Virus record (IMG/VR): IMGVR_UViG_3300036444_000019
Span: 1-46,086 of that record
Direction: 5' to 3' (one strand)
Source: a virus
Length of the DNA: 46,086 bases
The translations under genes and the position numbers were made by a program. Shown here one piece after another: positions 1-46,086 of the stretch. A model generated the notes under the pieces. That model did not search any database and was not told the origin of the DNA. It was given only the letters and a program-made list of their open reading frames with translations. How positions within the stretch are numbered: the first letter of the stretch is position 1; every line of letters begins with the position of its first letter.

Positions 1-1149
1 TCAGGCAGCAATCCCTACGTGATGTTGATTGGTCCCGAGTCCCCCACCCGTGGGGAACATTGGGGGGACCGGCGAATTGGCGGATTTCTGCGGGTTTGCG
101 CTGCGCTCCCCCTGCATGGTCCCCCGGCGAACTAGAGCCTCTTCGAGATTTTGGGGCTTCACATGTGCATACCGAAGGGTCGTTTCGATGCGTTTGTGGC
201 CCATCCACTCTTTGATGACAAAGACGTTTACGCCCGCGTCCACGAGGCGAGTCGCGCAGGTATGACGGGTGACGTGGAAGACGAACTCATCGTCCGCTTC
301 CAGGCCCATGTGCTTCTTGGCACGCTCCCACCAGGACCGAAGGCCCCGCTGGGTCGGCATGGCTTTGGTCCTGATAAGGTCCCGCAGCATCTGTGCGATC
401 TCTGGCTCCATGGGCACCGTCCTTGGAGAGTCCGTCTTGGTCTTCCAGAGGTGCAAGCGCGTGCCGTTAATCTGTGACAGCTCGGCGGTCAACAACTCGT
501 CACGACGGCAGCCGGTCTCGATCGCTACCTTAATGAGCTGCCAGACGGCGGTGGCCTCCGGACGCTGACGGGACAGCAGGAAGTCACGCAGCGCGTCCTC
601 CTCCTCTTCCGTGATCCAGCGAATGCGGCCGGAAGTCTCTTTGCGCCACGCGAACTCGATCTCGTCCCTGATGGGGACCCTGCGGTACTTGCGGCCCTTC
701 GCCCATACCAGGAAGGTCCTGAGGGACGACAGGTAGCGATTGATGGTCGCATCCGCTTTGCCGATCGCACCGAGCTGCGCAATGAGCCGGTCGACGGCTT
801 GGGTGTCCACATCGTCCAGGCGAGTCTTACGGCCCATGATGGAAGCGATCAGGTCCATGTGGGCCCAAGAGTTTTCCTCGGACGACTGCCCGACCCAGAG
901 CTTGCCCTTGGCGAGCGGGATGACCGACTCGAAGGTGTGGACCTCAGGGGCTCCAACAGCCTGCCCAGGGGCCGGCGGGGCCTCGCCGCGGCTCCAGGTC
1001 GCGAGAACGGCCTCTTCGTCCTGCTTGGCCTCATCGTACGACGGCCAGCGCTTCTTGTAGCGCTCCCCGGTCTTCCGGTTGCCTTTGACCAGTTCGACTA
1101 CCCACTTGCCGGTCGGCTTGCCTTTCACCTTCTCGGCGTAAATGGACAC
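1..1149 (-). CDS. int: tyrosine recombinase, phage integrase
   Basis: Catalyses site-specific integration and excision of the phage. The 382-residue protein has a core-binding region (about 70-155) and a C-terminal catalytic domain. Visible catalytic residues are R215 (TGCRRDEL), a candidate beta-hairpin lysine near K238, H292 and R295 (HVTRH), H318 (WMGHK) and Y327 (TTLRYAHV), so the full RKHRHY set is present. The start is GTG at 1149, with GGAGG 7 nt upstream inside the preceding gene. Only 2 nt separate it from the MarR-like gene, so the two are probably translated together. It lies at the prophage edge, as expected for an integrase next to attP. The stop codon is the first three bases of the window, so the attachment site beyond it is not visible. 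The proline- and asparagine-rich tail after about 345 is probably flexible. Confidence 0.96.
   Translation of the reverse strand: MSIYAEKVKGKPTGKWVVELVKGNRKTGERYKKRWPSYDEAKQDEEAVLATWSRGEAPPAPGQAVGAPEVHTFESVIPLAKGKLWVGQSSEENSWAHMDLIASIMGRKTRLDDVDTQAVDRLIAQLGAIGKADATINRYLSSLRTFLVWAKGRKYRRVPIRDEIEFAWRKETSGRIRWITEEEEDALRDFLLSRQRPEATAVWQLIKVAIETGCRRDELLTAELSQINGTRLHLWKTKTDSPRTVPMEPEIAQMLRDLIRTKAMPTQRGLRSWWERAKKHMGLEADDEFVFHVTRHTCATRLVDAGVNVFVIKEWMGHKRIETTLRYAHVKPQNLEEALVRRGTMQGERSANPQKSANSPVPPMFPTGGGLGTNQHHVGIAA
78..93 (+). repeat. left copy of a 16-bp arm-type repeat
   Basis: TGGCGGATTTCTGCGG lies inside the 3' end of int. A copy with one mismatch lies at 45688-45703 in the same orientation, near the other prophage end. 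Each copy is preceded by GGGGGACC, at 63-70 and at 45669-45676. In the circular phage the two would flank attP, as integrase or excisionase arm-binding sites do. That role is inferred. Confidence 0.45.
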
Positions 1150-1151
1150 GT

Positions 1152-1514
1152 TTAGTCCTCCAGTATCTCGGCCAGTGTGTTGAGCAGCAGCTTGCCCTTA
1201 GGGGTGAGCGTGTAAGCCACGGACCGAAGGTTTTTAGGGTCCTGCGTACGCTGAAGGAGGCCGTAGCCCTCGTCGCCGTTCCGCAGTTTGTCCGAGAGGT
1301 CCAGCAGGTGGCGGCTCATTGTGGCCTTCGTAGCGCCGGCAAGTTCCGCCAGCTCCACAACGCCTTTCCCTTCATTGTCCGCAACGAGGTAGAGGGTGTG
1401 CACGAGCTGCACCGGGACCGTCTCCGCAATGCCCGACCGAACGGCCGAACAGAAGCGCTTTCCCTTGCGGATCGAGCGGGCAATCTTCGCTTGGTGGTCG
1501 GTTTGCTGGGACAT
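1152..1514 (-). CDS. MarR-like winged-helix regulator, candidate lysogeny repressor
   Basis: This 120-residue DNA-binding protein has a winged-helix core. A recognition-helix region is visible near residues 55-75 (ELAELAGATKATMSRHL). The wing and following strand are near 83-107 (GYGLLQRTQDPKNLRSVAYTLTPKG), which is the MarR pattern. GGAGAT lies about 8 nt before the ATG. The gene sits directly upstream of int, 2 nt away, and follows a strong terminator, so MarR-int forms its own transcription unit. Several GTCTGC/GCAGAC half-sites lie just upstream, suggesting autoregulation. MarR dimers bind palindromes of about 16-20 bp, which matches the operator family found across the prophage. The repressor role is inferred; an alternative is an excisionase-like or integration-control function. 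Confidence 0.8.
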   Translation of the reverse strand: MSQQTDHQAKIARSIRKGKRFCSAVRSGIAETVPVQLVHTLYLVADNEGKGVVELAELAGATKATMSRHLLDLSDKLRNGDEGYGLLQRTQDPKNLRSVAYTLTPKGKLLLNTLAEILED

Positions 1515-1530
1515 TGTTGATCTCCATTAG

Positions 1531-1577
1531 GTGGTATGCAGACAATCTGCAAGTGGCAAACGTCTGCGGGCAACGAC
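1531..1577 (-). promoter_or_regulatory. operator-like half-site cluster upstream of MarR-int
   Basis: GCAGACAATCTGC (1538-1550) is an inverted repeat with 5-bp arms. A second region, 1562-1577, begins GTCTGCGG and ends GAC, matching the 16-bp operator family in 11 of 16 positions. Both lie in the leader of the MarR-like gene, between the upstream terminator and the start codon. This is the weakest match in the operator family. No convincing -35/-10 pair was assigned. Confidence 0.45.
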
Positions 1578-1621
1578 GGTTCCCACATAGATACTTACAG
1601 CCGCTATGCAACGTGAACGAA

Positions 1622-1655
1622 AAAAGAACCCACCGGGGGTACAGTGGGTTCTTTT
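1622..1655 (-). terminator. late-operon rho-independent terminator
   Basis: A perfect 12-bp stem (AAAAGAACCCAC at 1622-1633, GTGGGTTCTTTT at 1644-1655) encloses a 10-nt loop. It ends the long late transcript just after the last late gene. T-rich ends on both sides could let it work in both directions. It separates the late genes from the MarR-int unit, so late transcription should not strongly express the integrase. Confidence 0.9.
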
Positions 1656-1667
1656 GGGACAATCGTG

Positions 1668-1940
1668 TCAGCCCAGCCGTAGAAGCTGGGAGAGCTTGTC
1701 GATGCCGAGGAGGCCGGCCGCAGTCACTCCTGCCCCGCCGATCCACCGGAGGGTTCCGAGGGTCGAGCGGAGCTGGGATGCGTCGGTCTCCAGGGACGTA
1801 AGGCGCTTATCGTGCTCGGACAGAGTGGCCTGCTGGGCCTCGGCCTTCTCAGCCGCTCCGTCCATCTTGGTCTCGATACGCACCAGGCGTTCCCGCATCT
1901 CGATCATGAGAGACACGGGGGCCAGGTCCTGGGGGGTCAT
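1668..1940 (-). CDS. coiled-coil protein with C-terminal membrane segment, XhlA- or holin-like
   Basis: This 90-residue protein starts at the ATG at 1940, overlapping the upstream stop as TAATG. An in-frame ATG further upstream would overlap that gene by 36 nt and is less likely. A charged heptad-like region (about 10-60) is followed by one hydrophobic glycine-rich segment near 62-80 (LRWIGGAGVTAAGLLGI). This architecture resembles XhlA-type holin-associated proteins. It is the last gene of the late operon, a usual position for lysis genes. Function is inferred from architecture and position only. Confidence 0.65.
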   Translation of the reverse strand: MTPQDLAPVSLMIEMRERLVRIETKMDGAAEKAEAQQATLSEHDKRLTSLETDASQLRSTLGTLRWIGGAGVTAAGLLGIDKLSQLLRLG

Positions 1941-2335
1941 TAGGGTTCCTGAGTTAGTGAAGGCCGCACGGGCCATAGGACCTGCGACGGGGTGTCGTAT
2001 TGTTGCGGCAGGTCGCGGAGGGCCTGGCGGTAGGAGTCCATCGCGTCTCGCTGGGCCTGAGTGAGGCTGGCGCGGACTGGGGGGATGAACTCATACTTGT
2101 CGGTAGCTTCTAGCTCGACGTTGCGAGCCCCGCGAATGTCCTCCCAGGTCAGCTCGAAGGCGGGGGCGTCCTGCCGGGCCGCGCTGATCCGGCAGTTCCC
2201 GCAGCGCCACTTTAGATCGTCAGTGCGAACTAAAGCGAAGGCGTCATGCGGTAGGAGGCAGCACGGACAAATGGGGCGCACCCGCTGCGCGAGCGGACCA
2301 ATTTTCGTGGTTATATAGGTCTCCAGATCAATCAT
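1940..2335 (-). CDS. tail fibre assembly chaperone-like protein with zinc ribbon
   Basis: The 131-residue protein has two parts. The N-terminal half holds CPCC (about 23-27) and CGNC (about 45-48), spaced as a zinc ribbon. The C-terminal third (about 90-131) has the pattern LTQAQRDAMDSYRQALRDLPQQ followed by a VLWPVRP-like end, typical of phage tail assembly chaperone domains. It lies 10 nt downstream of the tail fibre gene, where fibre chaperones usually occur. Fusion to a zinc ribbon is less usual. Confidence 0.7.
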   Translation of the reverse strand: MIDLETYITTKIGPLAQRVRPICPCCLLPHDAFALVRTDDLKWRCGNCRISAARQDAPAFELTWEDIRGARNVELEATDKYEFIPPVRASLTQAQRDAMDSYRQALRDLPQQYDTPSQVLWPVRPSLTQEP

Positions 2336-2345
2336 TGGTGCTATC

Positions 2346-5291
2346 CTAGGGCATGATCGTCACGGTGCAGGTTTGTCCCTGCGGTGAGGCCGTTTCTTCG
2401 CTGGTGCCGCTACCCGCTCCGGTCCACTGGACTGAGTTGAATATGGTGTCAGAACCTGCGCTAATGCCGAAGTCAGTCACGCCCGTCGGGATCGTGACAG
2501 TCTCAGCGATAGGCATAGAAGCATAAACCGTTTGATTGGCACCGGAGCCGTAGACTTCATAAGTCTCCGAGAGCGTACGCAAAGCAGTCCATGCCCCGTT
2601 GATTTTTGCATACAGGGTGGCGGAGACAGTAATATTGGCGATATACGTCTTAGTACCGCCGTCTAGCACAATCTTTGTAGTGCCGGAGCCGTAGGCCGTT
2701 CCTTGATAGAAATACTGACTGTTGGCGCTATCCTGCGCACCTCCCTTGGTGATAACTCGGTCAGGGTTCCCCGTCCCGCCCACTACGCCGGGACCGAGGT
2801 TGTAGTGCGTGGGGGTGCCGGGTACGCTCACCTTGAGACGCGCAATAGCTCCGGTGGAACTCAGGTTTGTGAGCGACAGCGCGTAGGTCTGACCCGCCCC
2901 CAACGGGCGTAACCCCACAGGAGAAAAGGTATAGCTGGGTATGCCGCCACAATTCGGCCAGCTAATCTGCTGTCCGTCGCTCACAGAGAACACCTTCGGC
3001 TTTACCGCGACTTCCCATCCCTGTTCGCCATTCCCGAGGATGATCTTCGATCCAGCATACAGGTTGCCTGAGATAGCGACGCTTCCGCTCGCGATCTTCA
3101 TGGCGACACGCGCGTCCCCACCGTCCTCGGTGTTGCCGAGGAGTAGCTCTTTCGCGTACAGGCCAATCGATGACGTGGTGCTCGGACCACCTTGACCGAA
3201 CACGAGATTGTCGACTCCGGAACCGATCTCGTAGAGAGCTACCTGTGCGTAGAACGAGCGTCCCTGAGAGATGTCCTCGCTCTGCCAAATGAGTACGTCA
3301 TTCCGGTAGACGTAGATGTATCCCCCGCTGCCCGAGTGGGCGTATTCCATCGACCAGCGGTCGGTGACCTTGTTGCCCGTTGCCAAGACGCCCACGTGAG
3401 CGCCGTTACGGTATAGACGAACTGCGGTCGTGTCGAAGTAGATGCCGGCGGCGATGTTAGTGTAGGACGCTCCACCAAGCATTTCGGCTAGTCCGAACAT
3501 TACATGATGGGCAAGGTTCGTTGGGTTTGCCGCGACGTACGGTCCCTTGCCGTCGCTGTTGACGTAGATGCGCTCGACCGAGAAGAAGGACCGATCCCAG
3601 TCGGGGTTGGCCCCGCCGGTCTTTCGAACGGATCGGTTGCTGAACGACACATCCGGCGACCGCAGCACGTCCATGGTCAGCGGCGAAGCTGCGGGCTCGT
3701 TGATGTTCGCTCGTAGGGCAATGACGGCCTGTGCAGCCGAACCTCCTACAGACGCCGCCTGCTGCAAGTACGCCGATTGTCGGCCCTTGACGTCTGCTAG
3801 TGCGCCAGAGATGACATTGACTTCCGCGAGACTCTTGTAGCCCGCATTCTCTGCCGCCGAGGCCGGACGCACTGCGAGGTAGTACCACGTGATGTCGTTG
3901 GCGGCTGAAATGTCACCACCTTCGTCCGCACCTGGGGCCGTCAACCCGTTCCAGTGGTTCATCTGGTGGAAGTTGGCCCATCCGCCCATCTGCGTGGACT
4001 TGAGATGGAAGGTCTTGCTGAACCGGTAAAGCTGGCCCGGCACGCCGTTACCGACTACCCTACCGTCAATCGTCGGATCAGAGTAGAAAGACAAGTTTGC
4101 CGGCTCGCCGTTCCCAGCGGTATTTGAGGTATCGAGGGGGTGGAGGTGAACACCCGCTCCTCGGAACGTTCCGCTATTAAGCCGAACTACCGCTTCGATG
4201 ATCCACAGTCCGGGCTTCATGCCCATGTCGGAGCTCTGCATCAGCCCGCCGAGAGCGCCTGCGTTCGCCGTGACCCGGGCGGCATATGGAGCGGACAGGC
4301 CCGCTACCCTTTGAATGCCTCCGACTTGCCACCAACCCCAGTCGTGGATGCCCGTCCCTGCATCGTTCCACAGCGAAAAGTTCGGGTTCCTATTTGCGGC
4401 CTGTGCTGAGGGTGTGGCACTGGCGACCAGCGAATTGGTCCTGGATGCTTCTGCGGCAATCGCGGTGGCCCTTGCGGCCGCCTCGGAACTGATGCCGGCC
4501 GCCACCTTCTGGTCCGTCTCGGTCCTTAGGGAGGCCTCCAGCGCCTGTCTTGCAGATGCTTCGGCTGAGACCGCGGTGGCGCGGGCCTGGGCCTCTTCGG
4601 CAACCTTTGCGTTGACCGTGGATGCTACCTCGCCTGCGGTGGTGTAGTCCGCCTCGATCGTCGAGATGCGAGAAGCCAAGGCACTGTCAGCCCCTGCCCT
4701 CGCCTGCGCCTCTTCCTGGACCTTGGCGTTGACCTGCTGTTCCATGAGGTCCGGGGTCACGTAGGACGCCTCGATCGTCGAGATGCGGCCGGCCAGGGCA
4801 GCGTCTGCCGTGGATCGGGCCGTGGCCTCCTCAGAGACCCCTGCCGAGACCTTTGTGTCGGTCTCATCGCGCAGGGTGGCCGCGAGGGCCTGCCGGGCGC
4901 TTGCTTCGGCTTCGTCGGCCGTTGCTCGCGCCTGTGCCTCCTCAGAGACGGCGGCGTTGACTGCCGCCTCCATCGGGCCCGTTCGGACATAGTCGGCTTC
5001 GATCGCGAGCGTGCGGCCAGCGAGGGCCTCGATCTCGTTGGCTAGGACGGTGGTCTCTTCCGAAACCTTAGCGTCCAGGGTCGTCGTGGTCACATAATCC
5101 GACTCGATGACCTGCAGCCGAGCGCGGGCCTCGTCGTCGATCCCGCCACTCGCGGGGGGACCCTCGGGGCCTCGGGGGCCAGCGGGCCCTATCGGGCCGG
5201 CGGGACCCTGTGGACCGGGCGGGCCTTCTGGGCCTGGCGGGCCGATGAGGCTGACGCTGCCCTTGTCATAGAACGAGGGGCGTTGTGCCAT
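2346..5291 (-). CDS. tail fibre protein with collagen-like and coiled-coil repeats
   Basis: This 981-residue virion protein probably binds the host receptor. After a short N-terminal part comes a Gly-X-Y run (about 16-48), expected to form a collagen triple helix. Residues 50-280 contain several degenerate repeats with [10 protein letters not shown]-like blocks alternating with IEADYVT-like blocks, consistent with a long trimeric coiled-coil shaft. The remaining 650 residues are glycine-, serine- and aromatic-rich, as expected for beta-structured shaft and tip domains. The N-terminus (SFY..GS.SL.GPPG) is shared with the small protein encoded just upstream. Confidence 0.85.
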
Positions 5292-5303
5292 GTGTCGGTT
5301 TCC

Positions 5304-5516
5304 TTAGATGACTACGCGGACCTCGCCGGTCGGTGTCGCGTACATGGAGCCAAGCGGGCGCTCGGCTGCGAGGGCTGCAGCGTTATCGGCGAAAGTCGGG
5401 AGGGGAATTTGGGGGCCGGCGGGACCCTGAGGCCCCTGAGGACCGGGCTCGCCGGGAGGGCCCTGGAGGGACGTCTTGGTCCCTCCGTAGAATGAAGTTT
5501 CGGAGAGGTCGGGCAT
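5304..5516 (-). CDS. small collagen-like virion protein
   Basis: This 70-residue protein begins with the pattern SFYGGTKTSLQGPPG and continues with Gly-X-Y triplets to about residue 35. A short globular tail ends in MYATPTGEVRVVI. Its N-terminal half is clearly related to the start of the adjacent large tail fibre. It may be a shortened fibre base, adaptor or decoration protein made from the same module. The ATG overlaps the stop of the adaptor gene as TAATG. Confidence 0.75.
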   Translation of the reverse strand: MPDLSETSFYGGTKTSLQGPPGEPGPQGPQGPAGPQIPLPTFADNAAALAAERPLGSMYATPTGEVRVVI

Positions 5517-6130
5517 TAGTATTCTCCCCGGTCAGCGGGGCGTGGGACCGCGATGCGGCCGGACCACTTCTCGTCCAGGTCCTGCTCGCGGATGGCGTTG
5601 ACGTAACCGTCCGCTCTAGCCTGGAAGCGCTGGGCATAGACGTCTTCCATCTGGAAGTGGTCGGCGGCGATCGTCGCTGCGGTGTAGACTACGGCGTTCA
5701 GCGCGGCCTTGGTCCAGACGTTCTCGTCGGTGTCCACGGTAAGCGGCGGGGACTGCATGTAGAAGTGCAGGTACACGTCGGTATCCGGGAGGGGCGTTGG
5801 CTTCAGGAGCCAGCGATCCGCGATCTTGACGTAGTGTGTCGGGTATTCACCCTCGTCGGGCATCTCCAGGAACGTCGCGATGTCGCACTGGGTCAGCTCG
5901 GTCTTGTCGGTGAATAGGTTGATTCCCTCCAGGAAGTCCGGGGGGATGATGATAGCGTTTTTGGTGCCGTCCCAGTCGGACTGCGCGAGGACGGTTTCCA
6001 TGATGCCGATGCGGAGCACCCGCTCCATGTCAGCGATGGCGTCTGTGATGAAGTCCCCGGCAAGTTCGTCCGTCAGGTCCTTGCGGTTGATTAGCGCCTT
6101 CAGGCGGCGCTTGCATTTGCCGAAGCTCAT
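5516..6130 (-). CDS. head-tail adaptor, tail tubular protein A-like
   Basis: The 204-residue protein has the length and character of podovirus adaptor proteins (T7 gp11 or P22 gp4 type), which join the portal to the tail nozzle. An N-terminal helical part with LTDELAGDFITDAIADMERVLRIG is followed by a beta-rich centre with the PPDFLEGINLF pattern, and then a second helical part near 140-190. It follows the capsid and a small gene, as gp11 follows gp10 in T7. Confidence 0.75.
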   Translation of the reverse strand: MSFGKCKRRLKALINRKDLTDELAGDFITDAIADMERVLRIGIMETVLAQSDWDGTKNAIIIPPDFLEGINLFTDKTELTQCDIATFLEMPDEGEYPTHYVKIADRWLLKPTPLPDTDVYLHFYMQSPPLTVDTDENVWTKAALNAVVYTAATIAADHFQMEDVYAQRFQARADGYVNAIREQDLDEKWSGRIAVPRPADRGEY

Positions 6131-6134
6131 TGTC

Positions 6135-6494
6135 TCAGAATGTCTTTGAGGTGGTCTGGAAGGCCGTCAGGTCCTCGGCGCGGAGCTTCGCGAGGATGAT
6201 CGCGGCGCCGTTGGGGTCGTGGATGGCCTGGAAGAGGTCGAAGCCCTCACGGCTCCACTTGTTGACGACGGCCACGGGGATGCGGGCCAGGTGTATCTTC
6301 TCGATCTCGTCGCCCTTGGTGAGCTGTGAGAAGCTCTGGGCATCCTGCCAGTTACGCTTCGCGGCGACACGGTCCAGGAAGCCCTGGGGAACCTGCTGCT
6401 CCGAGACGATATGGCCGGTGACCTGTAGGTCGCTATCGACGGAGTCGAACACGAAGTCCTCGTCAGCAGTGACGAGGTTATACGGAGTGGGCAT
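6135..6494 (-). CDS. conserved-type phage protein between capsid and adaptor
   Basis: The 119-residue protein was not recognised. It is soluble, mixed alpha/beta, and has no membrane segment. It lies between capsid and adaptor genes, just after a terminator, where head completion or decoration proteins are often encoded. The ATG at 6494 begins MPTPYNLVTADEDF. A structural role is inferred from position alone. Confidence 0.7.
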   Translation of the reverse strand: MPTPYNLVTADEDFVFDSVDSDLQVTGHIVSEQQVPQGFLDRVAAKRNWQDAQSFSQLTKGDEIEKIHLARIPVAVVNKWSREGFDLFQAIHDPNGAAIILAKLRAEDLTAFQTTSKTF

Positions 6495-6513
6495 TCAGTT
6501 TTCAGAAGGGGGT

Positions 6514-6554
6514 AGAAAGGGAACCCCCGGCCCCCCCACAGAGGGGACCGAGGG
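6514..6554 (-). terminator. terminator after the capsid gene
   Basis: A very GC-rich imperfect hairpin, with plus-strand arms CCCCCGGCCCC and GGGGACCGAGGG, is followed on the minus strand by a TTCCCTTTC tract. It lies directly downstream of the capsid gene, the place T7 uses for its late terminator T-phi. A partial terminator here would raise capsid mRNA relative to downstream genes. The T tract is interrupted, so efficiency is uncertain. Confidence 0.6.
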
Positions 6555-6567
6555 TCGCACGGCGGGC

Positions 6568-7476
6568 TTACGCCTCTTCGGTGATGCCGGTAACGAGCAC
6601 CGACGCCTTGAAGTTGTTGTGCTGGAGACCGTACTCGCCGGCCAGCATGATCTTCGTGTTGTCGCCGGTCTTCGCCAGCGTTTCGCGGAACCAGCCGCGG
6701 CCCTTGAGGGTCACGTTCTTCCAGTCCGCCGGGTTCCACAGGAGACCGAAGTCGGCCTTCATCTCGCGGTTGGTCTCGATCGACAGCGTGCCGAGGGCGG
6801 TCGTGTACACGTCGACGACATGCACGATCTCCTTGGCCGACTTGCCGGTCACCTCGCGGGTACGGCTCGCGTTGCCGGCGAACTCCGCCGTCTGCTCGGC
6901 GACGTACGGCGCCACCATGAACCGGCGGGCGTTGCCGCCTTCGGTGTAGTTCTTGCGGATCGCGTCTCGGAGCGTCATCTCGGCGAGCGGCGCCCCAGTC
7001 GCATGGTTCGCGATCTTGTTACCCGCGTCGATGAGCTGCGACACCGAAGCGTGACGGCGGGCGACCGTGCTGGAGCCGAGGACCGAGGCCTGATCGACAC
7101 CGACGCACGCACGCTCGCGGTCGAGACGGAGGGCCTTGCCCTTCTTCACGATCTGGCGGGCCAGCTCGTCCTTGCGGCCATAGTGGTCGGTCGCCTGCAG
7201 CGAGCCCGAGAGCTTGATCGTGCGCGAGAAAATCTGCGTGGTGTTCGACCGCATTTCGGTCGTGTTGCAGTCTTCCTCGGTCGCGTCGAAGCCTTCGACC
7301 TGGGCGTTGTCCTGGCCGCCCTCCTGCTCGTCTTCCTGCCACTCGTAGGTCTTCTGGGTGACCGTACGGTTCGACAGCGAGCTGGTGAAGGGCGTCTCGT
7401 GCTTGTTCAGCATCGAGATGACGTCCGAGACGTCTTCCTTAGCGCCGACCGAGTCGTAAGTCTTGAAAGTAGCCAT
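6568..7476 (-). CDS. major capsid protein, DUF5309/SU10-like
   Basis: This 302-residue protein forms the capsid shell and is expected to have the HK97 fold. Its start (MATFKTYDSVGAKEDVSDVI, then KHETPFTSSL) matches the SU10-type/DUF5309 capsid pattern rather than T7 gp10. It follows the scaffold gene and is followed by a terminator, as is usual for capsid genes. The combination with a T7-like RNA polymerase indicates a mosaic genome. Confidence 0.85.
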   Translation of the reverse strand: MATFKTYDSVGAKEDVSDVISMLNKHETPFTSSLSNRTVTQKTYEWQEDEQEGGQDNAQVEGFDATEEDCNTTEMRSNTTQIFSRTIKLSGSLQATDHYGRKDELARQIVKKGKALRLDRERACVGVDQASVLGSSTVARRHASVSQLIDAGNKIANHATGAPLAEMTLRDAIRKNYTEGGNARRFMVAPYVAEQTAEFAGNASRTREVTGKSAKEIVHVVDVYTTALGTLSIETNREMKADFGLLWNPADWKNVTLKGRGWFRETLAKTGDNTKIMLAGEYGLQHNNFKASVLVTGITEEA

Positions 7477-7532
7477 TTGAATTTCTGTGTGTTCTTGGGT
7501 GTTGAATAGTTGGTTGTGGGTTGTCGGGGCGG

Positions 7533-8519
7533 TTAGCCCCAGCGACCCTTGAGGAGCGCCACGGCGTCTTCGTCGCTGCCGCTCTGGGCTAGACGCTGCT
7601 GGGCCTTCTTGACGTTGACCGTCTGCTCGGCCCCGCTGTCGCGCTTGGCCGCCTTGAGGACCTTCTTGGGCGTGGGGTTGACCTTCTGGGCCACCGCCTT
7701 CTGGCCGCGGGAGTAGAGCATCGCCATGTTCAGCAGCTTGAGGACTGCCGGGTCCGTAATGTTCTCCAGGTCCCCCGCGTCGAGGCCCTGCGAGGCGCCG
7801 AACGACAGGATTTCCCCACGGAGCTGATCGCCCCAGCCGGGGATGCCCGTCTCGGGGTTCGAGAGGATCGCGTTTGCCTCTTCGGCCCGGCGGGCGACCT
7901 CGGCCTTGCGGCGCTCTTGGATGGTCTGCTCGAAGCCCTGCGCCTGCTCGACGAGCTTGCGGTAACGGGCCTCATGACGAGAGGCGTTGGCGCGGTGCCA
8001 CTGGAACTCCTCGGGCTCCATCTGCTGCTGGAGGACCAGCCAGTCGACCTCAGCGTAGGGCTGGAGGTCTTCCACGGTCGCCTCGATTGCAGCCTGGAGG
8101 GCCGCTGCCGCGCGGCCACCGACGAGGTCGGCTTCCTGGCTCTTGCGGGTGAGCGATGCCTCCTGGCCTGCGAGGCGCTTCAAGGACGCAACGGTTACCT
8201 CCTGGGTCTCGCCGTCCACCGTAAAGCGGACGATTGCGTCGTCCGGGGCCTCGGTGACCGCGGAGGTCCCGCTTTCGTCCTCGGCTTCATCGTCGACGTC
8301 GTCCTCGGCCGCTTCGTCGCCATCTTCGGCGTCGTCGGGGTCCTCCGGGGCCTCATCGGCTTCGTCTTCATCTTCGTCCGGGTCGGCGCCTTCGTCGACG
8401 TCGTCCTGGTCTTCGCTGTCAGCGTCGCCCGCCGGGGCTCCGAAGCTCTTGATGAGGGCTTCGACGGCGGCGTCTTCGCTGATGCTGGCGTTCGTGCTGT
8501 CGTCCGTCTGGATAGACAA
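7533..8519 (-). CDS. scaffolding protein
   Basis: This 328-residue protein guides procapsid assembly. Residues about 20-90 are extremely acidic (runs of D and E), the middle (about 140-220) is helical with coiled-coil character, and the C-terminus is basic (TPKKVLKAAKR). This charge layout is typical of podovirus scaffolds, whose basic tail binds the capsid. The position between portal and capsid fits. The start codon is TTG at 8519, with GAAAGTAA upstream; no ATG gives a better start. Confidence 0.85.
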   Translation of the reverse strand: MSIQTDDSTNASISEDAAVEALIKSFGAPAGDADSEDQDDVDEGADPDEDEDEADEAPEDPDDAEDGDEAAEDDVDDEAEDESGTSAVTEAPDDAIVRFTVDGETQEVTVASLKRLAGQEASLTRKSQEADLVGGRAAAALQAAIEATVEDLQPYAEVDWLVLQQQMEPEEFQWHRANASRHEARYRKLVEQAQGFEQTIQERRKAEVARRAEEANAILSNPETGIPGWGDQLRGEILSFGASQGLDAGDLENITDPAVLKLLNMAMLYSRGQKAVAQKVNPTPKKVLKAAKRDSGAEQTVNVKKAQQRLAQSGSDEDAVALLKGRWG

Positions 8520-8533
8520 GTTTTGGGTTACTT

Positions 8534-8851
8534 TCAGTAATCGGCCGGGGACTCGACGGGATCATCCTGGTCGAGGCCTTCGGTCTGGGCTTCAGCCTCG
8601 GCGAGTATCTGCTCGGCCTTGGCTGCTAGGGCGGACAACTCAGCCGTGATTGCTGAGAGGCCGCGGGATAGGTGGTAGGCGTCCTCCCTGCCCCGGCGGT
8701 TCTCCGGAGGGCTGGTGAGGATGGCTTCGGCGCAGTCTTGCCGCACCTTTTCGATCGCGCGAAGGAACGCCGGGTTGTCGAGGAGGAAGCGTGCTGCCTC
8801 CCCCTCTTCAACTGCCTGCGTCTCCTCGTCGCTGAGGAGCACTTGGGACAT
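8534..8851 (-). CDS. small protein between portal and scaffold
   Basis: The 105-residue protein starts at the ATG at 8851, preceded by a near-perfect AAGGAGAT at optimal spacing. It is acidic and helical (LLDNPAFLRAIEKVRQDCAEAIL, then helices rich in A, L and E). A protein of this size and type often sits between portal and scaffold genes in podoviruses. Its role is not known from the sequence. Confidence 0.75.
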   Translation of the reverse strand: MSQVLLSDEETQAVEEGEAARFLLDNPAFLRAIEKVRQDCAEAILTSPPENRRGREDAYHLSRGLSAITAELSALAAKAEQILAEAEAQTEGLDQDDPVESPADY

Positions 8852-8858
8852 GATCTCC

Positions 8859-10901
8859 TTAGCCGTTCGGGCTGATGATGGCCGAGGCCTTGGTGTTCTC
8901 CGGAGGAGCGCTCGTGGCCTGGTGGATCGCCAGCTCCAGTTCAGCCTGGGCCGTGTCGATACGGTTGGCCGTCTCGTCGTCCTTCCGGTCCGCGTCGCGG
9001 AACTTGAGGGCGATCTCGGACGCCTGGAATGCCTGCTTGAGGTCCGCCTCGAAGTTGGCGAGCTGCGCCTTGTGCTCGGCGTTCGCTTCCTTGAGGGCCA
9101 TCTCGCGATCAAGCATCTCGGTCTCCTTCTGCAGCTTTGCCAGTTCGGCGGCCACACGGGGGTCCGGCTGGGGCGGCTCAAGGGTCTTAGGGTCGACCAG
9201 GAAGTCCTGGACGTTCTTATGGCCCTTCACCTGCAGGACGCGACTGATGACGTTGTACTGCTTCTCCTCGTCGTACAGGCGACCTCCGGTCTCCTTCATG
9301 TACTTGTCGAAGGTGAGCAGCTCCTGCGCCTCTTGGTCGCGCTCATCGTAGCCGAGGGTCATTTTGACCGCGATGCGGGTACGGCGGCGCCACTGCTGGG
9401 GCGTTACGGAAACGAAGGAGCCGGCGATCTCCAGGACACGCTCGCGGTCGTTCTCGATCCCGATCGCGTAAATCTTCAGGTACAGCTTGGTGAGGAACTG
9501 CGAGGCGAAGTGCCGCGCCATGACCTTCGATCGAACCTGCGAGTTGCTTGTGAGCTGCTCGACGAGGCCGGCGCTGTTCTGATGGCTGAGTGCGCCCTTA
9601 TCGAGACCCTGGGAGAGGCGCGAGATACCCGTGGTGTCCTCCCGAGACTGGTCGACCATGCCGATCGTCTGGAGGACGAAAGGGTTGATCGGGGTCTGCG
9701 GGAGCGGAGCCACGGAGTTGTTGACGTCACGGACGTTCACGATGCCGCCCCGGCGGTTGTCGATCAGCTCGCGAGGGTTGGCAACGCCACCGCGGGCGAC
9801 CTGCCAGCGAGGGTTGGTGGCCTCAACAGCCTGTTCGATAATCGCACGGGTCAGCGTGGTCTTGGTGTTGGCGTGCTGGATCGTGCGGGCCGCGAAGTTC
9901 CCGCCGTAGTAGCTGTGAGGCTCCGGGAGCATGGAGTAGGTGACGAACGGATCGTCGGCCACCTTCTGCTTTTCCAGGAGCGTGCTGCCGACGTGGACGA
10001 CCTTCCAAAGCTGCTGCCGGCCTGTGCCTTCAGCGTCGATCAGGATGTAGCTCTCGTGGACGGTGACCATGCGGCCTGCGGCGTCTTCGGAGTCGTTGTC
10101 CAGGCCGGTGACGATGGTGTCCTCGTCGCGGGCGAGCTTCTCCTCATCGAGCGCTAGGTCATCCTCTTCGCCCTCGATCGAGTACACGGTCTTCGGGTCG
10201 TAGCCAGCGTCGACTAGGTCACCCAGGGCCATGCGAGAACGATGGGCCTTGTATCGGCGAGGGTTCCGTGCGTCGACGATGTACTCCTCGGGAGGAATGA
10301 CGTCGATTGTTGTCTGGGACTCGTCGTCGACCGTCTCGTACTCGCATGAAACCCGCGGCCTTCCGTCCTCGCCGATGCTCTGGGTGAGCTCGGAGGTCAG
10401 GCGGACGTTGGGAGCCTGCAGGAGCGCATAGGCGGCCTCCAGCGGCACTGCGTCCAGCTTGTAGGACGCTACCGTCTCGCGGGGCTCCCAGTAGACCTTG
10501 ACGACGCCTAGGCGGTTCATGGCGCTGTCGTGGACGGTGCCGTTGATAACAGAGAAGCCGTCGTTGAGCCCGAAGAGGACGTGCTCGCAATACTCGGTCG
10601 CCTGCTTCGCCAGGGGGACGTCATCGGGGCCGGTTGGGGCGAACGAAACGATGTTGCTGCCGGCGCTGTGAGCCTCGGTAAGCTGGGCTTTGATGGCCTC
10701 GACCGCTTCGTAGACGTCCTGGCTGACGAACTTGGAGCCGCCCTCTCGGAGCGGATAGGGCTTTTTGCCCTGGTAGTAGAGTGTGACTTCCTTCCGCTCG
10801 GCGGACAGGTGACTGTCCACGAACGAAGAGCCGCGATCGGCCCTGGCTACACACGCGGCCACCAGCTCCTCATCGCTGAGGGCCTTCGGCTCTAGTTTCA
10901 T
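8859..10901 (-). CDS. portal protein
   Basis: This 680-residue protein forms the ring through which DNA enters the head. The start is the ATG at 10901 (MKLEPKALSDEELV), overlapping the TerL stop as TAATG; an in-frame ATG 51 nt upstream lies inside TerL. The length, the LIDNRRGGIVNVRDVN region, and a long C-terminal coiled-coil (about 570-660, rich in K, E and A) suggest a P22-like large portal with a helical barrel. It lies between terminase and scaffold genes. Confidence 0.88.
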   Translation of the reverse strand: MKLEPKALSDEELVAACVARADRGSSFVDSHLSAERKEVTLYYQGKKPYPLREGGSKFVSQDVYEAVEAIKAQLTEAHSAGSNIVSFAPTGPDDVPLAKQATEYCEHVLFGLNDGFSVINGTVHDSAMNRLGVVKVYWEPRETVASYKLDAVPLEAAYALLQAPNVRLTSELTQSIGEDGRPRVSCEYETVDDESQTTIDVIPPEEYIVDARNPRRYKAHRSRMALGDLVDAGYDPKTVYSIEGEEDDLALDEEKLARDEDTIVTGLDNDSEDAAGRMVTVHESYILIDAEGTGRQQLWKVVHVGSTLLEKQKVADDPFVTYSMLPEPHSYYGGNFAARTIQHANTKTTLTRAIIEQAVEATNPRWQVARGGVANPRELIDNRRGGIVNVRDVNNSVAPLPQTPINPFVLQTIGMVDQSREDTTGISRLSQGLDKGALSHQNSAGLVEQLTSNSQVRSKVMARHFASQFLTKLYLKIYAIGIENDRERVLEIAGSFVSVTPQQWRRRTRIAVKMTLGYDERDQEAQELLTFDKYMKETGGRLYDEEKQYNVISRVLQVKGHKNVQDFLVDPKTLEPPQPDPRVAAELAKLQKETEMLDREMALKEANAEHKAQLANFEADLKQAFQASEIALKFRDADRKDDETANRIDTAQAELELAIHQATSAPPENTKASAIISPNG

Positions 10902-12535
10902 TAAATCATCTCGAAGTAGAGGTCGTCTGTGGACGCGACTGGCGCCCAGCATCCCTCGTGAATGTGGTTGGCGATGGCGAGCGACATGACGCAGTCGTCA
11001 TGGCACCCAACTTCCGCCTCGATCTTCCCGGTGTCGGGATCGGCGATGTAAGTCTGCAGCTCTTCGAGCGTGGTTGCGTCGTTGAGCAGAATGGTCTCGT
11101 CGCGGACGGCCTGCCGCAGCTCGTCAATGATGAGCGGCTTGGTCTTTACGTCCGTGTAGAAGCCTAGCTCCTCCTTCATCACGTCGTTGGTCTTGTCGTA
11201 GACCTCGCGGGTGTAGAGGTTGGGATAGGCCTTGAACTCGCCTCCGATCATCATGCCCTTGAAGAGCATGGTGTTCGTCAGAATGCCGTGGTTGTTGAAC
11301 TCGACGGCCAGTCGGGCCCAGTTGTACAGCTCGCCCAGGTGATAGAGTATCTGCGCGAAGTAGTCGGGCTCGACCTGCCCCCGCCACACGCCGACCTGTC
11401 GCTTGTGGGCGTCGAGTATCTGCGCGACCGAGTAGTCACCGCCGCTGGTGCCTTTGGAGACGTCCGCGCCGATGGTGTAGTCCATCTTGGGGTCGATCTC
11501 GGCGTACATGAGGAGCCGGCCGCGCGGGTTGGTGTCGAACTTCAGCTCCAGCGGATCGTAGTCCATTCGGTGCTTGATTTCCGGCAGCTTCTCCTGCCGC
11601 GCTGCGAGCTTGGCGAGATTGAACACGGGCGAACCCGAGGTCAGGAATGCGTCCTTCGGAAAGGTCGGGTACTCCTGGTTCCAAAGGTCCAACCCGTCCA
11701 GGGCGATCTTTTGGCGCCGATAGGTGAGCTGGGCATCGTCTAGCCACTCGCCGTATTCGTCGAAGACCTTCTGGACGTACTCGATCTCGTCAGGGGTCCG
11801 CGCGAAGCCTTCCGGCGGATCGACGCGATACCGATCGTCAACGAACCAAGGGAGGAAGACTCCGATGTATCCGGAGGTGCCCGCCACGGCAGCCTGCCAG
11901 GCCTCGTAGAAGGGCCCGGACATGCCGCGAGCCGTGGACTCGATGGCGACGAACGTGTTGTCCTCGTTCGGCACCGCCTGAAGGAGACCGTTCATGATCT
12001 CCTTCGCCTTCCCTTTCGGCCAAAGGCCCACTTCGGAGAGGTGGGCTACCTGGAGGGTCTCGCCCCGGCCGACCGTATCGGCGCCTGCGGTGGCGATCAT
12101 GTAGCCGCTGTCGAGCTTGTCGAACTTCAGCTCTTTGGAGTTTGCCCGTTCAGTAGAGGGACGAAGGAAAGCCGGCATCTCCGCGTGGTAGCGCTTGGTC
12201 ATATCGAAGAGCGCCGCGGTCGAGTCCGCCTTGTGCGTAACGACGATGCCCTTGGTGGCCTTATGCTGGCTGATCCACCAGTACATGAAGCCGCCCCACA
12301 CGGTGGAGAGGCCGAGCTGGCGGGCCTTCAGGATGACCACGCGGATGCGGCCGGTCTCCTGCCATTGCTGGAGAATTGCGTCGAGGAAGCGCCGCTGGGC
12401 TCGGTTGAGGACGAACGGGACGATCTTGGCGTCCTTCGTTCTGATCTTCAGGGCCTTGGCAGCGTAGAACTCGAAGTCGTTCAGCAATCGTTTGCGGGTG
12501 GCTTTCCGGCGGGCTTCAGTAGCCGGGTCGGCCAT
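10901..12535 (-). CDS. terL: terminase large subunit
   Basis: The 544-residue protein is the DNA-packaging motor. The N-terminal ATPase has a Q motif-like FVLNRAQRRFLD (about 41-52) and a Walker A variant KARQLGLST (70-78). The C-terminal RNase H-like nuclease begins near DYTIGADVSKGTSGGDYSV, giving metal-binding aspartates. It pairs with the small subunit 4 nt upstream and overlaps the portal start. Confidence 0.93.
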   Translation of the reverse strand: MADPATEARRKATRKRLLNDFEFYAAKALKIRTKDAKIVPFVLNRAQRRFLDAILQQWQETGRIRVVILKARQLGLSTVWGGFMYWWISQHKATKGIVVTHKADSTAALFDMTKRYHAEMPAFLRPSTERANSKELKFDKLDSGYMIATAGADTVGRGETLQVAHLSEVGLWPKGKAKEIMNGLLQAVPNEDNTFVAIESTARGMSGPFYEAWQAAVAGTSGYIGVFLPWFVDDRYRVDPPEGFARTPDEIEYVQKVFDEYGEWLDDAQLTYRRQKIALDGLDLWNQEYPTFPKDAFLTSGSPVFNLAKLAARQEKLPEIKHRMDYDPLELKFDTNPRGRLLMYAEIDPKMDYTIGADVSKGTSGGDYSVAQILDAHKRQVGVWRGQVEPDYFAQILYHLGELYNWARLAVEFNNHGILTNTMLFKGMMIGGEFKAYPNLYTREVYDKTNDVMKEELGFYTDVKTKPLIIDELRQAVRDETILLNDATTLEELQTYIADPDTGKIEAEVGCHDDCVMSLAIANHIHEGCWAPVASTDDLYFEMI

Positions 12536-12539
12536 GGAG

Positions 12540-13073
12540 TTACTCGTCGTCTTCCGCCATCTCGTCGAGGAGGTCCTCAGCGGTCTTGACGGTCAGCTCG
12601 GCCTTGGTGGTCGGCTTGGATTTGGTGAAGTCGAGGATGAGGCGGCCTAGTGCTGCCACGTCCTTCGCGTTTTCCGACTGGCGGAGGGTCTTGACGGCCT
12701 TTTCCAGGGCCTCGACGGCCCGCGGATCGTCTGGGAGCTGCCCAGCGTCTTTCATCTTGGCGATGATCCTCTTTGCGTCACGGGCAGCCTGCTCCTGGAC
12801 CGCGGCCCACTGGGCGGCAGTCAGGTCTCTTGGCTTCCCTGGGATGGTGGATTTCGGGCGATTGCCCTTACGGGCTTCGATGAGCTTCCGGCTGTAAGCC
12901 TTCCGCTCCTCAGGGGTCATGTGCGCCCAAGGCCCCCTCGCCGCCTTCTTAGGGGCGACAGGAGGGGGCTGTATGGGTTCGGAGACCTGGAGGAGTACGA
13001 ACTCCTCGATCGACTTGGGCTTGTTCTTGACCCCCTTAGGACGACCACGGGGCCGCCCAGTGGGCTTGGTCAT
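12540..13073 (-). CDS. terS: terminase small subunit
   Basis: The 177-residue protein probably recognises the packaging site. Residues 4-20 form a basic AT-hook-like stretch (TGRPRGRPKGVKNKPKS). A basic central region (about 50-85) and a helical, acidic C-terminus (about 120-177) follow. Identification rests on size, DNA-binding character and position 4 nt before terL; sequence conservation of small subunits is low. Confidence 0.75.
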   Translation of the reverse strand: MTKPTGRPRGRPKGVKNKPKSIEEFVLLQVSEPIQPPPVAPKKAARGPWAHMTPEERKAYSRKLIEARKGNRPKSTIPGKPRDLTAAQWAAVQEQAARDAKRIIAKMKDAGQLPDDPRAVEALEKAVKTLRQSENAKDVAALGRLILDFTKSKPTTKAELTVKTAEDLLDEMAEDDE

Positions 13074-13085
13074 GGACAGGGTCTC

Positions 13086-13355
13086 TTAAGGTAACGGCAG
13101 GGTCCGGTGGGACAGCGTGCCGTCTGGTTTGAGGCGCTCGAAGCGCACACGGACCGCGTCGGGAAACAGGGCGTCTTTCGCAGCCAGCCAGTCCTTGTGG
13201 GACTGCTTTCCATTGGCGATCCATCCGAACAGATGCAGGGTCCGGCCGCCGTCTTCGGGGGTCACCACGATCATGCGATCGTAATGGGGGCCATCGTCTG
13301 GGTGAAAGCGGACCAGGAAGGACCCGGACGGGATCGGTGTTGCGACCAGCCGCAT
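13086..13355 (-). CDS. small hypothetical phage protein
   Basis: This 89-residue protein was not recognised. It is beta-rich with a central HLFGWIANGKQSHKDWLAAKDALFPDA region and no membrane segment. Its ATG overlaps the stop of the upstream spike-like gene as TAATG, and terS starts 13 nt after its stop, so it belongs to the late operon. Confidence 0.7.
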   Translation of the reverse strand: MRLVATPIPSGSFLVRFHPDDGPHYDRMIVVTPEDGGRTLHLFGWIANGKQSHKDWLAAKDALFPDAVRVRFERLKPDGTLSHRTLPLP

Positions 13356-15367
13356 TAACTTCCACCCTCACGGAGCCGCCAGCCACGCACGGCCACTTCC
13401 GTGTCCCCGGTGCCTTCAAAGGCGATAAAGCGATGCCAGCGCTTCGCGCGGGTTGCCGCCGCGAAAGTCATGGCGTTGGTCAGCGATTGGGTCTCCGCTC
13501 CGCCGAAGACCATGCGGGTTGCGGCGTTATTGGCGCTCCTTGGCCACCATTTAATGCCCACGTCCTTGCGGACCTTGGCGATGGTGCTGCCCGCCCCATA
13601 GCCTTCGAAGGCGGACTCGTAGGCGGTGCTGGTATATGCGGTCGTCGTCGCTGTGCCGCCGTTGCGTGCATGATAGGCACTGCCGGTGTACCCGTTGGTC
13701 GGGTTGAAGGTCAGCGCCCGCATGTCCTGCATGTCGGCGAGATGACCGGGGTCGGCGGTGAAGCCAAACCACGGGACCCGCCAAGCGTTGTCGGACAGCA
13801 CCGACCAGCCGCGAACAAGGAAGTCGGCCATATCGGTCGTGTTCGGATCGAAGCCCAAGTCCTCGACCAGGACAACCTTGTCGCCGTCCTTCAGGGTAAT
13901 GACGATGCCGAACTCGGCGTCAAAGCGGATACTCGGAGTGCCGGTGATGTGCGCCGTCACGCCCTCGGGCATCGCCCCATTGCGGAACGAGAGCTCCCGG
14001 ATGTTCATGGAGGCGAGCGGCGGCGTGGGCGGGTTAAGCGGCTTGAAGCGCGTGTTACCTGGATTACGGCGCGGGCCAAAGGCCAGTAGATTGCGCTTCT
14101 TGGTCTTAGTACCGTCGAGGTTCGCAGCCCCTTCGTACATGAAGCCTTCCTTGGCCCCATAGACCATGTGGCTCCCGAGCCCCACGGACCAGCGGTCTGC
14201 GCTCCCATCGGGACCTTGCACGATGACCGCCTGCGCCAATCCAAGGATTTCAACCCCGTCCGGCGCGATCAGAATCTCGTAGAGCCCACCATTACCCATG
14301 CCCGCACCGGACGTTTCCACGCCGATATGTGCCACCATGGCGATACCCTGCGGCGTTTGGCGTGCGGTGGTGGGGTCGAACCGACCCTTCTGTATAAGGT
14401 AGCCTGAAGACAGCTCGCCAACTGCCCGAACGCCCTGGTGGGCTGTGCGCGAGATTAGCGTCCAGTTTTCGGTGCGTGGGTTATTGAGCCCGTACAGGCC
14501 GCCAAGGCCGAACGCGATCCACGCATAGGGAACCTCGGTGAACAGTTCGTTGGGAGCGAAGCGCAAGTAGCTGGTGAACGAAGGACCGCCGTCGATCCGG
14601 GGTGTCTCCGCCCATGCGACAAGGTCGCCTGTCCAATTGATACCGTCCGCGGACGTGGCGCGGAGGGTGGCCTGTGTCCCGTAGGGGCCGCTGCCATCCT
14701 GCCAAAGTGCATTGGCGCCCGTCTGGTACGCCATGATGAACCCTTGGTCATCCCGCACCACCCAGGGGGTTTCCGGCTGCGTCGAGCCAGGGGCACCCTT
14801 GAACACGATGTCGCTGGTCGGGCGAGCGGTCAGCTCGGGCATCCACCCCGCATCATAGGCTTCGCGCAGCGTCTTCCAGTTCGTAGGCACGAACGGGTCG
14901 CCAACGCACACGCTCATGTAGATACCGACGCTTGCGCCAGTGCCGGGGCCGTGGTCCGGCGAATTGTAGGAATACCTGCGATCGGGCCAGAGAGGGTGTG
15001 GTGCCTTCGGACAGTTGCCGCCGCCCCAGTAGTTACCGTTTCCGGTCAGGCTGCCGTCCGCATTATACATCTCAGGGTACACGTCATTGGCAATGCCATC
15101 GACCTTGGTGACCGAGTACGTGGACCGCAGCGTCATGTTCGGCGGGTCCATCAGGGGCTCTAGAGGACCATCAGGAGTAGGCGTTCCGCCGGGTGTCGGA
15201 GTCGGCACGGGCGCGGGCATCAAGCCGAGGGCAATCAGGCCCTCCACGAGAGAAGCGGCGGTACTGACCGCTGCTCGCGCCTCGGCGTCCGTGAGGCCCT
15301 TTGCAGTCAACGCGGCGGCAACCGCCGTGCTCGTAAGGAGCCCGCCGGACTTCTTCAGAAAACGCAT
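13355..15367 (-). CDS. spike-like virion protein, possible glycan-active beta-propeller
   Basis: The 670-residue protein has an alanine-rich N-terminal segment (1-50), a PTPTPGGTPTPDGP linker near 53-68, and a large beta-rich domain (about 80-430). The repeated pattern of aromatic and glycine segments, such as PWVVRDDQGFIMAYQ, AWIAFGLGGLYG and GGLYEILIAPDG, looks like a five-bladed propeller of the GH43/GH68 or sialidase-like class. A separate C-terminal domain (about 450-670) could be lectin- or receptor-binding. It lies between internal virion and terminase genes. A capsule- or LPS-degrading spike is plausible, but catalytic residues could not be assigned. Confidence 0.6.
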   Translation of the reverse strand: MRFLKKSGGLLTSTAVAAALTAKGLTDAEARAAVSTAASLVEGLIALGLMPAPVPTPTPGGTPTPDGPLEPLMDPPNMTLRSTYSVTKVDGIANDVYPEMYNADGSLTGNGNYWGGGNCPKAPHPLWPDRRYSYNSPDHGPGTGASVGIYMSVCVGDPFVPTNWKTLREAYDAGWMPELTARPTSDIVFKGAPGSTQPETPWVVRDDQGFIMAYQTGANALWQDGSGPYGTQATLRATSADGINWTGDLVAWAETPRIDGGPSFTSYLRFAPNELFTEVPYAWIAFGLGGLYGLNNPRTENWTLISRTAHQGVRAVGELSSGYLIQKGRFDPTTARQTPQGIAMVAHIGVETSGAGMGNGGLYEILIAPDGVEILGLAQAVIVQGPDGSADRWSVGLGSHMVYGAKEGFMYEGAANLDGTKTKKRNLLAFGPRRNPGNTRFKPLNPPTPPLASMNIRELSFRNGAMPEGVTAHITGTPSIRFDAEFGIVITLKDGDKVVLVEDLGFDPNTTDMADFLVRGWSVLSDNAWRVPWFGFTADPGHLADMQDMRALTFNPTNGYTGSAYHARNGGTATTTAYTSTAYESAFEGYGAGSTIAKVRKDVGIKWWPRSANNAATRMVFGGAETQSLTNAMTFAAATRAKRWHRFIAFEGTGDTEVAVRGWRLREGGS

Positions 15368-15368
15368 G

Positions 15369-15644
15369 TTAGGCCTCAGTGGCCTCGAAGGTCTTGCCGG
15401 CGCTCGCGCACCACACGGTGACGCTGCGGTTCGTGCTGATCTCGACGGCCTCGCGCGGGCCCACGATGTAGCCGTTGGTCTCCGAGGCTGGCTCGTCGGT
15501 TTCGGACAGGCGCATGTCGGCGTCCGAGGTGTTCTGGAAGGTCATGCGCTTCCGGCCATCATTGGCTGCGGCGACGACCTGCATTGCGCCGGCAACGGCG
15601 ATGGACCCGCCGCGGTCGCGGCCGGTGGTGAGTAGGTCCGACAT
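15369..15644 (-). CDS. small beta-rich virion-type protein
   Basis: This 91-residue protein was not recognised as a named family. It contains KRMTFQNTSDADMRLSE and IVGPREAVEISTNRSVTVWCAS segments that look like a small beta-sandwich, as in phage decoration or spike-base proteins. It ends 1 nt before the spike-like gene, which suggests a joint role. Function is inferred from position. Confidence 0.65.
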   Translation of the reverse strand: MSDLLTTGRDRGGSIAVAGAMQVVAAANDGRKRMTFQNTSDADMRLSETDEPASETNGYIVGPREAVEISTNRSVTVWCASAGKTFEATEA

Positions 15645-15724
15645 GGGAGTCCTGGGATGGGGAGCGGCCCCGCCGGTGCGCTTCTATAGAGAGGCGGGCG
15701 GGGCTCGTTCGGTGGTTGTGGTGG

Positions 15725-18100
15725 TTACGGGACCAGCTCGGGGTCCTCATCGAGCGGCGGAGGTGCCGTGTCGAGCCCGGCGGTCTGCAGGGCCACGACC
15801 CGGGCGGGGCCAATGCCTGCGCGGTTCAGGAGCTGGCGGAACTGATCGTCAGTCTCCGCGCGGCGCATGATAGCATCCGAAAGCTCGCGCACGTTGGCGG
15901 GGTTGGTCGCCGTCATGATCTCCGCGATCCGGTCCTGGACGCCCTGCTTGAAGCGTGCGGTTCCTGCCGGGTTGCCCTTGAGGAGGAACGCGGAGGCAGC
16001 GCCGACCCAGTTGCCGTAAAGGGCGTTGCGGGCGACCTGGAGAGCATCGCTGGAGAGCGCCTCGTCCATTGCCTGCCGCGGCTGGGTCTTGGAGTTACCG
16101 TAGGTCTCGCTGAAGGTCTTGAACGCCTGGTCCTCGGCCTCCAGTCGATCGTCGAGACGGTTCATGACGCCAGGGCGGCCGGACATTTGCTCGATCGCCT
16201 GGAGCTTCTGGACGTCGCCCAGAGCGGGATCGCCGGACCCGGAGAGCCCGATGGACTGCCGGACCCGGTGAGGCACGTTGGCCGTGGGGTACTTCTGGCT
16301 CGTCTGAGTCGCCACGTCGGCGAGTGCAGTCCGTGCGCCGGTCATCCAGGCTTCCTGGGCGTGGTCGGGCATCGTGCGGAGCTGCGCCTCGACCTCGGGG
16401 CCAGTCACGTTCGACACGTTCTGTCCGTTCGCCAGGGCGTCCTTGATCGCCATTTCGTCGGCGAAGTTGCCCTTAGCGGCCCGATAGGAGTCGTTGGAGT
16501 CCTTCAGGTACTCATCCAGTCGCTGCATGACATCGTTCACGCCTCCGCTCTCATTGTCGAGAATGGGACGGCGAGTCAGCGGGTCACGCGGAATGGACTT
16601 GTTGAGGGTCCGGACGACCTGGTCGAAGGCCTCGAAGGTCGGCTGCGGGGACAGCGTCACAGAGCCGTCAGGCAGCATCGCGAAGCCCATCGCCTCGGGG
16701 TCGTTCCCGCGGTTCTGGATGTTCCGATAGGCCTGCGGGAGGCTGTCCTGGAACGCCGGGCGCTGCATGATCTCCGCCAGTTCCGGCGTGATGACCGTAG
16801 GCGAGCCCTCGGCGTAGGCCTGTCGGTATGCCGGTTCGGCAGCGTCTTGGGCTCGGCGGGTGATCGCTTCTGCCTCCAGGATCGGGTCCACAGGGGCGCC
16901 CAGCTCCTCGGCAAGGTGACCGCGGACCCGCTGGCCTGCCTGGGCCTGCCGGGCGCTGAGGACCGACCGGGCCCGTGAGGCCATCGGTCCGTTGCCCTGC
17001 AGGGCCCACGCGGTGATCCGGCGGGCCGGCTCCGTGGTGTCTGCGGGCATCGCGGGCACGTTGAGAGCAGCGCGTCTGGCGACCTCGTTGGCAATGGCGT
17101 CCGGGGTGGCCTGTACGCTGCCCGTGCCCATTCCGGTGGAGATGGTGCCATTCGGGAGCATGTCCCCGAGCATCCGCTCAGCCTGGGCCGAGGCGTCACC
17201 CTGGAGGCGCTGCTCGGCGGACTGTAGGGGCCGGCGGGTGATGAACCGGCCAGCGTTGTCGACTGCGTTCAGAGCCGTGGAGACGCCGGGTACGTTCCGC
17301 CGGGCGGACGATGCGACGGAGCCTGCCCCGCGGGCGGCCAGGGGGAGACCCCCGCCAACCGCCGAGCCAAAGACAGCTCCGCCGAGGGCATTCGCCACTC
17401 GACCGTCGCCCGTGTCGTTCAGGGCGCCCGAGAGCGCACCGTAGCCGGCGCCCGTGGCCGCGCCGTTGACGAAGCCGGCCCCGAGGCCCCCTCCCCGGAT
17501 CAACCGGGCCGAAGGGAGCATAAAGCTGGTCACCATGCCGCCGAGGTTGAGGCCGTCAGCCGCATCCGGGTTCTCGTGCTCGAAGCCGAGCCGGTCGTCC
17601 GTGATCTGCTGTTCGCCCTTGTCGTAGGCGGTGGCCGGATCGAACTCCTCTTCCGTGAAGGGTGCCCGGACGGCGTTCAGCACGACCTCACGGGTCCCGC
17701 GGGCGGCCTTGGAGGACCCAGGGATGAAGCCCTCGACGAATGAGGCAGCAGCGCCGCGGATGTTCTCACGCAGGCTGTTCTTGCCGCGCGGCGGGGCCTT
17801 GGGGAGCTTGTAGCTAACCCCGTTAGTGACCCGAGCGCCGTTGTTGCGGGCCTTGAGGAAGGCGTTGCCGGTCGCGTCGTCCAGGTCGAGCCCGCGGGGA
17901 CGCAGGAAGCCCTGCAGGTCCGCTAAGGTGGACTTGGGGTCGGCTGCGAGCTGCGCGTAGGCCTGCTCGTCCTCGGGAGTCAGCTTGGGGCCGTGGTTGG
18001 CCTGCACCTGCTGCAGGATTTCGTCTTCGGAGGCGCCGGGGGGCGTCTCGACCTCGTACACGGTCCCATCTGGTGCCGTGACGATGTAGGTGTCCTGCAT
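15725..18100 (-). CDS. large internal virion (DNA ejection) protein
   Basis: The 791-residue protein starts at the ATG at 18100 (MQDTYIVTAPDGTVYEVETP) with AAAAGG upstream; a longer reading frame into the preceding gene is not needed. The N-terminal beta-hairpin followed by ASEDEILQQVQANHG is a motif often seen at the start of phage ejection proteins. A glycine- and alanine-rich segment (about 195-260) could insert in membranes, and the rest is mainly helical. It occupies the slot of T7 gp15/gp16. No transglycosylase motif was found. Confidence 0.7.
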   Translation of the reverse strand: MQDTYIVTAPDGTVYEVETPPGASEDEILQQVQANHGPKLTPEDEQAYAQLAADPKSTLADLQGFLRPRGLDLDDATGNAFLKARNNGARVTNGVSYKLPKAPPRGKNSLRENIRGAAASFVEGFIPGSSKAARGTREVVLNAVRAPFTEEEFDPATAYDKGEQQITDDRLGFEHENPDAADGLNLGGMVTSFMLPSARLIRGGGLGAGFVNGAATGAGYGALSGALNDTGDGRVANALGGAVFGSAVGGGLPLAARGAGSVASSARRNVPGVSTALNAVDNAGRFITRRPLQSAEQRLQGDASAQAERMLGDMLPNGTISTGMGTGSVQATPDAIANEVARRAALNVPAMPADTTEPARRITAWALQGNGPMASRARSVLSARQAQAGQRVRGHLAEELGAPVDPILEAEAITRRAQDAAEPAYRQAYAEGSPTVITPELAEIMQRPAFQDSLPQAYRNIQNRGNDPEAMGFAMLPDGSVTLSPQPTFEAFDQVVRTLNKSIPRDPLTRRPILDNESGGVNDVMQRLDEYLKDSNDSYRAAKGNFADEMAIKDALANGQNVSNVTGPEVEAQLRTMPDHAQEAWMTGARTALADVATQTSQKYPTANVPHRVRQSIGLSGSGDPALGDVQKLQAIEQMSGRPGVMNRLDDRLEAEDQAFKTFSETYGNSKTQPRQAMDEALSSDALQVARNALYGNWVGAASAFLLKGNPAGTARFKQGVQDRIAEIMTATNPANVRELSDAIMRRAETDDQFRQLLNRAGIGPARVVALQTAGLDTAPPPLDEDPELVP

Positions 18101-18104
18101 TGGG

Positions 18105-18740
18105 TTACCTTTTGGTGATTTTCCAGCCGCCTGGAGCAGGCGCGACAGGACGCGGGGTCGGTGCGCGGGCCTGGGACCGAGCGGGCGGCGGCGTGGGGAG
18201 TGACTGCTGGCCGCCGAGCTGCGAGGCGTATTGCTTCTTGCTGGTTTCCAGCAGCTCTCGGAGGTTGCGGATGCGCTCGACGTTACGGTCATCGAAGGAC
18301 CAGCGGTTCGGCATAGCGGCAACCGCGAGCTTGCTTTCGAAGTCGGACATGGCGCCTTCGCCCGGGGTTCGGGTAGCCGGCCGCGCGATCATGCGCAGAG
18401 CGTCCGCGGCGCTGTCGTACTGCTGATTCTCACGGCGCCACGGTAGGTATTCCTTGAGGCCGGCAACGCCCGCGCCGCGCATCGCGGTCTTCTGCAGGTG
18501 GTCTAGGCGGTTGAGGATTGGTTCGATACGCTCGATCGTCGCCAGTGCTCGGCGGGCATCATCGCGTGCCTTGGGAGTCTCCAGGCTGCGGTCGACCTCG
18601 CCTCCCGTGACGACTCGCCTCGCTCGGCCGGACGCTCGGTAGCGCTCCAGTTCGGCGGCGTGTTCAGGCTTCAGCTTGCCCTGGGCCTCGCCCATTTCGA
18701 GGAGCGAGATACGCTCCTTCAGGGGGTCCTTCTGGGGCAT
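18105..18740 (-). CDS. helical virion protein, probable internal core component
   Basis: This 211-residue, highly charged helical protein ends in a proline-rich tail (PTPPPARSQARAPTPRP). It lies between two larger virion genes with gaps of 4 and 9 nt, in the block that corresponds to T7 genes 14-16. No named family was recognised; an internal core role is inferred. Confidence 0.65.
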   Translation of the reverse strand: MPQKDPLKERISLLEMGEAQGKLKPEHAAELERYRASGRARRVVTGGEVDRSLETPKARDDARRALATIERIEPILNRLDHLQKTAMRGAGVAGLKEYLPWRRENQQYDSAADALRMIARPATRTPGEGAMSDFESKLAVAAMPNRWSFDDRNVERIRNLRELLETSKKQYASQLGGQQSLPTPPPARSQARAPTPRPVAPAPGGWKITKR

Positions 18741-18749
18741 TTGGTTTCC

Positions 18750-19544
18750 TTAGTTGAGAAGGTAGGACAGGTCGTCGTTAGCGGGGGCAACCTTCCGGCC
18801 GCCCTTCGAGGGAGCCTTGCCGGACCCCTTGGACCGGGAGATGGCTAGACGCTGCTCGCCTTGCGCCGTCGTGGCGGCAGCGCGGGCCCGATAAATGCCT
18901 GTTCGCTCTTGGCGATCGGCATGGACGTCCGCGCGGTAGTCCTTCATGTCCTTGGCGTTGCTTGCCGCCTGCTGGCGCGTGAGCGCCTGGCTGACAGTCA
19001 TCCCCATGCCCGACGTGACCGAAGCGTACGTAGGGTCATAGGTCGGCGGCATGGTCTCGGCGTCGACGCCATAGCGCTCCGGATTAGCGAGCACGCCCGC
19101 GTACGCCGTGGCCCGCTGCTCCTCGGGGAGCTGCTGGATGGCGAACATGACGCGGCCGTTCATATCGGCGACGTCCTTGGGCTTGGTGGCCTTCTCCCGC
19201 AGGTAGCCTTGGAACTCCTCGACCGGGCGGTAGGTCCGCTCGCCGGTCTCGGGGTCGGTGATGATCTCGAACGAGTTGTCCGGACCGCCGAACTCGCGGG
19301 TCTTGCGCTGTGTAGCGGCGAGCTGGCCTTCGAGGCCGAGCATGTTCTGGCCGGCCAGCGCGGCGCCTTCGGAAAGGTTACGCCCAGAGAGGAGGCCCGT
19401 GCCGAGCGCCAGGAGGGTGCGGTGGCGGTTGCCGGGGTCCCACAGGCCCCCGCGGGCGACGTTAGGCGGCGCAGACGGGAGCTGGGCGGTGCCAACGGCC
19501 GGGGCCGCACTGAAGGCGCCGAGGGGCATGGTGAGAGGGTTCAT
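18750..19544 (-). CDS. virion protein, internal core candidate
   Basis: The 264-residue protein has an alanine- and glycine-rich N-terminus with a weakly hydrophobic stretch (about 44-70), a central helical part and a basic C-terminus (SKGSGKAPSKGGRKVAP). Position places it among ejection proteins. It was not recognised as a specific family. Confidence 0.65.
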   Translation of the reverse strand: MNPLTMPLGAFSAAPAVGTAQLPSAPPNVARGGLWDPGNRHRTLLALGTGLLSGRNLSEGAALAGQNMLGLEGQLAATQRKTREFGGPDNSFEIITDPETGERTYRPVEEFQGYLREKATKPKDVADMNGRVMFAIQQLPEEQRATAYAGVLANPERYGVDAETMPPTYDPTYASVTSGMGMTVSQALTRQQAASNAKDMKDYRADVHADRQERTGIYRARAAATTAQGEQRLAISRSKGSGKAPSKGGRKVAPANDDLSYLLN

Positions 19545-19553
19545 GGTGTCGTC

Positions 19554-20549
19554 TTATTTGAAGGGCTTGAAGCCGAAGCCGCCAGCAATGCCGGCCCCGG
19601 TTATCGCGAGGCCAGCGAGGCCACCAACAAGGCCCTGGCTGGTCTTCTGGGTCGAAGTGCCGGTGCTGGTGCCTGACTGGCCCCACTGATTGGCCCCGAC
19701 GATCCCGAAGTAGCGGTTGAGGAGGTCCCACTGGCGCTGGTCTTCGCCCTGCCACTTGGCGTAATCCTGGTCGAGCTTGCCCTGGTTGTCGGCCTGCTCC
19801 GCTTCGTTCGCGCCGAGGATCTGATCGTATGCACCGTATCCGGTCGCTGCGCCGGCCTGGAGTGCGCCGATCCCCTGCCCTGCCAGGCCCGAATAGGCAC
19901 TGGCGGCGGTCCCGAGAGCACCGAGGCGGGTGTTGCGGTCGTTCTGGGCCAGACTTAGGCCCCGATTGTAGGCATCGCCTCGCAGGGTCGCCGAAATATC
20001 GGCAACGCGGTCCTCCGCGCCTCGGCGGGCGATGCCCTCGGCAACGCCAGCTCGGCTGGAGTTGATGTTGCCGGTCCCGGACGCTGCGCGATTGAGGGTC
20101 GGGAGCGTCTGCTCGTTGAGGTTACGGACGACGTCGCGACTATTCGCGTCGATCATCGCGTCTAGCTGAGGGTTGGCCGCGTACTTGCCGGCGGCGTCTA
20201 TCGTCGCCTGCGTCGGGTCTGCGCTGGCCTCCGCCAGGTACTGGTCGAGCGTCGAGCCCGCCTTACCGGCGTATCCAGCCAGGTTCTGGCCGATCGAGCT
20301 GAGTTGACCCGCGGTGGCAAGGCCGGTCCCAGAGGCGTAGCCCTTGAGGGCATCGAGCGAGGCCTTAGCCTCCTCGGTCATGCCCGCGTAAAGGTCACCC
20401 TTATAGAACGGGGTCCCGGAGGAAGAATTGAAGGCGCCCTGCGCGGCGTTGAAGGCGCCCTGCAGGTACGGGAGCTGGAACTTGGACGGCCCGGTTTCGG
20501 TCGTCTCGGAAGATTTGGTGGTGGTGGAGCCGCCGAAGAGGTCGCCCAT
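19554..20549 (-). CDS. internal virion protein, gp14-like
   Basis: The 331-residue protein is low in complexity and rich in A, G, S, Q and N. Its C-terminus (about 305-325, GLVGGLAGLAITGAGIAGG) is a hydrophobic glycine segment able to insert in a membrane. This resembles T7 gp14 and P22-type pilot proteins, which are ejected to form a channel across the cell envelope. It follows the gp13-like gene, as in T7. Confidence 0.72.
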   Translation of the reverse strand: MGDLFGGSTTTKSSETTETGPSKFQLPYLQGAFNAAQGAFNSSSGTPFYKGDLYAGMTEEAKASLDALKGYASGTGLATAGQLSSIGQNLAGYAGKAGSTLDQYLAEASADPTQATIDAAGKYAANPQLDAMIDANSRDVVRNLNEQTLPTLNRAASGTGNINSSRAGVAEGIARRGAEDRVADISATLRGDAYNRGLSLAQNDRNTRLGALGTAASAYSGLAGQGIGALQAGAATGYGAYDQILGANEAEQADNQGKLDQDYAKWQGEDQRQWDLLNRYFGIVGANQWGQSGTSTGTSTQKTSQGLVGGLAGLAITGAGIAGGFGFKPFK

Positions 20550-20556
20550 GTGGTCT

Positions 20557-20877
20557 TTACGTCTTATGTATTTCCATGCGGCGGTGGTGGCGGTCGGTAA
20601 ACGACGCAGCCCAGCGAAAGCCGAACATGGCGAGGAACTTGGTGTGCTTGCGGTCGCCCGGCTCGTGCAGGGCGTAAAATGGTCCGCCGTGGAGGCCCTT
20701 TAGGGTCTCGAAGTCGGCGGCTAGTCGGCGCTTGACCTCAGGGGTCCAGCGTCCGTGTACGTCGCAGTGGATAAAGGTGTGGCGCGGTGTCGCCTGCTCT
20801 AGGTACAGCGTGTACACAGAGCGGCGCACAACTGGCACCTTGAGCTGGTGATCCGGCTCCGGGAGTTGTTCCCCCAT
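20557..20877 (-). CDS. gp13-like small virion protein, possible GNAT-like fold
   Basis: This 106-residue protein contains HTFIHCDVHGRWTPEVKRRL and FYALHEPGDRKHTKFLAMFGF patterns. The second part (short strand, K-H-x-K-F-x-x-x-x-G-F) resembles the C-terminal half of GNAT-like phage proteins seen in podoviruses at this place. It sits between tail nozzle and gp14-like genes, the position of T7 gene 13. Enzymatic activity is not claimed. Confidence 0.6.
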   Translation of the reverse strand: MGEQLPEPDHQLKVPVVRRSVYTLYLEQATPRHTFIHCDVHGRWTPEVKRRLAADFETLKGLHGGPFYALHEPGDRKHTKFLAMFGFRWAASFTDRHHRRMEIHKT

Positions 20878-20912
20878 ACTCTGAGGTCTCCCGGAGCTAG
20901 AGTGATGTGATT

Positions 20913-21113
20913 CTACCCGCCCAGTTCAGCGATGCGGGCGTCTAGGTCGGCTATGACCTGCCTGATGTCTGCCAGATTGGTGCTGATGTTCTGCAGCTCC
21001 CCGTCGACATACGGCGGGTAGCTTGTGGGGGCCGCCGGGCGGACGCGCTTGCGGTAGGGCGTGAAGCCCCGGACGCGCTCTCGCATCTTCTCGAGAATTT
21101 CGGTCGGTATCAT
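20913..21113 (-). CDS. small coiled-coil protein
   Basis: A 66-residue protein with a basic N-terminal half and a C-terminal coiled-coil (LQNISTNLADIRQVIADLDARIAEL). The ATG overlaps the stop of the tail nozzle gene by 4 nt. It may be a small tail or internal component; no family was recognised. Confidence 0.65.
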   Translation of the reverse strand: MIPTEILEKMRERVRGFTPYRKRVRPAAPTSYPPYVDGELQNISTNLADIRQVIADLDARIAELGG

Positions 21114-22732
21114 CGGCGCCCCCGGACTACGGTCTGGACGTCGAAACCGGAGAGCTCGAAGTCACCCGTTCCCCGGACGCCGAAGCGGTAGGCCAGGTAC
21201 TTGCCGCCTTCGTTGATGTCGATCTTGGTGTCCACATCGGGGTCGAAGGTCTCCTCGTCACTCCAAACGGGCTCCGCGTTGACGCGGTCGGTCCCGCCGA
21301 ACTGCCAATAGGAGTCCTGCGGGTTCTCCACGGAGAGCTGCGGCCATATCGCCTGCAAGTGGATGTACTGGGCGATGTTCTTACCGAGGATGTCCAGGTC
21401 CAGGCCCGTCCGTTCGACGAACGCAGGCTTGAGGACCTCCAGTTCTAGTGGAACCGAGAGGGTGCCGCCGTCGATCAGGTCGTAGCCGTAGAGGCGCGGC
21501 GCCGTAATACCGGCGGCAGCGTCCGAGCGGCCCACGAAGAAGACATGCTGGCTCTCGTCGCCCTCCGTGGAGAGGAAGAAGCCCTCAGCGTCGTCCCAGG
21601 CGATCGTGTCGTCATCGTCCCAGCTCTTCCCGGAGACCAGCGAGGACCGGCAGGAGCCGGTGACGTTCGGCAGGTCGTAGAAGGTCCAGGTGTTGTTGCT
21701 GTAGTTGAACACGGCGGCGCGGTTGCAGCCAGTCGTAGGGTTATGGAACCCAACGAGCCGGTCGGAGGACGGGTAACAGAAGCGGACCTCGGACAGGCGG
21801 GCGTCGTGGCTGACGAAGCAAAGGCTTGCCCGAGAGGAATCCAGGGCGTCAAAGACGAACTTCCGGACCCGGGCGTCCGCGATCGAGCGCGGCTGGACCC
21901 CGTCGTGGACGTAGATGTCGTTGCGATCGAACACGAAGTGCTGGCCGGCCACCTGGACGACGCAGTTCGGGGCAATTACGCCGCTCTCGTCGAAGAGCTT
22001 GGTCCAGGCGTAGATGAAGTCGCCGCCGACGAAGTCCATCTGCCACACGGAGTTTGTGCAATAGATGATGAAGCTGTTGCGGAGAGCCAAGCCGTCCACG
22101 ATCGAGTGCTGCATCTCGTTGACGATGTTCTCGCCGGCCGAGTTGGTTGTGCTCGTCGGGTCCCAGGAGCTGGGAGGTCCGCCGAAAGCGGTGATGTCGG
22201 ACCACTTGACCATGGTCGGATAGTAAGCTCCGTCCTTAGTCACGCCGAGGGCGACGAGCTGGTCCTTGAAGGCCCTGAGGACCTTGCAGCGAAACGTCGA
22301 GGGCCAGCCGGGGATCGGCGAGTATGTGCCGTCGCCGGGGGCCTTGTAGAGCGGAACGTGGCTCTCTCGGGTCAGGTAGCTGACACCGCCGAGGAAGCAG
22401 CTCGTGATCGGCTTGGGCTCCGAGCTTCCCACGTGACCTGCGGGGGTCAAGTCGTCGAACGACGAGCCGTTGAGGCGTCGGATTGTCGAGAAGTCGGCTG
22501 CGGCCATCACGATCTCGTCGTACCCCCCGGCTGCGGGAGGGATGGCGATCGCATGGCCGGGCTCGAAGGGAAGCGCGGCGATGGTTCGGGGGGCCGGACC
22601 GCGGGACACGCGACCGCCGCTGAAGCGCACGTTCACGCCGGCCGTGAAGACTGCAGGGTCTTCAAGGTCCGCGGGGTGCATGTCGGTCACGATGCCCCCG
22701 GCGCCAAGGCGGCGCACTGGGAACGTGGGCAT
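21110..22732 (-). CDS. tail nozzle/hub protein, tail tubular protein B-like
   Basis: The 540-residue beta-rich protein begins MPTFPVRRLGAGGIVTDMHP, then DLEDPAVFTAGVNVRFSGGRVSRGP. Proteins with this opening form the nozzle or hub of short tails (T7 gp12, P22 gp10). Repeated W-, F- and G-rich blades such as SVWQMDFVGGDFIYAW and NYSNNTWTFYDLPN support a beta-propeller. The position next to collar and internal virion genes fits. Confidence 0.8.
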   Translation of the reverse strand: MPTFPVRRLGAGGIVTDMHPADLEDPAVFTAGVNVRFSGGRVSRGPAPRTIAALPFEPGHAIAIPPAAGGYDEIVMAAADFSTIRRLNGSSFDDLTPAGHVGSSEPKPITSCFLGGVSYLTRESHVPLYKAPGDGTYSPIPGWPSTFRCKVLRAFKDQLVALGVTKDGAYYPTMVKWSDITAFGGPPSSWDPTSTTNSAGENIVNEMQHSIVDGLALRNSFIIYCTNSVWQMDFVGGDFIYAWTKLFDESGVIAPNCVVQVAGQHFVFDRNDIYVHDGVQPRSIADARVRKFVFDALDSSRASLCFVSHDARLSEVRFCYPSSDRLVGFHNPTTGCNRAAVFNYSNNTWTFYDLPNVTGSCRSSLVSGKSWDDDDTIAWDDAEGFFLSTEGDESQHVFFVGRSDAAAGITAPRLYGYDLIDGGTLSVPLELEVLKPAFVERTGLDLDILGKNIAQYIHLQAIWPQLSVENPQDSYWQFGGTDRVNAEPVWSDEETFDPDVDTKIDINEGGKYLAYRFGVRGTGDFELSGFDVQTVVRGRR

Positions 22733-22738
22733 TGAGGC

Positions 22739-22849
22739 TCAATTAGGCTGGATATGAATAGGGTCGGCCTGACGCTTCCGTGGGCTCGCAGGGGCCTGGA
22801 GGGCCAGCAGGAGCAGCGGGAGCACCAGCAGGCGCAGAAGGGAGGCCAA
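22739..22849 (-). CDS. putative 36-residue membrane peptide
   Basis: A short reading frame fills the gap between the collar and nozzle genes. It starts TTG at 22849, has AAGG 8 nt upstream, and ends 6 nt before the next ATG. The product has a strong hydrophobic segment (LLRLLVLPLLLLALQAP) followed by basic and polar residues. It could be a small tail-associated or lysis-related membrane peptide. The TTG start and small size leave it unproven. Confidence 0.4.
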   Translation of the reverse strand: MASLLRLLVLPLLLLALQAPASPRKRQADPIHIQPN

Positions 22850-22851
22850 GG

Positions 22852-23574
22852 TTAGACCTTCATGATGTAGTTGAGAGCAATGCTCGGCTGGGTCACGTCG
22901 ATCGTCGCGGCGTGGGTGTGGCCCGGCTGCTCTGCGGTCGTCAGGGTGTGCGTGTGGCTCCCACCCGTGGTCGCCGTGGCATTGATGCCGTGGCTGTGGC
23001 CGGGATCGTTCGTGGCGACGTCGCTGAGCGCGTTTCCGGTGCCGCCCTGGGCTAGGCCGCCACGCTGGGTCTCGGTGACCTGCAGGCCGGTAGTGGCGCT
23101 GCCGGTGGTTCCAGTGACCGTGTGCGTGTGCTCGCCGCCTGCCGCGGTCGTCGCGGTGTGGCTGTGGGCTCCGCCTACTTCGGTCGTGATGGTCCGGCTG
23201 GCCTGGCCGTAGGGCTGCAGGAGCGCGTGGGTGTCGGAGACGCCGATCGGGACCCGGCCGCGCATGTCGGGGGTCTTGATGGTGCCGCTGTTGTCGGACC
23301 GCTGGACCGTCTGGCCGTTGCAGATCGCCCAGCCCGTTGGGGCCTCAGCGCCGTAGTAGAGCGTGATGGCGCCGACAGGGACAATCTGGTCCTTGAGGCC
23401 GTTCAGGAACGTGTGGGTTACCGCGGCGTCCAGAGGACCGGCCAGGCCCGGAAAGGTGTTCTTCAGAGCCGACTTGATGAGGCGGATATGGTCATCGCCT
23501 TCCTTCAGCCGGTCGGCCCCGGACGGATTGCCGGAGTTGAGCTGGTGGATGTAGAGGGCGGTCTCAAGTGACAT
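22852..23574 (-). CDS. tail collar domain protein with His-x-His repeats
   Basis: This 240-residue protein is the first late gene. It carries a phage tail collar domain near 65-115 (VGAITLYYGAEAPTGWAICNGQ, later TPDMRGRVPIG). From about 135 to the end it has repeated His-x-His motifs (AHSHT, EHTHT, GHSHG, SHTHT, GHTHA), which in short tail fibres such as T4 gp12 and lambda Stf bind metal ions along a trimeric needle. It is likely a short fibre or needle. Confidence 0.85.
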   Translation of the reverse strand: MSLETALYIHQLNSGNPSGADRLKEGDDHIRLIKSALKNTFPGLAGPLDAAVTHTFLNGLKDQIVPVGAITLYYGAEAPTGWAICNGQTVQRSDNSGTIKTPDMRGRVPIGVSDTHALLQPYGQASRTITTEVGGAHSHTATTAAGGEHTHTVTGTTGSATTGLQVTETQRGGLAQGGTGNALSDVATNDPGHSHGINATATTGGSHTHTLTTAEQPGHTHAATIDVTQPSIALNYIMKV

Positions 23575-23675
23575 AGGGTTACCTGCGGCGAGCCGCGGTT
23601 TGAACCGGACGCCAATGATTGAGTGATTTCGAGGTAGGCTCCATCGGAGGGAGCATCGGGAGAAACTGGAGGAGT

Positions 23676-23758
23676 CCTAAGGGACCCTAAGGGTCTATCT
23701 ATAAGACTAAACTACAAGAACCTGCAGGAGTCCTTAGGTATCCTAAGGGAACCTAAAG
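23676..23758. repeat. cluster of five CCTAAGGG/CCTAAAG short repeats
   Basis: CCTAAGGG occurs at 23676, 23686 and 23742, CCTTAGG at 23732 and CCTAAAG at 23752. T7 carries an array of CCTAAAG heptamers next to its terminal repeats. The cluster lies in the leader of the late operon, in sequence with no gene. It may mark the packaging region or an mRNA leader; this is inferred. Confidence 0.6.
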
Positions 23759-23803
23759 CCCCCTATAGTCCCCCATTGGGAGACCGGCAGGGCCCTGTAG
23801 ACA

Positions 23804-23819
23804 GTCTGGAATTGCAGAC
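23804..23819. promoter_or_regulatory. 16-bp palindromic operator at the late promoter
   Basis: GTCTGGAATTGCAGAC matches the prophage operator consensus GTCTGCANTTGNAGAC with one clear mismatch. It begins 1 nt from the 23-bp promoter-like element, on the downstream side when read toward the late genes. A repressor bound here could block a transcribing phage RNA polymerase. Confidence 0.65.
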
Positions 23820-23820
23820 A

Positions 23821-23843
23821 GTTGTGCATACGGTCGCACTAAT
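23821..23843 (-). promoter_or_regulatory. candidate phage RNA polymerase promoter for late genes
   Basis: On the minus strand the element reads ATTAGTGCGACCGTATGCAC plus AAC. An identical 23-bp copy, in the same orientation, lies at 42839-42861 just before the DNA-replication genes. Its 5' part, TAGTGCGAC, resembles the TAATACGAC start of the T7 promoter. The two copies head the two gene blocks expected to depend on the viral polymerase. It is also an imperfect palindrome (GTGC...GCAC), so a regulator site is an alternative. Confidence 0.6.
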
Positions 23844-24420
23844 TCCAAGTAGCTGATATTCCTAGGTTTCCTGAGAGGCCTATGGGACCTGGATGGGACC
23901 CGATGGGACCCGGGGTTTCAGCGGGTGCCTGGGGGTTCTGGAGCAGGTTTGCGGCCTCAGGATTGGGTCCCCGAAGTGGCCCGATGGGACCCAAAATAAT
24001 GGGGCGATCGGCACGGGGCCGGAATTAGCCTGCCAGGCGCCCCTATTTCCAGCAGAAAACTACAGGGAAACCCGTGCGTTAACTGAGGTCCGAGTGGCCG
24101 CGGACGGCGCGAGCGAAGCCGTCGATTGCGAACCGTTTCCACCAGCGTCCCGGCGGGCTCCCGTCGCCCCGCGGAAGGGGACCCGGAAGCATCGGTCCCC
24201 CAGCTATTGGTCCCCCAGACCACGCTGTAACCCGCAGGAAACCGTGGGTTGTCACTGGATGCTGAAGCCAGCGCGTCCCGGGGATCGGCAGGATCGGCAG
24301 GACATTGTGCCTATCGCGGCCTTTCCATCCGAGCTTCCAGACATTCAGGCCGCCGAGTGTTTCGGTCCGCGTAAGTCAACAGGCGATGACAACGCCAGCG
24401 AGGGACCGAGGAACCCGCCG
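23844..24420. other. non-coding region with short repeats between late genes and plus-strand island
   Basis: No convincing gene was found. ATGGGACC occurs four times (23882, 23893, 23903, 23984), GGATCGGCA twice in tandem near 24282, and a hairpin with AACCC/GGGTT arms lies near 24230-24252. An open frame on the plus strand lacks a ribosome site and was rejected. The stretch may hold leader RNA, a packaging signal or decayed sequence. Confidence 0.5.
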
Positions 24421-24663
24421 TCACCCTAAGTCTCTCACCGTCACCGCGACGACCGCATGTAGCGCGACGTGCCACACGATCCCATTATTCGAGTCTAGCA
24501 CCAGCCGGGCCACCGGCTCGTCCACGCCGTCCGCTATCGACACCTCAGACACCTGCAGGCCCGCAGAGTGAGCGGACAGGACCACATGGACCTGCTGTCC
24601 GTTCTTCAGGGCTACGGCGGCCTGCTCGATCAGTGCCCGCCCTGCCCGTGTCCTATCGTCCAT
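24421..24663 (-). CDS. small hypothetical protein upstream of the late leader
   Basis: The ATG at 24663 is preceded by AGGAGA at good spacing, giving an 80-residue protein. It has an N-terminal helix (RAGRALIEQAAVALKNGQQVHV) and a beta-rich C-terminal half with WHVALHAVVAVTVRDL. No family was recognised. It points toward the late genes and is divergent from the plus-strand island, with two operator-like sites between, so it may be regulated with the island. Confidence 0.65.
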   Translation of the reverse strand: MDDRTRAGRALIEQAAVALKNGQQVHVVLSAHSAGLQVSEVSIADGVDEPVARLVLDSNNGIVWHVALHAVVAVTVRDLG

Positions 24664-24731
24664 CCCCAGTCTCCTGCTGTTACCTGCCGTCACCATAGGC
24701 CCGGCAATGCGCATCCGGCATCTGAAAAATA

Positions 24732-24809
24732 ATCTGCAGTTGCTGACGATTTCCTATTGCGGACCGTGTACACCTATGCCAAACAGTCTGCAGACGCTGA
24801 CAGTCAGCG
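24732..24809. promoter_or_regulatory. two operator-like sites in the divergent region of the island
   Basis: ATCTGCAGTTGCTGAC (24732-24747) matches the operator consensus in 14 of 16 positions. GTCTGCAGACGCTGAC (24786-24801) is a second relative and contains the perfect palindrome GTCTGCAGAC. It runs into another perfect palindrome, CGCTGACAGTCAGCG (24795-24809). The intervening TGCGGACCGTGTACACC resembles part of the 23-bp promoter element, on the plus strand. The region separates the minus gene ending at 24421 from the plus-strand genes. Confidence 0.55.
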
Positions 24810-24853
24810 ACTGAGACCGGGCTCTCCCCCGGATTTCCAGAGAGGGACGCTTC

Positions 24854-24955
24854 ATGCGTCTACGGACCGACAGGCGGCTACGCCGCTGGGCGGTTTGGGC
24901 GACGGTAGGGCTCAATCTAGCCGCCGCCCTCCTAGGGCTCCTTAGGAAGCTCTAG
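24854..24955 (+). CDS. 33-residue membrane peptide
   Basis: First small frame of the plus-strand island, with AGAGGG about 9 nt before the ATG. The product has a basic N-terminus (MRLRTDRRLRRW) and one hydrophobic helix (WATVGLNLAAALLGLL). Such one-pass peptides are common in early phage regions. Function is unknown; the small size lowers certainty. Confidence 0.5.
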   Translation: MRLRTDRRLRRWAVWATVGLNLAAALLGLLRKL

Positions 24956-24961
24956 CGCCAT

Positions 24962-24992
24962 CCCCCGAACCGGCATGAGAACCGGGAGGGGG
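24962..24992 (+). other. RNA hairpin in the island leader
   Basis: CCCCC and CCGG pair with CCGG and GGGGG around an 8-nt loop. No T tract follows, so it is not a classical terminator. It lies between two small genes and could stabilise mRNA or limit read-through. Confidence 0.4.
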
Positions 24993-25032
24993 CCTCTCCG
25001 ATACCACAACGCCATCCACCGGAGAAGACACC

Positions 25033-25224
25033 ATGGCTCAACCACTCACGACCGCATTCGATCGAGGCTACTTGGCCGGCGAGCAGGCCGGGCCGTGGGG
25101 CGCCAAGCCCGCTAATCCGTACAAAAGCCAGCGGCTATTCAATACCTGGGAGTACGGCTTCAGCCACGCCCAACTAGCTGCGCGGGCACAACGCGATCCC
25201 CACGGGCACCCGCAGGGAGCCTAA
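25033..25224 (+). CDS. RMF/CrpP-like small protein
   Basis: The 63-residue protein has the pattern AFDRGYLAGEQAG, then NPYKSQRLFNTWEYGFSHA. This spacing of G, NPY and W..GF is that of ribosome modulation factor-like proteins, the fold shared by RMF and CrpP. GGAGAAG lies 6 nt before the ATG. In a phage it may bind ribosomes or another RNA target during takeover or dormancy. The family resemblance is visual; function is inferred. Confidence 0.65.
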   Translation: MAQPLTTAFDRGYLAGEQAGPWGAKPANPYKSQRLFNTWEYGFSHAQLAARAQRDPHGHPQGA

Positions 25225-25296
25225 GGCGCCCCAAAGTCCTCCCAAAGTCACGCCTAGATATTCCGCAATTCCCGACATTCCGCAGGAGTAATCCCC

Positions 25297-25842
25297 ATGC
25301 TAACCGAAGTCCTCTACCTGACCCGCAAAGGTGACCGGCAGCAACTCGCCGCCGACATTCGCAAGGCCCTGGAGCCCCTCGGCGTGACCGTGGCGGTTCG
25401 CGAAGGAACCCGAGACCTCGCCGTCACCCTCAGCGGCCACGGGCTTAGCGCCCTGGTTCATCTGGACGCCAGGGCACAGTCGGAGGCGCCGATGATCCAC
25501 TGGCATGAGGCCCAGCGGGACCTCGTGGGCGCCGTGCGGGGCGCTTGGTCGGACGTGAACAACATTCATCGCCGGAAGGCCACGTCGTTCCCCTGCAGCA
25601 TGATCGACGTCATCGAGCGGCTGCAGCGGGGCTTTCAGGCAGCCGCAGATGGCTCGGCATTCATGCCGTACCCTGCAGGCACCGAGATGGCGGCGGCGGG
25701 TGACCACAGGGTCGAGCCGGGCACGGTGGGGCGTGTGGTCGACTGCTCGCATGAACACGTCCGCCTGCGCTTCGCCGATCATCGCGTGTTGTGCTTCGCT
25801 CCGGACGCCGTGGCCCTCGTGCCTCAGCAGGTAGCGGCATGA
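25297..25842 (+). CDS. hypothetical protein of the plus-strand island
   Basis: The 181-residue protein was not recognised. The first 60 residues look like a small alpha/beta domain (TRKGDRQQLAADIRKALEPLGVTVAV). The last 45 (VEPGTVGRVVDCSHEHVRLRFADHRVLCFAPD) resemble a small SH3-like beta barrel. AGGAG lies 8 nt before the ATG. The stop overlaps the next start as ATGA, so it is in an operon with the two following genes. Confidence 0.7.
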   Translation: MLTEVLYLTRKGDRQQLAADIRKALEPLGVTVAVREGTRDLAVTLSGHGLSALVHLDARAQSEAPMIHWHEAQRDLVGAVRGAWSDVNNIHRRKATSFPCSMIDVIERLQRGFQAAADGSAFMPYPAGTEMAAAGDHRVEPGTVGRVVDCSHEHVRLRFADHRVLCFAPDAVALVPQQVAA

Positions 25843-25976
25843 GCCCCGAGGCCTTCGTGTCCCTCGCGGTCCACAGCGTATTCGCCGGGACATTCTTCGC
25901 CGCCGCGTGGAGCCTTGTCGACTGCGTCAGGGCCGCCCTGCCCCACATTCGTCGCCTGATGGAGTTGGACCAATGA
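25839..25976 (+). CDS. small single-pass membrane protein
   Basis: A 45-residue protein with one hydrophobic segment (VSLAVHSVFAGTFFAAAWSLV). Its ATG overlaps the upstream stop, and its own stop overlaps the next start, showing tight translational coupling. No family was recognised. Confidence 0.65.
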   Translation: MSPEAFVSLAVHSVFAGTFFAAAWSLVDCVRAALPHIRRLMELDQ

Positions 25977-26125
25977 GCACGCCCCGCAAGCAAACCACGC
26001 GGTATCTCAAGGTCTCCTGCGACTGCTGCGGGTGGACCGCCCGCGTCACCTCCAAGCACCTCAACGGCCGGAGCCTGCGGTGTCCCGATGAATACTGCGA
26101 GGGCGGCCTGGAGCGGGACGCCTGA
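25973..26125 (+). CDS. small zinc-ribbon protein
   Basis: This 50-residue protein has CDCCG near 16-20 and RCPDEYCEGG near 36-45, giving four cysteines spaced as a zinc ribbon. The ATG overlaps the upstream stop as ATGA. Such small zinc-binding proteins are common in phage early regions and may bind nucleic acid or host RNA polymerase; no specific function is claimed. Confidence 0.7.
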   Translation: MSTPRKQTTRYLKVSCDCCGWTARVTSKHLNGRSLRCPDEYCEGGLERDA

Positions 26126-26170
26126 TGCCCCCGGAGGGCCGGTGCGATCGGCCCCGAGGATGGCCTCTGT

Positions 26171-26632
26171 CTACCCAAATCGCCTCCGTTCCGCCTCCTC
26201 TTCGCTCTCCGCCAGGGGCCCGGAGCCACCCTCGAAGTTAGCCCAACGGAAGAACGGCGGTTCCGGCGAGTCCCGCAGGATCGTGAAGTCCCCGAGCTGC
26301 TCCGCCAGGAGGTGCGCAGCGTAATACTTGGCCCAATCGCGGGCCTTCGGGACATCGGAGACGAACAGCTTCCTCCGGTCCCGAGGCCACTGCTTGATAC
26401 ATTGGACCAGCAGTCCCTCTAGCTCCTTAATGGGCACCGGGTGCGGGCTCGCCCCGTCATAGAGCTCACAGCCGTACAGCTTCCGCAGTATCTCCGCGGC
26501 GGCCGATTGGAGCCGGAAGTCGGCGAAGCGGTCCCAATGGTCCGCCGCTACGGCCTTGCGGTCCTGGTGTCCCCAGCCGCCCATCCCAGCGAACAGACAA
26601 TAAGTCAGCTCGTCCATTCGGACCTGTCGCAT
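26171..26632 (-). CDS. hypothetical protein divergent from the XRE regulator
   Basis: This is the only long minus-strand gene inside the plus-strand island. The protein (153 residues from the ATG at 26632) was not recognised. It has helices (LQSAAAEILRKLYGCEL; KELEGLLVQCIKQW) and a charged C-terminus. AAGGAG lies 11 nt before this ATG; ATGs at 26668 and 26617 are possible alternatives. It is divergent from the XRE gene at 26939 and convergent with the small zinc-ribbon gene, a layout seen in regulatory switches. Confidence 0.6.
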   Translation of the reverse strand: MRQVRMDELTYCLFAGMGGWGHQDRKAVAADHWDRFADFRLQSAAAEILRKLYGCELYDGASPHPVPIKELEGLLVQCIKQWPRDRRKLFVSDVPKARDWAKYYAAHLLAEQLGDFTILRDSPEPPFFRWANFEGGSGPLAESEEEAERRRFG

Positions 26633-26870
26633 CTGCGTATGTGCTCCTTCGCGTCGCCTAAGGAACATATAGAGAACGAAAGCCGGCAGCGCGAGTCCTA
26701 TCTAAGCCCGTACAAGGCCGCGTGGCGCGGGAGGTGACATTCTGTCCCCCAGGCCCCCAAGCGACTCACCGAGCACATTCCACCGGCGGCAGGACGACCA
26801 GCCGGGGCCTTTTTGCGACCAGTCGTGGAACTAAAGGTCTCCGTAGTAACACGTAGGATGGCATAACCCC

Positions 26871-26900
26871 TTGCATCGGATGGTTAACCGATGGCATTAT
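26871..26900 (+). promoter_or_regulatory. promoter with inverted repeat upstream of the XRE gene
   Basis: TTGCAT (26871-26876) and CATTAT (26895-26900) are separated by 18 bp and fit a sigma-70 promoter. Between and around them lies an inverted repeat, CATCGG...CCGATG (26874-26893), centred on the palindrome GGTTAACC. This suggests autorepression by the XRE protein. The site is unrelated to the GTCTGC operators, so the island regulator probably has its own binding site. Confidence 0.6.
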
Positions 26901-26938
26901 GTCCCTGTCGGCACTTGCCGCCACACGAGGAAACGCAC

Positions 26939-27487
26939 ATGGCCCCGCGACAACGCAAAGGCTCGGGAGTAAACCCATCGGATACCTTGGGAACTCCCGA
27001 GGGCCGTGGGGGACAGAATGTCACGCAGCGTTCAGCTTCGATGGGCGATAAGGCGCCGCAAGAGTACCAGGAGGAGCTGGAAGCGTACGACCGCATCAGC
27101 CGTCTCTTGGAAGTTGCCGAGCTGGCCCGCCAAGTATTCACAAGGCCCAGCGGAGTATTGCTTCCGGTGACGCCCGAGCGAGTCAAAAAGATACGCGAAG
27201 AGCTGGGACTGTCGCAGGCAGGACTTGGCCAATTGCTCCGTCTCGGCGCCCACGGGAAACGGACTGTCGCCCGTTGGGAAGCCGGGGACGTCCCTGTGTC
27301 TGGACCAGTCTCGGTGGCCTTGGAGGCCCTTGAGAGCGGATGGAGCCCAGGGGACGGCAGATGGCACGATCTACGGCAGGCTTATCTGTCCGTCCTCGAC
27401 GCTATCGACGATGCCGTTCGCCAAGCCCGCGAGCAGGTACACGCTACAGGAGCCGGCCGCGACGATGACAAGGACAGCCGTCCTTAG
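26939..27487 (+). CDS. XRE-family helix-turn-helix regulator
   Basis: The 182-residue protein starts at the ATG at 26939, with GAGG 9 nt upstream; an earlier in-frame ATG lies inside the promoter. Residues about 80-135 form an XRE helix-turn-helix (TPERVKKIREELGLSQAGLGQLLRLG...RTVARWEAGD), resembling the C-terminal domain of MqsA/HigA-type regulators. The N-terminal part is unrelated to CI protease domains. It may be a second lysogeny regulator or an antirepressor-type control protein. Confidence 0.8.
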   Translation: MAPRQRKGSGVNPSDTLGTPEGRGGQNVTQRSASMGDKAPQEYQEELEAYDRISRLLEVAELARQVFTRPSGVLLPVTPERVKKIREELGLSQAGLGQLLRLGAHGKRTVARWEAGDVPVSGPVSVALEALESGWSPGDGRWHDLRQAYLSVLDAIDDAVRQAREQVHATGAGRDDDKDSRP

Positions 27488-27508
27488 TGGAGCGTATCGG
27501 GTAGCGCT

Positions 27509-27688
27509 ATGATGATTGACGTAGAACGTATTGAGGCAGTGGGATCGGCTCTGACGGTCGCGCTCGATGAAGGAACGGCCGAGTACATGGGAGACGGAGC
27601 TTTCGTGGTGTTTCAGGAGGTCGACGGGGAGACCCAAAGGCTCACCCTGACCACTGACGATCTCCGCAGGATGCTGGACATGGCCTAG
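27509..27688 (+). CDS. 59-residue hypothetical protein
   Basis: Starts with two ATG codons just after the XRE gene. The product has helix (VERIEAVGSALTVALDEG), hairpin (GAFVVFQEVDGETQRLTLT) and short C-terminal helix (TDDLRRMLDMA). The hairpin-helix end resembles two small proteins encoded at 29037 and 29252. The ribosome site is weak, so it may depend on coupling to the XRE gene. Confidence 0.6.
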   Translation: MMIDVERIEAVGSALTVALDEGTAEYMGDGAFVVFQEVDGETQRLTLTTDDLRRMLDMA

Positions 27689-27718
27689 ATTGCCCTGGGA
27701 GACTCACCAGGACCGCTA

Positions 27719-27748
27719 GGGGCTCGGGAGGTATCCTGGGCCCCTTTT
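27719..27748 (+). terminator. rho-independent terminator of the XRE operon
   Basis: GGGGC (27719-27723) pairs with GCCCC (27740-27744), with partial inner pairing, and is followed by TTTT. It lies downstream of the XRE gene and its small companion. Confidence 0.7.
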
Positions 27749-27800
27749 GCTTGCCTAGCGCTCCAGCAGGCCCCAAATGGGCTCTGGAGGAGCGTGTCTA

Positions 27801-27929
27801 ATGGGCTGGCTGTCAATCGCAGGGATCATTGTGCTGGGCTTCGGGCTCGTCTGGGCGTTCAACGAGGACCGCTCGACCAAGCGGACGTTGCGATCGAAAA
27901 AGAACCCCCAGCCTCCCGAGGGAAACTGA
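27801..27929 (+). CDS. 42-residue membrane protein
   Basis: A strong GGAGGAG lies 8 nt before the ATG. The product has one hydrophobic helix (WLSIAGIIVLGFGLVWAF) and a basic, proline-containing tail (KRTLRSKKNPQPPEGN). It is the last plus-strand gene before the minus-strand replication block and is convergent with it. Function is unknown. Confidence 0.65.
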   Translation: MGWLSIAGIIVLGFGLVWAFNEDRSTKRTLRSKKNPQPPEGN

Positions 27930-27938
27930 GGGTATCTT

Positions 27939-28217
27939 TTAGAAACCGTCGATCACTGCGCGAGTGAGCGCGTGAAGCTTGGCTTGCTCGGGATGCAGTC
28001 GGACCCACTGGCCTGTGTAGGCGGCGAAGTGCTTCCGGAAGAACTCGTCGAGCCGAGGGCGGCCCGTCGTGACCTTGGGGTCCACGAGGTAGCACTCCCG
28101 ATCGTAGAGCTCATCCGAGACCAGCGACACGTCGAGCACCTCATAGGCGTAGGCCCAGACGGACACACGGATACGGCGGCGCCGTTCGGTTTCCTCGGGG
28201 GTGCCCCAGGTCGACAT
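27939..28217 (-). CDS. small protein with resemblance to NAD-dependent ligase domain Ia
   Basis: The 92-residue protein starts at 28217, overlapping the upstream stop as TAATG. It contains WAYAYEVLDVSLVSDELYDRE, then VDPKVTTGRPRLDEFFRKHF and TGQWVRLHPE. The Y...SDELYD pattern recalls the N-terminal domain of NAD-dependent DNA ligases, and related stand-alone phage proteins are often labelled LigA-related. No ligase catalytic core is present. It is the last gene of the replication block. Confidence 0.6.
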   Translation of the reverse strand: MSTWGTPEETERRRRIRVSVWAYAYEVLDVSLVSDELYDRECYLVDPKVTTGRPRLDEFFRKHFAAYTGQWVRLHPEQAKLHALTRAVIDGF

Positions 28218-28513
28218 TAGGCCGCCTTGGGCGCCTGCCAGATGCGCAGGGCCCCAGCGAGGTTGCGCTGCCAATCCGCCCAGTCACTCGTGGCCTGATT
28301 GATTGTCAGGCTAGGCATCTCGGCAATCGCCTCAACTACCGCTTTCAGAAGGACGAACGCGAGGTACAGCGGGATCATTAGCGGCAGCAGAAGCCAGAAG
28401 AGCAGCGTGTTTAGCGCTAGAGCCATCACGGCGACCACGATGGCAGGGCGGCGCTTCCAGGGGCTCGCCTGTCTGTGCGCCCGGTTGGCGAAGCGGACGA
28501 TAAGCGCCTTCAT
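28217..28513 (-). CDS. membrane protein of unknown function
   Basis: The 98-residue protein starts at the ATG at 28513, overlapping the upstream stop. After a basic N-terminus it has a long hydrophobic region (about 25-60, VVAVMALALNTLLFWLLLPL onward), enough for one or two membrane helices, then a soluble C-terminus. No family was recognised. Confidence 0.65.
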   Translation of the reverse strand: MKALIVRFANRAHRQASPWKRRPAIVVAVMALALNTLLFWLLLPLMIPLYLAFVLLKAVVEAIAEMPSLTINQATSDWADWQRNLAGALRIWQAPKAA

Positions 28514-29037
28514 GCGGACACCTTGGAAGCCCGGCTGCGCGGGTAGCCTTCTTCGGCCTCCAGCTCGTCCTGCAGCATCGCTAGGGCCCGCCATGCGAGC
28601 CGGGCGGTATGGCGCATTCCGCGTCCGTCGAACTTCCCGCGGTCCACGAGGTGCCGCATGATCTTATTGGCGTGATCGGTCGACTTGTCCCGCGCCCAGT
28701 GCATGGGCTGGCCGGGATTGTGCTGATCGTTGCCGATCTTCGAGACCTTCGAGACCTCCGCGAGCGCGTTCGGGAAGTAGTCCAGCAGGCCATCGGCCAT
28801 CGGGTACTCCCCGCGCTTTGCATCGTCGTCGGGCAGCGACAGGGTCGAGAGGTCCGGCTCCGGGGACGCAGTCCGACACGCTTCGCGCAGCGCGGCGGGC
28901 GAACCGTGAACCGAGGCGCGGCACTTCTGGCAAACAGGGTCTGAGACGTACAGGCCCTCTTCGCGCACATCGTGGGTCGGATGGACGTCCACTGGCGTGA
29001 GTGCAGCCCTAGCTTGGGGAGCAATCAGGTTCCCCAT
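28510..29037 (-). CDS. dATP/dGTP diphosphohydrolase N-terminal domain protein (DUF5664-like)
   Basis: The 175-residue protein has an N-terminal CxxC (C36, C39) with a further C54, suggesting a small zinc site. Residues 75-162 follow the pattern GEYPMADGLLDYFPNALAEV, SKIGNDQHNPG, MHWARDKSTDHA and RHTARLAWRALAMLQ. This is the family named dATP/dGTP diphosphohydrolase N-terminal domain (DUF5664). A nucleotide-pool role is plausible because it lies among replication genes. No PurZ-like enzyme of the Z-DNA pathway was found. Confidence 0.75.
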   Translation of the reverse strand: MGNLIAPQARAALTPVDVHPTHDVREEGLYVSDPVCQKCRASVHGSPAALREACRTASPEPDLSTLSLPDDDAKRGEYPMADGLLDYFPNALAEVSKVSKIGNDQHNPGQPMHWARDKSTDHANKIMRHLVDRGKFDGRGMRHTARLAWRALAMLQDELEAEEGYPRSRASKVSA

Positions 29038-29231
29038 CAGCCAACTACCTTCCCCAGGAACGCCAGGAGCGCGGCGATCTGTTCGTCCCCCAGGACCACG
29101 TTGTGCAGCGTGCCGTCCTCGGCGACCTGCGAGAGGGCGACCACGCCGTCCCCCATGTTCGTCACGGTGAGGGCGTCGAAGCCGTCCTGGTCGAGGACTT
29201 CGGCGCCACTGAACTTGTTCAACTCTTGCAT
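29037..29231 (-). CDS. 64-residue hypothetical protein
   Basis: AAGGAAG lies 6 nt before the ATG at 29231. The protein has two beta stretches (DALTVTNMGDGVVALSQV; GTLHNVVLG) followed by a C-terminal helix (DEQIAALLAFLGKVVG). It resembles the next upstream protein in its hairpin plus helix ending. The stop overlaps the next start as TGATG. Confidence 0.65.
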   Translation of the reverse strand: MQELNKFSGAEVLDQDGFDALTVTNMGDGVVALSQVAEDGTLHNVVLGDEQIAALLAFLGKVVG

Positions 29232-29251
29232 TAGGCTTCCTTCGGATGCGG

Positions 29252-29521
29252 TCAGTTGGCGGGGGCGTCCAGCTCGATGTCGAACTGGGTCAGGAGGCAG
29301 GCTTCGCGCTCGACCAGCAGGGCCAGGATGGCCCCCAGGTCTTCGCGGGTCAGCGTGAGGGAGACAGCGCCGTTCTTCGTGGTCACCGTCAGGGACCCGC
29401 TGCCCGCCTGGGCGGCCTGGAGGCCCCGCAGGTTCGGCAGTCGGTTCGCTGCGGCCCCGATGACGCGGGCTTCGGCTTCGGTGAGGCGGCCCTTGGGAGG
29501 CGCGAGGGCCGGGAGGTTCAT
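29252..29521 (-). CDS. 89-residue hypothetical protein
   Basis: The ATG overlaps the stop of the exonuclease gene. The protein has an N-terminal helix (LTEAEARVIGAAANRL), a hairpin (GSLTVTTKNGAVSLTLT) and a C-terminal helix (REDLGAILALLVEREA). The last two elements match those of the small proteins at 29037 and 27509. Function is unknown. Confidence 0.65.
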   Translation of the reverse strand: MNLPALAPPKGRLTEAEARVIGAAANRLPNLRGLQAAQAGSGSLTVTTKNGAVSLTLTREDLGAILALLVEREACLLTQFDIELDAPAN

Positions 29522-30324
29522 GCTTCAGGTGTCCACAGGATCGGGCGACGGGCCTCGCGGTCCCAGTCGGTGTGTCGGAGGATGCGAGCCAGGCGGGCAT
29601 TGAGCAGCGCCAGCTCTTCGGGGGTCTCAACGCCGGCCTTTTCGAGCGCGGCGGGTTTCTTGCGGCAGCCGTCGCGATAGGCCTGGAGGATGTTGGCCCA
29701 GGGGTCGCCGGCCTTCGCCAGGACCTTCTCAGCCGACACCGGGCCGATGCCTGGGCAGCCGTGGTAGCCGTCCGTGCTGTCGCCCATCAGGGTCTGATAG
29801 TGCCAGAAGCGATCGGCGCTCTCCTGGTCGGTCTCGATCAGCTCGGCCTTCCCGGAGGTGGAGCCGCTCCAAATCTCAACGTTGGGCAGGGTCTTCATGT
29901 CCTTGTCTTCGGACACGATGACGCGCCGGACCGAGGAGGGCCGGGTTGCGAGGATGCCGATGTAGTCGTCCCCTTCCAGGCAGTCCTCCAGGACCACGCG
30001 GAACTGGCCGTCTTCCTTCAGCTCCCGCACGATCTCCCAGTAGGAGACCGGCTTGCGGCTGGCAGCGCGGTTGCCCTTGTAGAGCGGCCACACGTCGTAT
30101 CGGAAGTTGGACTTCCCCGAGAACACGAGGACGGCCTCGTCGGCGAAAAGCTTCTTCACGTAGCCGTCGATCGACTTCAGGAAGTTCTCTTTCGCCTCCT
30201 CTCGGGAGCAGTTGAGGATGTCCACGGTGTCCCCGTGGGTGTTCGTGAAGCTGGCAACGCGCTCGACGGCCGAGCAATCCCGGTAGAGCACAAAGTCAGC
30301 GTCGATCAGGAGCTGAGTCGTCAT
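29518..30324 (-). CDS. 5'-3' exonuclease, T7 gp6-like
   Basis: The 268-residue protein is a FEN-type nuclease that removes RNA primers and helps degrade host DNA. Metal ligands are visible at D8 and D10 (LLIDADFVLYRD), E117/D119/D120 (LEGDDYIG), D140/D142 (SEDKDMKTL) and D182/D185 (GDSTDGYHG). The helix-hairpin-helix follows at CPGIGPVSAEKVL. In T7, gene 6 also follows the polymerase gene. Confidence 0.93.
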   Translation of the reverse strand: MTTQLLIDADFVLYRDCSAVERVASFTNTHGDTVDILNCSREEAKENFLKSIDGYVKKLFADEAVLVFSGKSNFRYDVWPLYKGNRAASRKPVSYWEIVRELKEDGQFRVVLEDCLEGDDYIGILATRPSSVRRVIVSEDKDMKTLPNVEIWSGSTSGKAELIETDQESADRFWHYQTLMGDSTDGYHGCPGIGPVSAEKVLAKAGDPWANILQAYRDGCRKKPAALEKAGVETPEELALLNARLARILRHTDWDREARRPILWTPEA

Positions 30325-30480
30325 TACGTTCCGTTTCTGTTCTCAAATCCAACATGTCCATAGGAAAACTCCTACGGTTGCCTGCGTGTGGTCATGTCGG
30401 TAGCTAAGGCACTGACATTCCTAAAGACGGCAGCACTGCGCGTCTGGAGGAAGTCCTCGGACAGCGTTCCGTCCTAGGGG

Positions 30481-30729
30481 TCAGAAGTTCCAGGGGTGGT
30501 ATTCAGCCTCGATACGGCCCGTGAGCTGGGCCAGCGGGTAGACGAAGCGCTTCGGCGGGTGGCCGGCGTGCTCCTGGAGGATGTGCAGGCAGCCATCGGC
30601 CACCTCGTAATCCAGCCGGGTTACGGTGAGGCCGCAGGGGCCCTTCCCGAGGCGGAACTCTGCCACCTCGTCGCGGAAGGTGCCCTGCTGGGACCACGAG
30701 GCCGGAAAGCGGATGAGCTTGAGGGTCAT
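30481..30729 (-). CDS. 82-residue hypothetical protein
   Basis: A beta-rich soluble protein (MTLKLIRFPASW, then VADGCLHILQEHAG). Its ATG overlaps the upstream stop as ATGA. No family was recognised. About 155 bp without a gene lies between it and the exonuclease; nothing recognisable was seen there. Confidence 0.6.
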   Translation of the reverse strand: MTLKLIRFPASWSQQGTFRDEVAEFRLGKGPCGLTVTRLDYEVADGCLHILQEHAGHPPKRFVYPLAQLTGRIEAEYHPWNF

Positions 30730-30845
30730 TCGGGCTCTGTCGGTTCCGGCGAGGGAAGCGCCAGCACAGCGGACGCCTCCTCGATTTCCGTGAACTCGGC
30801 TTCGATGATCTCCGGCGTAAGGACCCAGATGGCAGGGTAGCCCAT
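30726..30845 (-). CDS. 39-residue acidic protein
   Basis: A short frame joined at both ends by overlaps (TGATG upstream, ATGA downstream) to neighbouring genes. The product is very acidic (PEIIEAEFTEIEEA...PSPEPTEPE). Small acidic proteins of this kind sometimes act as DNA mimics or inhibitors; no such function is claimed. Confidence 0.55.
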   Translation of the reverse strand: MGYPAIWVLTPEIIEAEFTEIEEASAVLALPSPEPTEPE

Positions 30846-31042
30846 CAGCGCCTCCGCTCGATCACTTCGGTCGTGACGCGCTCGATCTGAGCCCAGCCGC
30901 CTTCCTTCTCGCGCTGCTGGGACGCGAAGGCCCGGGCGTGGCGTGCAGGGTCCTTGCCCTCCAGGTGGTCGAACTGTTTCCGGCCGCCCTGGTAGCGGAC
31001 CTGATACTGGACCTGAGGGCCCTTGCGGTTACTGAGGAGCAC
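30845..31042 (-). CDS. 65-residue basic protein
   Basis: The protein (MLLSNRKGPQVQYQVRYQGG, then RHARAFASQQREKEGGWAQIERVTTEVI) is basic, with two strands at its start and a charged helix. It overlaps the upstream membrane protein gene by 14 nt. It was not recognised. Confidence 0.6.
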   Translation of the reverse strand: MLLSNRKGPQVQYQVRYQGGRKQFDHLEGKDPARHARAFASQQREKEGGWAQIERVTTEVIERRR

Positions 31043-31202
31043 GGGCGCCTCGGACGGCTTGGATGAGACCGACCAGGGAGTCTACCGCAACGGCAACGCA
31101 CAGAACCAAGCCCGGCCAAGCAACCAGCGGGCTCGGGACGATGGTCGCTAGGCACCCCACGGCCAACATGCTGTAAGCAGCGGGTTCGGGAAGACGGCGC
31201 AT
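31029..31202 (-). CDS. two-helix membrane protein
   Basis: The 57-residue protein starts at 31202, overlapping the upstream stop as TGATG. Two hydrophobic segments are visible (YSMLAVGCLATIVPSPLVAW and GLVLCVAVAVDSLVGLIQAV). Small paired membrane proteins next to spanin genes may belong to the lysis group, but this is unproven. Confidence 0.6.
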   Translation of the reverse strand: MRRLPEPAAYSMLAVGCLATIVPSPLVAWPGLVLCVAVAVDSLVGLIQAVRGARAPQ

Positions 31203-31384
31203 CAGCGCAGAGCCCTTTTGGTGACCGCCACGCCGATAGTCAGCGTCACCAGGAAGATTACCGCGGCAATCGCGAACGGGACCCACAGGGGCGCCAGGAC
31301 CCAGAGCCACGACCATGCGATGATGCCGAGGAGCTTGAGGGTGATGAAGATGATGGCGAGAACGCCACAGAAGCCGATCTGCAT
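31202..31384 (-). CDS. two-helix membrane protein
   Basis: The 60-residue protein is almost entirely hydrophobic, with two segments (FCGVLAIIFITLKLLGIIAW and WVPFAIAAVIFLVTLTIGVA) and a basic C-terminus (TKRALR). It lies 4 nt downstream of the lipobox protein. A holin or holin-antagonist role is possible from size and position. Confidence 0.6.
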   Translation of the reverse strand: MQIGFCGVLAIIFITLKLLGIIAWSWLWVLAPLWVPFAIAAVIFLVTLTIGVAVTKRALR

Positions 31385-31388
31385 TGGA

Positions 31389-31799
31389 TTATTCCTTGGG
31401 AGCGTGCGCGGGGCACGGGTTGGCGTTCGCGGCACGCAGCCGGTCACGTTCAGCGATGCGGACGCGACGGTCGGCCATCGCGAGGCGGGCGAGCGTGTAC
31501 ACGTCGTCGCCCTGGCGGATGAGGTTGCCGGGATAGTCCGGCAGCGGAACCTGCTCGATCTCGCAGGCGACCGGGACGGCCACCTTGGCGACCACAGGGG
31601 CAGGCGGGGCGGCTTCGAGGGTCGGGCGGTCCGCTTTACTGCACCCACTCAGAAGCAGCCCCACAAGGCCGAAGATGACGAGCGCAGCAATCCACGCCCA
31701 CGGGTTCGGCTCAGGCTCCGGCCGCGCTGCCATGAAGAACACGCCGGGGCCATCCGTCTCGATGTCGAAGACGTAGCGCGTCGGGGTCTTACCGAACAT
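31389..31799 (-). CDS. o-spanin-like lipoprotein (Rz1-like)
   Basis: The 136-residue protein overlaps the 3' end of the Rz-like gene, with GAGGAG 8 nt before the ATG. A hydrophobic segment ends in a lipobox-like LLSGC (WIAALVIFGLVGLLLSGCSKADRP), followed by a proline- and alanine-rich stretch. That suits an outer-membrane spanin. It is longer than classical Rz1, and 27 residues precede MAARP, where a second start is possible. With Rz it would fuse the membranes at lysis. Confidence 0.65.
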   Translation of the reverse strand: MFGKTPTRYVFDIETDGPGVFFMAARPEPEPNPWAWIAALVIFGLVGLLLSGCSKADRPTLEAAPPAPVVAKVAVPVACEIEQVPLPDYPGNLIRQGDDVYTLARLAMADRRVRIAERDRLRAANANPCPAHAPKE

Positions 31800-32217
31800 T
31801 GAGCATCTCCTCTTCGAGCAGCGCCCGTGCCGCCTCGCAGCGATCGTCGGGCACCTGGACGGGCGCCCGGATCAGCTCCGCAGCGCGGCTCTCGTTGGAC
31901 CGGGCGACCGCGTCGGCTGCCCGGATGCCGGCTTGGTAGGTGGCGCGAGCTGCGTCCGACTGGGCCCGCAGGGCGTCGATCGAGGCCGACTGGTCCTGCA
32001 GGAGCTGATCGCGAGCCCGCAGCTCCTCGCCGCGCTGGTTGGCGACGGTGACCGCGAGGTCGGCCCTCCCCTTCTCAGCGTCGACCGAGGTCTGGAGCGA
32101 GGTGACTTGGTCCTGGGCGTTTCCGAGGCGGTACGTCTGGAGCCCTGCGAAGGCGCCTGAGGCGAGCGCAAGGGACCCGAGGCCCCAGGTGAGGGCCTTG
32201 GTGGTCAGGTTGAGCAT
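31789..32217 (-). CDS. i-spanin-like protein (Rz-like)
   Basis: The 142-residue protein begins at 32217 with AAGGAGG upstream. It has one N-terminal membrane segment (LGSLALASGAFAGLQTY), a long charged coiled-coil (about 30-115) and a C-terminal cysteine (C127, DDRCEAARALL). This is the layout of Rz-type inner-membrane spanins. The overlapping downstream lipoprotein is the expected partner. Confidence 0.72.
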   Translation of the reverse strand: MLNLTTKALTWGLGSLALASGAFAGLQTYRLGNAQDQVTSLQTSVDAEKGRADLAVTVANQRGEELRARDQLLQDQSASIDALRAQSDAARATYQAGIRAADAVARSNESRAAELIRAPVQVPDDRCEAARALLEEEMLNVR

Positions 32218-32234
32218 TAGGCCCTCCTTGGGGC

Positions 32235-32639
32235 TTAGGCCGCCAGCTCCGCGATCTTGGCGCGGGCCTGGGCGAACAGGTTGAGAGTCTGCGGGGTCCC
32301 GGTGGAGCTGGAGACGACCACGTCGCCGTCCGAGTTGATGCCCACGAGGGCGATCGAGTGGAGCCCGCGGGCACCTTCGAGGACTGCGGCCGGGTCGACC
32401 GAGAAGTCCCACGACGGGGTTTCGGTGGGCTGCACGTTCCGGACGGCCAAGTGGTGGCCGTAAATGTGCATGCCGGTCTCGTCGTAGTAATTGCCATCGA
32501 CGATCCGGATGGCCCGGCGTCCGTTGTAGTAACAGGCTTCGTCGCCGTAGTCGTCCGAGTAGGCGCGGTGCCCGTATACCGGGGAGCCATCGGCATATTC
32601 GACCGGCCGCGACCAGTCGATCAGAGTATTCTGGGTCAT
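32235..32639 (-). CDS. 134-residue hypothetical protein
   Basis: A soluble protein rich in Y, D and G. Its opening LIDWSRPVEYADGSPVYGHRAYSDDYGDEACYYNGRRAIRI resembles short phage proteins with beta-hairpin repeats. The same RPV...DG start is seen in the protein at 32811 (KPVQTRDGRKARII). Function is unknown. Confidence 0.65.
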   Translation of the reverse strand: MTQNTLIDWSRPVEYADGSPVYGHRAYSDDYGDEACYYNGRRAIRIVDGNYYDETGMHIYGHHLAVRNVQPTETPSWDFSVDPAAVLEGARGLHSIALVGINSDGDVVVSSSTGTPQTLNLFAQARAKIAELAA

Positions 32640-32810
32640 GGGTCTTCCTTGAGAAACGCGAGGATGTCCGGGTCGGCGGCGAAGTGGCGGCCGACGTCGT
32701 CTGCATCCCGCTGAAAAAGAAACCCGCCGCTTTGGATAAGCAGACGGGTCCCTAGGAACAGGCGGTAACTCCAGGCTCCGTTGGGGAGCTGGAGGGTGTC
32801 GTGGTGGACT
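32640..32810 (-). other. inter-gene segment with coding-like frame lacking a start
   Basis: Read on the minus strand, a frame without an ATG, GTG or TTG runs from the 3' end of the gene at 32811 to the start of the gene at 32235. It encodes a protein-like string including YRLFLGTRLLIQSGGFLF and RDADDVGRHFAADPDI. It overlaps the terminator at 32714-32749. It could be a frameshifted extension or the remnant of a lost start. Confidence 0.35.
32714..32749 (-). terminator. rho-independent terminator in the replication block
   Basis: ACCCGTC pairs with GGCGGGT around a 14-nt loop and is followed by TTTCTTTTT. The tail is nearly the same as that of the terminator at 42759-42795 (GGGTTTCTTTTT in both), supporting a shared origin. 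Confidence 0.65.
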
Positions 32811-33179
32811 CTAGGCAGCGAGGACCTCGCAAGAGCGATACTTGCCGTCCACGAAGGTCATCTTGAGGAGCGGCCGGCAGGTGTCTCGCGAGAGGCGGCC
32901 AACCTCCTCTTCCGTGAACTCGGAGACCGAGCCGCCCTCGGAGGACGGGTAGACCGCGAAGGAGCGCTCCGTCGTCTCGGGGACATTCACGAGGTCGTCA
33001 TCGTCTTCGCGGCCGGCATAGTAGAACCGCCCGTCGTCCGTGAAGGTCGCAGCGATCTCTTCGCCGCCCGCGGACGCGATGAGGGCAACAATCGGATACT
33101 CGACGTTTTCCCGATCGGTGCAGATGATGCGGGCCTTGCGCCCGTCGCGGGTCTGGACGGGCTTCGTGGGGTCGAACAT
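32811..33179 (-). CDS. 122-residue conserved-type phage protein
   Basis: The ATG at 33179 is preceded by AAGGAGAT. The protein opens MFDPTKPVQTRDGRKARIICTDR, a start often seen in small phage proteins of unknown role. It continues with beta-rich segments and ends in MTFVDGKYRSCEVLAA. No enzymatic motif is visible. Confidence 0.7.
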   Translation of the reverse strand: MFDPTKPVQTRDGRKARIICTDRENVEYPIVALIASAGGEEIAATFTDDGRFYYAGREDDDDLVNVPETTERSFAVYPSSEGGSVSEFTEEEVGRLSRDTCRPLLKMTFVDGKYRSCEVLAA

Positions 33180-33199
33180 GGTGATCTCCTTGGGGCCCG

Positions 33200-33337
33200 T
33201 CAGTCGACGGGATGAATGTGGCTGCTGGGGCAGTGGGCGCAGTCGCGGCGGACGAAGGTTTCCCACTCGTCGCGGTCGAAGAGGCTGTCGCGCCAGGCGT
33301 GGAGGCCGAGGGCGCAGAGGATCATGCGGAGGGTCAC
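33200..33337 (-). CDS. small zinc-binding protein, DUF1660-like
   Basis: About 45 residues from a GTG at 33337 that overlaps the upstream stop; an ATG at 33325 is the alternative. The MILCALGLHAW start and later CAHC with HIH resemble DUF1660-type phage proteins. Function is unknown. Confidence 0.55.
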   Translation of the reverse strand: MTLRMILCALGLHAWRDSLFDRDEWETFVRRDCAHCPSSHIHPVD

Positions 33338-33969
33338 CACGTGAAGCCCGCCGCATCCAAGTAGACTTGAGCGTGCCGGCGGATGACCGAGTTGACCGGC
33401 CGGGCCGGCGCGATCGAGCGGTGAGTCACACGGGCAAAGACCCGCCAGCCCGACTTCTGGGAGACGGCCCCGCGGTGCGGCGTGTGTTGCCACATTGCGT
33501 TCCAGGTGTTCGGCTGGATGAAGCGTGTCATCAGTGAGCCCACGCCGTCCATGTCGAGAAGGAAACGAGCGATCTCGCGGTGGGAGCTGGGTGTCCGGGG
33601 CATGACCAGCGGCCGGGCCAGGAACTCGGTCGCAGGGCCGTCGCTGATCCAGAGCAACATCGGCGGGGTGTCGTAATCGATCAGATCGAACCGGAGTCCG
33701 GTGTCATCCCGCTGGACCATGTCGGTATGCCAGTTGGGGATGCACGGGTACTGCCCGGCCATGAGCATGTGGACCTTGACGTCCAGCTCGTAGTCCTCGG
33801 GGTTCTCCACCGGGATCGAGGCGATCAGATCGGCCATCTCGGGCATGAGCTGCGCCGCGAGGTGCAGAGGGGCGCGGAAGAGGCCGCAGTGGCCTACCTC
33901 AAGAACCTTCGGATCGAAGGAGATGGCGGTCTCGGAGACGAGCCGCGGGGTATTCAGAAGGAAGGACAC
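33334..33969 (-). CDS. 2OG-Fe(II) oxygenase-like protein
   Basis: The 211-residue protein starts at GTG 33969, with GAGGAG 7 nt upstream. It shows the layout of a 2-oxoglutarate-Fe(II) dioxygenase: H81xD83 (NWHTDMV), a distal H162 or H165 (WQHTPHRG) and R176 or R180 (GWRVFARVTHR) as the 2OG-binding arginine. Phage enzymes of this class can modify DNA bases, nucleotides or proteins. The substrate cannot be read from the sequence. It lies between a holin-like gene and small phage genes. Confidence 0.65.
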   Translation of the reverse strand: MSFLLNTPRLVSETAISFDPKVLEVGHCGLFRAPLHLAAQLMPEMADLIASIPVENPEDYELDVKVHMLMAGQYPCIPNWHTDMVQRDDTGLRFDLIDYDTPPMLLWISDGPATEFLARPLVMPRTPSSHREIARFLLDMDGVGSLMTRFIQPNTWNAMWQHTPHRGAVSQKSGWRVFARVTHRSIAPARPVNSVIRRHAQVYLDAAGFTW

Positions 33970-33980
33970 TGGGAAACTCC

Positions 33981-34232
33981 TCAGTCGTCGGGTTCGGTCT
34001 TGCGGGTGATCCAGACGCCCACGCCACCCGCCACCAGGATCGCGGAGAACCCGGTGGCGTAGTCGGTGGCGTTGAAGGCGTTCTGCTGGGCGATGGTGCT
34101 CCAGGCGGCGAGCGCCAGGAACTGCACGGAGCCGAGGCACCAGTAGACCCGCGCCGGGGCGTAGGTCTCGCCGTCCTTAGCGGTCAGCAGGTGCTTTAGC
34201 GCGGCTCCGAGCCTGCGGAGCCAGCCGAGCAT
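33981..34232 (-). CDS. holin-like membrane protein
   Basis: The 83-residue protein starts at the ATG at 34232. A basic, amphipathic N-terminus (MLGWLRRLGAALKHLL) precedes two hydrophobic segments (VYWCLGSVQFLALAAWSTIA and TGFSAILVAGGVGVWIT) and a charged end (RKTEPDD). This pattern is common in small phage proteins labelled holin. It is a candidate partner for the spanins about 2 kb downstream. Confidence 0.6.
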   Translation of the reverse strand: MLGWLRRLGAALKHLLTAKDGETYAPARVYWCLGSVQFLALAAWSTIAQQNAFNATDYATGFSAILVAGGVGVWITRKTEPDD

Positions 34233-34233
34233 G

Positions 34234-34746
34234 TCAGGCGGCCTGCAGCTCGTAATAGCCGGCGTCGCGGTCCTCCAGCGGGCCGCCATTCTGGAGGGCA
34301 GTCAGGAACTTCGCCTGCTCGACGACCACGCGGGGGCTTGCGATGCCGCCAGGGGCGTCCTCGATCGTGATGCCGCCCGCCGCCAGGACCGCTGAGGCCT
34401 GTTTGACGAACTGGACGACTTCGAGGGTCTCGCGGGCCTGGATGTCGAGCTGCTGGCGCGTGTAGGCCAGTTCGGTCATGGCGCGAACGAACAGGTCGGT
34501 CATGCCGAGACCTGCGGCATCTGCAGTAGCCAGCGCGGCCTGCAGTTCCTCGCGGTCAGCCATGAAGGCGTCCACGGCCTGCTCGTGCTGCTCCAGGCTG
34601 CGGAGGGCGTCGTTGCGCTTTTCGGCATAGACAAGGGCGTTCATTCGCCAGTTGTCCCGCGAGAACTCGGCCACGGCGAGCTGGCTGCGCAGCGCGGCGA
34701 TGGTGCGGCGGACGAAGAACGGGTTCAGGTAACGGAGAAACTTCAT
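34234..34746 (-). CDS. coiled-coil protein of the replication block
   Basis: The 170-residue protein starts at 34746, overlapping the upstream stop as ATGA. Residues 15-125 are helical with coiled-coil character. The C-terminus contains GGITIEDAPGGIASPRVVVEQAKFL. A short hydrophobic N-terminus (MKFLRYLNPFFV) might contact membrane. Not recognised. Confidence 0.6.
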   Translation of the reverse strand: MKFLRYLNPFFVRRTIAALRSQLAVAEFSRDNWRMNALVYAEKRNDALRSLEQHEQAVDAFMADREELQAALATADAAGLGMTDLFVRAMTELAYTRQQLDIQARETLEVVQFVKQASAVLAAGGITIEDAPGGIASPRVVVEQAKFLTALQNGGPLEDRDAGYYELQAA

Positions 34747-34949
34747 TGGATTGTCTCCAAGAGGGAGAGGCCGGCGGCAGTGATGCGCCAAGCGCGGCCC
34801 CAGGTGAGCTGATCGTGCCGGACCGTGAGGAGGCCCAGGCACGCAGCGATGGCGATCTCGTCCGCGTGGGTGCGTGCGAAGTCGGAGCGGGTTAGGAAGG
34901 GCCGCTCCCAGGCCCTGCGAAGGACCGGGAGCAGCTCGGGAGTATCAAT
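34743..34949 (-). CDS. small winged-helix-like protein with non-canonical start
   Basis: Coding sequence is clear from ELLPVLRRAWERPFLTRSDF to the stop, with a helix-turn-helix-like middle and LTWGRAWRITAAGLSLLETI at the end. No ATG, GTG or TTG is available in frame. The best start is ATT at 34949, which overlaps the DNA polymerase stop, suggesting start by translational coupling. The 68-residue length is then inferred. Confidence 0.55.
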   Translation of the reverse strand: MDTPELLPVLRRAWERPFLTRSDFARTHADEIAIAACLGLLTVRHDQLTWGRAWRITAAGLSLLETIQ

Positions 34950-37074
34950 GGCACTCTGCCCAGTTGGCGCCGGGTTTGACCTCGACGTCGGTGGGGCACT
35001 TCCAGGAGGCGAAGGGTTCGCCAGCCCGGCGGCCGGTTTCGATGAGGATGGCAGAGACTTTCTCCTCCAAGCCCTCCCGAACGGCGACCTGCAATTCGTC
35101 GTGAATCCATCCAAGGAACACGACGTCTGCATCTCGGTCCCATTCGTCGCCGAGGCCTTCCGAGAGCTTCAAGCCGGCTTCGACCAGGGCCTTTTCGGCC
35201 ATGGTGATCCAGCTCTTGCACAGGACGGCGCCGGCAGATTGGAGGAGGGTGTTGAGTGCAGCGTGATCGCTGCGGATGGGCAGAACGCGCCCGTCGAGGC
35301 CCTTGAGCCAGCCCTTGCCGGCCGCGTCCTTGACGTACGTGAGGAGCTTCTTGAGCGCCGGGAACTTACGCAGGAACGCCGCGGAGAGCTGCTCGCCCTT
35401 GTAGATCAGCAGGAGCTGCTTGCGGGTGAGCTTGATCTTGCGCCGGGCGTATTTGTCGCGGATCGCGATGAGCGCCTTGCGGTGCTTCGGATCGGACAAC
35501 CACAGCTTCTCCTCCTCAGGGGTGACCCCAGGAATCGAGCCGAGCTTCTCGGGGCCGGCGCCGTACAGAAAGGCATAGATGAACGTCTTGGCGACGTCCC
35601 GATACTTCTTGTGGGCGGGGTTGTTCTTCTCGTCTCGGACGGTGTCATCGGGAAGCCCGAAGAGCGCCTTGGCGTTCTCCCAGTGGACGTCCCCGTGGAG
35701 GACGATCTGGATGTACGCGCCTCCGTCGAAGGCGGCCATGAAGCTGCCGAGGCAGCGGAGCTCTAGGCCGCTTTGGTCAGCCCCGAGTTGCTTCCAGCCG
35801 CGGGGGACGTGGAAAAGAACTCGACAGTCCCATCCATATTCCGCGCCCACACTCGGGACCTGGGCGATGTTGGGATTGCTGTGTGTCGCGCGGCCCGTGA
35901 GAGCGCCATTGGTGTTATACCGTGCATGGATGCGTCCTTTCTTGGTGACTTGCTTGAGCCATGCCTGGCTGCCCTCTCCGAGCTGCCCGATCCTCTTCTG
36001 GATCAGGAAGTATTCAGCGAGCAGCTTGGCTTCGGAGTACGGAAGTGCTTGCAGGACATCGTCGTCGACTTTGGGCGAGCCGCCCTCGGTGAACTCGACG
36101 GGCTCCCAGCCGTATTTGGCCTTCAGCCGGTCCGCGATGTGGTCGCGAGACGACGGGTTGAACTCGCGGGTCTCCCAGCGCTCTATGGGAACGCCGGCCA
36201 CGTAGCCTTTGGTCTTGTTGTTGCGCTTCGGGATGAAGTCTTCGAGCCGAACCTCCCAGGGCGGGAAGGCCTCGGCGAGGAGGACCTCCAGCTCATGGCG
36301 CCTCTGACAGAGCCGGACGTACAGCTCCTGGGCCTTCGCGAGGTCCAGGGGCCAGCCGTTGCGGGTCATCCGTTCGCAAAGGAACTGGACGGCCATCTCC
36401 AAGGCGACCGATAGCGGCGAAGGGTTCTGCGCCATCAGATGGCGGAAGAGCCCCAGGTTAACGACGCCGTCCTGGAGCATGTAGGCGTGCATCGCCTCAT
36501 TCCAGGAAGCCCAAGGGTCGAGCCCCTGCGCCTTCATCTCCTTCGAGTAGTCGCCCTTCCTCTCGGTCCCGAGGCGGTAGCCCCAGGCCTCCAGCGAGTG
36601 CAGCCCGACGAACTGGCCGGGGAACTCCTGGGGCCGCTTGCCCGGCAGGGGCCCGATGTCGCGGCCAGTCTCCTCCAGGTACGCAGCCCGGCGGGCCTCG
36701 TGCTGATCGAAGGCGAGCTTGTACTTCTTCCAGGCCTTCGCCAGGGGGAAGTCGGTCTGCTTGATGTCACTGAAGACCAGCCGGGCTAGGGGCAGCGTGT
36801 CGACGATCTCGCAGTCAGGAGACGGCCGGACCCCGTAGAGCTTGGCGATGACCTGGATGTCGTAGCCGATGATGTTGTGTCCGCCGAGCCACTTGGCCTT
36901 GACGTACAGCTCCAGGAACTTGCCGATCTCGTGCGGCTTGAAGTCGTGGACTTCCTCGGTGTCGATGTCGATTGCGACCGCGCAGTGTACACGGGTCACG
37001 TCGGCCAGGAGATTGTTGGTCTCCAGGTCGAACAGGAACCGCCCCTGCGAGGGGACGGCCGGTTTCAATTTCAT
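34945..37074 (-). CDS. family A DNA polymerase, T7 gp5-like
   Basis: The 709-residue replicative polymerase has an intact 3'-5' exonuclease: D16 and E18 (FLFDLETNN), D72 (GHNIIGYD) and a third aspartate near 202. The polymerase domain shows motif A with D433 (GADQSGLELR), motif B (YRDVAKTFIYAFLYGAG, R492, K496, Y500) and motif C with H658-D659-E660 (GWIHDELQV). Length is the same as T7 gp5. It is followed by the exonuclease and preceded by primase-helicase genes, as in T7. Confidence 0.97.
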   Translation of the reverse strand: MKLKPAVPSQGRFLFDLETNNLLADVTRVHCAVAIDIDTEEVHDFKPHEIGKFLELYVKAKWLGGHNIIGYDIQVIAKLYGVRPSPDCEIVDTLPLARLVFSDIKQTDFPLAKAWKKYKLAFDQHEARRAAYLEETGRDIGPLPGKRPQEFPGQFVGLHSLEAWGYRLGTERKGDYSKEMKAQGLDPWASWNEAMHAYMLQDGVVNLGLFRHLMAQNPSPLSVALEMAVQFLCERMTRNGWPLDLAKAQELYVRLCQRRHELEVLLAEAFPPWEVRLEDFIPKRNNKTKGYVAGVPIERWETREFNPSSRDHIADRLKAKYGWEPVEFTEGGSPKVDDDVLQALPYSEAKLLAEYFLIQKRIGQLGEGSQAWLKQVTKKGRIHARYNTNGALTGRATHSNPNIAQVPSVGAEYGWDCRVLFHVPRGWKQLGADQSGLELRCLGSFMAAFDGGAYIQIVLHGDVHWENAKALFGLPDDTVRDEKNNPAHKKYRDVAKTFIYAFLYGAGPEKLGSIPGVTPEEEKLWLSDPKHRKALIAIRDKYARRKIKLTRKQLLLIYKGEQLSAAFLRKFPALKKLLTYVKDAAGKGWLKGLDGRVLPIRSDHAALNTLLQSAGAVLCKSWITMAEKALVEAGLKLSEGLGDEWDRDADVVFLGWIHDELQVAVREGLEEKVSAILIETGRRAGEPFASWKCPTDVEVKPGANWAECH

Positions 37075-37107
37075 GGTGTTCTCAGGGTGTGCGTCTCGCT
37101 GGACGCC

Positions 37108-37308
37108 TCAGGGTGTTAGAGTCTGGAGCCGGCCATCGGGCCAGCGGACCGTCACGCGGCCATCGCGATAAGCAACAACGGGAAGCCGTATCTCTCGCGG
37201 CGCGGGCATCTCGATCTCACAGACCTCCGAAGGCCCGATGGGTAGGTCCGGGAGGTCCACGGGGTCGTAGTAGCGGACGGTGTGGTAACCCAGGATGGGG
37301 CTAGTCAC
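37108..37308 (-). CDS. 66-residue hypothetical protein
   Basis: The GTG start at 37308 overlaps the primase-helicase stop as GTGA. The protein ends with AYRDGRVTVRWPDGRLQTLTP, a short beta pattern. It lies between helicase and polymerase genes, so a role at the fork is possible but not shown. Confidence 0.6.
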   Translation of the reverse strand: MTSPILGYHTVRYYDPVDLPDLPIGPSEVCEIEMPAPREIRLPVVAYRDGRVTVRWPDGRLQTLTP

Positions 37309-39056
37309 AGGTCGAGCCCGTCGATCGGCTCGAAGGAGTGGCCGCCACGGCGGGGCGCCTCGGGCTCCTCAGGGAACTCGGTCTCGTCGAGCCAGCCCGT
37401 GGGCGGGTCGTACTTCAGGCACAGGGTGTTGCCCCCTGCCCGGCCGGTGAAGCGGTCCTTGACGCAGCGGAGCGTCGTGTAGAGCCGCATCTCGGGGTCC
37501 TCGTGGACCGTGTTGCGCTCCAGGCCGAAGGCGTAGTGGGCAAAGGCGCCGATCGCGCGGGAGCCCTTGAACTGGCTTAGCCGGACCTGTCCGCCTTCCT
37601 CATGGCTCGGGCCGTTCTCCGCGGTGCGCAGATGGCACACCATGACGCAGAAGGTCCGCAGCTCCTGCATCAGCAGGGCCAGTTCCTTGACGATCAGCTC
37701 GACCGAGGCCCGTTCGTTGGCGGGGTCGATCAGCGCGGTCAGGTTGTCGATCCAGAAAGATTTGATGCCCTTCGAGACCGCGAGGTAGCGGATGCGGTTC
37801 TTGAGGTCCTCCCAGGAGGTCGCGGCGAAGTTGCCGCCGAAGACCAGGTGGTCGACCTCCAGGCGCTCGATCGCGGCGAGCAGCTCGCTCTCCGTGTAAC
37901 CACCCTCTTCAGGGGGAAGGTGGAACGCCTTGCGGGCGCCCTTGCCGGCCACACGCCGGATCGTCTCGACGGGATGTTGCTCCAGGTAGATGACGGCGGT
38001 TGGTAGCCGCAGGACGTTGACGTCGTGCTCGATGTTCTGCGTGCAGAAGTCGGTCTTCCCGACCGCGTTGCCGGCCCCTAGGTAGTACGCCTCGCCCTCC
38101 CGACGCCCGAAGGTCCACGCCGTGAGCGTGGGGAACGCCCAAGGGATGCCGATGGCGACCGGCGTGAGTACCTGGCTCTTCAGGTCAGCAACCGTGAAGA
38201 TACCGTCCGGCTTGAACTCACGAGCATTCCAATAGGCCTGCTGGATTGCCTTAGTGTCGCCGGCCAGCAGGGCCTCGCGGGCGTCCTTGTGGCCCGGAAC
38301 CTCGCCGATGAAGGCTTTGCCGGGCGGCAGGAGCGCGGCGGCTCTTTCAGCCCACTCGCGGCCCGTCTTGTCTCCGTCGAAGACCAGGATGATCTTCTCG
38401 AATTGGTCGATCCACTCATACCAGGCCCGGATGGTCTCCTCGGCGCCTTTCGCCCCATTGGGGAGCGAGACGCACGGGTACTTGCCTCCGGTGACCTGAT
38501 AGTAGGCAGCGCAGTCGCCCTCGCCTTCCCAGATGACCAGCGAGCGCCGGTCGGACCCCTGCCCCCACTTGTGCATCAGCCACATGGGCGCGGCGGTGCT
38601 CCCCTTGGCGTGCGGGAAGCGGAACGTCTTGTCGTCCTCGGCGTCCTCCGGGAGCTTGTAGCGTATCTTCTGGCCCCAGAGGGTGCCGTCCGGCAGCCGG
38701 TAGTCGAAGGCCACACAAGACTTGCGCGGGTAGTCGAGCTCCAGATGAGTGACGCCCATCTGGACCAGCCCGATGCCCAGCTCTCGGCGGACGTCGGTCT
38801 TGATCCCGTAGGCACGGGTGAAGGTCTCGTCCCCCAGGTCGGAGGGGTACGGCTCGTAGGGTTCGGTCATTCGGGTCCTGGGGGCAGCTCGGCGGGGCCG
38901 GCTGTTGTCATCGTCGTCCGGCCACTCGATCGTCTTCGAGCAGCCGTGGCAGTAGAGGCGCCCGGAGGCGTAGCGGGCCGCGTTGTCGCGGGAGCCACAC
39001 TGAGGGCATGGCTCGTGGCCCACGAAGGCGCTGGTGTCGGGCTCGCGGTCAGTCAC
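37305..39056 (-). CDS. primase-helicase, T7 gp4-like
   Basis: The 583-residue bifunctional enzyme has an N-terminal zinc-binding domain (C17, C20, C36, C39). The TOPRIM primase core includes a conserved glutamate (VIWEGEGDCAAYY) and DGD (ILVFDGDKTGREW). The RecA-like helicase has Walker A GAGNAVGKT near 325-335 and a WIDNL Walker B later on. It unwinds DNA and makes primers at the replication fork. Size and domain order match T7 gp4. Confidence 0.96.
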   Translation of the reverse strand: MTDREPDTSAFVGHEPCPQCGSRDNAARYASGRLYCHGCSKTIEWPDDDDNSRPRRAAPRTRMTEPYEPYPSDLGDETFTRAYGIKTDVRRELGIGLVQMGVTHLELDYPRKSCVAFDYRLPDGTLWGQKIRYKLPEDAEDDKTFRFPHAKGSTAAPMWLMHKWGQGSDRRSLVIWEGEGDCAAYYQVTGGKYPCVSLPNGAKGAEETIRAWYEWIDQFEKIILVFDGDKTGREWAERAAALLPPGKAFIGEVPGHKDAREALLAGDTKAIQQAYWNAREFKPDGIFTVADLKSQVLTPVAIGIPWAFPTLTAWTFGRREGEAYYLGAGNAVGKTDFCTQNIEHDVNVLRLPTAVIYLEQHPVETIRRVAGKGARKAFHLPPEEGGYTESELLAAIERLEVDHLVFGGNFAATSWEDLKNRIRYLAVSKGIKSFWIDNLTALIDPANERASVELIVKELALLMQELRTFCVMVCHLRTAENGPSHEEGGQVRLSQFKGSRAIGAFAHYAFGLERNTVHEDPEMRLYTTLRCVKDRFTGRAGGNTLCLKYDPPTGWLDETEFPEEPEAPRRGGHSFEPIDGLDL

Positions 39057-39264
39057 GCAGCCACTCCCTGATGAGGAAAGAGTTGTGGGCCGCCTGCTGG
39101 CGTAGCTCCGGGTCCGCCTGAAGGAGGCGGGCTATCTCCAGATTGTCCTCGAACTCCTCTTCGTCGGTACGCCCCGCCCCGCAGGCCACGCAGAGCCCGT
39201 CGAACATGCACAGCTCGTCAGCGCCCGCGGGGTCCCCGCAGAAAAGGCAGGTTCCATTGGTCAT
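39049..39264 (-). CDS. small zinc-ribbon protein upstream of primase
   Basis: The 71-residue protein starts at 39264. It has CLFCGDP near 5-11, a further cysteine and LCVACG near 24-30, consistent with a zinc-binding fold, then an acidic helical C-terminus. Its end overlaps the primase start by 8 nt, so the two are translated together. Confidence 0.7.
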   Translation of the reverse strand: MTNGTCLFCGDPAGADELCMFDGLCVACGAGRTDEEEFEDNLEIARLLQADPELRQQAAHNSFLIREWLRD

Positions 39265-39387
39265 AGGTCTCTCGGTGGTGTGGGTGGGTCGAGGGTGAAG
39301 CTGACCCGCGCGGTCCATTGTCAGCCCGGTGCGATCTACACCGCAGCCTCTCCGTGACGGGGAGAGGTACGCGAACGGCCCTCGGGA

Positions 39388-39424
39388 GGCCCCAGCGGTG
39401 AAAGGAGGAAAGCCCGCTGGGGCC
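39388..39424 (-). other. strong RNA hairpin, 10-bp perfect stem
   Basis: GGCCCCAGCG pairs perfectly with CGCTGGGGCC around a 17-nt loop that, on the minus strand, contains the anti-Shine-Dalgarno-like CCTCCTTTC. No T tract follows, so this is not a classical terminator. It may be an RNase processing site or part of a regulatory leader. Confidence 0.6.
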
Positions 39425-39652
39425 GCCGGAAGTCCGGTCGTCAGTGTTTCGAGCAGCCGCCCCTGGGGTCCACTTCACTGCACGGCAAAGCGCAGTTGAG
39501 GCACGGACACACCTACCCCGGGTTCTCCGTGTCAGGAGCTGCCATCAGTGGCCACAAATGGCGGGCGGTGGAGGTTGCAACTTGCCTTCCGCAGTTCGTC
39601 GGGTCGGCACTTCAGCGCCACTCCGGCGGCTGGTCGAAACGCTGAGGTCGAG

Positions 39653-39689
39653 AAAAAGCGGGGCCAACCATGTTACTGATCGGCCCCGC
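39653..39689 (-). terminator. rho-independent terminator upstream of the primase unit
   Basis: GCGGGGCC and GGCCCCGC form a perfect 8-bp stem, followed by TTTTT on the minus strand. It ends the transcript that starts before the ssDNA-binding protein gene and separates it from the primase-polymerase unit. Confidence 0.88.
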
Positions 39690-39813
39690 GGGGTTCAGGG
39701 GTTCTTACGACAAGCCCCCTGGGGCTCCGCTCGCTCTCTTGCTGGCATCGTAGCCCGGTTTCTTAGCGCTGCCGGGCGGCAACGATCGGACGCCTTCGCG
39801 ACGGCGGTCCAGA

Positions 39814-40047
39814 TTAGATGCGCTCGACGCGGAGGAGCTGTTCGCCCTGGAAGCGGACGCGGTAGTCGCCCGCGACGTAGCTGTGGGTCGTGGTGCCGTC
39901 CGCAGCAGCGTAAGCCTCCGCAGCGACGATGAGCGTCTCGACGGCTGCCGTGAGCGCATCCGCGGGGCTCTGGACCACGACGCTCTTGTTGATCGCGGGG
40001 TCGGCCCGGGAGGTCTTCGCCGACTTCGGCGTTTCGGTGTCAGACAT
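39814..40047 (-). CDS. 77-residue hypothetical protein
   Basis: A soluble protein (MSDTETPKSAKTSRADPAIN, then AAVETLIVAAEAYAAADG and YRVRFQGEQLLRVERI). It overlaps the upstream membrane protein gene by 8 nt. Not recognised. Confidence 0.6.
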   Translation of the reverse strand: MSDTETPKSAKTSRADPAINKSVVVQSPADALTAAVETLIVAAEAYAAADGTTTHSYVAGDYRVRFQGEQLLRVERI

Positions 40048-40294
40048 GGAGTGTCTTTCGGTAGGCGTCGCGGATCGTTAGCCACACCGACCGGCCGTTG
40101 AAGAGCCGGCGGAGGACGTAGGATCGCACGAGCGAAATGGCGGTGAAGATGAGGCTGATGACCACGTTCTGGGTCACGCTCATCTGGACGTGGAGGACCG
40201 CGGGGATCACGAAGTGGTTGGCGATCGTCGAGATGACGATGCCGATCACGATGTTGACCAGGGCTTCCATCAGGCTGTCGGTGCGGGACTGCAT
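40040..40294 (-). CDS. membrane protein, DUF7220-like
   Basis: This 84-residue protein has two hydrophobic helices (ALVNIVIGIVISTIANHFVI and TQNVVISLIFTAISLVRSYV) followed by basic LRRLFNGR. The ES/EALVNI...SLVRSYVLRR pattern is widespread in phage membrane proteins of unknown function. Confidence 0.7.
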   Translation of the reverse strand: MQSRTDSLMEALVNIVIGIVISTIANHFVIPAVLHVQMSVTQNVVISLIFTAISLVRSYVLRRLFNGRSVWLTIRDAYRKTLHV

Positions 40295-40295
40295 G

Positions 40296-40457
40296 TCAGG
40301 CCTGCTTGATCTCTACGGCGAAGCCGGAAGCGATGTCGGCCTCCACCACGGAGCGCGGCAGACGCCAGGTAAATCCCATTGCCTCGACGGTAACGAGCGC
40401 GTCCGGGTCGGGGAGTGGAAGCTCAAGCGTCCCCGGGTCTTGGGGGTCTTTAGCCAT
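40296..40457 (-). CDS. 53-residue hypothetical protein
   Basis: Starts at 40457, overlapping the upstream stop as TGATG. The acidic, proline-rich opening is followed by a small strand-helix unit (VTVEAMGFTWRLPRSVVEADIASGFAVEI). Not recognised. Confidence 0.55.
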   Translation of the reverse strand: MAKDPQDPGTLELPLPDPDALVTVEAMGFTWRLPRSVVEADIASGFAVEIKQA

Positions 40458-40699
40458 CAGATGTCCCACTCCCAGAAGGCGTGAGTCTGCGCGATCGACG
40501 GATGGGCGCCTTGGCGGACGTTGTGGTCGAACTCGGCGACGACTTCGTCCTCCAAGCCGTAGCGGGAAGCGTGAGCCCGCGCCCCGTTGCGCCACTGGTC
40601 GGTGGTGCTCCAGCCGCGGGCACGCCGGACTGCATCGGTAAGGCGCTGGAGCCGGTAGTTTACCAGCCGGCCCCAGAAGCGCTTAAGCGTGGGCGCCAT
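40457..40699 (-). CDS. 80-residue hypothetical protein
   Basis: A basic N-terminal half and a C-terminal pattern RYGLEDEVVAEFD...GAHPSIAQTHAFWEWD, which recurs in small phage proteins. It overlaps the upstream regulator gene by 17 nt. Function is unknown. Confidence 0.6.
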   Translation of the reverse strand: MAPTLKRFWGRLVNYRLQRLTDAVRRARGWSTTDQWRNGARAHASRYGLEDEVVAEFDHNVRQGAHPSIAQTHAFWEWDI

Positions 40700-40919
40700 A
40701 CGTGTACACGTTGTAGCGGCGACGGGTCACCGGGTGACGCTTGGTCTCCACGCTGATCGGGAAGCCGGCGTCGCGCAGCTCGGTAATGCGGCGCGTGAAC
40801 GAGCCCGAGTTGATGTCGAGGTCGAGGAGCGCCTCGCGGGGCGAAGCGGTGCCCTTGGCCTGGAGGTAGTCTAGGACCTCCTTGGCGCGGGGGGTCAGGT
40901 AGCTGGTACGGAAGGTCAT
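40683..40919 (-). CDS. winged-helix DNA-binding protein
   Basis: The 78-residue protein has a helix-turn-helix (KEVLDYLQAKGTASPREALLDLDINSGSFTRRITELRDAG) and a small wing (FPISVETKRHPVTRRRYNVYT). This is a common phage HTH type. It may regulate early transcription or assist replication; targets are not visible. Confidence 0.75.
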   Translation of the reverse strand: MTFRTSYLTPRAKEVLDYLQAKGTASPREALLDLDINSGSFTRRITELRDAGFPISVETKRHPVTRRRYNVYTYGAHA

Positions 40920-41140
40920 GCGGGGACTCCGAGGCGGCGGGCGATCTCACGGCGATGCTCGTGGGGCCGGCCGGTGTGGCGGTTGATCTGGGCGATGCTG
41001 TGCGAAGGGCGGCGCGGGTTGTACTTGGGGCCCGGCCGGGACCAGCCGATCATCTCGTAGCGGAACGGAGACAGGGAGGCGTACTGGGCGGCCAGCAGGG
41101 CGCTTCCGGTCAGCGCAACCTTAGCGAAAACACGGTTCAT
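40916..41140 (-). CDS. 74-residue hypothetical protein
   Basis: A short hydrophobic start (VALTGSALLAAQYASL) precedes a basic, histidine-containing C-terminus (HSIAQINRHTGRPHEHRREIARRLG). The stop overlaps the next start. Not recognised. Confidence 0.55.
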   Translation of the reverse strand: MNRVFAKVALTGSALLAAQYASLSPFRYEMIGWSRPGPKYNPRRPSHSIAQINRHTGRPHEHRREIARRLGVPA

Positions 41141-41161
41141 TGGGGCTTCCTTCGGCTTGGT

Positions 41162-41629
41162 TCAGAGGGTCGCGTATTCGCGCTTGGCGTCGAACGACGG
41201 GCAGGCCTTCGCGACCTTCGGGAAGTCGCGGTGGCCCTGGATGATGGCGGTGCGGTGCTTGGCGCGGAGCGAGCGCAGGAGCGCCACGAGGGCGTCCTTC
41301 TGCTCCGGGGTCCGAGTGTCCTTGGGGGTCTTCCCGTCCTTCGCGACACCGCCAATGTAGACGATGCCGAGGGCCCGCGAGTTGTAGCCGGCTACGTGGG
41401 AGCCGACAGCGTCCTCAGGCCGGCCGGCCTCGATCGAGCCGTCCAGGCGGATGACGTAGTGGTAGCCGATGCCTGCCCAGCCCTGTTGGAGGTGCATCCG
41501 GTCCATATCAGTCGCGTCGAACCACTTGCCCTCGGGCGTGGCCGAGCAGTGTACGGCGATGTAGTCGGTGGAGGTACGCTTGGTCGTGGCGCGGCTCTTC
41601 GGCCACGCGAACTCGCGGGTCTTCGTCAT
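41162..41629 (-). CDS. N-acetylmuramoyl-L-alanine amidase, T7 gp3.5-like
   Basis: The 155-residue enzyme cleaves the peptidoglycan amide bond. Zinc ligands are H27 (AVHCSAT), H133 (GHRDFP) and C143 (KACPSFD), with catalytic Y56 (GYHYVI) and K141, as in T7 lysozyme. T7 gp3.5 also binds and inhibits T7 RNA polymerase. This protein lies in the same place after endonuclease I, so a similar double role is possible. Confidence 0.93.
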   Translation of the reverse strand: MTKTREFAWPKSRATTKRTSTDYIAVHCSATPEGKWFDATDMDRMHLQQGWAGIGYHYVIRLDGSIEAGRPEDAVGSHVAGYNSRALGIVYIGGVAKDGKTPKDTRTPEQKDALVALLRSLRAKHRTAIIQGHRDFPKVAKACPSFDAKREYATL

Positions 41630-41650
41630 GGTCTCTCTTTCAGTTGAAGG

Positions 41651-42064
41651 TCAGGCCGAGGCGGCAGCGATGGCCGCGTGGCGCTCGGGGTCGTCGGGTT
41701 CGTCGATCCAGGCCTGGGGGATGACCTTGTCGGCGAAAGGTATGCCGAGCTTGGCGCACCAGGCGCCGTAGGTGGTCTTGCTGCCCTTGCGGATCGGGGA
41801 GGCCGAGCGACTGAAGACGAACCGGATGTCGAGCGCGGGATGTTGCTTGCGCACCAGTTCGTGCTTCTTGCGATCGTCGCAGTCGAAGAGGCCCTTCGTC
41901 TCTACGATGATGCCGTTCGGGAGGATGAAGTCGGGGGTGTACTTGTGGCTGCTGGCCGGCTTCTCGTAGGCGAGCCGGACCTCTTCGTAGCGATAGGGGA
42001 CCCCGCGGGTGGCGAGGTCCTCCATCGTCTTGCTTTCGAGGCCAGAGCGGCCGTGCAGCTTCAC
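41651..42064 (-). CDS. endonuclease I, T7 gp3-like
   Basis: The 137-residue junction-resolving endonuclease begins at GTG 42064, with AAGGG 5 nt upstream. Catalytic residues follow the T7 pattern: a glutamate near 27-28 (YRYEEVRL), D45 (KYTPDF), E55 and K57 (IIVETKG). It breaks host DNA and resolves branched replication products. It lies between ssDNA-binding protein and amidase genes, as in T7. Confidence 0.88.
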   Translation of the reverse strand: MKLHGRSGLESKTMEDLATRGVPYRYEEVRLAYEKPASSHKYTPDFILPNGIIVETKGLFDCDDRKKHELVRKQHPALDIRFVFSRSASPIRKGSKTTYGAWCAKLGIPFADKVIPQAWIDEPDDPERHAAIAAASA

Positions 42065-42071
42065 TCGACCC

Positions 42072-42695
42072 TTAAATGTCGAGGACGCCACCGTCGCCTT
42101 CGTCCTGCTCGTCGGAGTCCGAGCCCAGCGACAGCTCGTCGCCCGCATCATCGTCGCCAAAGCTGTAGGCGTCCTCATCGTCGAGGGCCTTGAATGAGCT
42201 GGTGCCGCCGCGCTGGACGAGCTTGACCACCTGGACACCGGTGAGGGTGAACGAGATGCCGTCCTCGCCCTTCATCTCGTAGGGGCTCAGGAAGCCTTCG
42301 AGGTACGCGACCGTGCCGCCGCCGATCTCGACCTTGCTGGGGTCGATGGGCTTGGCCCGTGCGTCGACCAGGAGCGGCGCTCGCTTGGTCTTGGACTTGA
42401 GGAGCAGCTTGCCCGTCTCGACGCGCTTGGGCTTCCGGGTGCCCTCGGGGGCGTTCGGGTCCTTCTGCGTCTCCTTGACGAGCGGGAGCTTGGTGTCCTT
42501 GGGGTCAAGGCCGAACTGCTTGCAGGCGTCGGCGAGGATCGCCTTGGCCTTCTTCATGGCGGGGGAGTTGGGCTCCTCGACGCCATCAGCCTTGTAATAA
42601 TCTTCCCCGAACTTGTCGTCCGGCGCGTTCAGGTGCGGGTAGGAGAGCACGAGAGGGCCAAAGACGGCGTTCAGGGTGGGTCGTTTATTTGCCAT
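42072..42695 (-). CDS. single-stranded DNA-binding protein, gp2.5-like
   Basis: The 207-residue protein starts at 42695 (MANKRPTLNAVFGPLVLSYP); earlier in-frame ATGs would overlap the terminator. It has a single OB-fold-type domain and a very acidic C-terminal tail (SDSDEQDEGDGGVLDI), the feature gp2.5 uses to contact polymerase and helicase. It is the first replication gene after the 42.8-kb control region. Confidence 0.82.
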   Translation of the reverse strand: MANKRPTLNAVFGPLVLSYPHLNAPDDKFGEDYYKADGVEEPNSPAMKKAKAILADACKQFGLDPKDTKLPLVKETQKDPNAPEGTRKPKRVETGKLLLKSKTKRAPLLVDARAKPIDPSKVEIGGGTVAYLEGFLSPYEMKGEDGISFTLTGVQVVKLVQRGGTSSFKALDDEDAYSFGDDDAGDELSLGSDSDEQDEGDGGVLDI

Positions 42696-42758
42696 TGCGG
42701 CGTAGAAATTCCGTACGTGCGGGTGAGCTGTCAGTGCCGACAGTCCGCGAATGTGGAC

Positions 42759-42795
42759 AAAAAGAAACCCCGAGCTGTCGTTGGACGGCCCGGGG
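42759..42795 (-). terminator. early terminator between RNA polymerase and ssDNA-binding protein genes
   Basis: GCCCCGGGC-type and GCTCGGGG-type arms (plus-strand 768-775 and 788-795 of the 42 kb) form an 8-position stem with one mismatch, followed by TTTCTTTTT on the minus strand. It lies between the promoter-like element and the ssDNA-binding protein start, so it can limit or attenuate both host and viral polymerases. Confidence 0.75.
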
Positions 42796-42838
42796 CGGGA
42801 AGGTTGCACAGGGGAGATAGGAGGTCAGCGGGTAGCTG

Positions 42839-42861
42839 GTTGTGCATACGGTCGCACTAAT
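42839..42861 (-). promoter_or_regulatory. candidate phage RNA polymerase promoter for replication genes
   Basis: Identical over 23 bp to the element at 23821-23843 and in the same orientation (minus strand). It lies just after the RNA polymerase gene and before the replication genes, where a viral class II promoter is expected. A 16-bp operator lies 7 bp upstream. Confidence 0.62.
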
Positions 42862-42868
42862 GCCGACT

Positions 42869-42884
42869 GTCTACCATTTCAGAC
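42869..42884. promoter_or_regulatory. 16-bp palindromic operator
   Basis: GTCTACCATTTCAGAC keeps the GTCT/AGAC arms of the operator family (13 of 16 positions). It is followed on the minus strand by AGTCGGCATT, which is also found beside the operator at 45531. It ends 4 bp from the RNA polymerase stop codon. Confidence 0.65.
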
Positions 42885-42888
42885 TATA

Positions 42889-45483
42889 TCATCCGAAGGC
42901 GAACTCGGCTTCTAAGACCGCTCGAATGTCCAGGCCTCCCATCTTCGGGATGGGCTTCAGGTTTGCGATACCTTCCGCGCTGAGGACCCGCCGGGCGTAA
43001 GCGTCAATCTCCTGGAACGGGCAGTATCCTTCGTACTGTTCCACAAAGGCTTCTCGGATGATGCGGGAGAACCGCTCGGTCTTTCCGGCATGGGTTCCGA
43101 AGGAATCGTGGATGAACTGCAGGGAGGTGATGCCTTCGTCAAAGGCCCGCACGGCCACGCGCAGGAGGTGCGCGGCGTCCATGCTGTGGATCACATTCGG
43201 ACTGATCGCGCTGCGGGCCTTCTTCTTGTCGATGCGCTTCGTAGGTGCCTCACGGATCAGGCACTCGATCCGGGTCAGCACGTTTCCTCCTTCGTCGACC
43301 TTAGCGTCTCCCGTGGGAACGGTGACCTCACGATCGTACAGCCACATGTTCACGCGCTTGGACGTGTATTCGCTGTAGCGCTGAACCACAGGCATCCCGC
43401 TGGGGGCCCGCCAGATAACCGGGAGGCTCTCGTGGGCCAGCAGGGCGGCGACGTGCTGGAACCATTCGGAGGCCTCGTGTGCCTGGGGGGCGGTCTTGAC
43501 GATCGCCGCATGGGCGTGGGCAGCCAACGTGTGGGCGCAGGTGAAGCCGCCATCGTGCGCGTAGGTGACCTCGCCGGTCTCCTTGTCCGTGCGGGCCGTC
43601 AGGAGGCTGTACGGGTGCTTTTCCAGGTCTCCCAGGGCCACCTTGTCGGCCAGCGGGCGCATCAGGTCGACCATGTGCTGATCGCGCATTCCAAACTTAC
43701 CGGACCCGTAGAAGTAGGTCATGGTGTTTCGCTTGAAGGTGCCGCGGTGAACGCCTTCGGCTAGGATCGTGATGCAGGCTTCGTCCCCGCCGGCCGCGCA
43801 GGCCTCCAAGGTGGGCTTGGCCGCACTCACGACCACGCCATAAATGTCGCCTACGGTATCTCGCGGCAGCAGGTTGACGTGGTAGGCTTCCTGCTCGGCG
43901 CGGGTAATGGCTGAGTAGTGCTGGAGGCCCGAGCAGGAGCCGTCGAGAGCGATAGCGATGTTAGACGGAAACTCAGGGCTGAACCCCCAGGCGGCCCAGG
44001 CGGCATACTCCATGCAGGCCTGCAGGAAACAGAAGGCGCTGTCCGCCTTTGCCCACCAGTCATAGGTCGCGAAGGGGTCCGCCGCGGCCTGCAGGATCAG
44101 GGCCTCGTTGTCCTTCACCCACTGAACCCGAGAGCCGAACGGTTCCTTGCTGATCTTCCCGAAGTCCCCGCAGTTGGCGAGGTGGATCATCAACCACTTG
44201 CCCCCGTGCGCCCCCAGCGGGACGACGTCCGCGAACCGAAAGAGAGCCTTAATGTGGTCCGAGCGTTGGTGGTTGAAGTGCGGGACGGCGTAGACTCGGC
44301 CGCGGCTGTCGAGGCTATGGGGCAGGTAGAAGCAGGGGCGCTGCGCAAGTTCGTGGGCGGTTCCAATGTCCGAGTTGAAGATGCCCTCGTCGACCTTGGC
44401 GCCATCCCGCAGGTCCTTGATCGACTTGCGCTTGCGCGAAAGGGCCGTGCGGGTCGCCGGGTCATACTGGGCCCACTCCAATTCCGAGGACCGCTTAGGC
44501 AACTCAGGTATCTTGGTGAGCGGGAAGCTATCAGCGGGCCGGCGCTTGGTCTCGTAGGTCCATTCGACAACCGCCAGTATCTGCTGGTCGATCTTGAAGC
44601 GGGTCCCTTGGATCGCGTTGAGGCCGTCCAGGACCTGCTGCATCGAGCCGTCCTTAATAGCCTCCCGGAGGAGCTTTTGGTGCTCGCGGTTGTACGTGCG
44701 GACCAGCGGGACCGTCTTGCTGATCCGGTAGTCCAGATACGCCCCGGTGTCGAAGCGCTCCCAGCGGCGGGGCTCAACGACCATGGGCTTGAGGACTGGC
44801 TGGAGCCACGCGACCGCATCGGTCATCTCCGAGAGGGTCTCCAGGAACTCCTCCGTAAGCTGAATGACCGGGACGGTGCCGCGCTGGTCTACGAGGGTGC
44901 CGCGCTCGAAGATTGCGGAAAGCTCGGTGAGGATCAGGTTAAGGACGACGGAACCAACGAGCGCCTGGGTCCGGCGGGACCAGTCCAGGCCGAGCCCGAG
45001 TTGCCACGCGAGGCGCTCGTGGCGCTTGAGGTTGACGCTCTCCTTTGCCTCGCCCTCGGCCATTGCCAGGAACCGCTTGGCCGCCTTGGGGTCGGCTTCC
45101 TGGATCATCTTGGCTTCGATCTCGACCTGGACGGCACGGCCGATCGAGATGGTTACGTCCGACACTGAGGCGCCCTTGGCGAGGGTGTGAAAGGTCTTGC
45201 TCAGGGCAACGTAGGCGAGCTGATCCCGGTCGACCTCCCGCAGGGGCGCCAGGGCTGCTGAGGGCCGGCCCTTCTTCGCGCTGGCCGTCTCGACCCAGGA
45301 GGCGATGGCGGCACTGAGGATCGGAATGGCCCCGCGGATGACCTTCTGGACATCGTCTCTGCGCTCGAAGCCCTCGCGAGCGCCCTTGGCGTCCTGCCGG
45401 TCACAGTAGCGTGTCGCCCCCTCCTGAAGCGACGAAATTTCCATGGCCTGCTGAAACGCTACGGGATCGGCGTGAAGGGTCAT
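42889..45483 (-). CDS. single-subunit T7-like DNA-directed RNA polymerase
   Basis: The 864-residue enzyme starts at the ATG at 45483, with AAGGAG 8 nt upstream; a longer form is possible but lacks such a site. Motif A is DGSCSGLQHYSAI (D about 514), motif B FKRNTMTYFYGSGKFGM (K about 584) and motif C IHDSFGTHAG (D about 793), corresponding to T7 D537, K631 and D812. It should transcribe the replication and late genes from viral promoters. Its own transcription must begin with host RNA polymerase, so its promoter is the natural control point for lysogeny. Confidence 0.97.
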   Translation of the reverse strand: MTLHADPVAFQQAMEISSLQEGATRYCDRQDAKGAREGFERRDDVQKVIRGAIPILSAAIASWVETASAKKGRPSAALAPLREVDRDQLAYVALSKTFHTLAKGASVSDVTISIGRAVQVEIEAKMIQEADPKAAKRFLAMAEGEAKESVNLKRHERLAWQLGLGLDWSRRTQALVGSVVLNLILTELSAIFERGTLVDQRGTVPVIQLTEEFLETLSEMTDAVAWLQPVLKPMVVEPRRWERFDTGAYLDYRISKTVPLVRTYNREHQKLLREAIKDGSMQQVLDGLNAIQGTRFKIDQQILAVVEWTYETKRRPADSFPLTKIPELPKRSSELEWAQYDPATRTALSRKRKSIKDLRDGAKVDEGIFNSDIGTAHELAQRPCFYLPHSLDSRGRVYAVPHFNHQRSDHIKALFRFADVVPLGAHGGKWLMIHLANCGDFGKISKEPFGSRVQWVKDNEALILQAAADPFATYDWWAKADSAFCFLQACMEYAAWAAWGFSPEFPSNIAIALDGSCSGLQHYSAITRAEQEAYHVNLLPRDTVGDIYGVVVSAAKPTLEACAAGGDEACITILAEGVHRGTFKRNTMTYFYGSGKFGMRDQHMVDLMRPLADKVALGDLEKHPYSLLTARTDKETGEVTYAHDGGFTCAHTLAAHAHAAIVKTAPQAHEASEWFQHVAALLAHESLPVIWRAPSGMPVVQRYSEYTSKRVNMWLYDREVTVPTGDAKVDEGGNVLTRIECLIREAPTKRIDKKKARSAISPNVIHSMDAAHLLRVAVRAFDEGITSLQFIHDSFGTHAGKTERFSRIIREAFVEQYEGYCPFQEIDAYARRVLSAEGIANLKPIPKMGGLDIRAVLEAEFAFG

Positions 45484-45530
45484 TTTGGCGGCTCCTTTAG
45501 AGTGAGTTAAGCGCAGTCTCAATGCCGACT

Positions 45531-45575
45531 GTCTGCGATGGCGGAATGTATGGACGCAGCGGGGGCCGCGGTCAA
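45531..45575 (-). promoter_or_regulatory. host-type promoter of the RNA polymerase gene with overlapping operator
   Basis: On the minus strand, TTGACC (45575-45570) is followed after 18 bp by ATACAT or after 19 bp by TACATT, a sigma-70-type promoter. An operator relative, GTCTGCGATGGCGGAA (45531-45546, plus strand), overlaps the -10 region. A repressor bound there should block synthesis of the viral polymerase. ATTAGTGCGGACC, similar to the viral promoter element, lies 8 bp further upstream. Confidence 0.65.
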
Positions 45576-45618
45576 CAGGGGGTCCGCACTAATGGGGAAT
45601 AATCCCGAGAACGGGGGC

Positions 45619-45654
45619 AAAACAAAGGTCCCCCAGTGGGCGCACCGGAGGACC
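45619..45654 (-). terminator. terminator shielding the RNA polymerase gene from host transcription
   Basis: GGTCCTCC and GGGGGACC form an 8-bp stem with a 12-nt loop, followed by TTTGTTTT on the minus strand. It lies between the host tRNA-Leu promoter side and the viral RNA polymerase promoter, so it can stop transcription that enters the prophage through attR. Confidence 0.72.
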
Positions 45655-45687
45655 GAAAAGTTTACCTAGGGGGACCAGGGTCAAAAA

Positions 45688-45703
45688 TGGCGGATGTCTG
45701 CGG
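45688..45703 (+). repeat. right copy of the 16-bp arm-type repeat
   Basis: TGGCGGATGTCTGCGG differs by one base from the copy at 78-93 and is likewise preceded by GGGGGACC. It overlaps the operator at 45696. With the left copy it flanks the attachment core in the circular phage. Confidence 0.45.
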
Positions 45704-45746
45704 TTGTAGACTGTATCACATCGGCAACCAGTCTGCATTTGTAGAC
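45696..45746. promoter_or_regulatory. two consensus operators beside attR
   Basis: GTCTGCGGTTGTAGAC (45696-45711) and GTCTGCATTTGTAGAC (45731-45746) are the best members of the operator family. They are 35 bp apart centre to centre, the second only 4 bp from the tRNA-derived core. They may bind the repressor, or may be integrase or excisionase sites. Confidence 0.6.
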
Positions 45747-45750
45747 TAGC

Positions 45751-45789
45751 ACCTAAATCTGGCGCGTCTACCAGTTCCGCCACGCCCGC
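45751..45789 (-). tRNA. 5' part of tRNA-Leu(UAG), right attachment site (attR)
   Basis: On the minus strand, 39 nt match the acceptor 5' strand (GCGGGCG), the D arm (GCGGAACTGGTAGACGC) and the anticodon stem-loop (CCAGATTTAGGT) of tRNA-Leu with anticodon UAG. After the loop the expected TCTGG is replaced by GCTAG and phage sequence, so the 3' half is missing here. The junction is the prophage end. The other half should lie beyond position 1. Confidence 0.88.
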
Positions 45790-45897
45790 AGGGGCACCGC
45801 CGGTCGGCGGGCTCTATAGCAGTCGTGGGTCCGGGAGCAAGCCGCGAAGCAACTTGCGCGCAACGCCGCGCGTTGGGAGCGGCAAAAGGAGTGCCCG

Positions 45898-46086
45898 ATG
45901 CCCGTCGAACCGCCCGTCCCCACCGCGCCGCCCGAGCGGCCGGTCCCCTCCCCCGCCCAGCCTTCGCAGCCGGGCCAGCCGGTTGCGCCGCCGCCCGAGC
46001 TCACCCCGCCGGGGCCGGACATTGACATCCCCGCTCCGCAGCCTGGCGGCGATCCCGGCACCGCGCCGGGGCAGCCGCTCGCATGA
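45898..46086 (+). CDS. host proline-rich small protein
   Basis: The 62-residue protein begins MPVEPPVPTAPPERPVP and is almost wholly P, A, G, D, Q and E. AAAGGAG lies 7 nt before the ATG. It is outside the prophage, divergent from the tRNA, and ends at the last base of the window. No signal peptide or domain is visible. Function is unknown. Confidence 0.72.
   Translation: MPVEPPVPTAPPERPVPSPAQPSQPGQPVAPPPELTPPGPDIDIPAPQPGGDPGTAPGQPLA

Follow-up and report, generated by a model that had tools for sequence, protein, structure and literature searches.

T7-like phages have long been considered strictly lytic, and a genome of this type that also carries an integrase gene raises the question of how its RNA polymerase (RNAP) would be kept silent in a lysogen. 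The window, i.e., the whole stretch of DNA analysed here, is an IMG/VR virus contig of 46,086 bp with the majority of its genes on the minus strand, where a T7-like RNAP, a ssDNA-binding protein, endonuclease I, the structural genes, marR and an integrase (int) follow in this order. On the evidence of sequence comparisons, the MarR-family protein encoded next to int is quite probably the lysogeny repressor of a temperate T7-like prophage, acting as a dimer on a set of palindromic dyads (Table 1). This reading constitutes a well-supported instance of an already published idea rather than a new one, since MarR-based repression of the phage RNAP was proposed for the Agrobacterium phage Pasto (Boeckman et al., 2022, Virology 568:86, as reported by papers citing it) and for LUZ100 in 2023 (PMC10134795).

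The most plausible reading of the window is a T7-like prophage occupying the same tRNA-Leu(TAG) gene as a related prophage of Sphingomonas desiccabilis CP1D, whose MarR is 67% identical (best segment). In S. desiccabilis, an intact tRNA follows int at one prophage end and a 5' tRNA half precedes the RNAP gene at the other. Integration into a tRNA gene is therefore seen through the halves in this relative, with the window holding the RNAP-side half only and the int-side att lying outside it. ARAGORN called no tRNA in the window, as expected if just the 5' half is present, and an Rfam search of the window gave no match. The attP of the phage is likewise best read as containing the 5' half of tRNA-Leu, and on contigs G400, G404 and G410 int, att and RNAP lie in one continuous piece. 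The prophage appears to be dormant in a Sphingomonas-type bacterium. A proline-rich ORF (45898-46086, plus strand) flanks it, and a similar ORF (L012) beside the S. desiccabilis prophage indicates that this end of the window is probably host DNA. Additionally, a region of G020 (C1, ~671-762 kb; L014, L019, L038, L047) encodes two T7-like RNAPs together with two MarR-int pairs in succession, and an intact tRNA-Leu-like sequence separates int from the second RNAP; these are apparently tandem prophages sharing one tRNA-Leu site.

The first-pass annotation had recognized a MarR-like winged helix at this locus, and Pfam, PHROG and a confident AlphaFold2 model (mean pLDDT 91.7) agree with it. The match to the Pfam MarR family (PF01047; E=1.4e-5, 25.3 bits) is barely above the gathering score of 24.6; despite this marginal value, the match to PHROG 9665 ('transcriptional regulator', E=1e-19) together with the predicted structure settles the assignment to a MarR fold. 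The model displays a predicted MarR-type fold with an N-terminal helix and a wing, and MepR, MarR and SlyA are among its top structural matches (MepR: Z=12.7, 2.8 Å over 107 residues). Chromosomal repressors of the MarR/MepR/SlyA type bind palindromic operators, about 16-20 bp long in the MarR family, and the window protein shares their winged-helix fold (Z up to 12.7). Unlike them, it is phage-borne and only 120 aa long, aligning to about residue 110 of MepR, near which it stops with the end of the dimerisation region missing. We know of no ligand for it.

Two elements of a temperate T7-like lysogeny module (marR-int-RNAP) are directly visible in the window: a single-subunit T7-type RNAP and a marR gene directly upstream of int. 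The 2-nt distance to int and the strong terminator ahead of marR, both claimed earlier, were recovered: the gap spans 1150-1151, before the GTG start of int (the homologous int start in L001 is ATG), and marR and int run in the same direction as a single unit behind the terminator, though the latter is absent from the list of a simple consensus terminator scan. This linkage was surveyed by one scan with a relative's integrase (13 contigs) plus the int-bearing prophages of Sphingomonadaceae G003, G006, G020 and G247, and a marR ORF was found directly upstream of int, with gaps of ~0-85 nt, in every int-bearing relative in which the upstream DNA is present. Further MarR homologues occur in LUZ100, RHEph01, P-SSP7 and pelagiphages, lying upstream of int in all three annotations compared.

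Table 1. Features of the lysogeny region and of the candidate operator sites in the window.
Feature	Coordinates	Strand	Basis
Tyrosine integrase, 382 aa, GTG start at 1149, 2 nt downstream of marR	1..1149	-	Pfam Phage_integrase E=2e-23
MarR-family winged-helix protein, candidate lysogeny repressor, 120 aa from ATG	1152..1514	-	Pfam, PHROG, structure model
Two operator half-sites in marR leader, ATGCAGACAATCTGCAA	1536..1552		half-site matrix
Degenerate dyad just past marR -10 region, in register with relatives' sites	1561..1578		leader alignment; own-matrix test not significant
Putative host promoter of marR-int, TTGCAT..TATGTGGGAAC	1581..1611	-	alignment with relatives' leaders
Intrinsic terminator upstream of marR	1622..1655	-	-20.4 kcal/mol, z=-5
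Operator dyad 3 nt downstream of late phage promoter, top genome match	23803..23820		matrix scan
Putative late phage RNAP promoter, identical 20-mer ATTAGTGCGACCGTATGCAC	23824..23843	-	exact repeat
Operator dyad at plus-strand early operon	24731..24748		matrix scan
Operator dyad at plus-strand early operon	24785..24802		matrix scan
Operator dyad ~20 nt before plus-strand ORF at 25297	25260..25277		matrix scan
Operator dyad between terminator-like hairpin and ssb	42742..42759		matrix scan
Putative phage RNAP promoter ATTAGTGCGACCGTATGCAC	42842..42861	-	exact repeat
Operator dyad 6 nt upstream of putative phage promoter near RNAP stop	42868..42885		matrix scan
T7-like RNA polymerase, proposed main target of MarR	42889..45522	-	Pfam RNA_pol E=2e-81
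Operator dyad at -10/+1 of putative RNAP host promoter	45530..45547		matrix scan
Putative RNAP host promoter, TTGACC 45575-45570, CATACA 45552-45547	45547..45575	-	inferred from relatives
Degenerate phage-type promoter core upstream of RNAP, 2 mismatches to CATTAGTGCGACC	45582..45594	-	sequence scan
Terminator between att array and RNAP	45627..45654	-	terminator analysis
Operator dyad 2 beside att core	45695..45712		matrix scan
Operator dyad 1, 3 nt from conserved TTTAGGT of att core	45730..45747		matrix scan + de novo search
tRNA-Leu(TAG) 5' half, att core at anticodon loop	45751..45789	-	comparison with S. desiccabilis

The placement of the host promoters of marR-int and of RNAP rests on conservation, and scans with strict sigma-70 patterns gave no promoter at the marR leader or the RNAP leader. 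The putative phage promoter is an exact 20-mer that is present exactly twice in the window and in none of 100 shuffles. For the degenerate promoter core upstream of RNAP, at least three matches were obtained in 3 of 100 shuffles.

Candidate operators were sought with a palindromic 18-bp matrix derived from relatives G001, G401 and G402 alone (consensus AGTCTGCAATTGCAGACT) and scanned across the whole window. The relatives' sites for this first matrix were chosen by eye, and a later de novo run, made without those sites, served as a check. Nine matches of at least 12 bits were obtained (12.2-26.0; next best 10.4) against a mean of 0.75 and a maximum of 4 in 20 shuffles of the window, and all nine fall outside predicted genes when their coordinates are checked against the ORF lists and the sequence. 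Binding-site-like repeats are found at the RNAP promoter (45530-45547 and 45695-45747) at the level of sequence. GTCTGC by itself is not enriched in the window (29 occurrences versus 35 expected), so that the complete dyad alone carries information. The divergent early operon, with its repressor-type sites, also includes an ORF (25033-25224, plus strand) that weakly resembles ribosome modulation factor (Pfam RMF, E=6e-4, under the cut-off).

These dyads recur in the relatives. With leave-one-out matrices, matches of at least 12 bits numbered 9 in the window, 6 in S. desiccabilis, 10 in G401 and 6 in G402, versus means over 20 shuffles each of 0.75, 0.15, 0.6 and 0.65, respectively, and their positions mostly correspond among the four genomes; a G402 match at 45065, inside int, may be due to chance. 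Each genome has two or three dyads beside the att core, and the dyad between the hairpin and ssb exceeds 12 bits in all four. The dyad at the -10 of the putative RNAP host promoter is common to the four genomes, scoring under 12 bits in S. desiccabilis and G402, and that near the RNAP stop, upstream of the putative phage promoter, scores 17.0 in the window, 16.8 in G401 and below 12 in the other two. Two corresponding dyads lie in the divergent early operon, some of them below 12 bits, and the dyad located 3 nt past the late promoter is found in the window and G402 and is weaker in S. desiccabilis and G401.

In the de novo palindrome search, each phage was analysed separately over the marR leader, the att-RNAP interval and the DNA downstream of RNAP, with 12 shuffles each. 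The resulting z values were 8.1 (window), 8.5, 9.8, 12.2, 10.2 (G407), 6.6 (G410) and 4.1 (G400), and the consensus varies between phages (AGTCTACAATTGTAGACT, AATCCGCAATTGCGGAAT, GTTCCACAATTGTGGAAC, ACTCCTAGATCTAGGAGT). No convincing dyad emerged from this search in G403, G405 or G006, and that of G020a was weak (z 3.1). A motif in G408 (z 4.2; RNAP upstream DNA missing) was distrusted as GC-rich.

The marR leader itself gives a mixed picture. The operator half-sites that the first-pass annotation had placed there were found again, ATGCAGACA at 1536 (12.4 bits) and TTGCAGATT at 1544 (12.0 bits), using a half-site matrix built from the window's other sites; two matches at a 7-bit threshold occur in 2.4% of 86-bp segments. 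When the marR leaders are aligned, most phages show a TTGAC-like box followed by a GGAAC box and an 18-mer that keeps register. With the marR leader left out of matrix training, 7 of 10 phages have a site in their own leader at p<=0.016. The same test gave no full dyad in the marR leader of the window (p=0.76), G020a or G006. MarR autoregulation is thus suggested as likely in the clade and uncertain in the window, where half-sites without a full dyad would imply weaker autoregulation than in the relatives. At the other end of the unit, a GCAGA/CCGC-rich stretch lies inside the 3' end of int (75-96), likewise in L039 upstream of the att tRNA, and may represent an additional site flanking att on its int side.

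Which protein reads the dyads can be approached through their divergence. Across eight phages, whose pairs are non-independent, motif similarity correlates with the identity of MarR (r=0.86), RNAP (0.84) and Int (0.67), and, under the same non-independence, MarR retains a partial correlation of 0.80 when Int is controlled for and 0.53 when RNAP is, and RNAP one of 0.45 when MarR is controlled for. In these sequence comparisons, Int alone accounts for motif similarity worse than MarR does, while RNAP tracks the motif nearly as well, which together with the non-independence of the pairs leaves phylogeny without the power to single out MarR. To our knowledge, T7-type polymerases make no use of such palindromes, and MarR is the sole regulator found throughout the phages compared.

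Another DNA-binding protein of the phage, either the integrase at arm-type sites or an unannotated regulator, could instead read the dyads, with MarR as an accessory. In several phages, two or three dyads do adjoin the att core with constant spacing, an arrangement expected of integrase arm sites: in the window, G001, G401, G402 and G407, the first 18-mer begins 10-12 nt from the start of TTTAGGT and another at 45 nt. However, dyads also occur at promoters ~22 kb from att, and motif similarity follows MarR above Int. The integrase of G400 is 67-68% identical to that of the window, yet its MarR is ~40% identical and its motif different, whereas G402 (Int 64%, MarR 54%) has the window's motif class. 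Moreover, in S. desiccabilis int and the tRNA are only ~20 nt apart, with no dyad in that gap. This explanation is therefore unlikely, although it fares best among the alternatives to MarR as the repressor.

The published proposals provide a second point of comparison. In LUZ100, cotranscription of marR and int was measured, a terminator was located after int and MarR was proposed to repress the RNAP promoter, and lysogens were not obtained (PMC10134795). Similar to the window, LUZ100 has a MarR-like gene upstream of int, and int is followed by a terminator before the phage RNAP. Unlike the window, its tRNA-Leu lies between marR and int, its MarR is ~34% identical over 72% of the query, and no shared dyad was found there, the dyad test giving nothing significant for LUZ100 or P-SSP7; the window additionally has a putative host promoter serving RNAP. 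For Pasto, binding sites were proposed to flank the RNAP promoter (Boeckman et al., 2022, through citing papers). Its GenBank record shows the order HTH gene, int, tRNA-Leu, RNAP, and repeated dyads (z 9.5-14) were found by the present test, whereas it differs in having additional genes between int and tRNA-Leu and its own dyad, AGTCACTCAAGNGTGACG. Rhizobium phage RHEph01 also has MarR, then int, then RNAP, with a dyad shared by the marR and RNAP leaders (z 5.1), and in Pelagibacter HTVC phages MarR and int are close together; both differ from the window in their distant proteins and different motif.

MarR homologues in this wider group were previously read as takeover factors: that of P-SSP7 was considered to redirect transcription, and marR of HTVC022P is highly expressed early. 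The window's MarR might by analogy act on host or phage transcription during lytic growth rather than as a lysogeny repressor, but this is improbable because marR is linked to int in a prophage that occupies tRNA-Leu, and the dyads are positioned on promoters and beside the att core.

The earlier premise that a CI-type repressor is absent held only in part. A search of the window for Peptidase_S24 (PF00717), the domain expected of a CI/LexA-type repressor, gave no match, whereas an XRE/HTH_3 ORF lies within 26891-27487 on the plus strand. Its HTH_3 score exceeds the cut-off in a six-frame search (23.6 versus 23 bits) and falls below it in a protein scan (22.1 bits), it matches the transcriptional regulator PHROG 14076, and its orientation is opposite to that of most phage genes, all but the protein-scan score speaking for a true lysogeny repressor encoded here. 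Nevertheless, a search of 12 relatives recovered the XRE gene in only 4 and in none of the three closest (G001, G401, G402), all of which have marR beside int, making this assignment very doubtful. An inverted repeat, CATCGG-N8-CCGATG, near 26875-26894 overlaps the region upstream of the XRE ORF. Finally, host regulators commonly have palindromic sites at phage promoters, but a regulator such as LexA is a highly improbable reader of the dyads, since a shared host factor would retain one motif and the motif changes among phages of related hosts (AGTCTGCAATTGCAGACT, GTTCCACAATTGTGGAAC, ACTCCTAGATCTAGGAGT).

MarR as the lysogeny repressor therefore draws on synteny, fold, dyads in the RNAP promoter region (45531-45575) and at both exact copies of the putative phage promoter, and the change of motif between phages, set against the partly wrong premise about CI/XRE proteins and the own leader without a full dyad. 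According to this model, a MarR dimer would occupy the 18-bp sites and prevent the host from transcribing the phage RNAP gene and the early operon. Bound MarR would also stop the phage RNAP at phage promoters, so that leaked polymerase would be silenced as well. Cotranscription of marR and int would make repression and integration coincide, and the terminator after the att site would insulate the polymerase gene. As the protein has no autocleavage domain, induction would proceed through loss or dilution of MarR and not through RecA-driven cleavage. More tentatively, MarR may also directly control site-specific recombination: the spacing between the dyads and the adjoining att core is constant, and bound MarR could thereby block excision at attR. 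We found no description of dyads abutting the att core in the literature, where Boeckman et al. (2022) was represented by the papers citing it.

If MarR does act at attR, prophage excision would be tied to derepression of the RNA polymerase in a single step. The silence of temperate T7-like phages has so far rested on hypothesis, with no binding data found in the accessible literature, and a candidate repressor without an autocleavage domain raises the question of the route by which such prophages are induced. With its compact candidate repressor, nine sites of defined position and cognate motifs varying between phages, this clade makes clean specificity-swap tests possible.

Follow-up and report, generated by a model that had tools for sequence, protein, structure and literature searches.

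Putative promoters of a prophage-encoded T7-class RNA polymerase and the operator-like sites that adjoin them

What is the role of a 23-mer that stands, letter for letter the same, ahead of two separate gene blocks of a prophage? The window, meaning the whole 46,086-nucleotide stretch of viral DNA analysed here (IMG/VR record IMGVR_UViG_3300036444_000019), is a temperate T7-like (Autographiviridae-type) prophage. It carries RNA polymerase (RNAP), primase/helicase, PolA-type polymerase, SSB and endonuclease genes in T7 order, plus an integrase (Table 1). The window ends in the 5' half of a tRNA-Leu, with no whole tRNA gene found by ARAGORN, and close relatives reside in Sphingomonas, three of them in chromosomes or contigs; S. 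asaccharolytica NBRC 15499 is one example of a Sphingomonas lysogen.

A repeated element at the heads of two gene blocks

The element, GTTGTGCATACGGTCGCACTAAT as written on the plus strand, occupies 23821-23843 and 42839-42861. As originally described, the copies are identical and have the same strand sense; they form the window's longest exact same-strand repeat, and no further copy exists there at ≤3 mismatches (0 expected, 100 shuffles). All relevant genes lie on the minus strand, so the functional reading is ATTAGTGCGACCGTATGCACAAC. The assignment of one copy to the late genes and the other to the replication genes also stands: the late block begins with the tail-collar gene, 247 bp beyond the first copy in the direction of transcription, and the second copy falls after the RNAP stop (42889) and before the SSB/replication block. 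The element is asymmetric and in every case has the orientation of the genes.

The two elements are very probably promoters of the prophage's own T7-class single-subunit RNAP. A cognate T7-like RNAP is encoded in the genome (matches to Pfam PF00940, E 2e-81; phrog_414, E 1e-186; and T7 RNAP in the PDB), and the elements stand ahead of the middle and late blocks in the direction of transcription. The sequence itself shows the identity of the copies, their placement, conservation and co-variation, and the adjacency of operator-like sites. Two identical direct repeats ~19 kb apart might instead serve recombination, packaging or replication origin, which we consider extremely unlikely because in relatives the copies head two gene blocks; co-variation with RNAP specificity residues (below) is not expected of such repeats, and the att site lies apart from them, at the tRNA-Leu junction. 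T7 origins use promoters, so an additional origin role of the element may hold.

Degenerate relatives of the element had been suggested at 45584 (minus) and 24756 (plus). The former is a real half-element, an exact 10/10 match read from 45594 to 45585, whereas nothing at the latter exceeded the position-matrix threshold and that site is unsupported. The same half-element arrangement recurs in two relatives: L004 has it at the corresponding place, and in L005 it carries the base variant found in the full copies of that genome. The window holds only two full promoter elements, plus one half-site. Since a sigma-70 scan near the RNAP gene and promoter 2 gave no match above threshold, the host promoter of the RNAP gene (TTGACC, 17 nt, CATACA) is offered just as a proposal. 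The hairpin between promoter 1 and the SSB gene, present at the same place in 8/8 relatives folded (z -1.0 to -5.2), is presumably an early terminator for the host polymerase.

Table 1. Positions of genes, predicted promoters and operator-like sites in the window
Feature	Position	Strand	Remarks
Tyrosine integrase	1..1149	-	PF00589, phrog_1
MarR-like regulator, candidate repressor	1152..1514	-	Directly before integrase; PF01047 E 1e-5, phrog_9665
Tail-collar protein, initial gene after promoter 2	22852..23574	-	PF07484; same neighbour in 6 relatives
Operator-like palindrome TGTCTGCAATTCCAGACT	23803..23820	.	+8..+25 of promoter 2
Putative phage-RNAP promoter 2 (late block)	23821..23844	-	AATTAGTGCGACCGTATGCACAAC; -17 at 23844, proposed +1 G at 23827; exact repeat, late copy present in 8 relatives
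Operator-like site, 3 mismatches	24731..24748	.	Upstream of promoter 2
Operator-like palindrome	24785..24802	.	Upstream of promoter 2
gp2.5-like SSB, initial gene after promoter 1	42072..42809	-	Likely ATG 42695; phrog_112
Operator-like site, 3 mismatches	42742..42759	.	+87..+104 of promoter 1, SSB gene leader
Terminator-like hairpin + T-run	42767..42796	-	Between promoter 1 and SSB; fold -26.9 kcal/mol, z -3.1
Putative phage-RNAP promoter 1 (middle/replication block)	42839..42862	-	CATTAGTGCGACCGTATGCACAAC; -17 at 42862, proposed +1 G at 42845; exact repeat, same place in 11 relatives, co-variation with RNAP residues 723/725
Operator-like palindrome	42868..42885	.	-40..-23 of promoter 1
T7-like single-subunit RNAP (phrog_414)	42889..45522	-	Likely start ATG 45483
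Codons of RNAP residues 723 (R = T7 R746) to 725 (N = T7 N748)	43348..43356	-	Specificity loop
Operator-like site	45530..45547	.	Weak -10-like end of putative host promoter of RNAP gene
Half-element CATTAGTGCG	45585..45594	-	5' of -35-like TTGACC (45575-45570) ahead of RNAP gene
Intrinsic-terminator-like hairpin	45627..45654	-	Between integration junction and RNAP promoter
Operator-like palindrome	45695..45712	.	Upstream of RNAP
Operator-like palindrome	45730..45747	.	Adjoins tRNA-Leu junction

Co-variation of the element with the phage RNA polymerase

An exact 20-mer of the window had zero matches in IMG/VR, and relatives were therefore sought through the RNAP; a megablast search of phage records with the late promoter region also returned zero matches. 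A position matrix built only from the copies that follow the RNAP gene found exactly one more strong copy per near-complete relative (scores 24-41), which precedes the tail-collar gene and has the strand of the genes. Other sites scored ~10 or less, the exception being one in the genome G008, which scored 19.5 and lies a short way upstream of RNAP. Among the 40-43% RNAP relatives and G020, a repeat was found only for L035. An alternative reading, a host-polymerase promoter that uses an alternative sigma factor, would agree with upstream and downstream blocks at fixed spacing. However, the form common to the window and two relatives (G001 and G002) has exactly two copies, at prophage spacing, in each of two Sphingomonas genomes (3.6-4.6 Mb, ≤3 mismatches), as expected from the prophage alone. 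Moreover, from phage to phage, changes in the element accompany changes in the phage RNAP, and the sigma-factor explanation is scarcely credible.

Over positions -15 to -6, copies 1 and 2 are identical within the genome in 8/8 cases, while genomes differ from one another by a mean of 3.07 mismatches over these 10 positions; only 12/40320 permutations were as good. Six bases (G+1, C-9, A-16, T-15, T-14 and A-13) are invariant in 13/13, and -3 to -1 is A/T in all 13, with G at -4 in 5/13 and C in 1/13. The features of a T7-class promoter are present: AT-rich stretches at -17 to -13 and -4 to -1, C at -9 and G at +1.

When 590 variable RNAP columns were scanned without bias, with residue equivalences from a profile alignment to T7 RNAP (1aro), residue 725, equivalent to T7 N748, emerged as the best explanation of base -10 (rank 1/590; 0.757, next 0.518). 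Base -8 tracks residue 723, equivalent to T7 R746 (rank 2/590). The L005 enzyme has Q at the 746 equivalent and S at the 748 equivalent. Base -10 changed at least three times independently on a tree built without the loop. In T7 RNAP, N748 contacts -10/-11 (PMC5937735), R746A is inactive, and N748D switches the enzyme to the T3 promoter (PMC11477551). It is by co-variation only that bases -11 to -7 are assigned to the specificity loop (746, 748). Because the signal changes together with the RNAP residues that would contact it in 13 related viruses, the element is almost certainly an RNAP start site. The original prediction of viral-RNAP dependence is supported by conserved placement in relatives, by the joint variation of the copies within genomes and by co-variation with DNA-reading RNAP residues.

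We infer that +1 is the G of GTATG, since this G is invariant, an AT-rich melting stretch precedes it and the co-variation with residue 748 fits this register. The original prediction drew a parallel between TAGTGCGAC and T7 TAATACGAC, which is 3 bp off: in that register +1 would fall on a base that is C/T in the family and residue 748 would stand opposite -13. The nearest known promoter is of the K11/KP32 type, not T7. In the proposed pathway, a promoter upstream of the RNAP gene would be read by the host polymerase to supply the phage RNAP. This enzyme would then bind the element from -17 to -5, the equivalents of T7 N748 and R746 reading -10 and -8, respectively, and would melt the AT-rich -4 to -1 and start at the G. 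Transcription of the replication block would come from one site and that of the late block from the other, in both cases on the minus strand.

Operator-like sites and a candidate lysogenic lock

Operator-like sites beside both promoters, absent from the original prediction, are new here. The window has 15 strand-matches to such sites vs 4.6 expected. Of the matches to the late operator, 5/6 in the window (p 2.7e-6) and 4/4 in the relative G003 (p 9e-6) are located in regulatory stretches; repeated occurrence was not significant in the other tested genomes, nor was the palindromicity of +8 to +25 across nine genomes (p 0.11). By eye, most of the nine have an operator-like sequence at a constant distance downstream of the late promoter. 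These palindromes adjoining the element, in a prophage with a MarR gene, raise the question of whether the element is itself the binding site of a repressor or other regulator. We judge this very unlikely: the element is asymmetric and gene-oriented, its variable bases track DNA-reading RNAP residues, and the operator role is already filled by the distinct palindromic motif.

Taking the elements as promoters, we infer repression and the identity of the repressor as follows. In the lysogenic state, sites of the GTCTGC-N4-GCAGAC type, which surround the RNAP promoter and adjoin each phage promoter (+8 to +25 of the late one among them), would be occupied by a repressor; the likeliest candidate is the MarR protein whose gene neighbours the integrase. 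A MarR gene is present in all complete relatives examined. In the T7lac promoter of expression vectors, the operator bound by the repressor closely follows the start of a T7-class promoter. It is moderately supported that operators adjoin both promoters here, the late one covering +8 to +25 as a natural T7lac counterpart, and that the conserved MarR protein probably binds them; unlike T7lac, the late promoter is natural, the candidate repressor is MarR-type rather than LacI, and the operator is proposed only.

Whether the candidate MarR lock acts on the phage promoters themselves is, on this sequence evidence, roughly an even call. Lysogenic control might operate only at the RNAP gene, the palindromes by the phage promoters being unused or belonging to another regulator, such as the HTH_3 protein (plus strand, 26891-27487). 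One locked RNAP gene would silence both promoters, and the operator statistics are weak in several relatives. Against this, operators in the window and G003 cluster at regulatory stretches, and the sequence after the late promoter keeps its distance. We give control at the RNAP gene alone a real chance, if somewhat under one in two. The HTH_3 gene, also considered as a general repressor, has no counterpart in relatives, whereas the MarR gene has one.

Known systems and the biology of the clade

The element resembles T7-class promoters (T7, T3, SP6, K11/KP32) in length, the invariant AT-rich -16 to -13, C at -9, variable -12 to -6 read by the specificity loop, the AT-rich melting stretch and G at +1. 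With the KP32 promoter ATTAGGGCACACTATAG (PMC11617373) it has ATTAG and the C of GC in common. In contrast, its -11 to -6 and -4 to -1 differ. The cyanophage Syn5 promoter ATTGGGCACCCGTAA (PMC3950665) has a similar ATT...GC..CC.GTA outline but is shorter and differently spaced, and no register common to both emerged. What speaks against the promoter reading is the modest match to any known promoter (at best 9/18, to the K11 type), initial transcribed bases GCACAAC rather than the T7 GGGAGA, and only two full copies per genome vs the eight phage promoters found by transcript mapping in LUZ100 (PMC10134795).

LUZ100, a T7-like Pseudomonas phage with temperate features, shares with the window a MarR gene beside the integrase, an integrase upstream of RNAP, a tRNA-Leu link, an RNAP with its own 17-bp promoter motif and one phage promoter upstream of RNAP, which MarR is proposed to repress (PMC10134795). 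Stable LUZ100 lysogens were not obtained (PMC10134795), whereas the relatives here are integrated prophages, with operator-like sites next to both full promoters. As cited in that paper, temperate T7-like Pasto (Agrobacterium) and HTVC019P (Pelagibacter) have an integrase and RNAP, and their promoter ahead of RNAP is proposed to have MarR sites on either side (PMC10134795).

The most inclusive reading would make these phages a Sphingomonas-type temperate T7-like prophage clade with natural T7lac-like promoters. One MarR-family repressor would lock the RNAP gene and both RNAP promoters (at +8 to +25 of the late one), while polymerase and promoter would have drifted together into ~nine variants, possibly mutually orthogonal, through the 746/748 equivalents. 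In full, this combination falls just shy of an even chance. The clade offers about a dozen natural pairings of polymerase and promoter in which individual specificity-loop residues vary together with individual promoter bases, a ready data set for a recognition code so far drawn mostly from T7, T3, SP6, K11 and engineered variants. The silence of a T7-like phage in its prophage state also becomes accessible to direct test, since the phage promoters have the predicted operators on or beside them.

The repeated element and its relatives

The window, whose source is classed as a virus record, is the genome of a T7-like phage that encodes an integrase. As originally observed, the 23-mer GTTGTGCATACGGTCGCACTAAT is repeated: a scan allowing up to three mismatches found two copies (table), with no others in the window and none in shuffles. 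Because all genes concerned lie on the minus strand, the element is read as ATTAGTGCGACCGTATGCACAAC. One copy (promoter 1) follows the rightmost gene in gene order, encoding the phage's T7-like RNA polymerase (RNAP), and the other (late promoter) heads the late block. Unlike in T7, the tail genes of that block precede terminase, portal, scaffold and capsid, in this order; the major capsid protein matches the SU10 type (PF17236). On direct reading, the right end enters the 5' half of a tRNA-Leu gene, which places an integration junction there, in the anticodon-loop part. The same tRNA start lies ahead of RNAP in related IMG/VR loci L003, L004, L005, L007 and L010.

Features of the window discussed in the text
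Feature	Position	Strand	Remarks
MarR-like regulator	1152-1514	-	adjoins integrase
Major capsid protein	6568-7476	-	
Operator-like palindrome	23803-23820		+8 to +25 of late promoter
Element, late promoter	23821-23843	-	
Gene order after late promoter		-	right to left: tail collar, virion proteins, terminase, portal, scaffold, capsid, tail fibre, MarR-like regulator, integrase
Operator-like palindrome	24731-24748		
Operator-like palindrome	24785-24802		
Inverted repeat, 24 nt	26734-26757 / 27001-27024		
HTH_3 regulator	26891-27487	+	
Operator-like palindrome	42742-42759		
Hairpin + T-run	42796-42767	-	between promoter 1 and SSB
Element, promoter 1	42839-42861	-	
Gene order after promoter 1		-	right to left: gp2.5-like SSB, endonuclease, amidase, primase/helicase, PolA-type DNA polymerase, exonuclease
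Operator-like palindrome	42868-42885		-40 to -23 of promoter 1
RNAP	42889-45522	-	
Operator-like palindrome	45530-45547		
Half-element	45594-45585	-	
Operator-like palindrome	45695-45712		
Operator-like palindrome	45730-45747		
Prophage junction	45757-45785		

Relatives were collected by RNAP searches (eight, later eighty IMG/VR loci, plus a few genomes); Sphingomonas genomes hold three of the nearest. All relatives whose RNAP is near-full-length, at least 51% identical and unbroken at the 3' end carry such an element no more than about 60 bp from the RNAP stop. When the genomes were searched with a position matrix derived solely from these RNAP-adjacent first copies, one further strong copy turned up in every near-complete genome (G001, G002, G003, G004, G006), in the fragment G007, and in G012 and G009. 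Tail collar was the next gene after the late copy in all six relatives looked up. In G020 (L105; RNAP 50% identical, with R746/A748 equivalents), whose signal is a different one, neither an element of this type after RNAP nor a late repeat was found. Two T7-like RNAP genes per record occur in G034 (L104, L113) and, about 41 kb apart and 54% and 40% identical to the window's, in G004 (L006, L042), as if two prophages stood in tandem.

Four host genomes were searched, with up to three mismatches, for the form common to the window, G001 and G002. G015 and G016 each contain it exactly twice, the two sites being about 21.6 kb and about 19.5 kb apart respectively, as in the prophages; the phages of G017 and G034 use other variants, and neither of these genomes contains it. 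Judged by these four genomes, the element is very unlikely to be a host signal.

Element variants and polymerase residues

Over -15 to -6, the two copies are identical within each of the eight genomes having both, while between these genomes an average of 3.07 of the 10 positions differ; 12 of 40,320 re-pairings of the copies were equally good. Examples are GTGCGACC (window, G001, G002), ATCCCACC (G003), GTGCAGAC (G004), GTGCTGAC (G006), GTGCTGAG (G012) and TCCCCAAC (G009).

With the G of GTATG as proposed +1, A-16, T-15, T-14, A-13, C-9, G+1, A+3 and A+5 are invariant in 13 of 13 genomes and -4 to -1 are mostly A/T; judged by sequence, the element has the anatomy of a T7-class promoter. The original prediction had paired TAGTGCGAC with TAATACGAC, three bases off; that register is wrong because +1 would be C or T and residue 748 would stand opposite -13. 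Nearest in sequence is the K11/KP32-type promoter (KP32, ATTAGGGCACACTATAG; PMC11617373). The sequence variant is new; the kind of promoter is already known.

Alignment to T7 RNAP, through a profile of the relatives' RNAPs, equates window residues 723 and 725 with T7 R746 and N748. T7 N748 contacts promoter positions -10 and -11 (PMC5937735); N748D redirects the enzyme to the T3 promoter, and R746A abolishes activity (PMC11477551). Each promoter position was scored against all 590 variable, gap-free RNAP columns, rank against all columns being the control. Across the 13 genomes, a small set in which -8 and -10 partly depend on each other, column 725 was best of all 590 at -10 (0.757; runner-up 0.518), with N-G in nine genomes, S, A and E with C, and T with A. 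Column 723 ranked second at -8 (R and T with G, Q with C, A with T, V with A, E with G or C) and fifth at -7. On a loop-masked tree the -10 state requires four changes, at least three of them forced by well supported branches; shared descent alone therefore does not explain the -10 pairing. The matching copies within genomes and this covariation bear out the main interpretation first offered, a promoter for the viral RNAP.

A sister group, L035 (756-808, 4224-4276) and L133, has an RNAP 43% identical, with E at the 748 equivalent. Its signal, ATATAACCCTGATATA, is a different one and is present three times: ahead of RNAP, ahead of SSB and in the genome's later part. The CCC in this signal resembles the promoter of T3, whose RNAP has D748.

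Putative regulatory sequences near the promoters

Upstream of RNAP, a 10-bp half-element, CATTAGTGCG, which may be a polymerase site, lies immediately 5' of a -35-like TTGACC. The arrangement recurs in L004 and, with its own variant TTAATCCCACC, in L005; L003 and L010 have weaker full-length matrix matches upstream of RNAP. In LUZ100 the RNAP is known to have a site ahead of its own gene (PMC10134795). In L007, at about 2.4-2.5 kb of the locus, the half-element upstream of RNAP is in opposite orientation (GCACTAATGG), apparently still in the variant particular to that genome.

Between promoter 1 and SSB is a hairpin with a T-run (-26.9 kcal/mol, z -3.1); all eight relatives folded have a hairpin at the matching place, of varying strength. 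T7 has an early terminator, and by analogy the hairpin would stop host polymerase and the phage polymerase would read on.

Operator-like palindromes (TGTCTGC-N4-GCAGACT) give 15 strand-matches in the window, background ones included, versus 4.6 expected. Of the matches to the late operator, 5 of 6 in the window and 4 of 4 in G003 fall within regulatory stretches. By eye, the other relatives have similar sequence downstream of the late promoter, but operator tests in relatives besides G003 were weak or negative. The HTH_3 regulator, a plus-strand gene in an otherwise minus-strand phage and absent from relatives, has a probable true start flanked by an inverted repeat and resembles an accessory gene under an operator of its own.

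Since the MarR-like gene is missing from none of the complete relatives examined, and MarR has already been suggested to control the RNAP promoter in Pasto and LUZ100 (PMC10134795), MarR is, with moderate confidence, the likely candidate repressor acting at these palindromes. What these phages add is a natural set of matched polymerase-promoter variants and, besides it, a possible operator lock directly at the phage promoters themselves.
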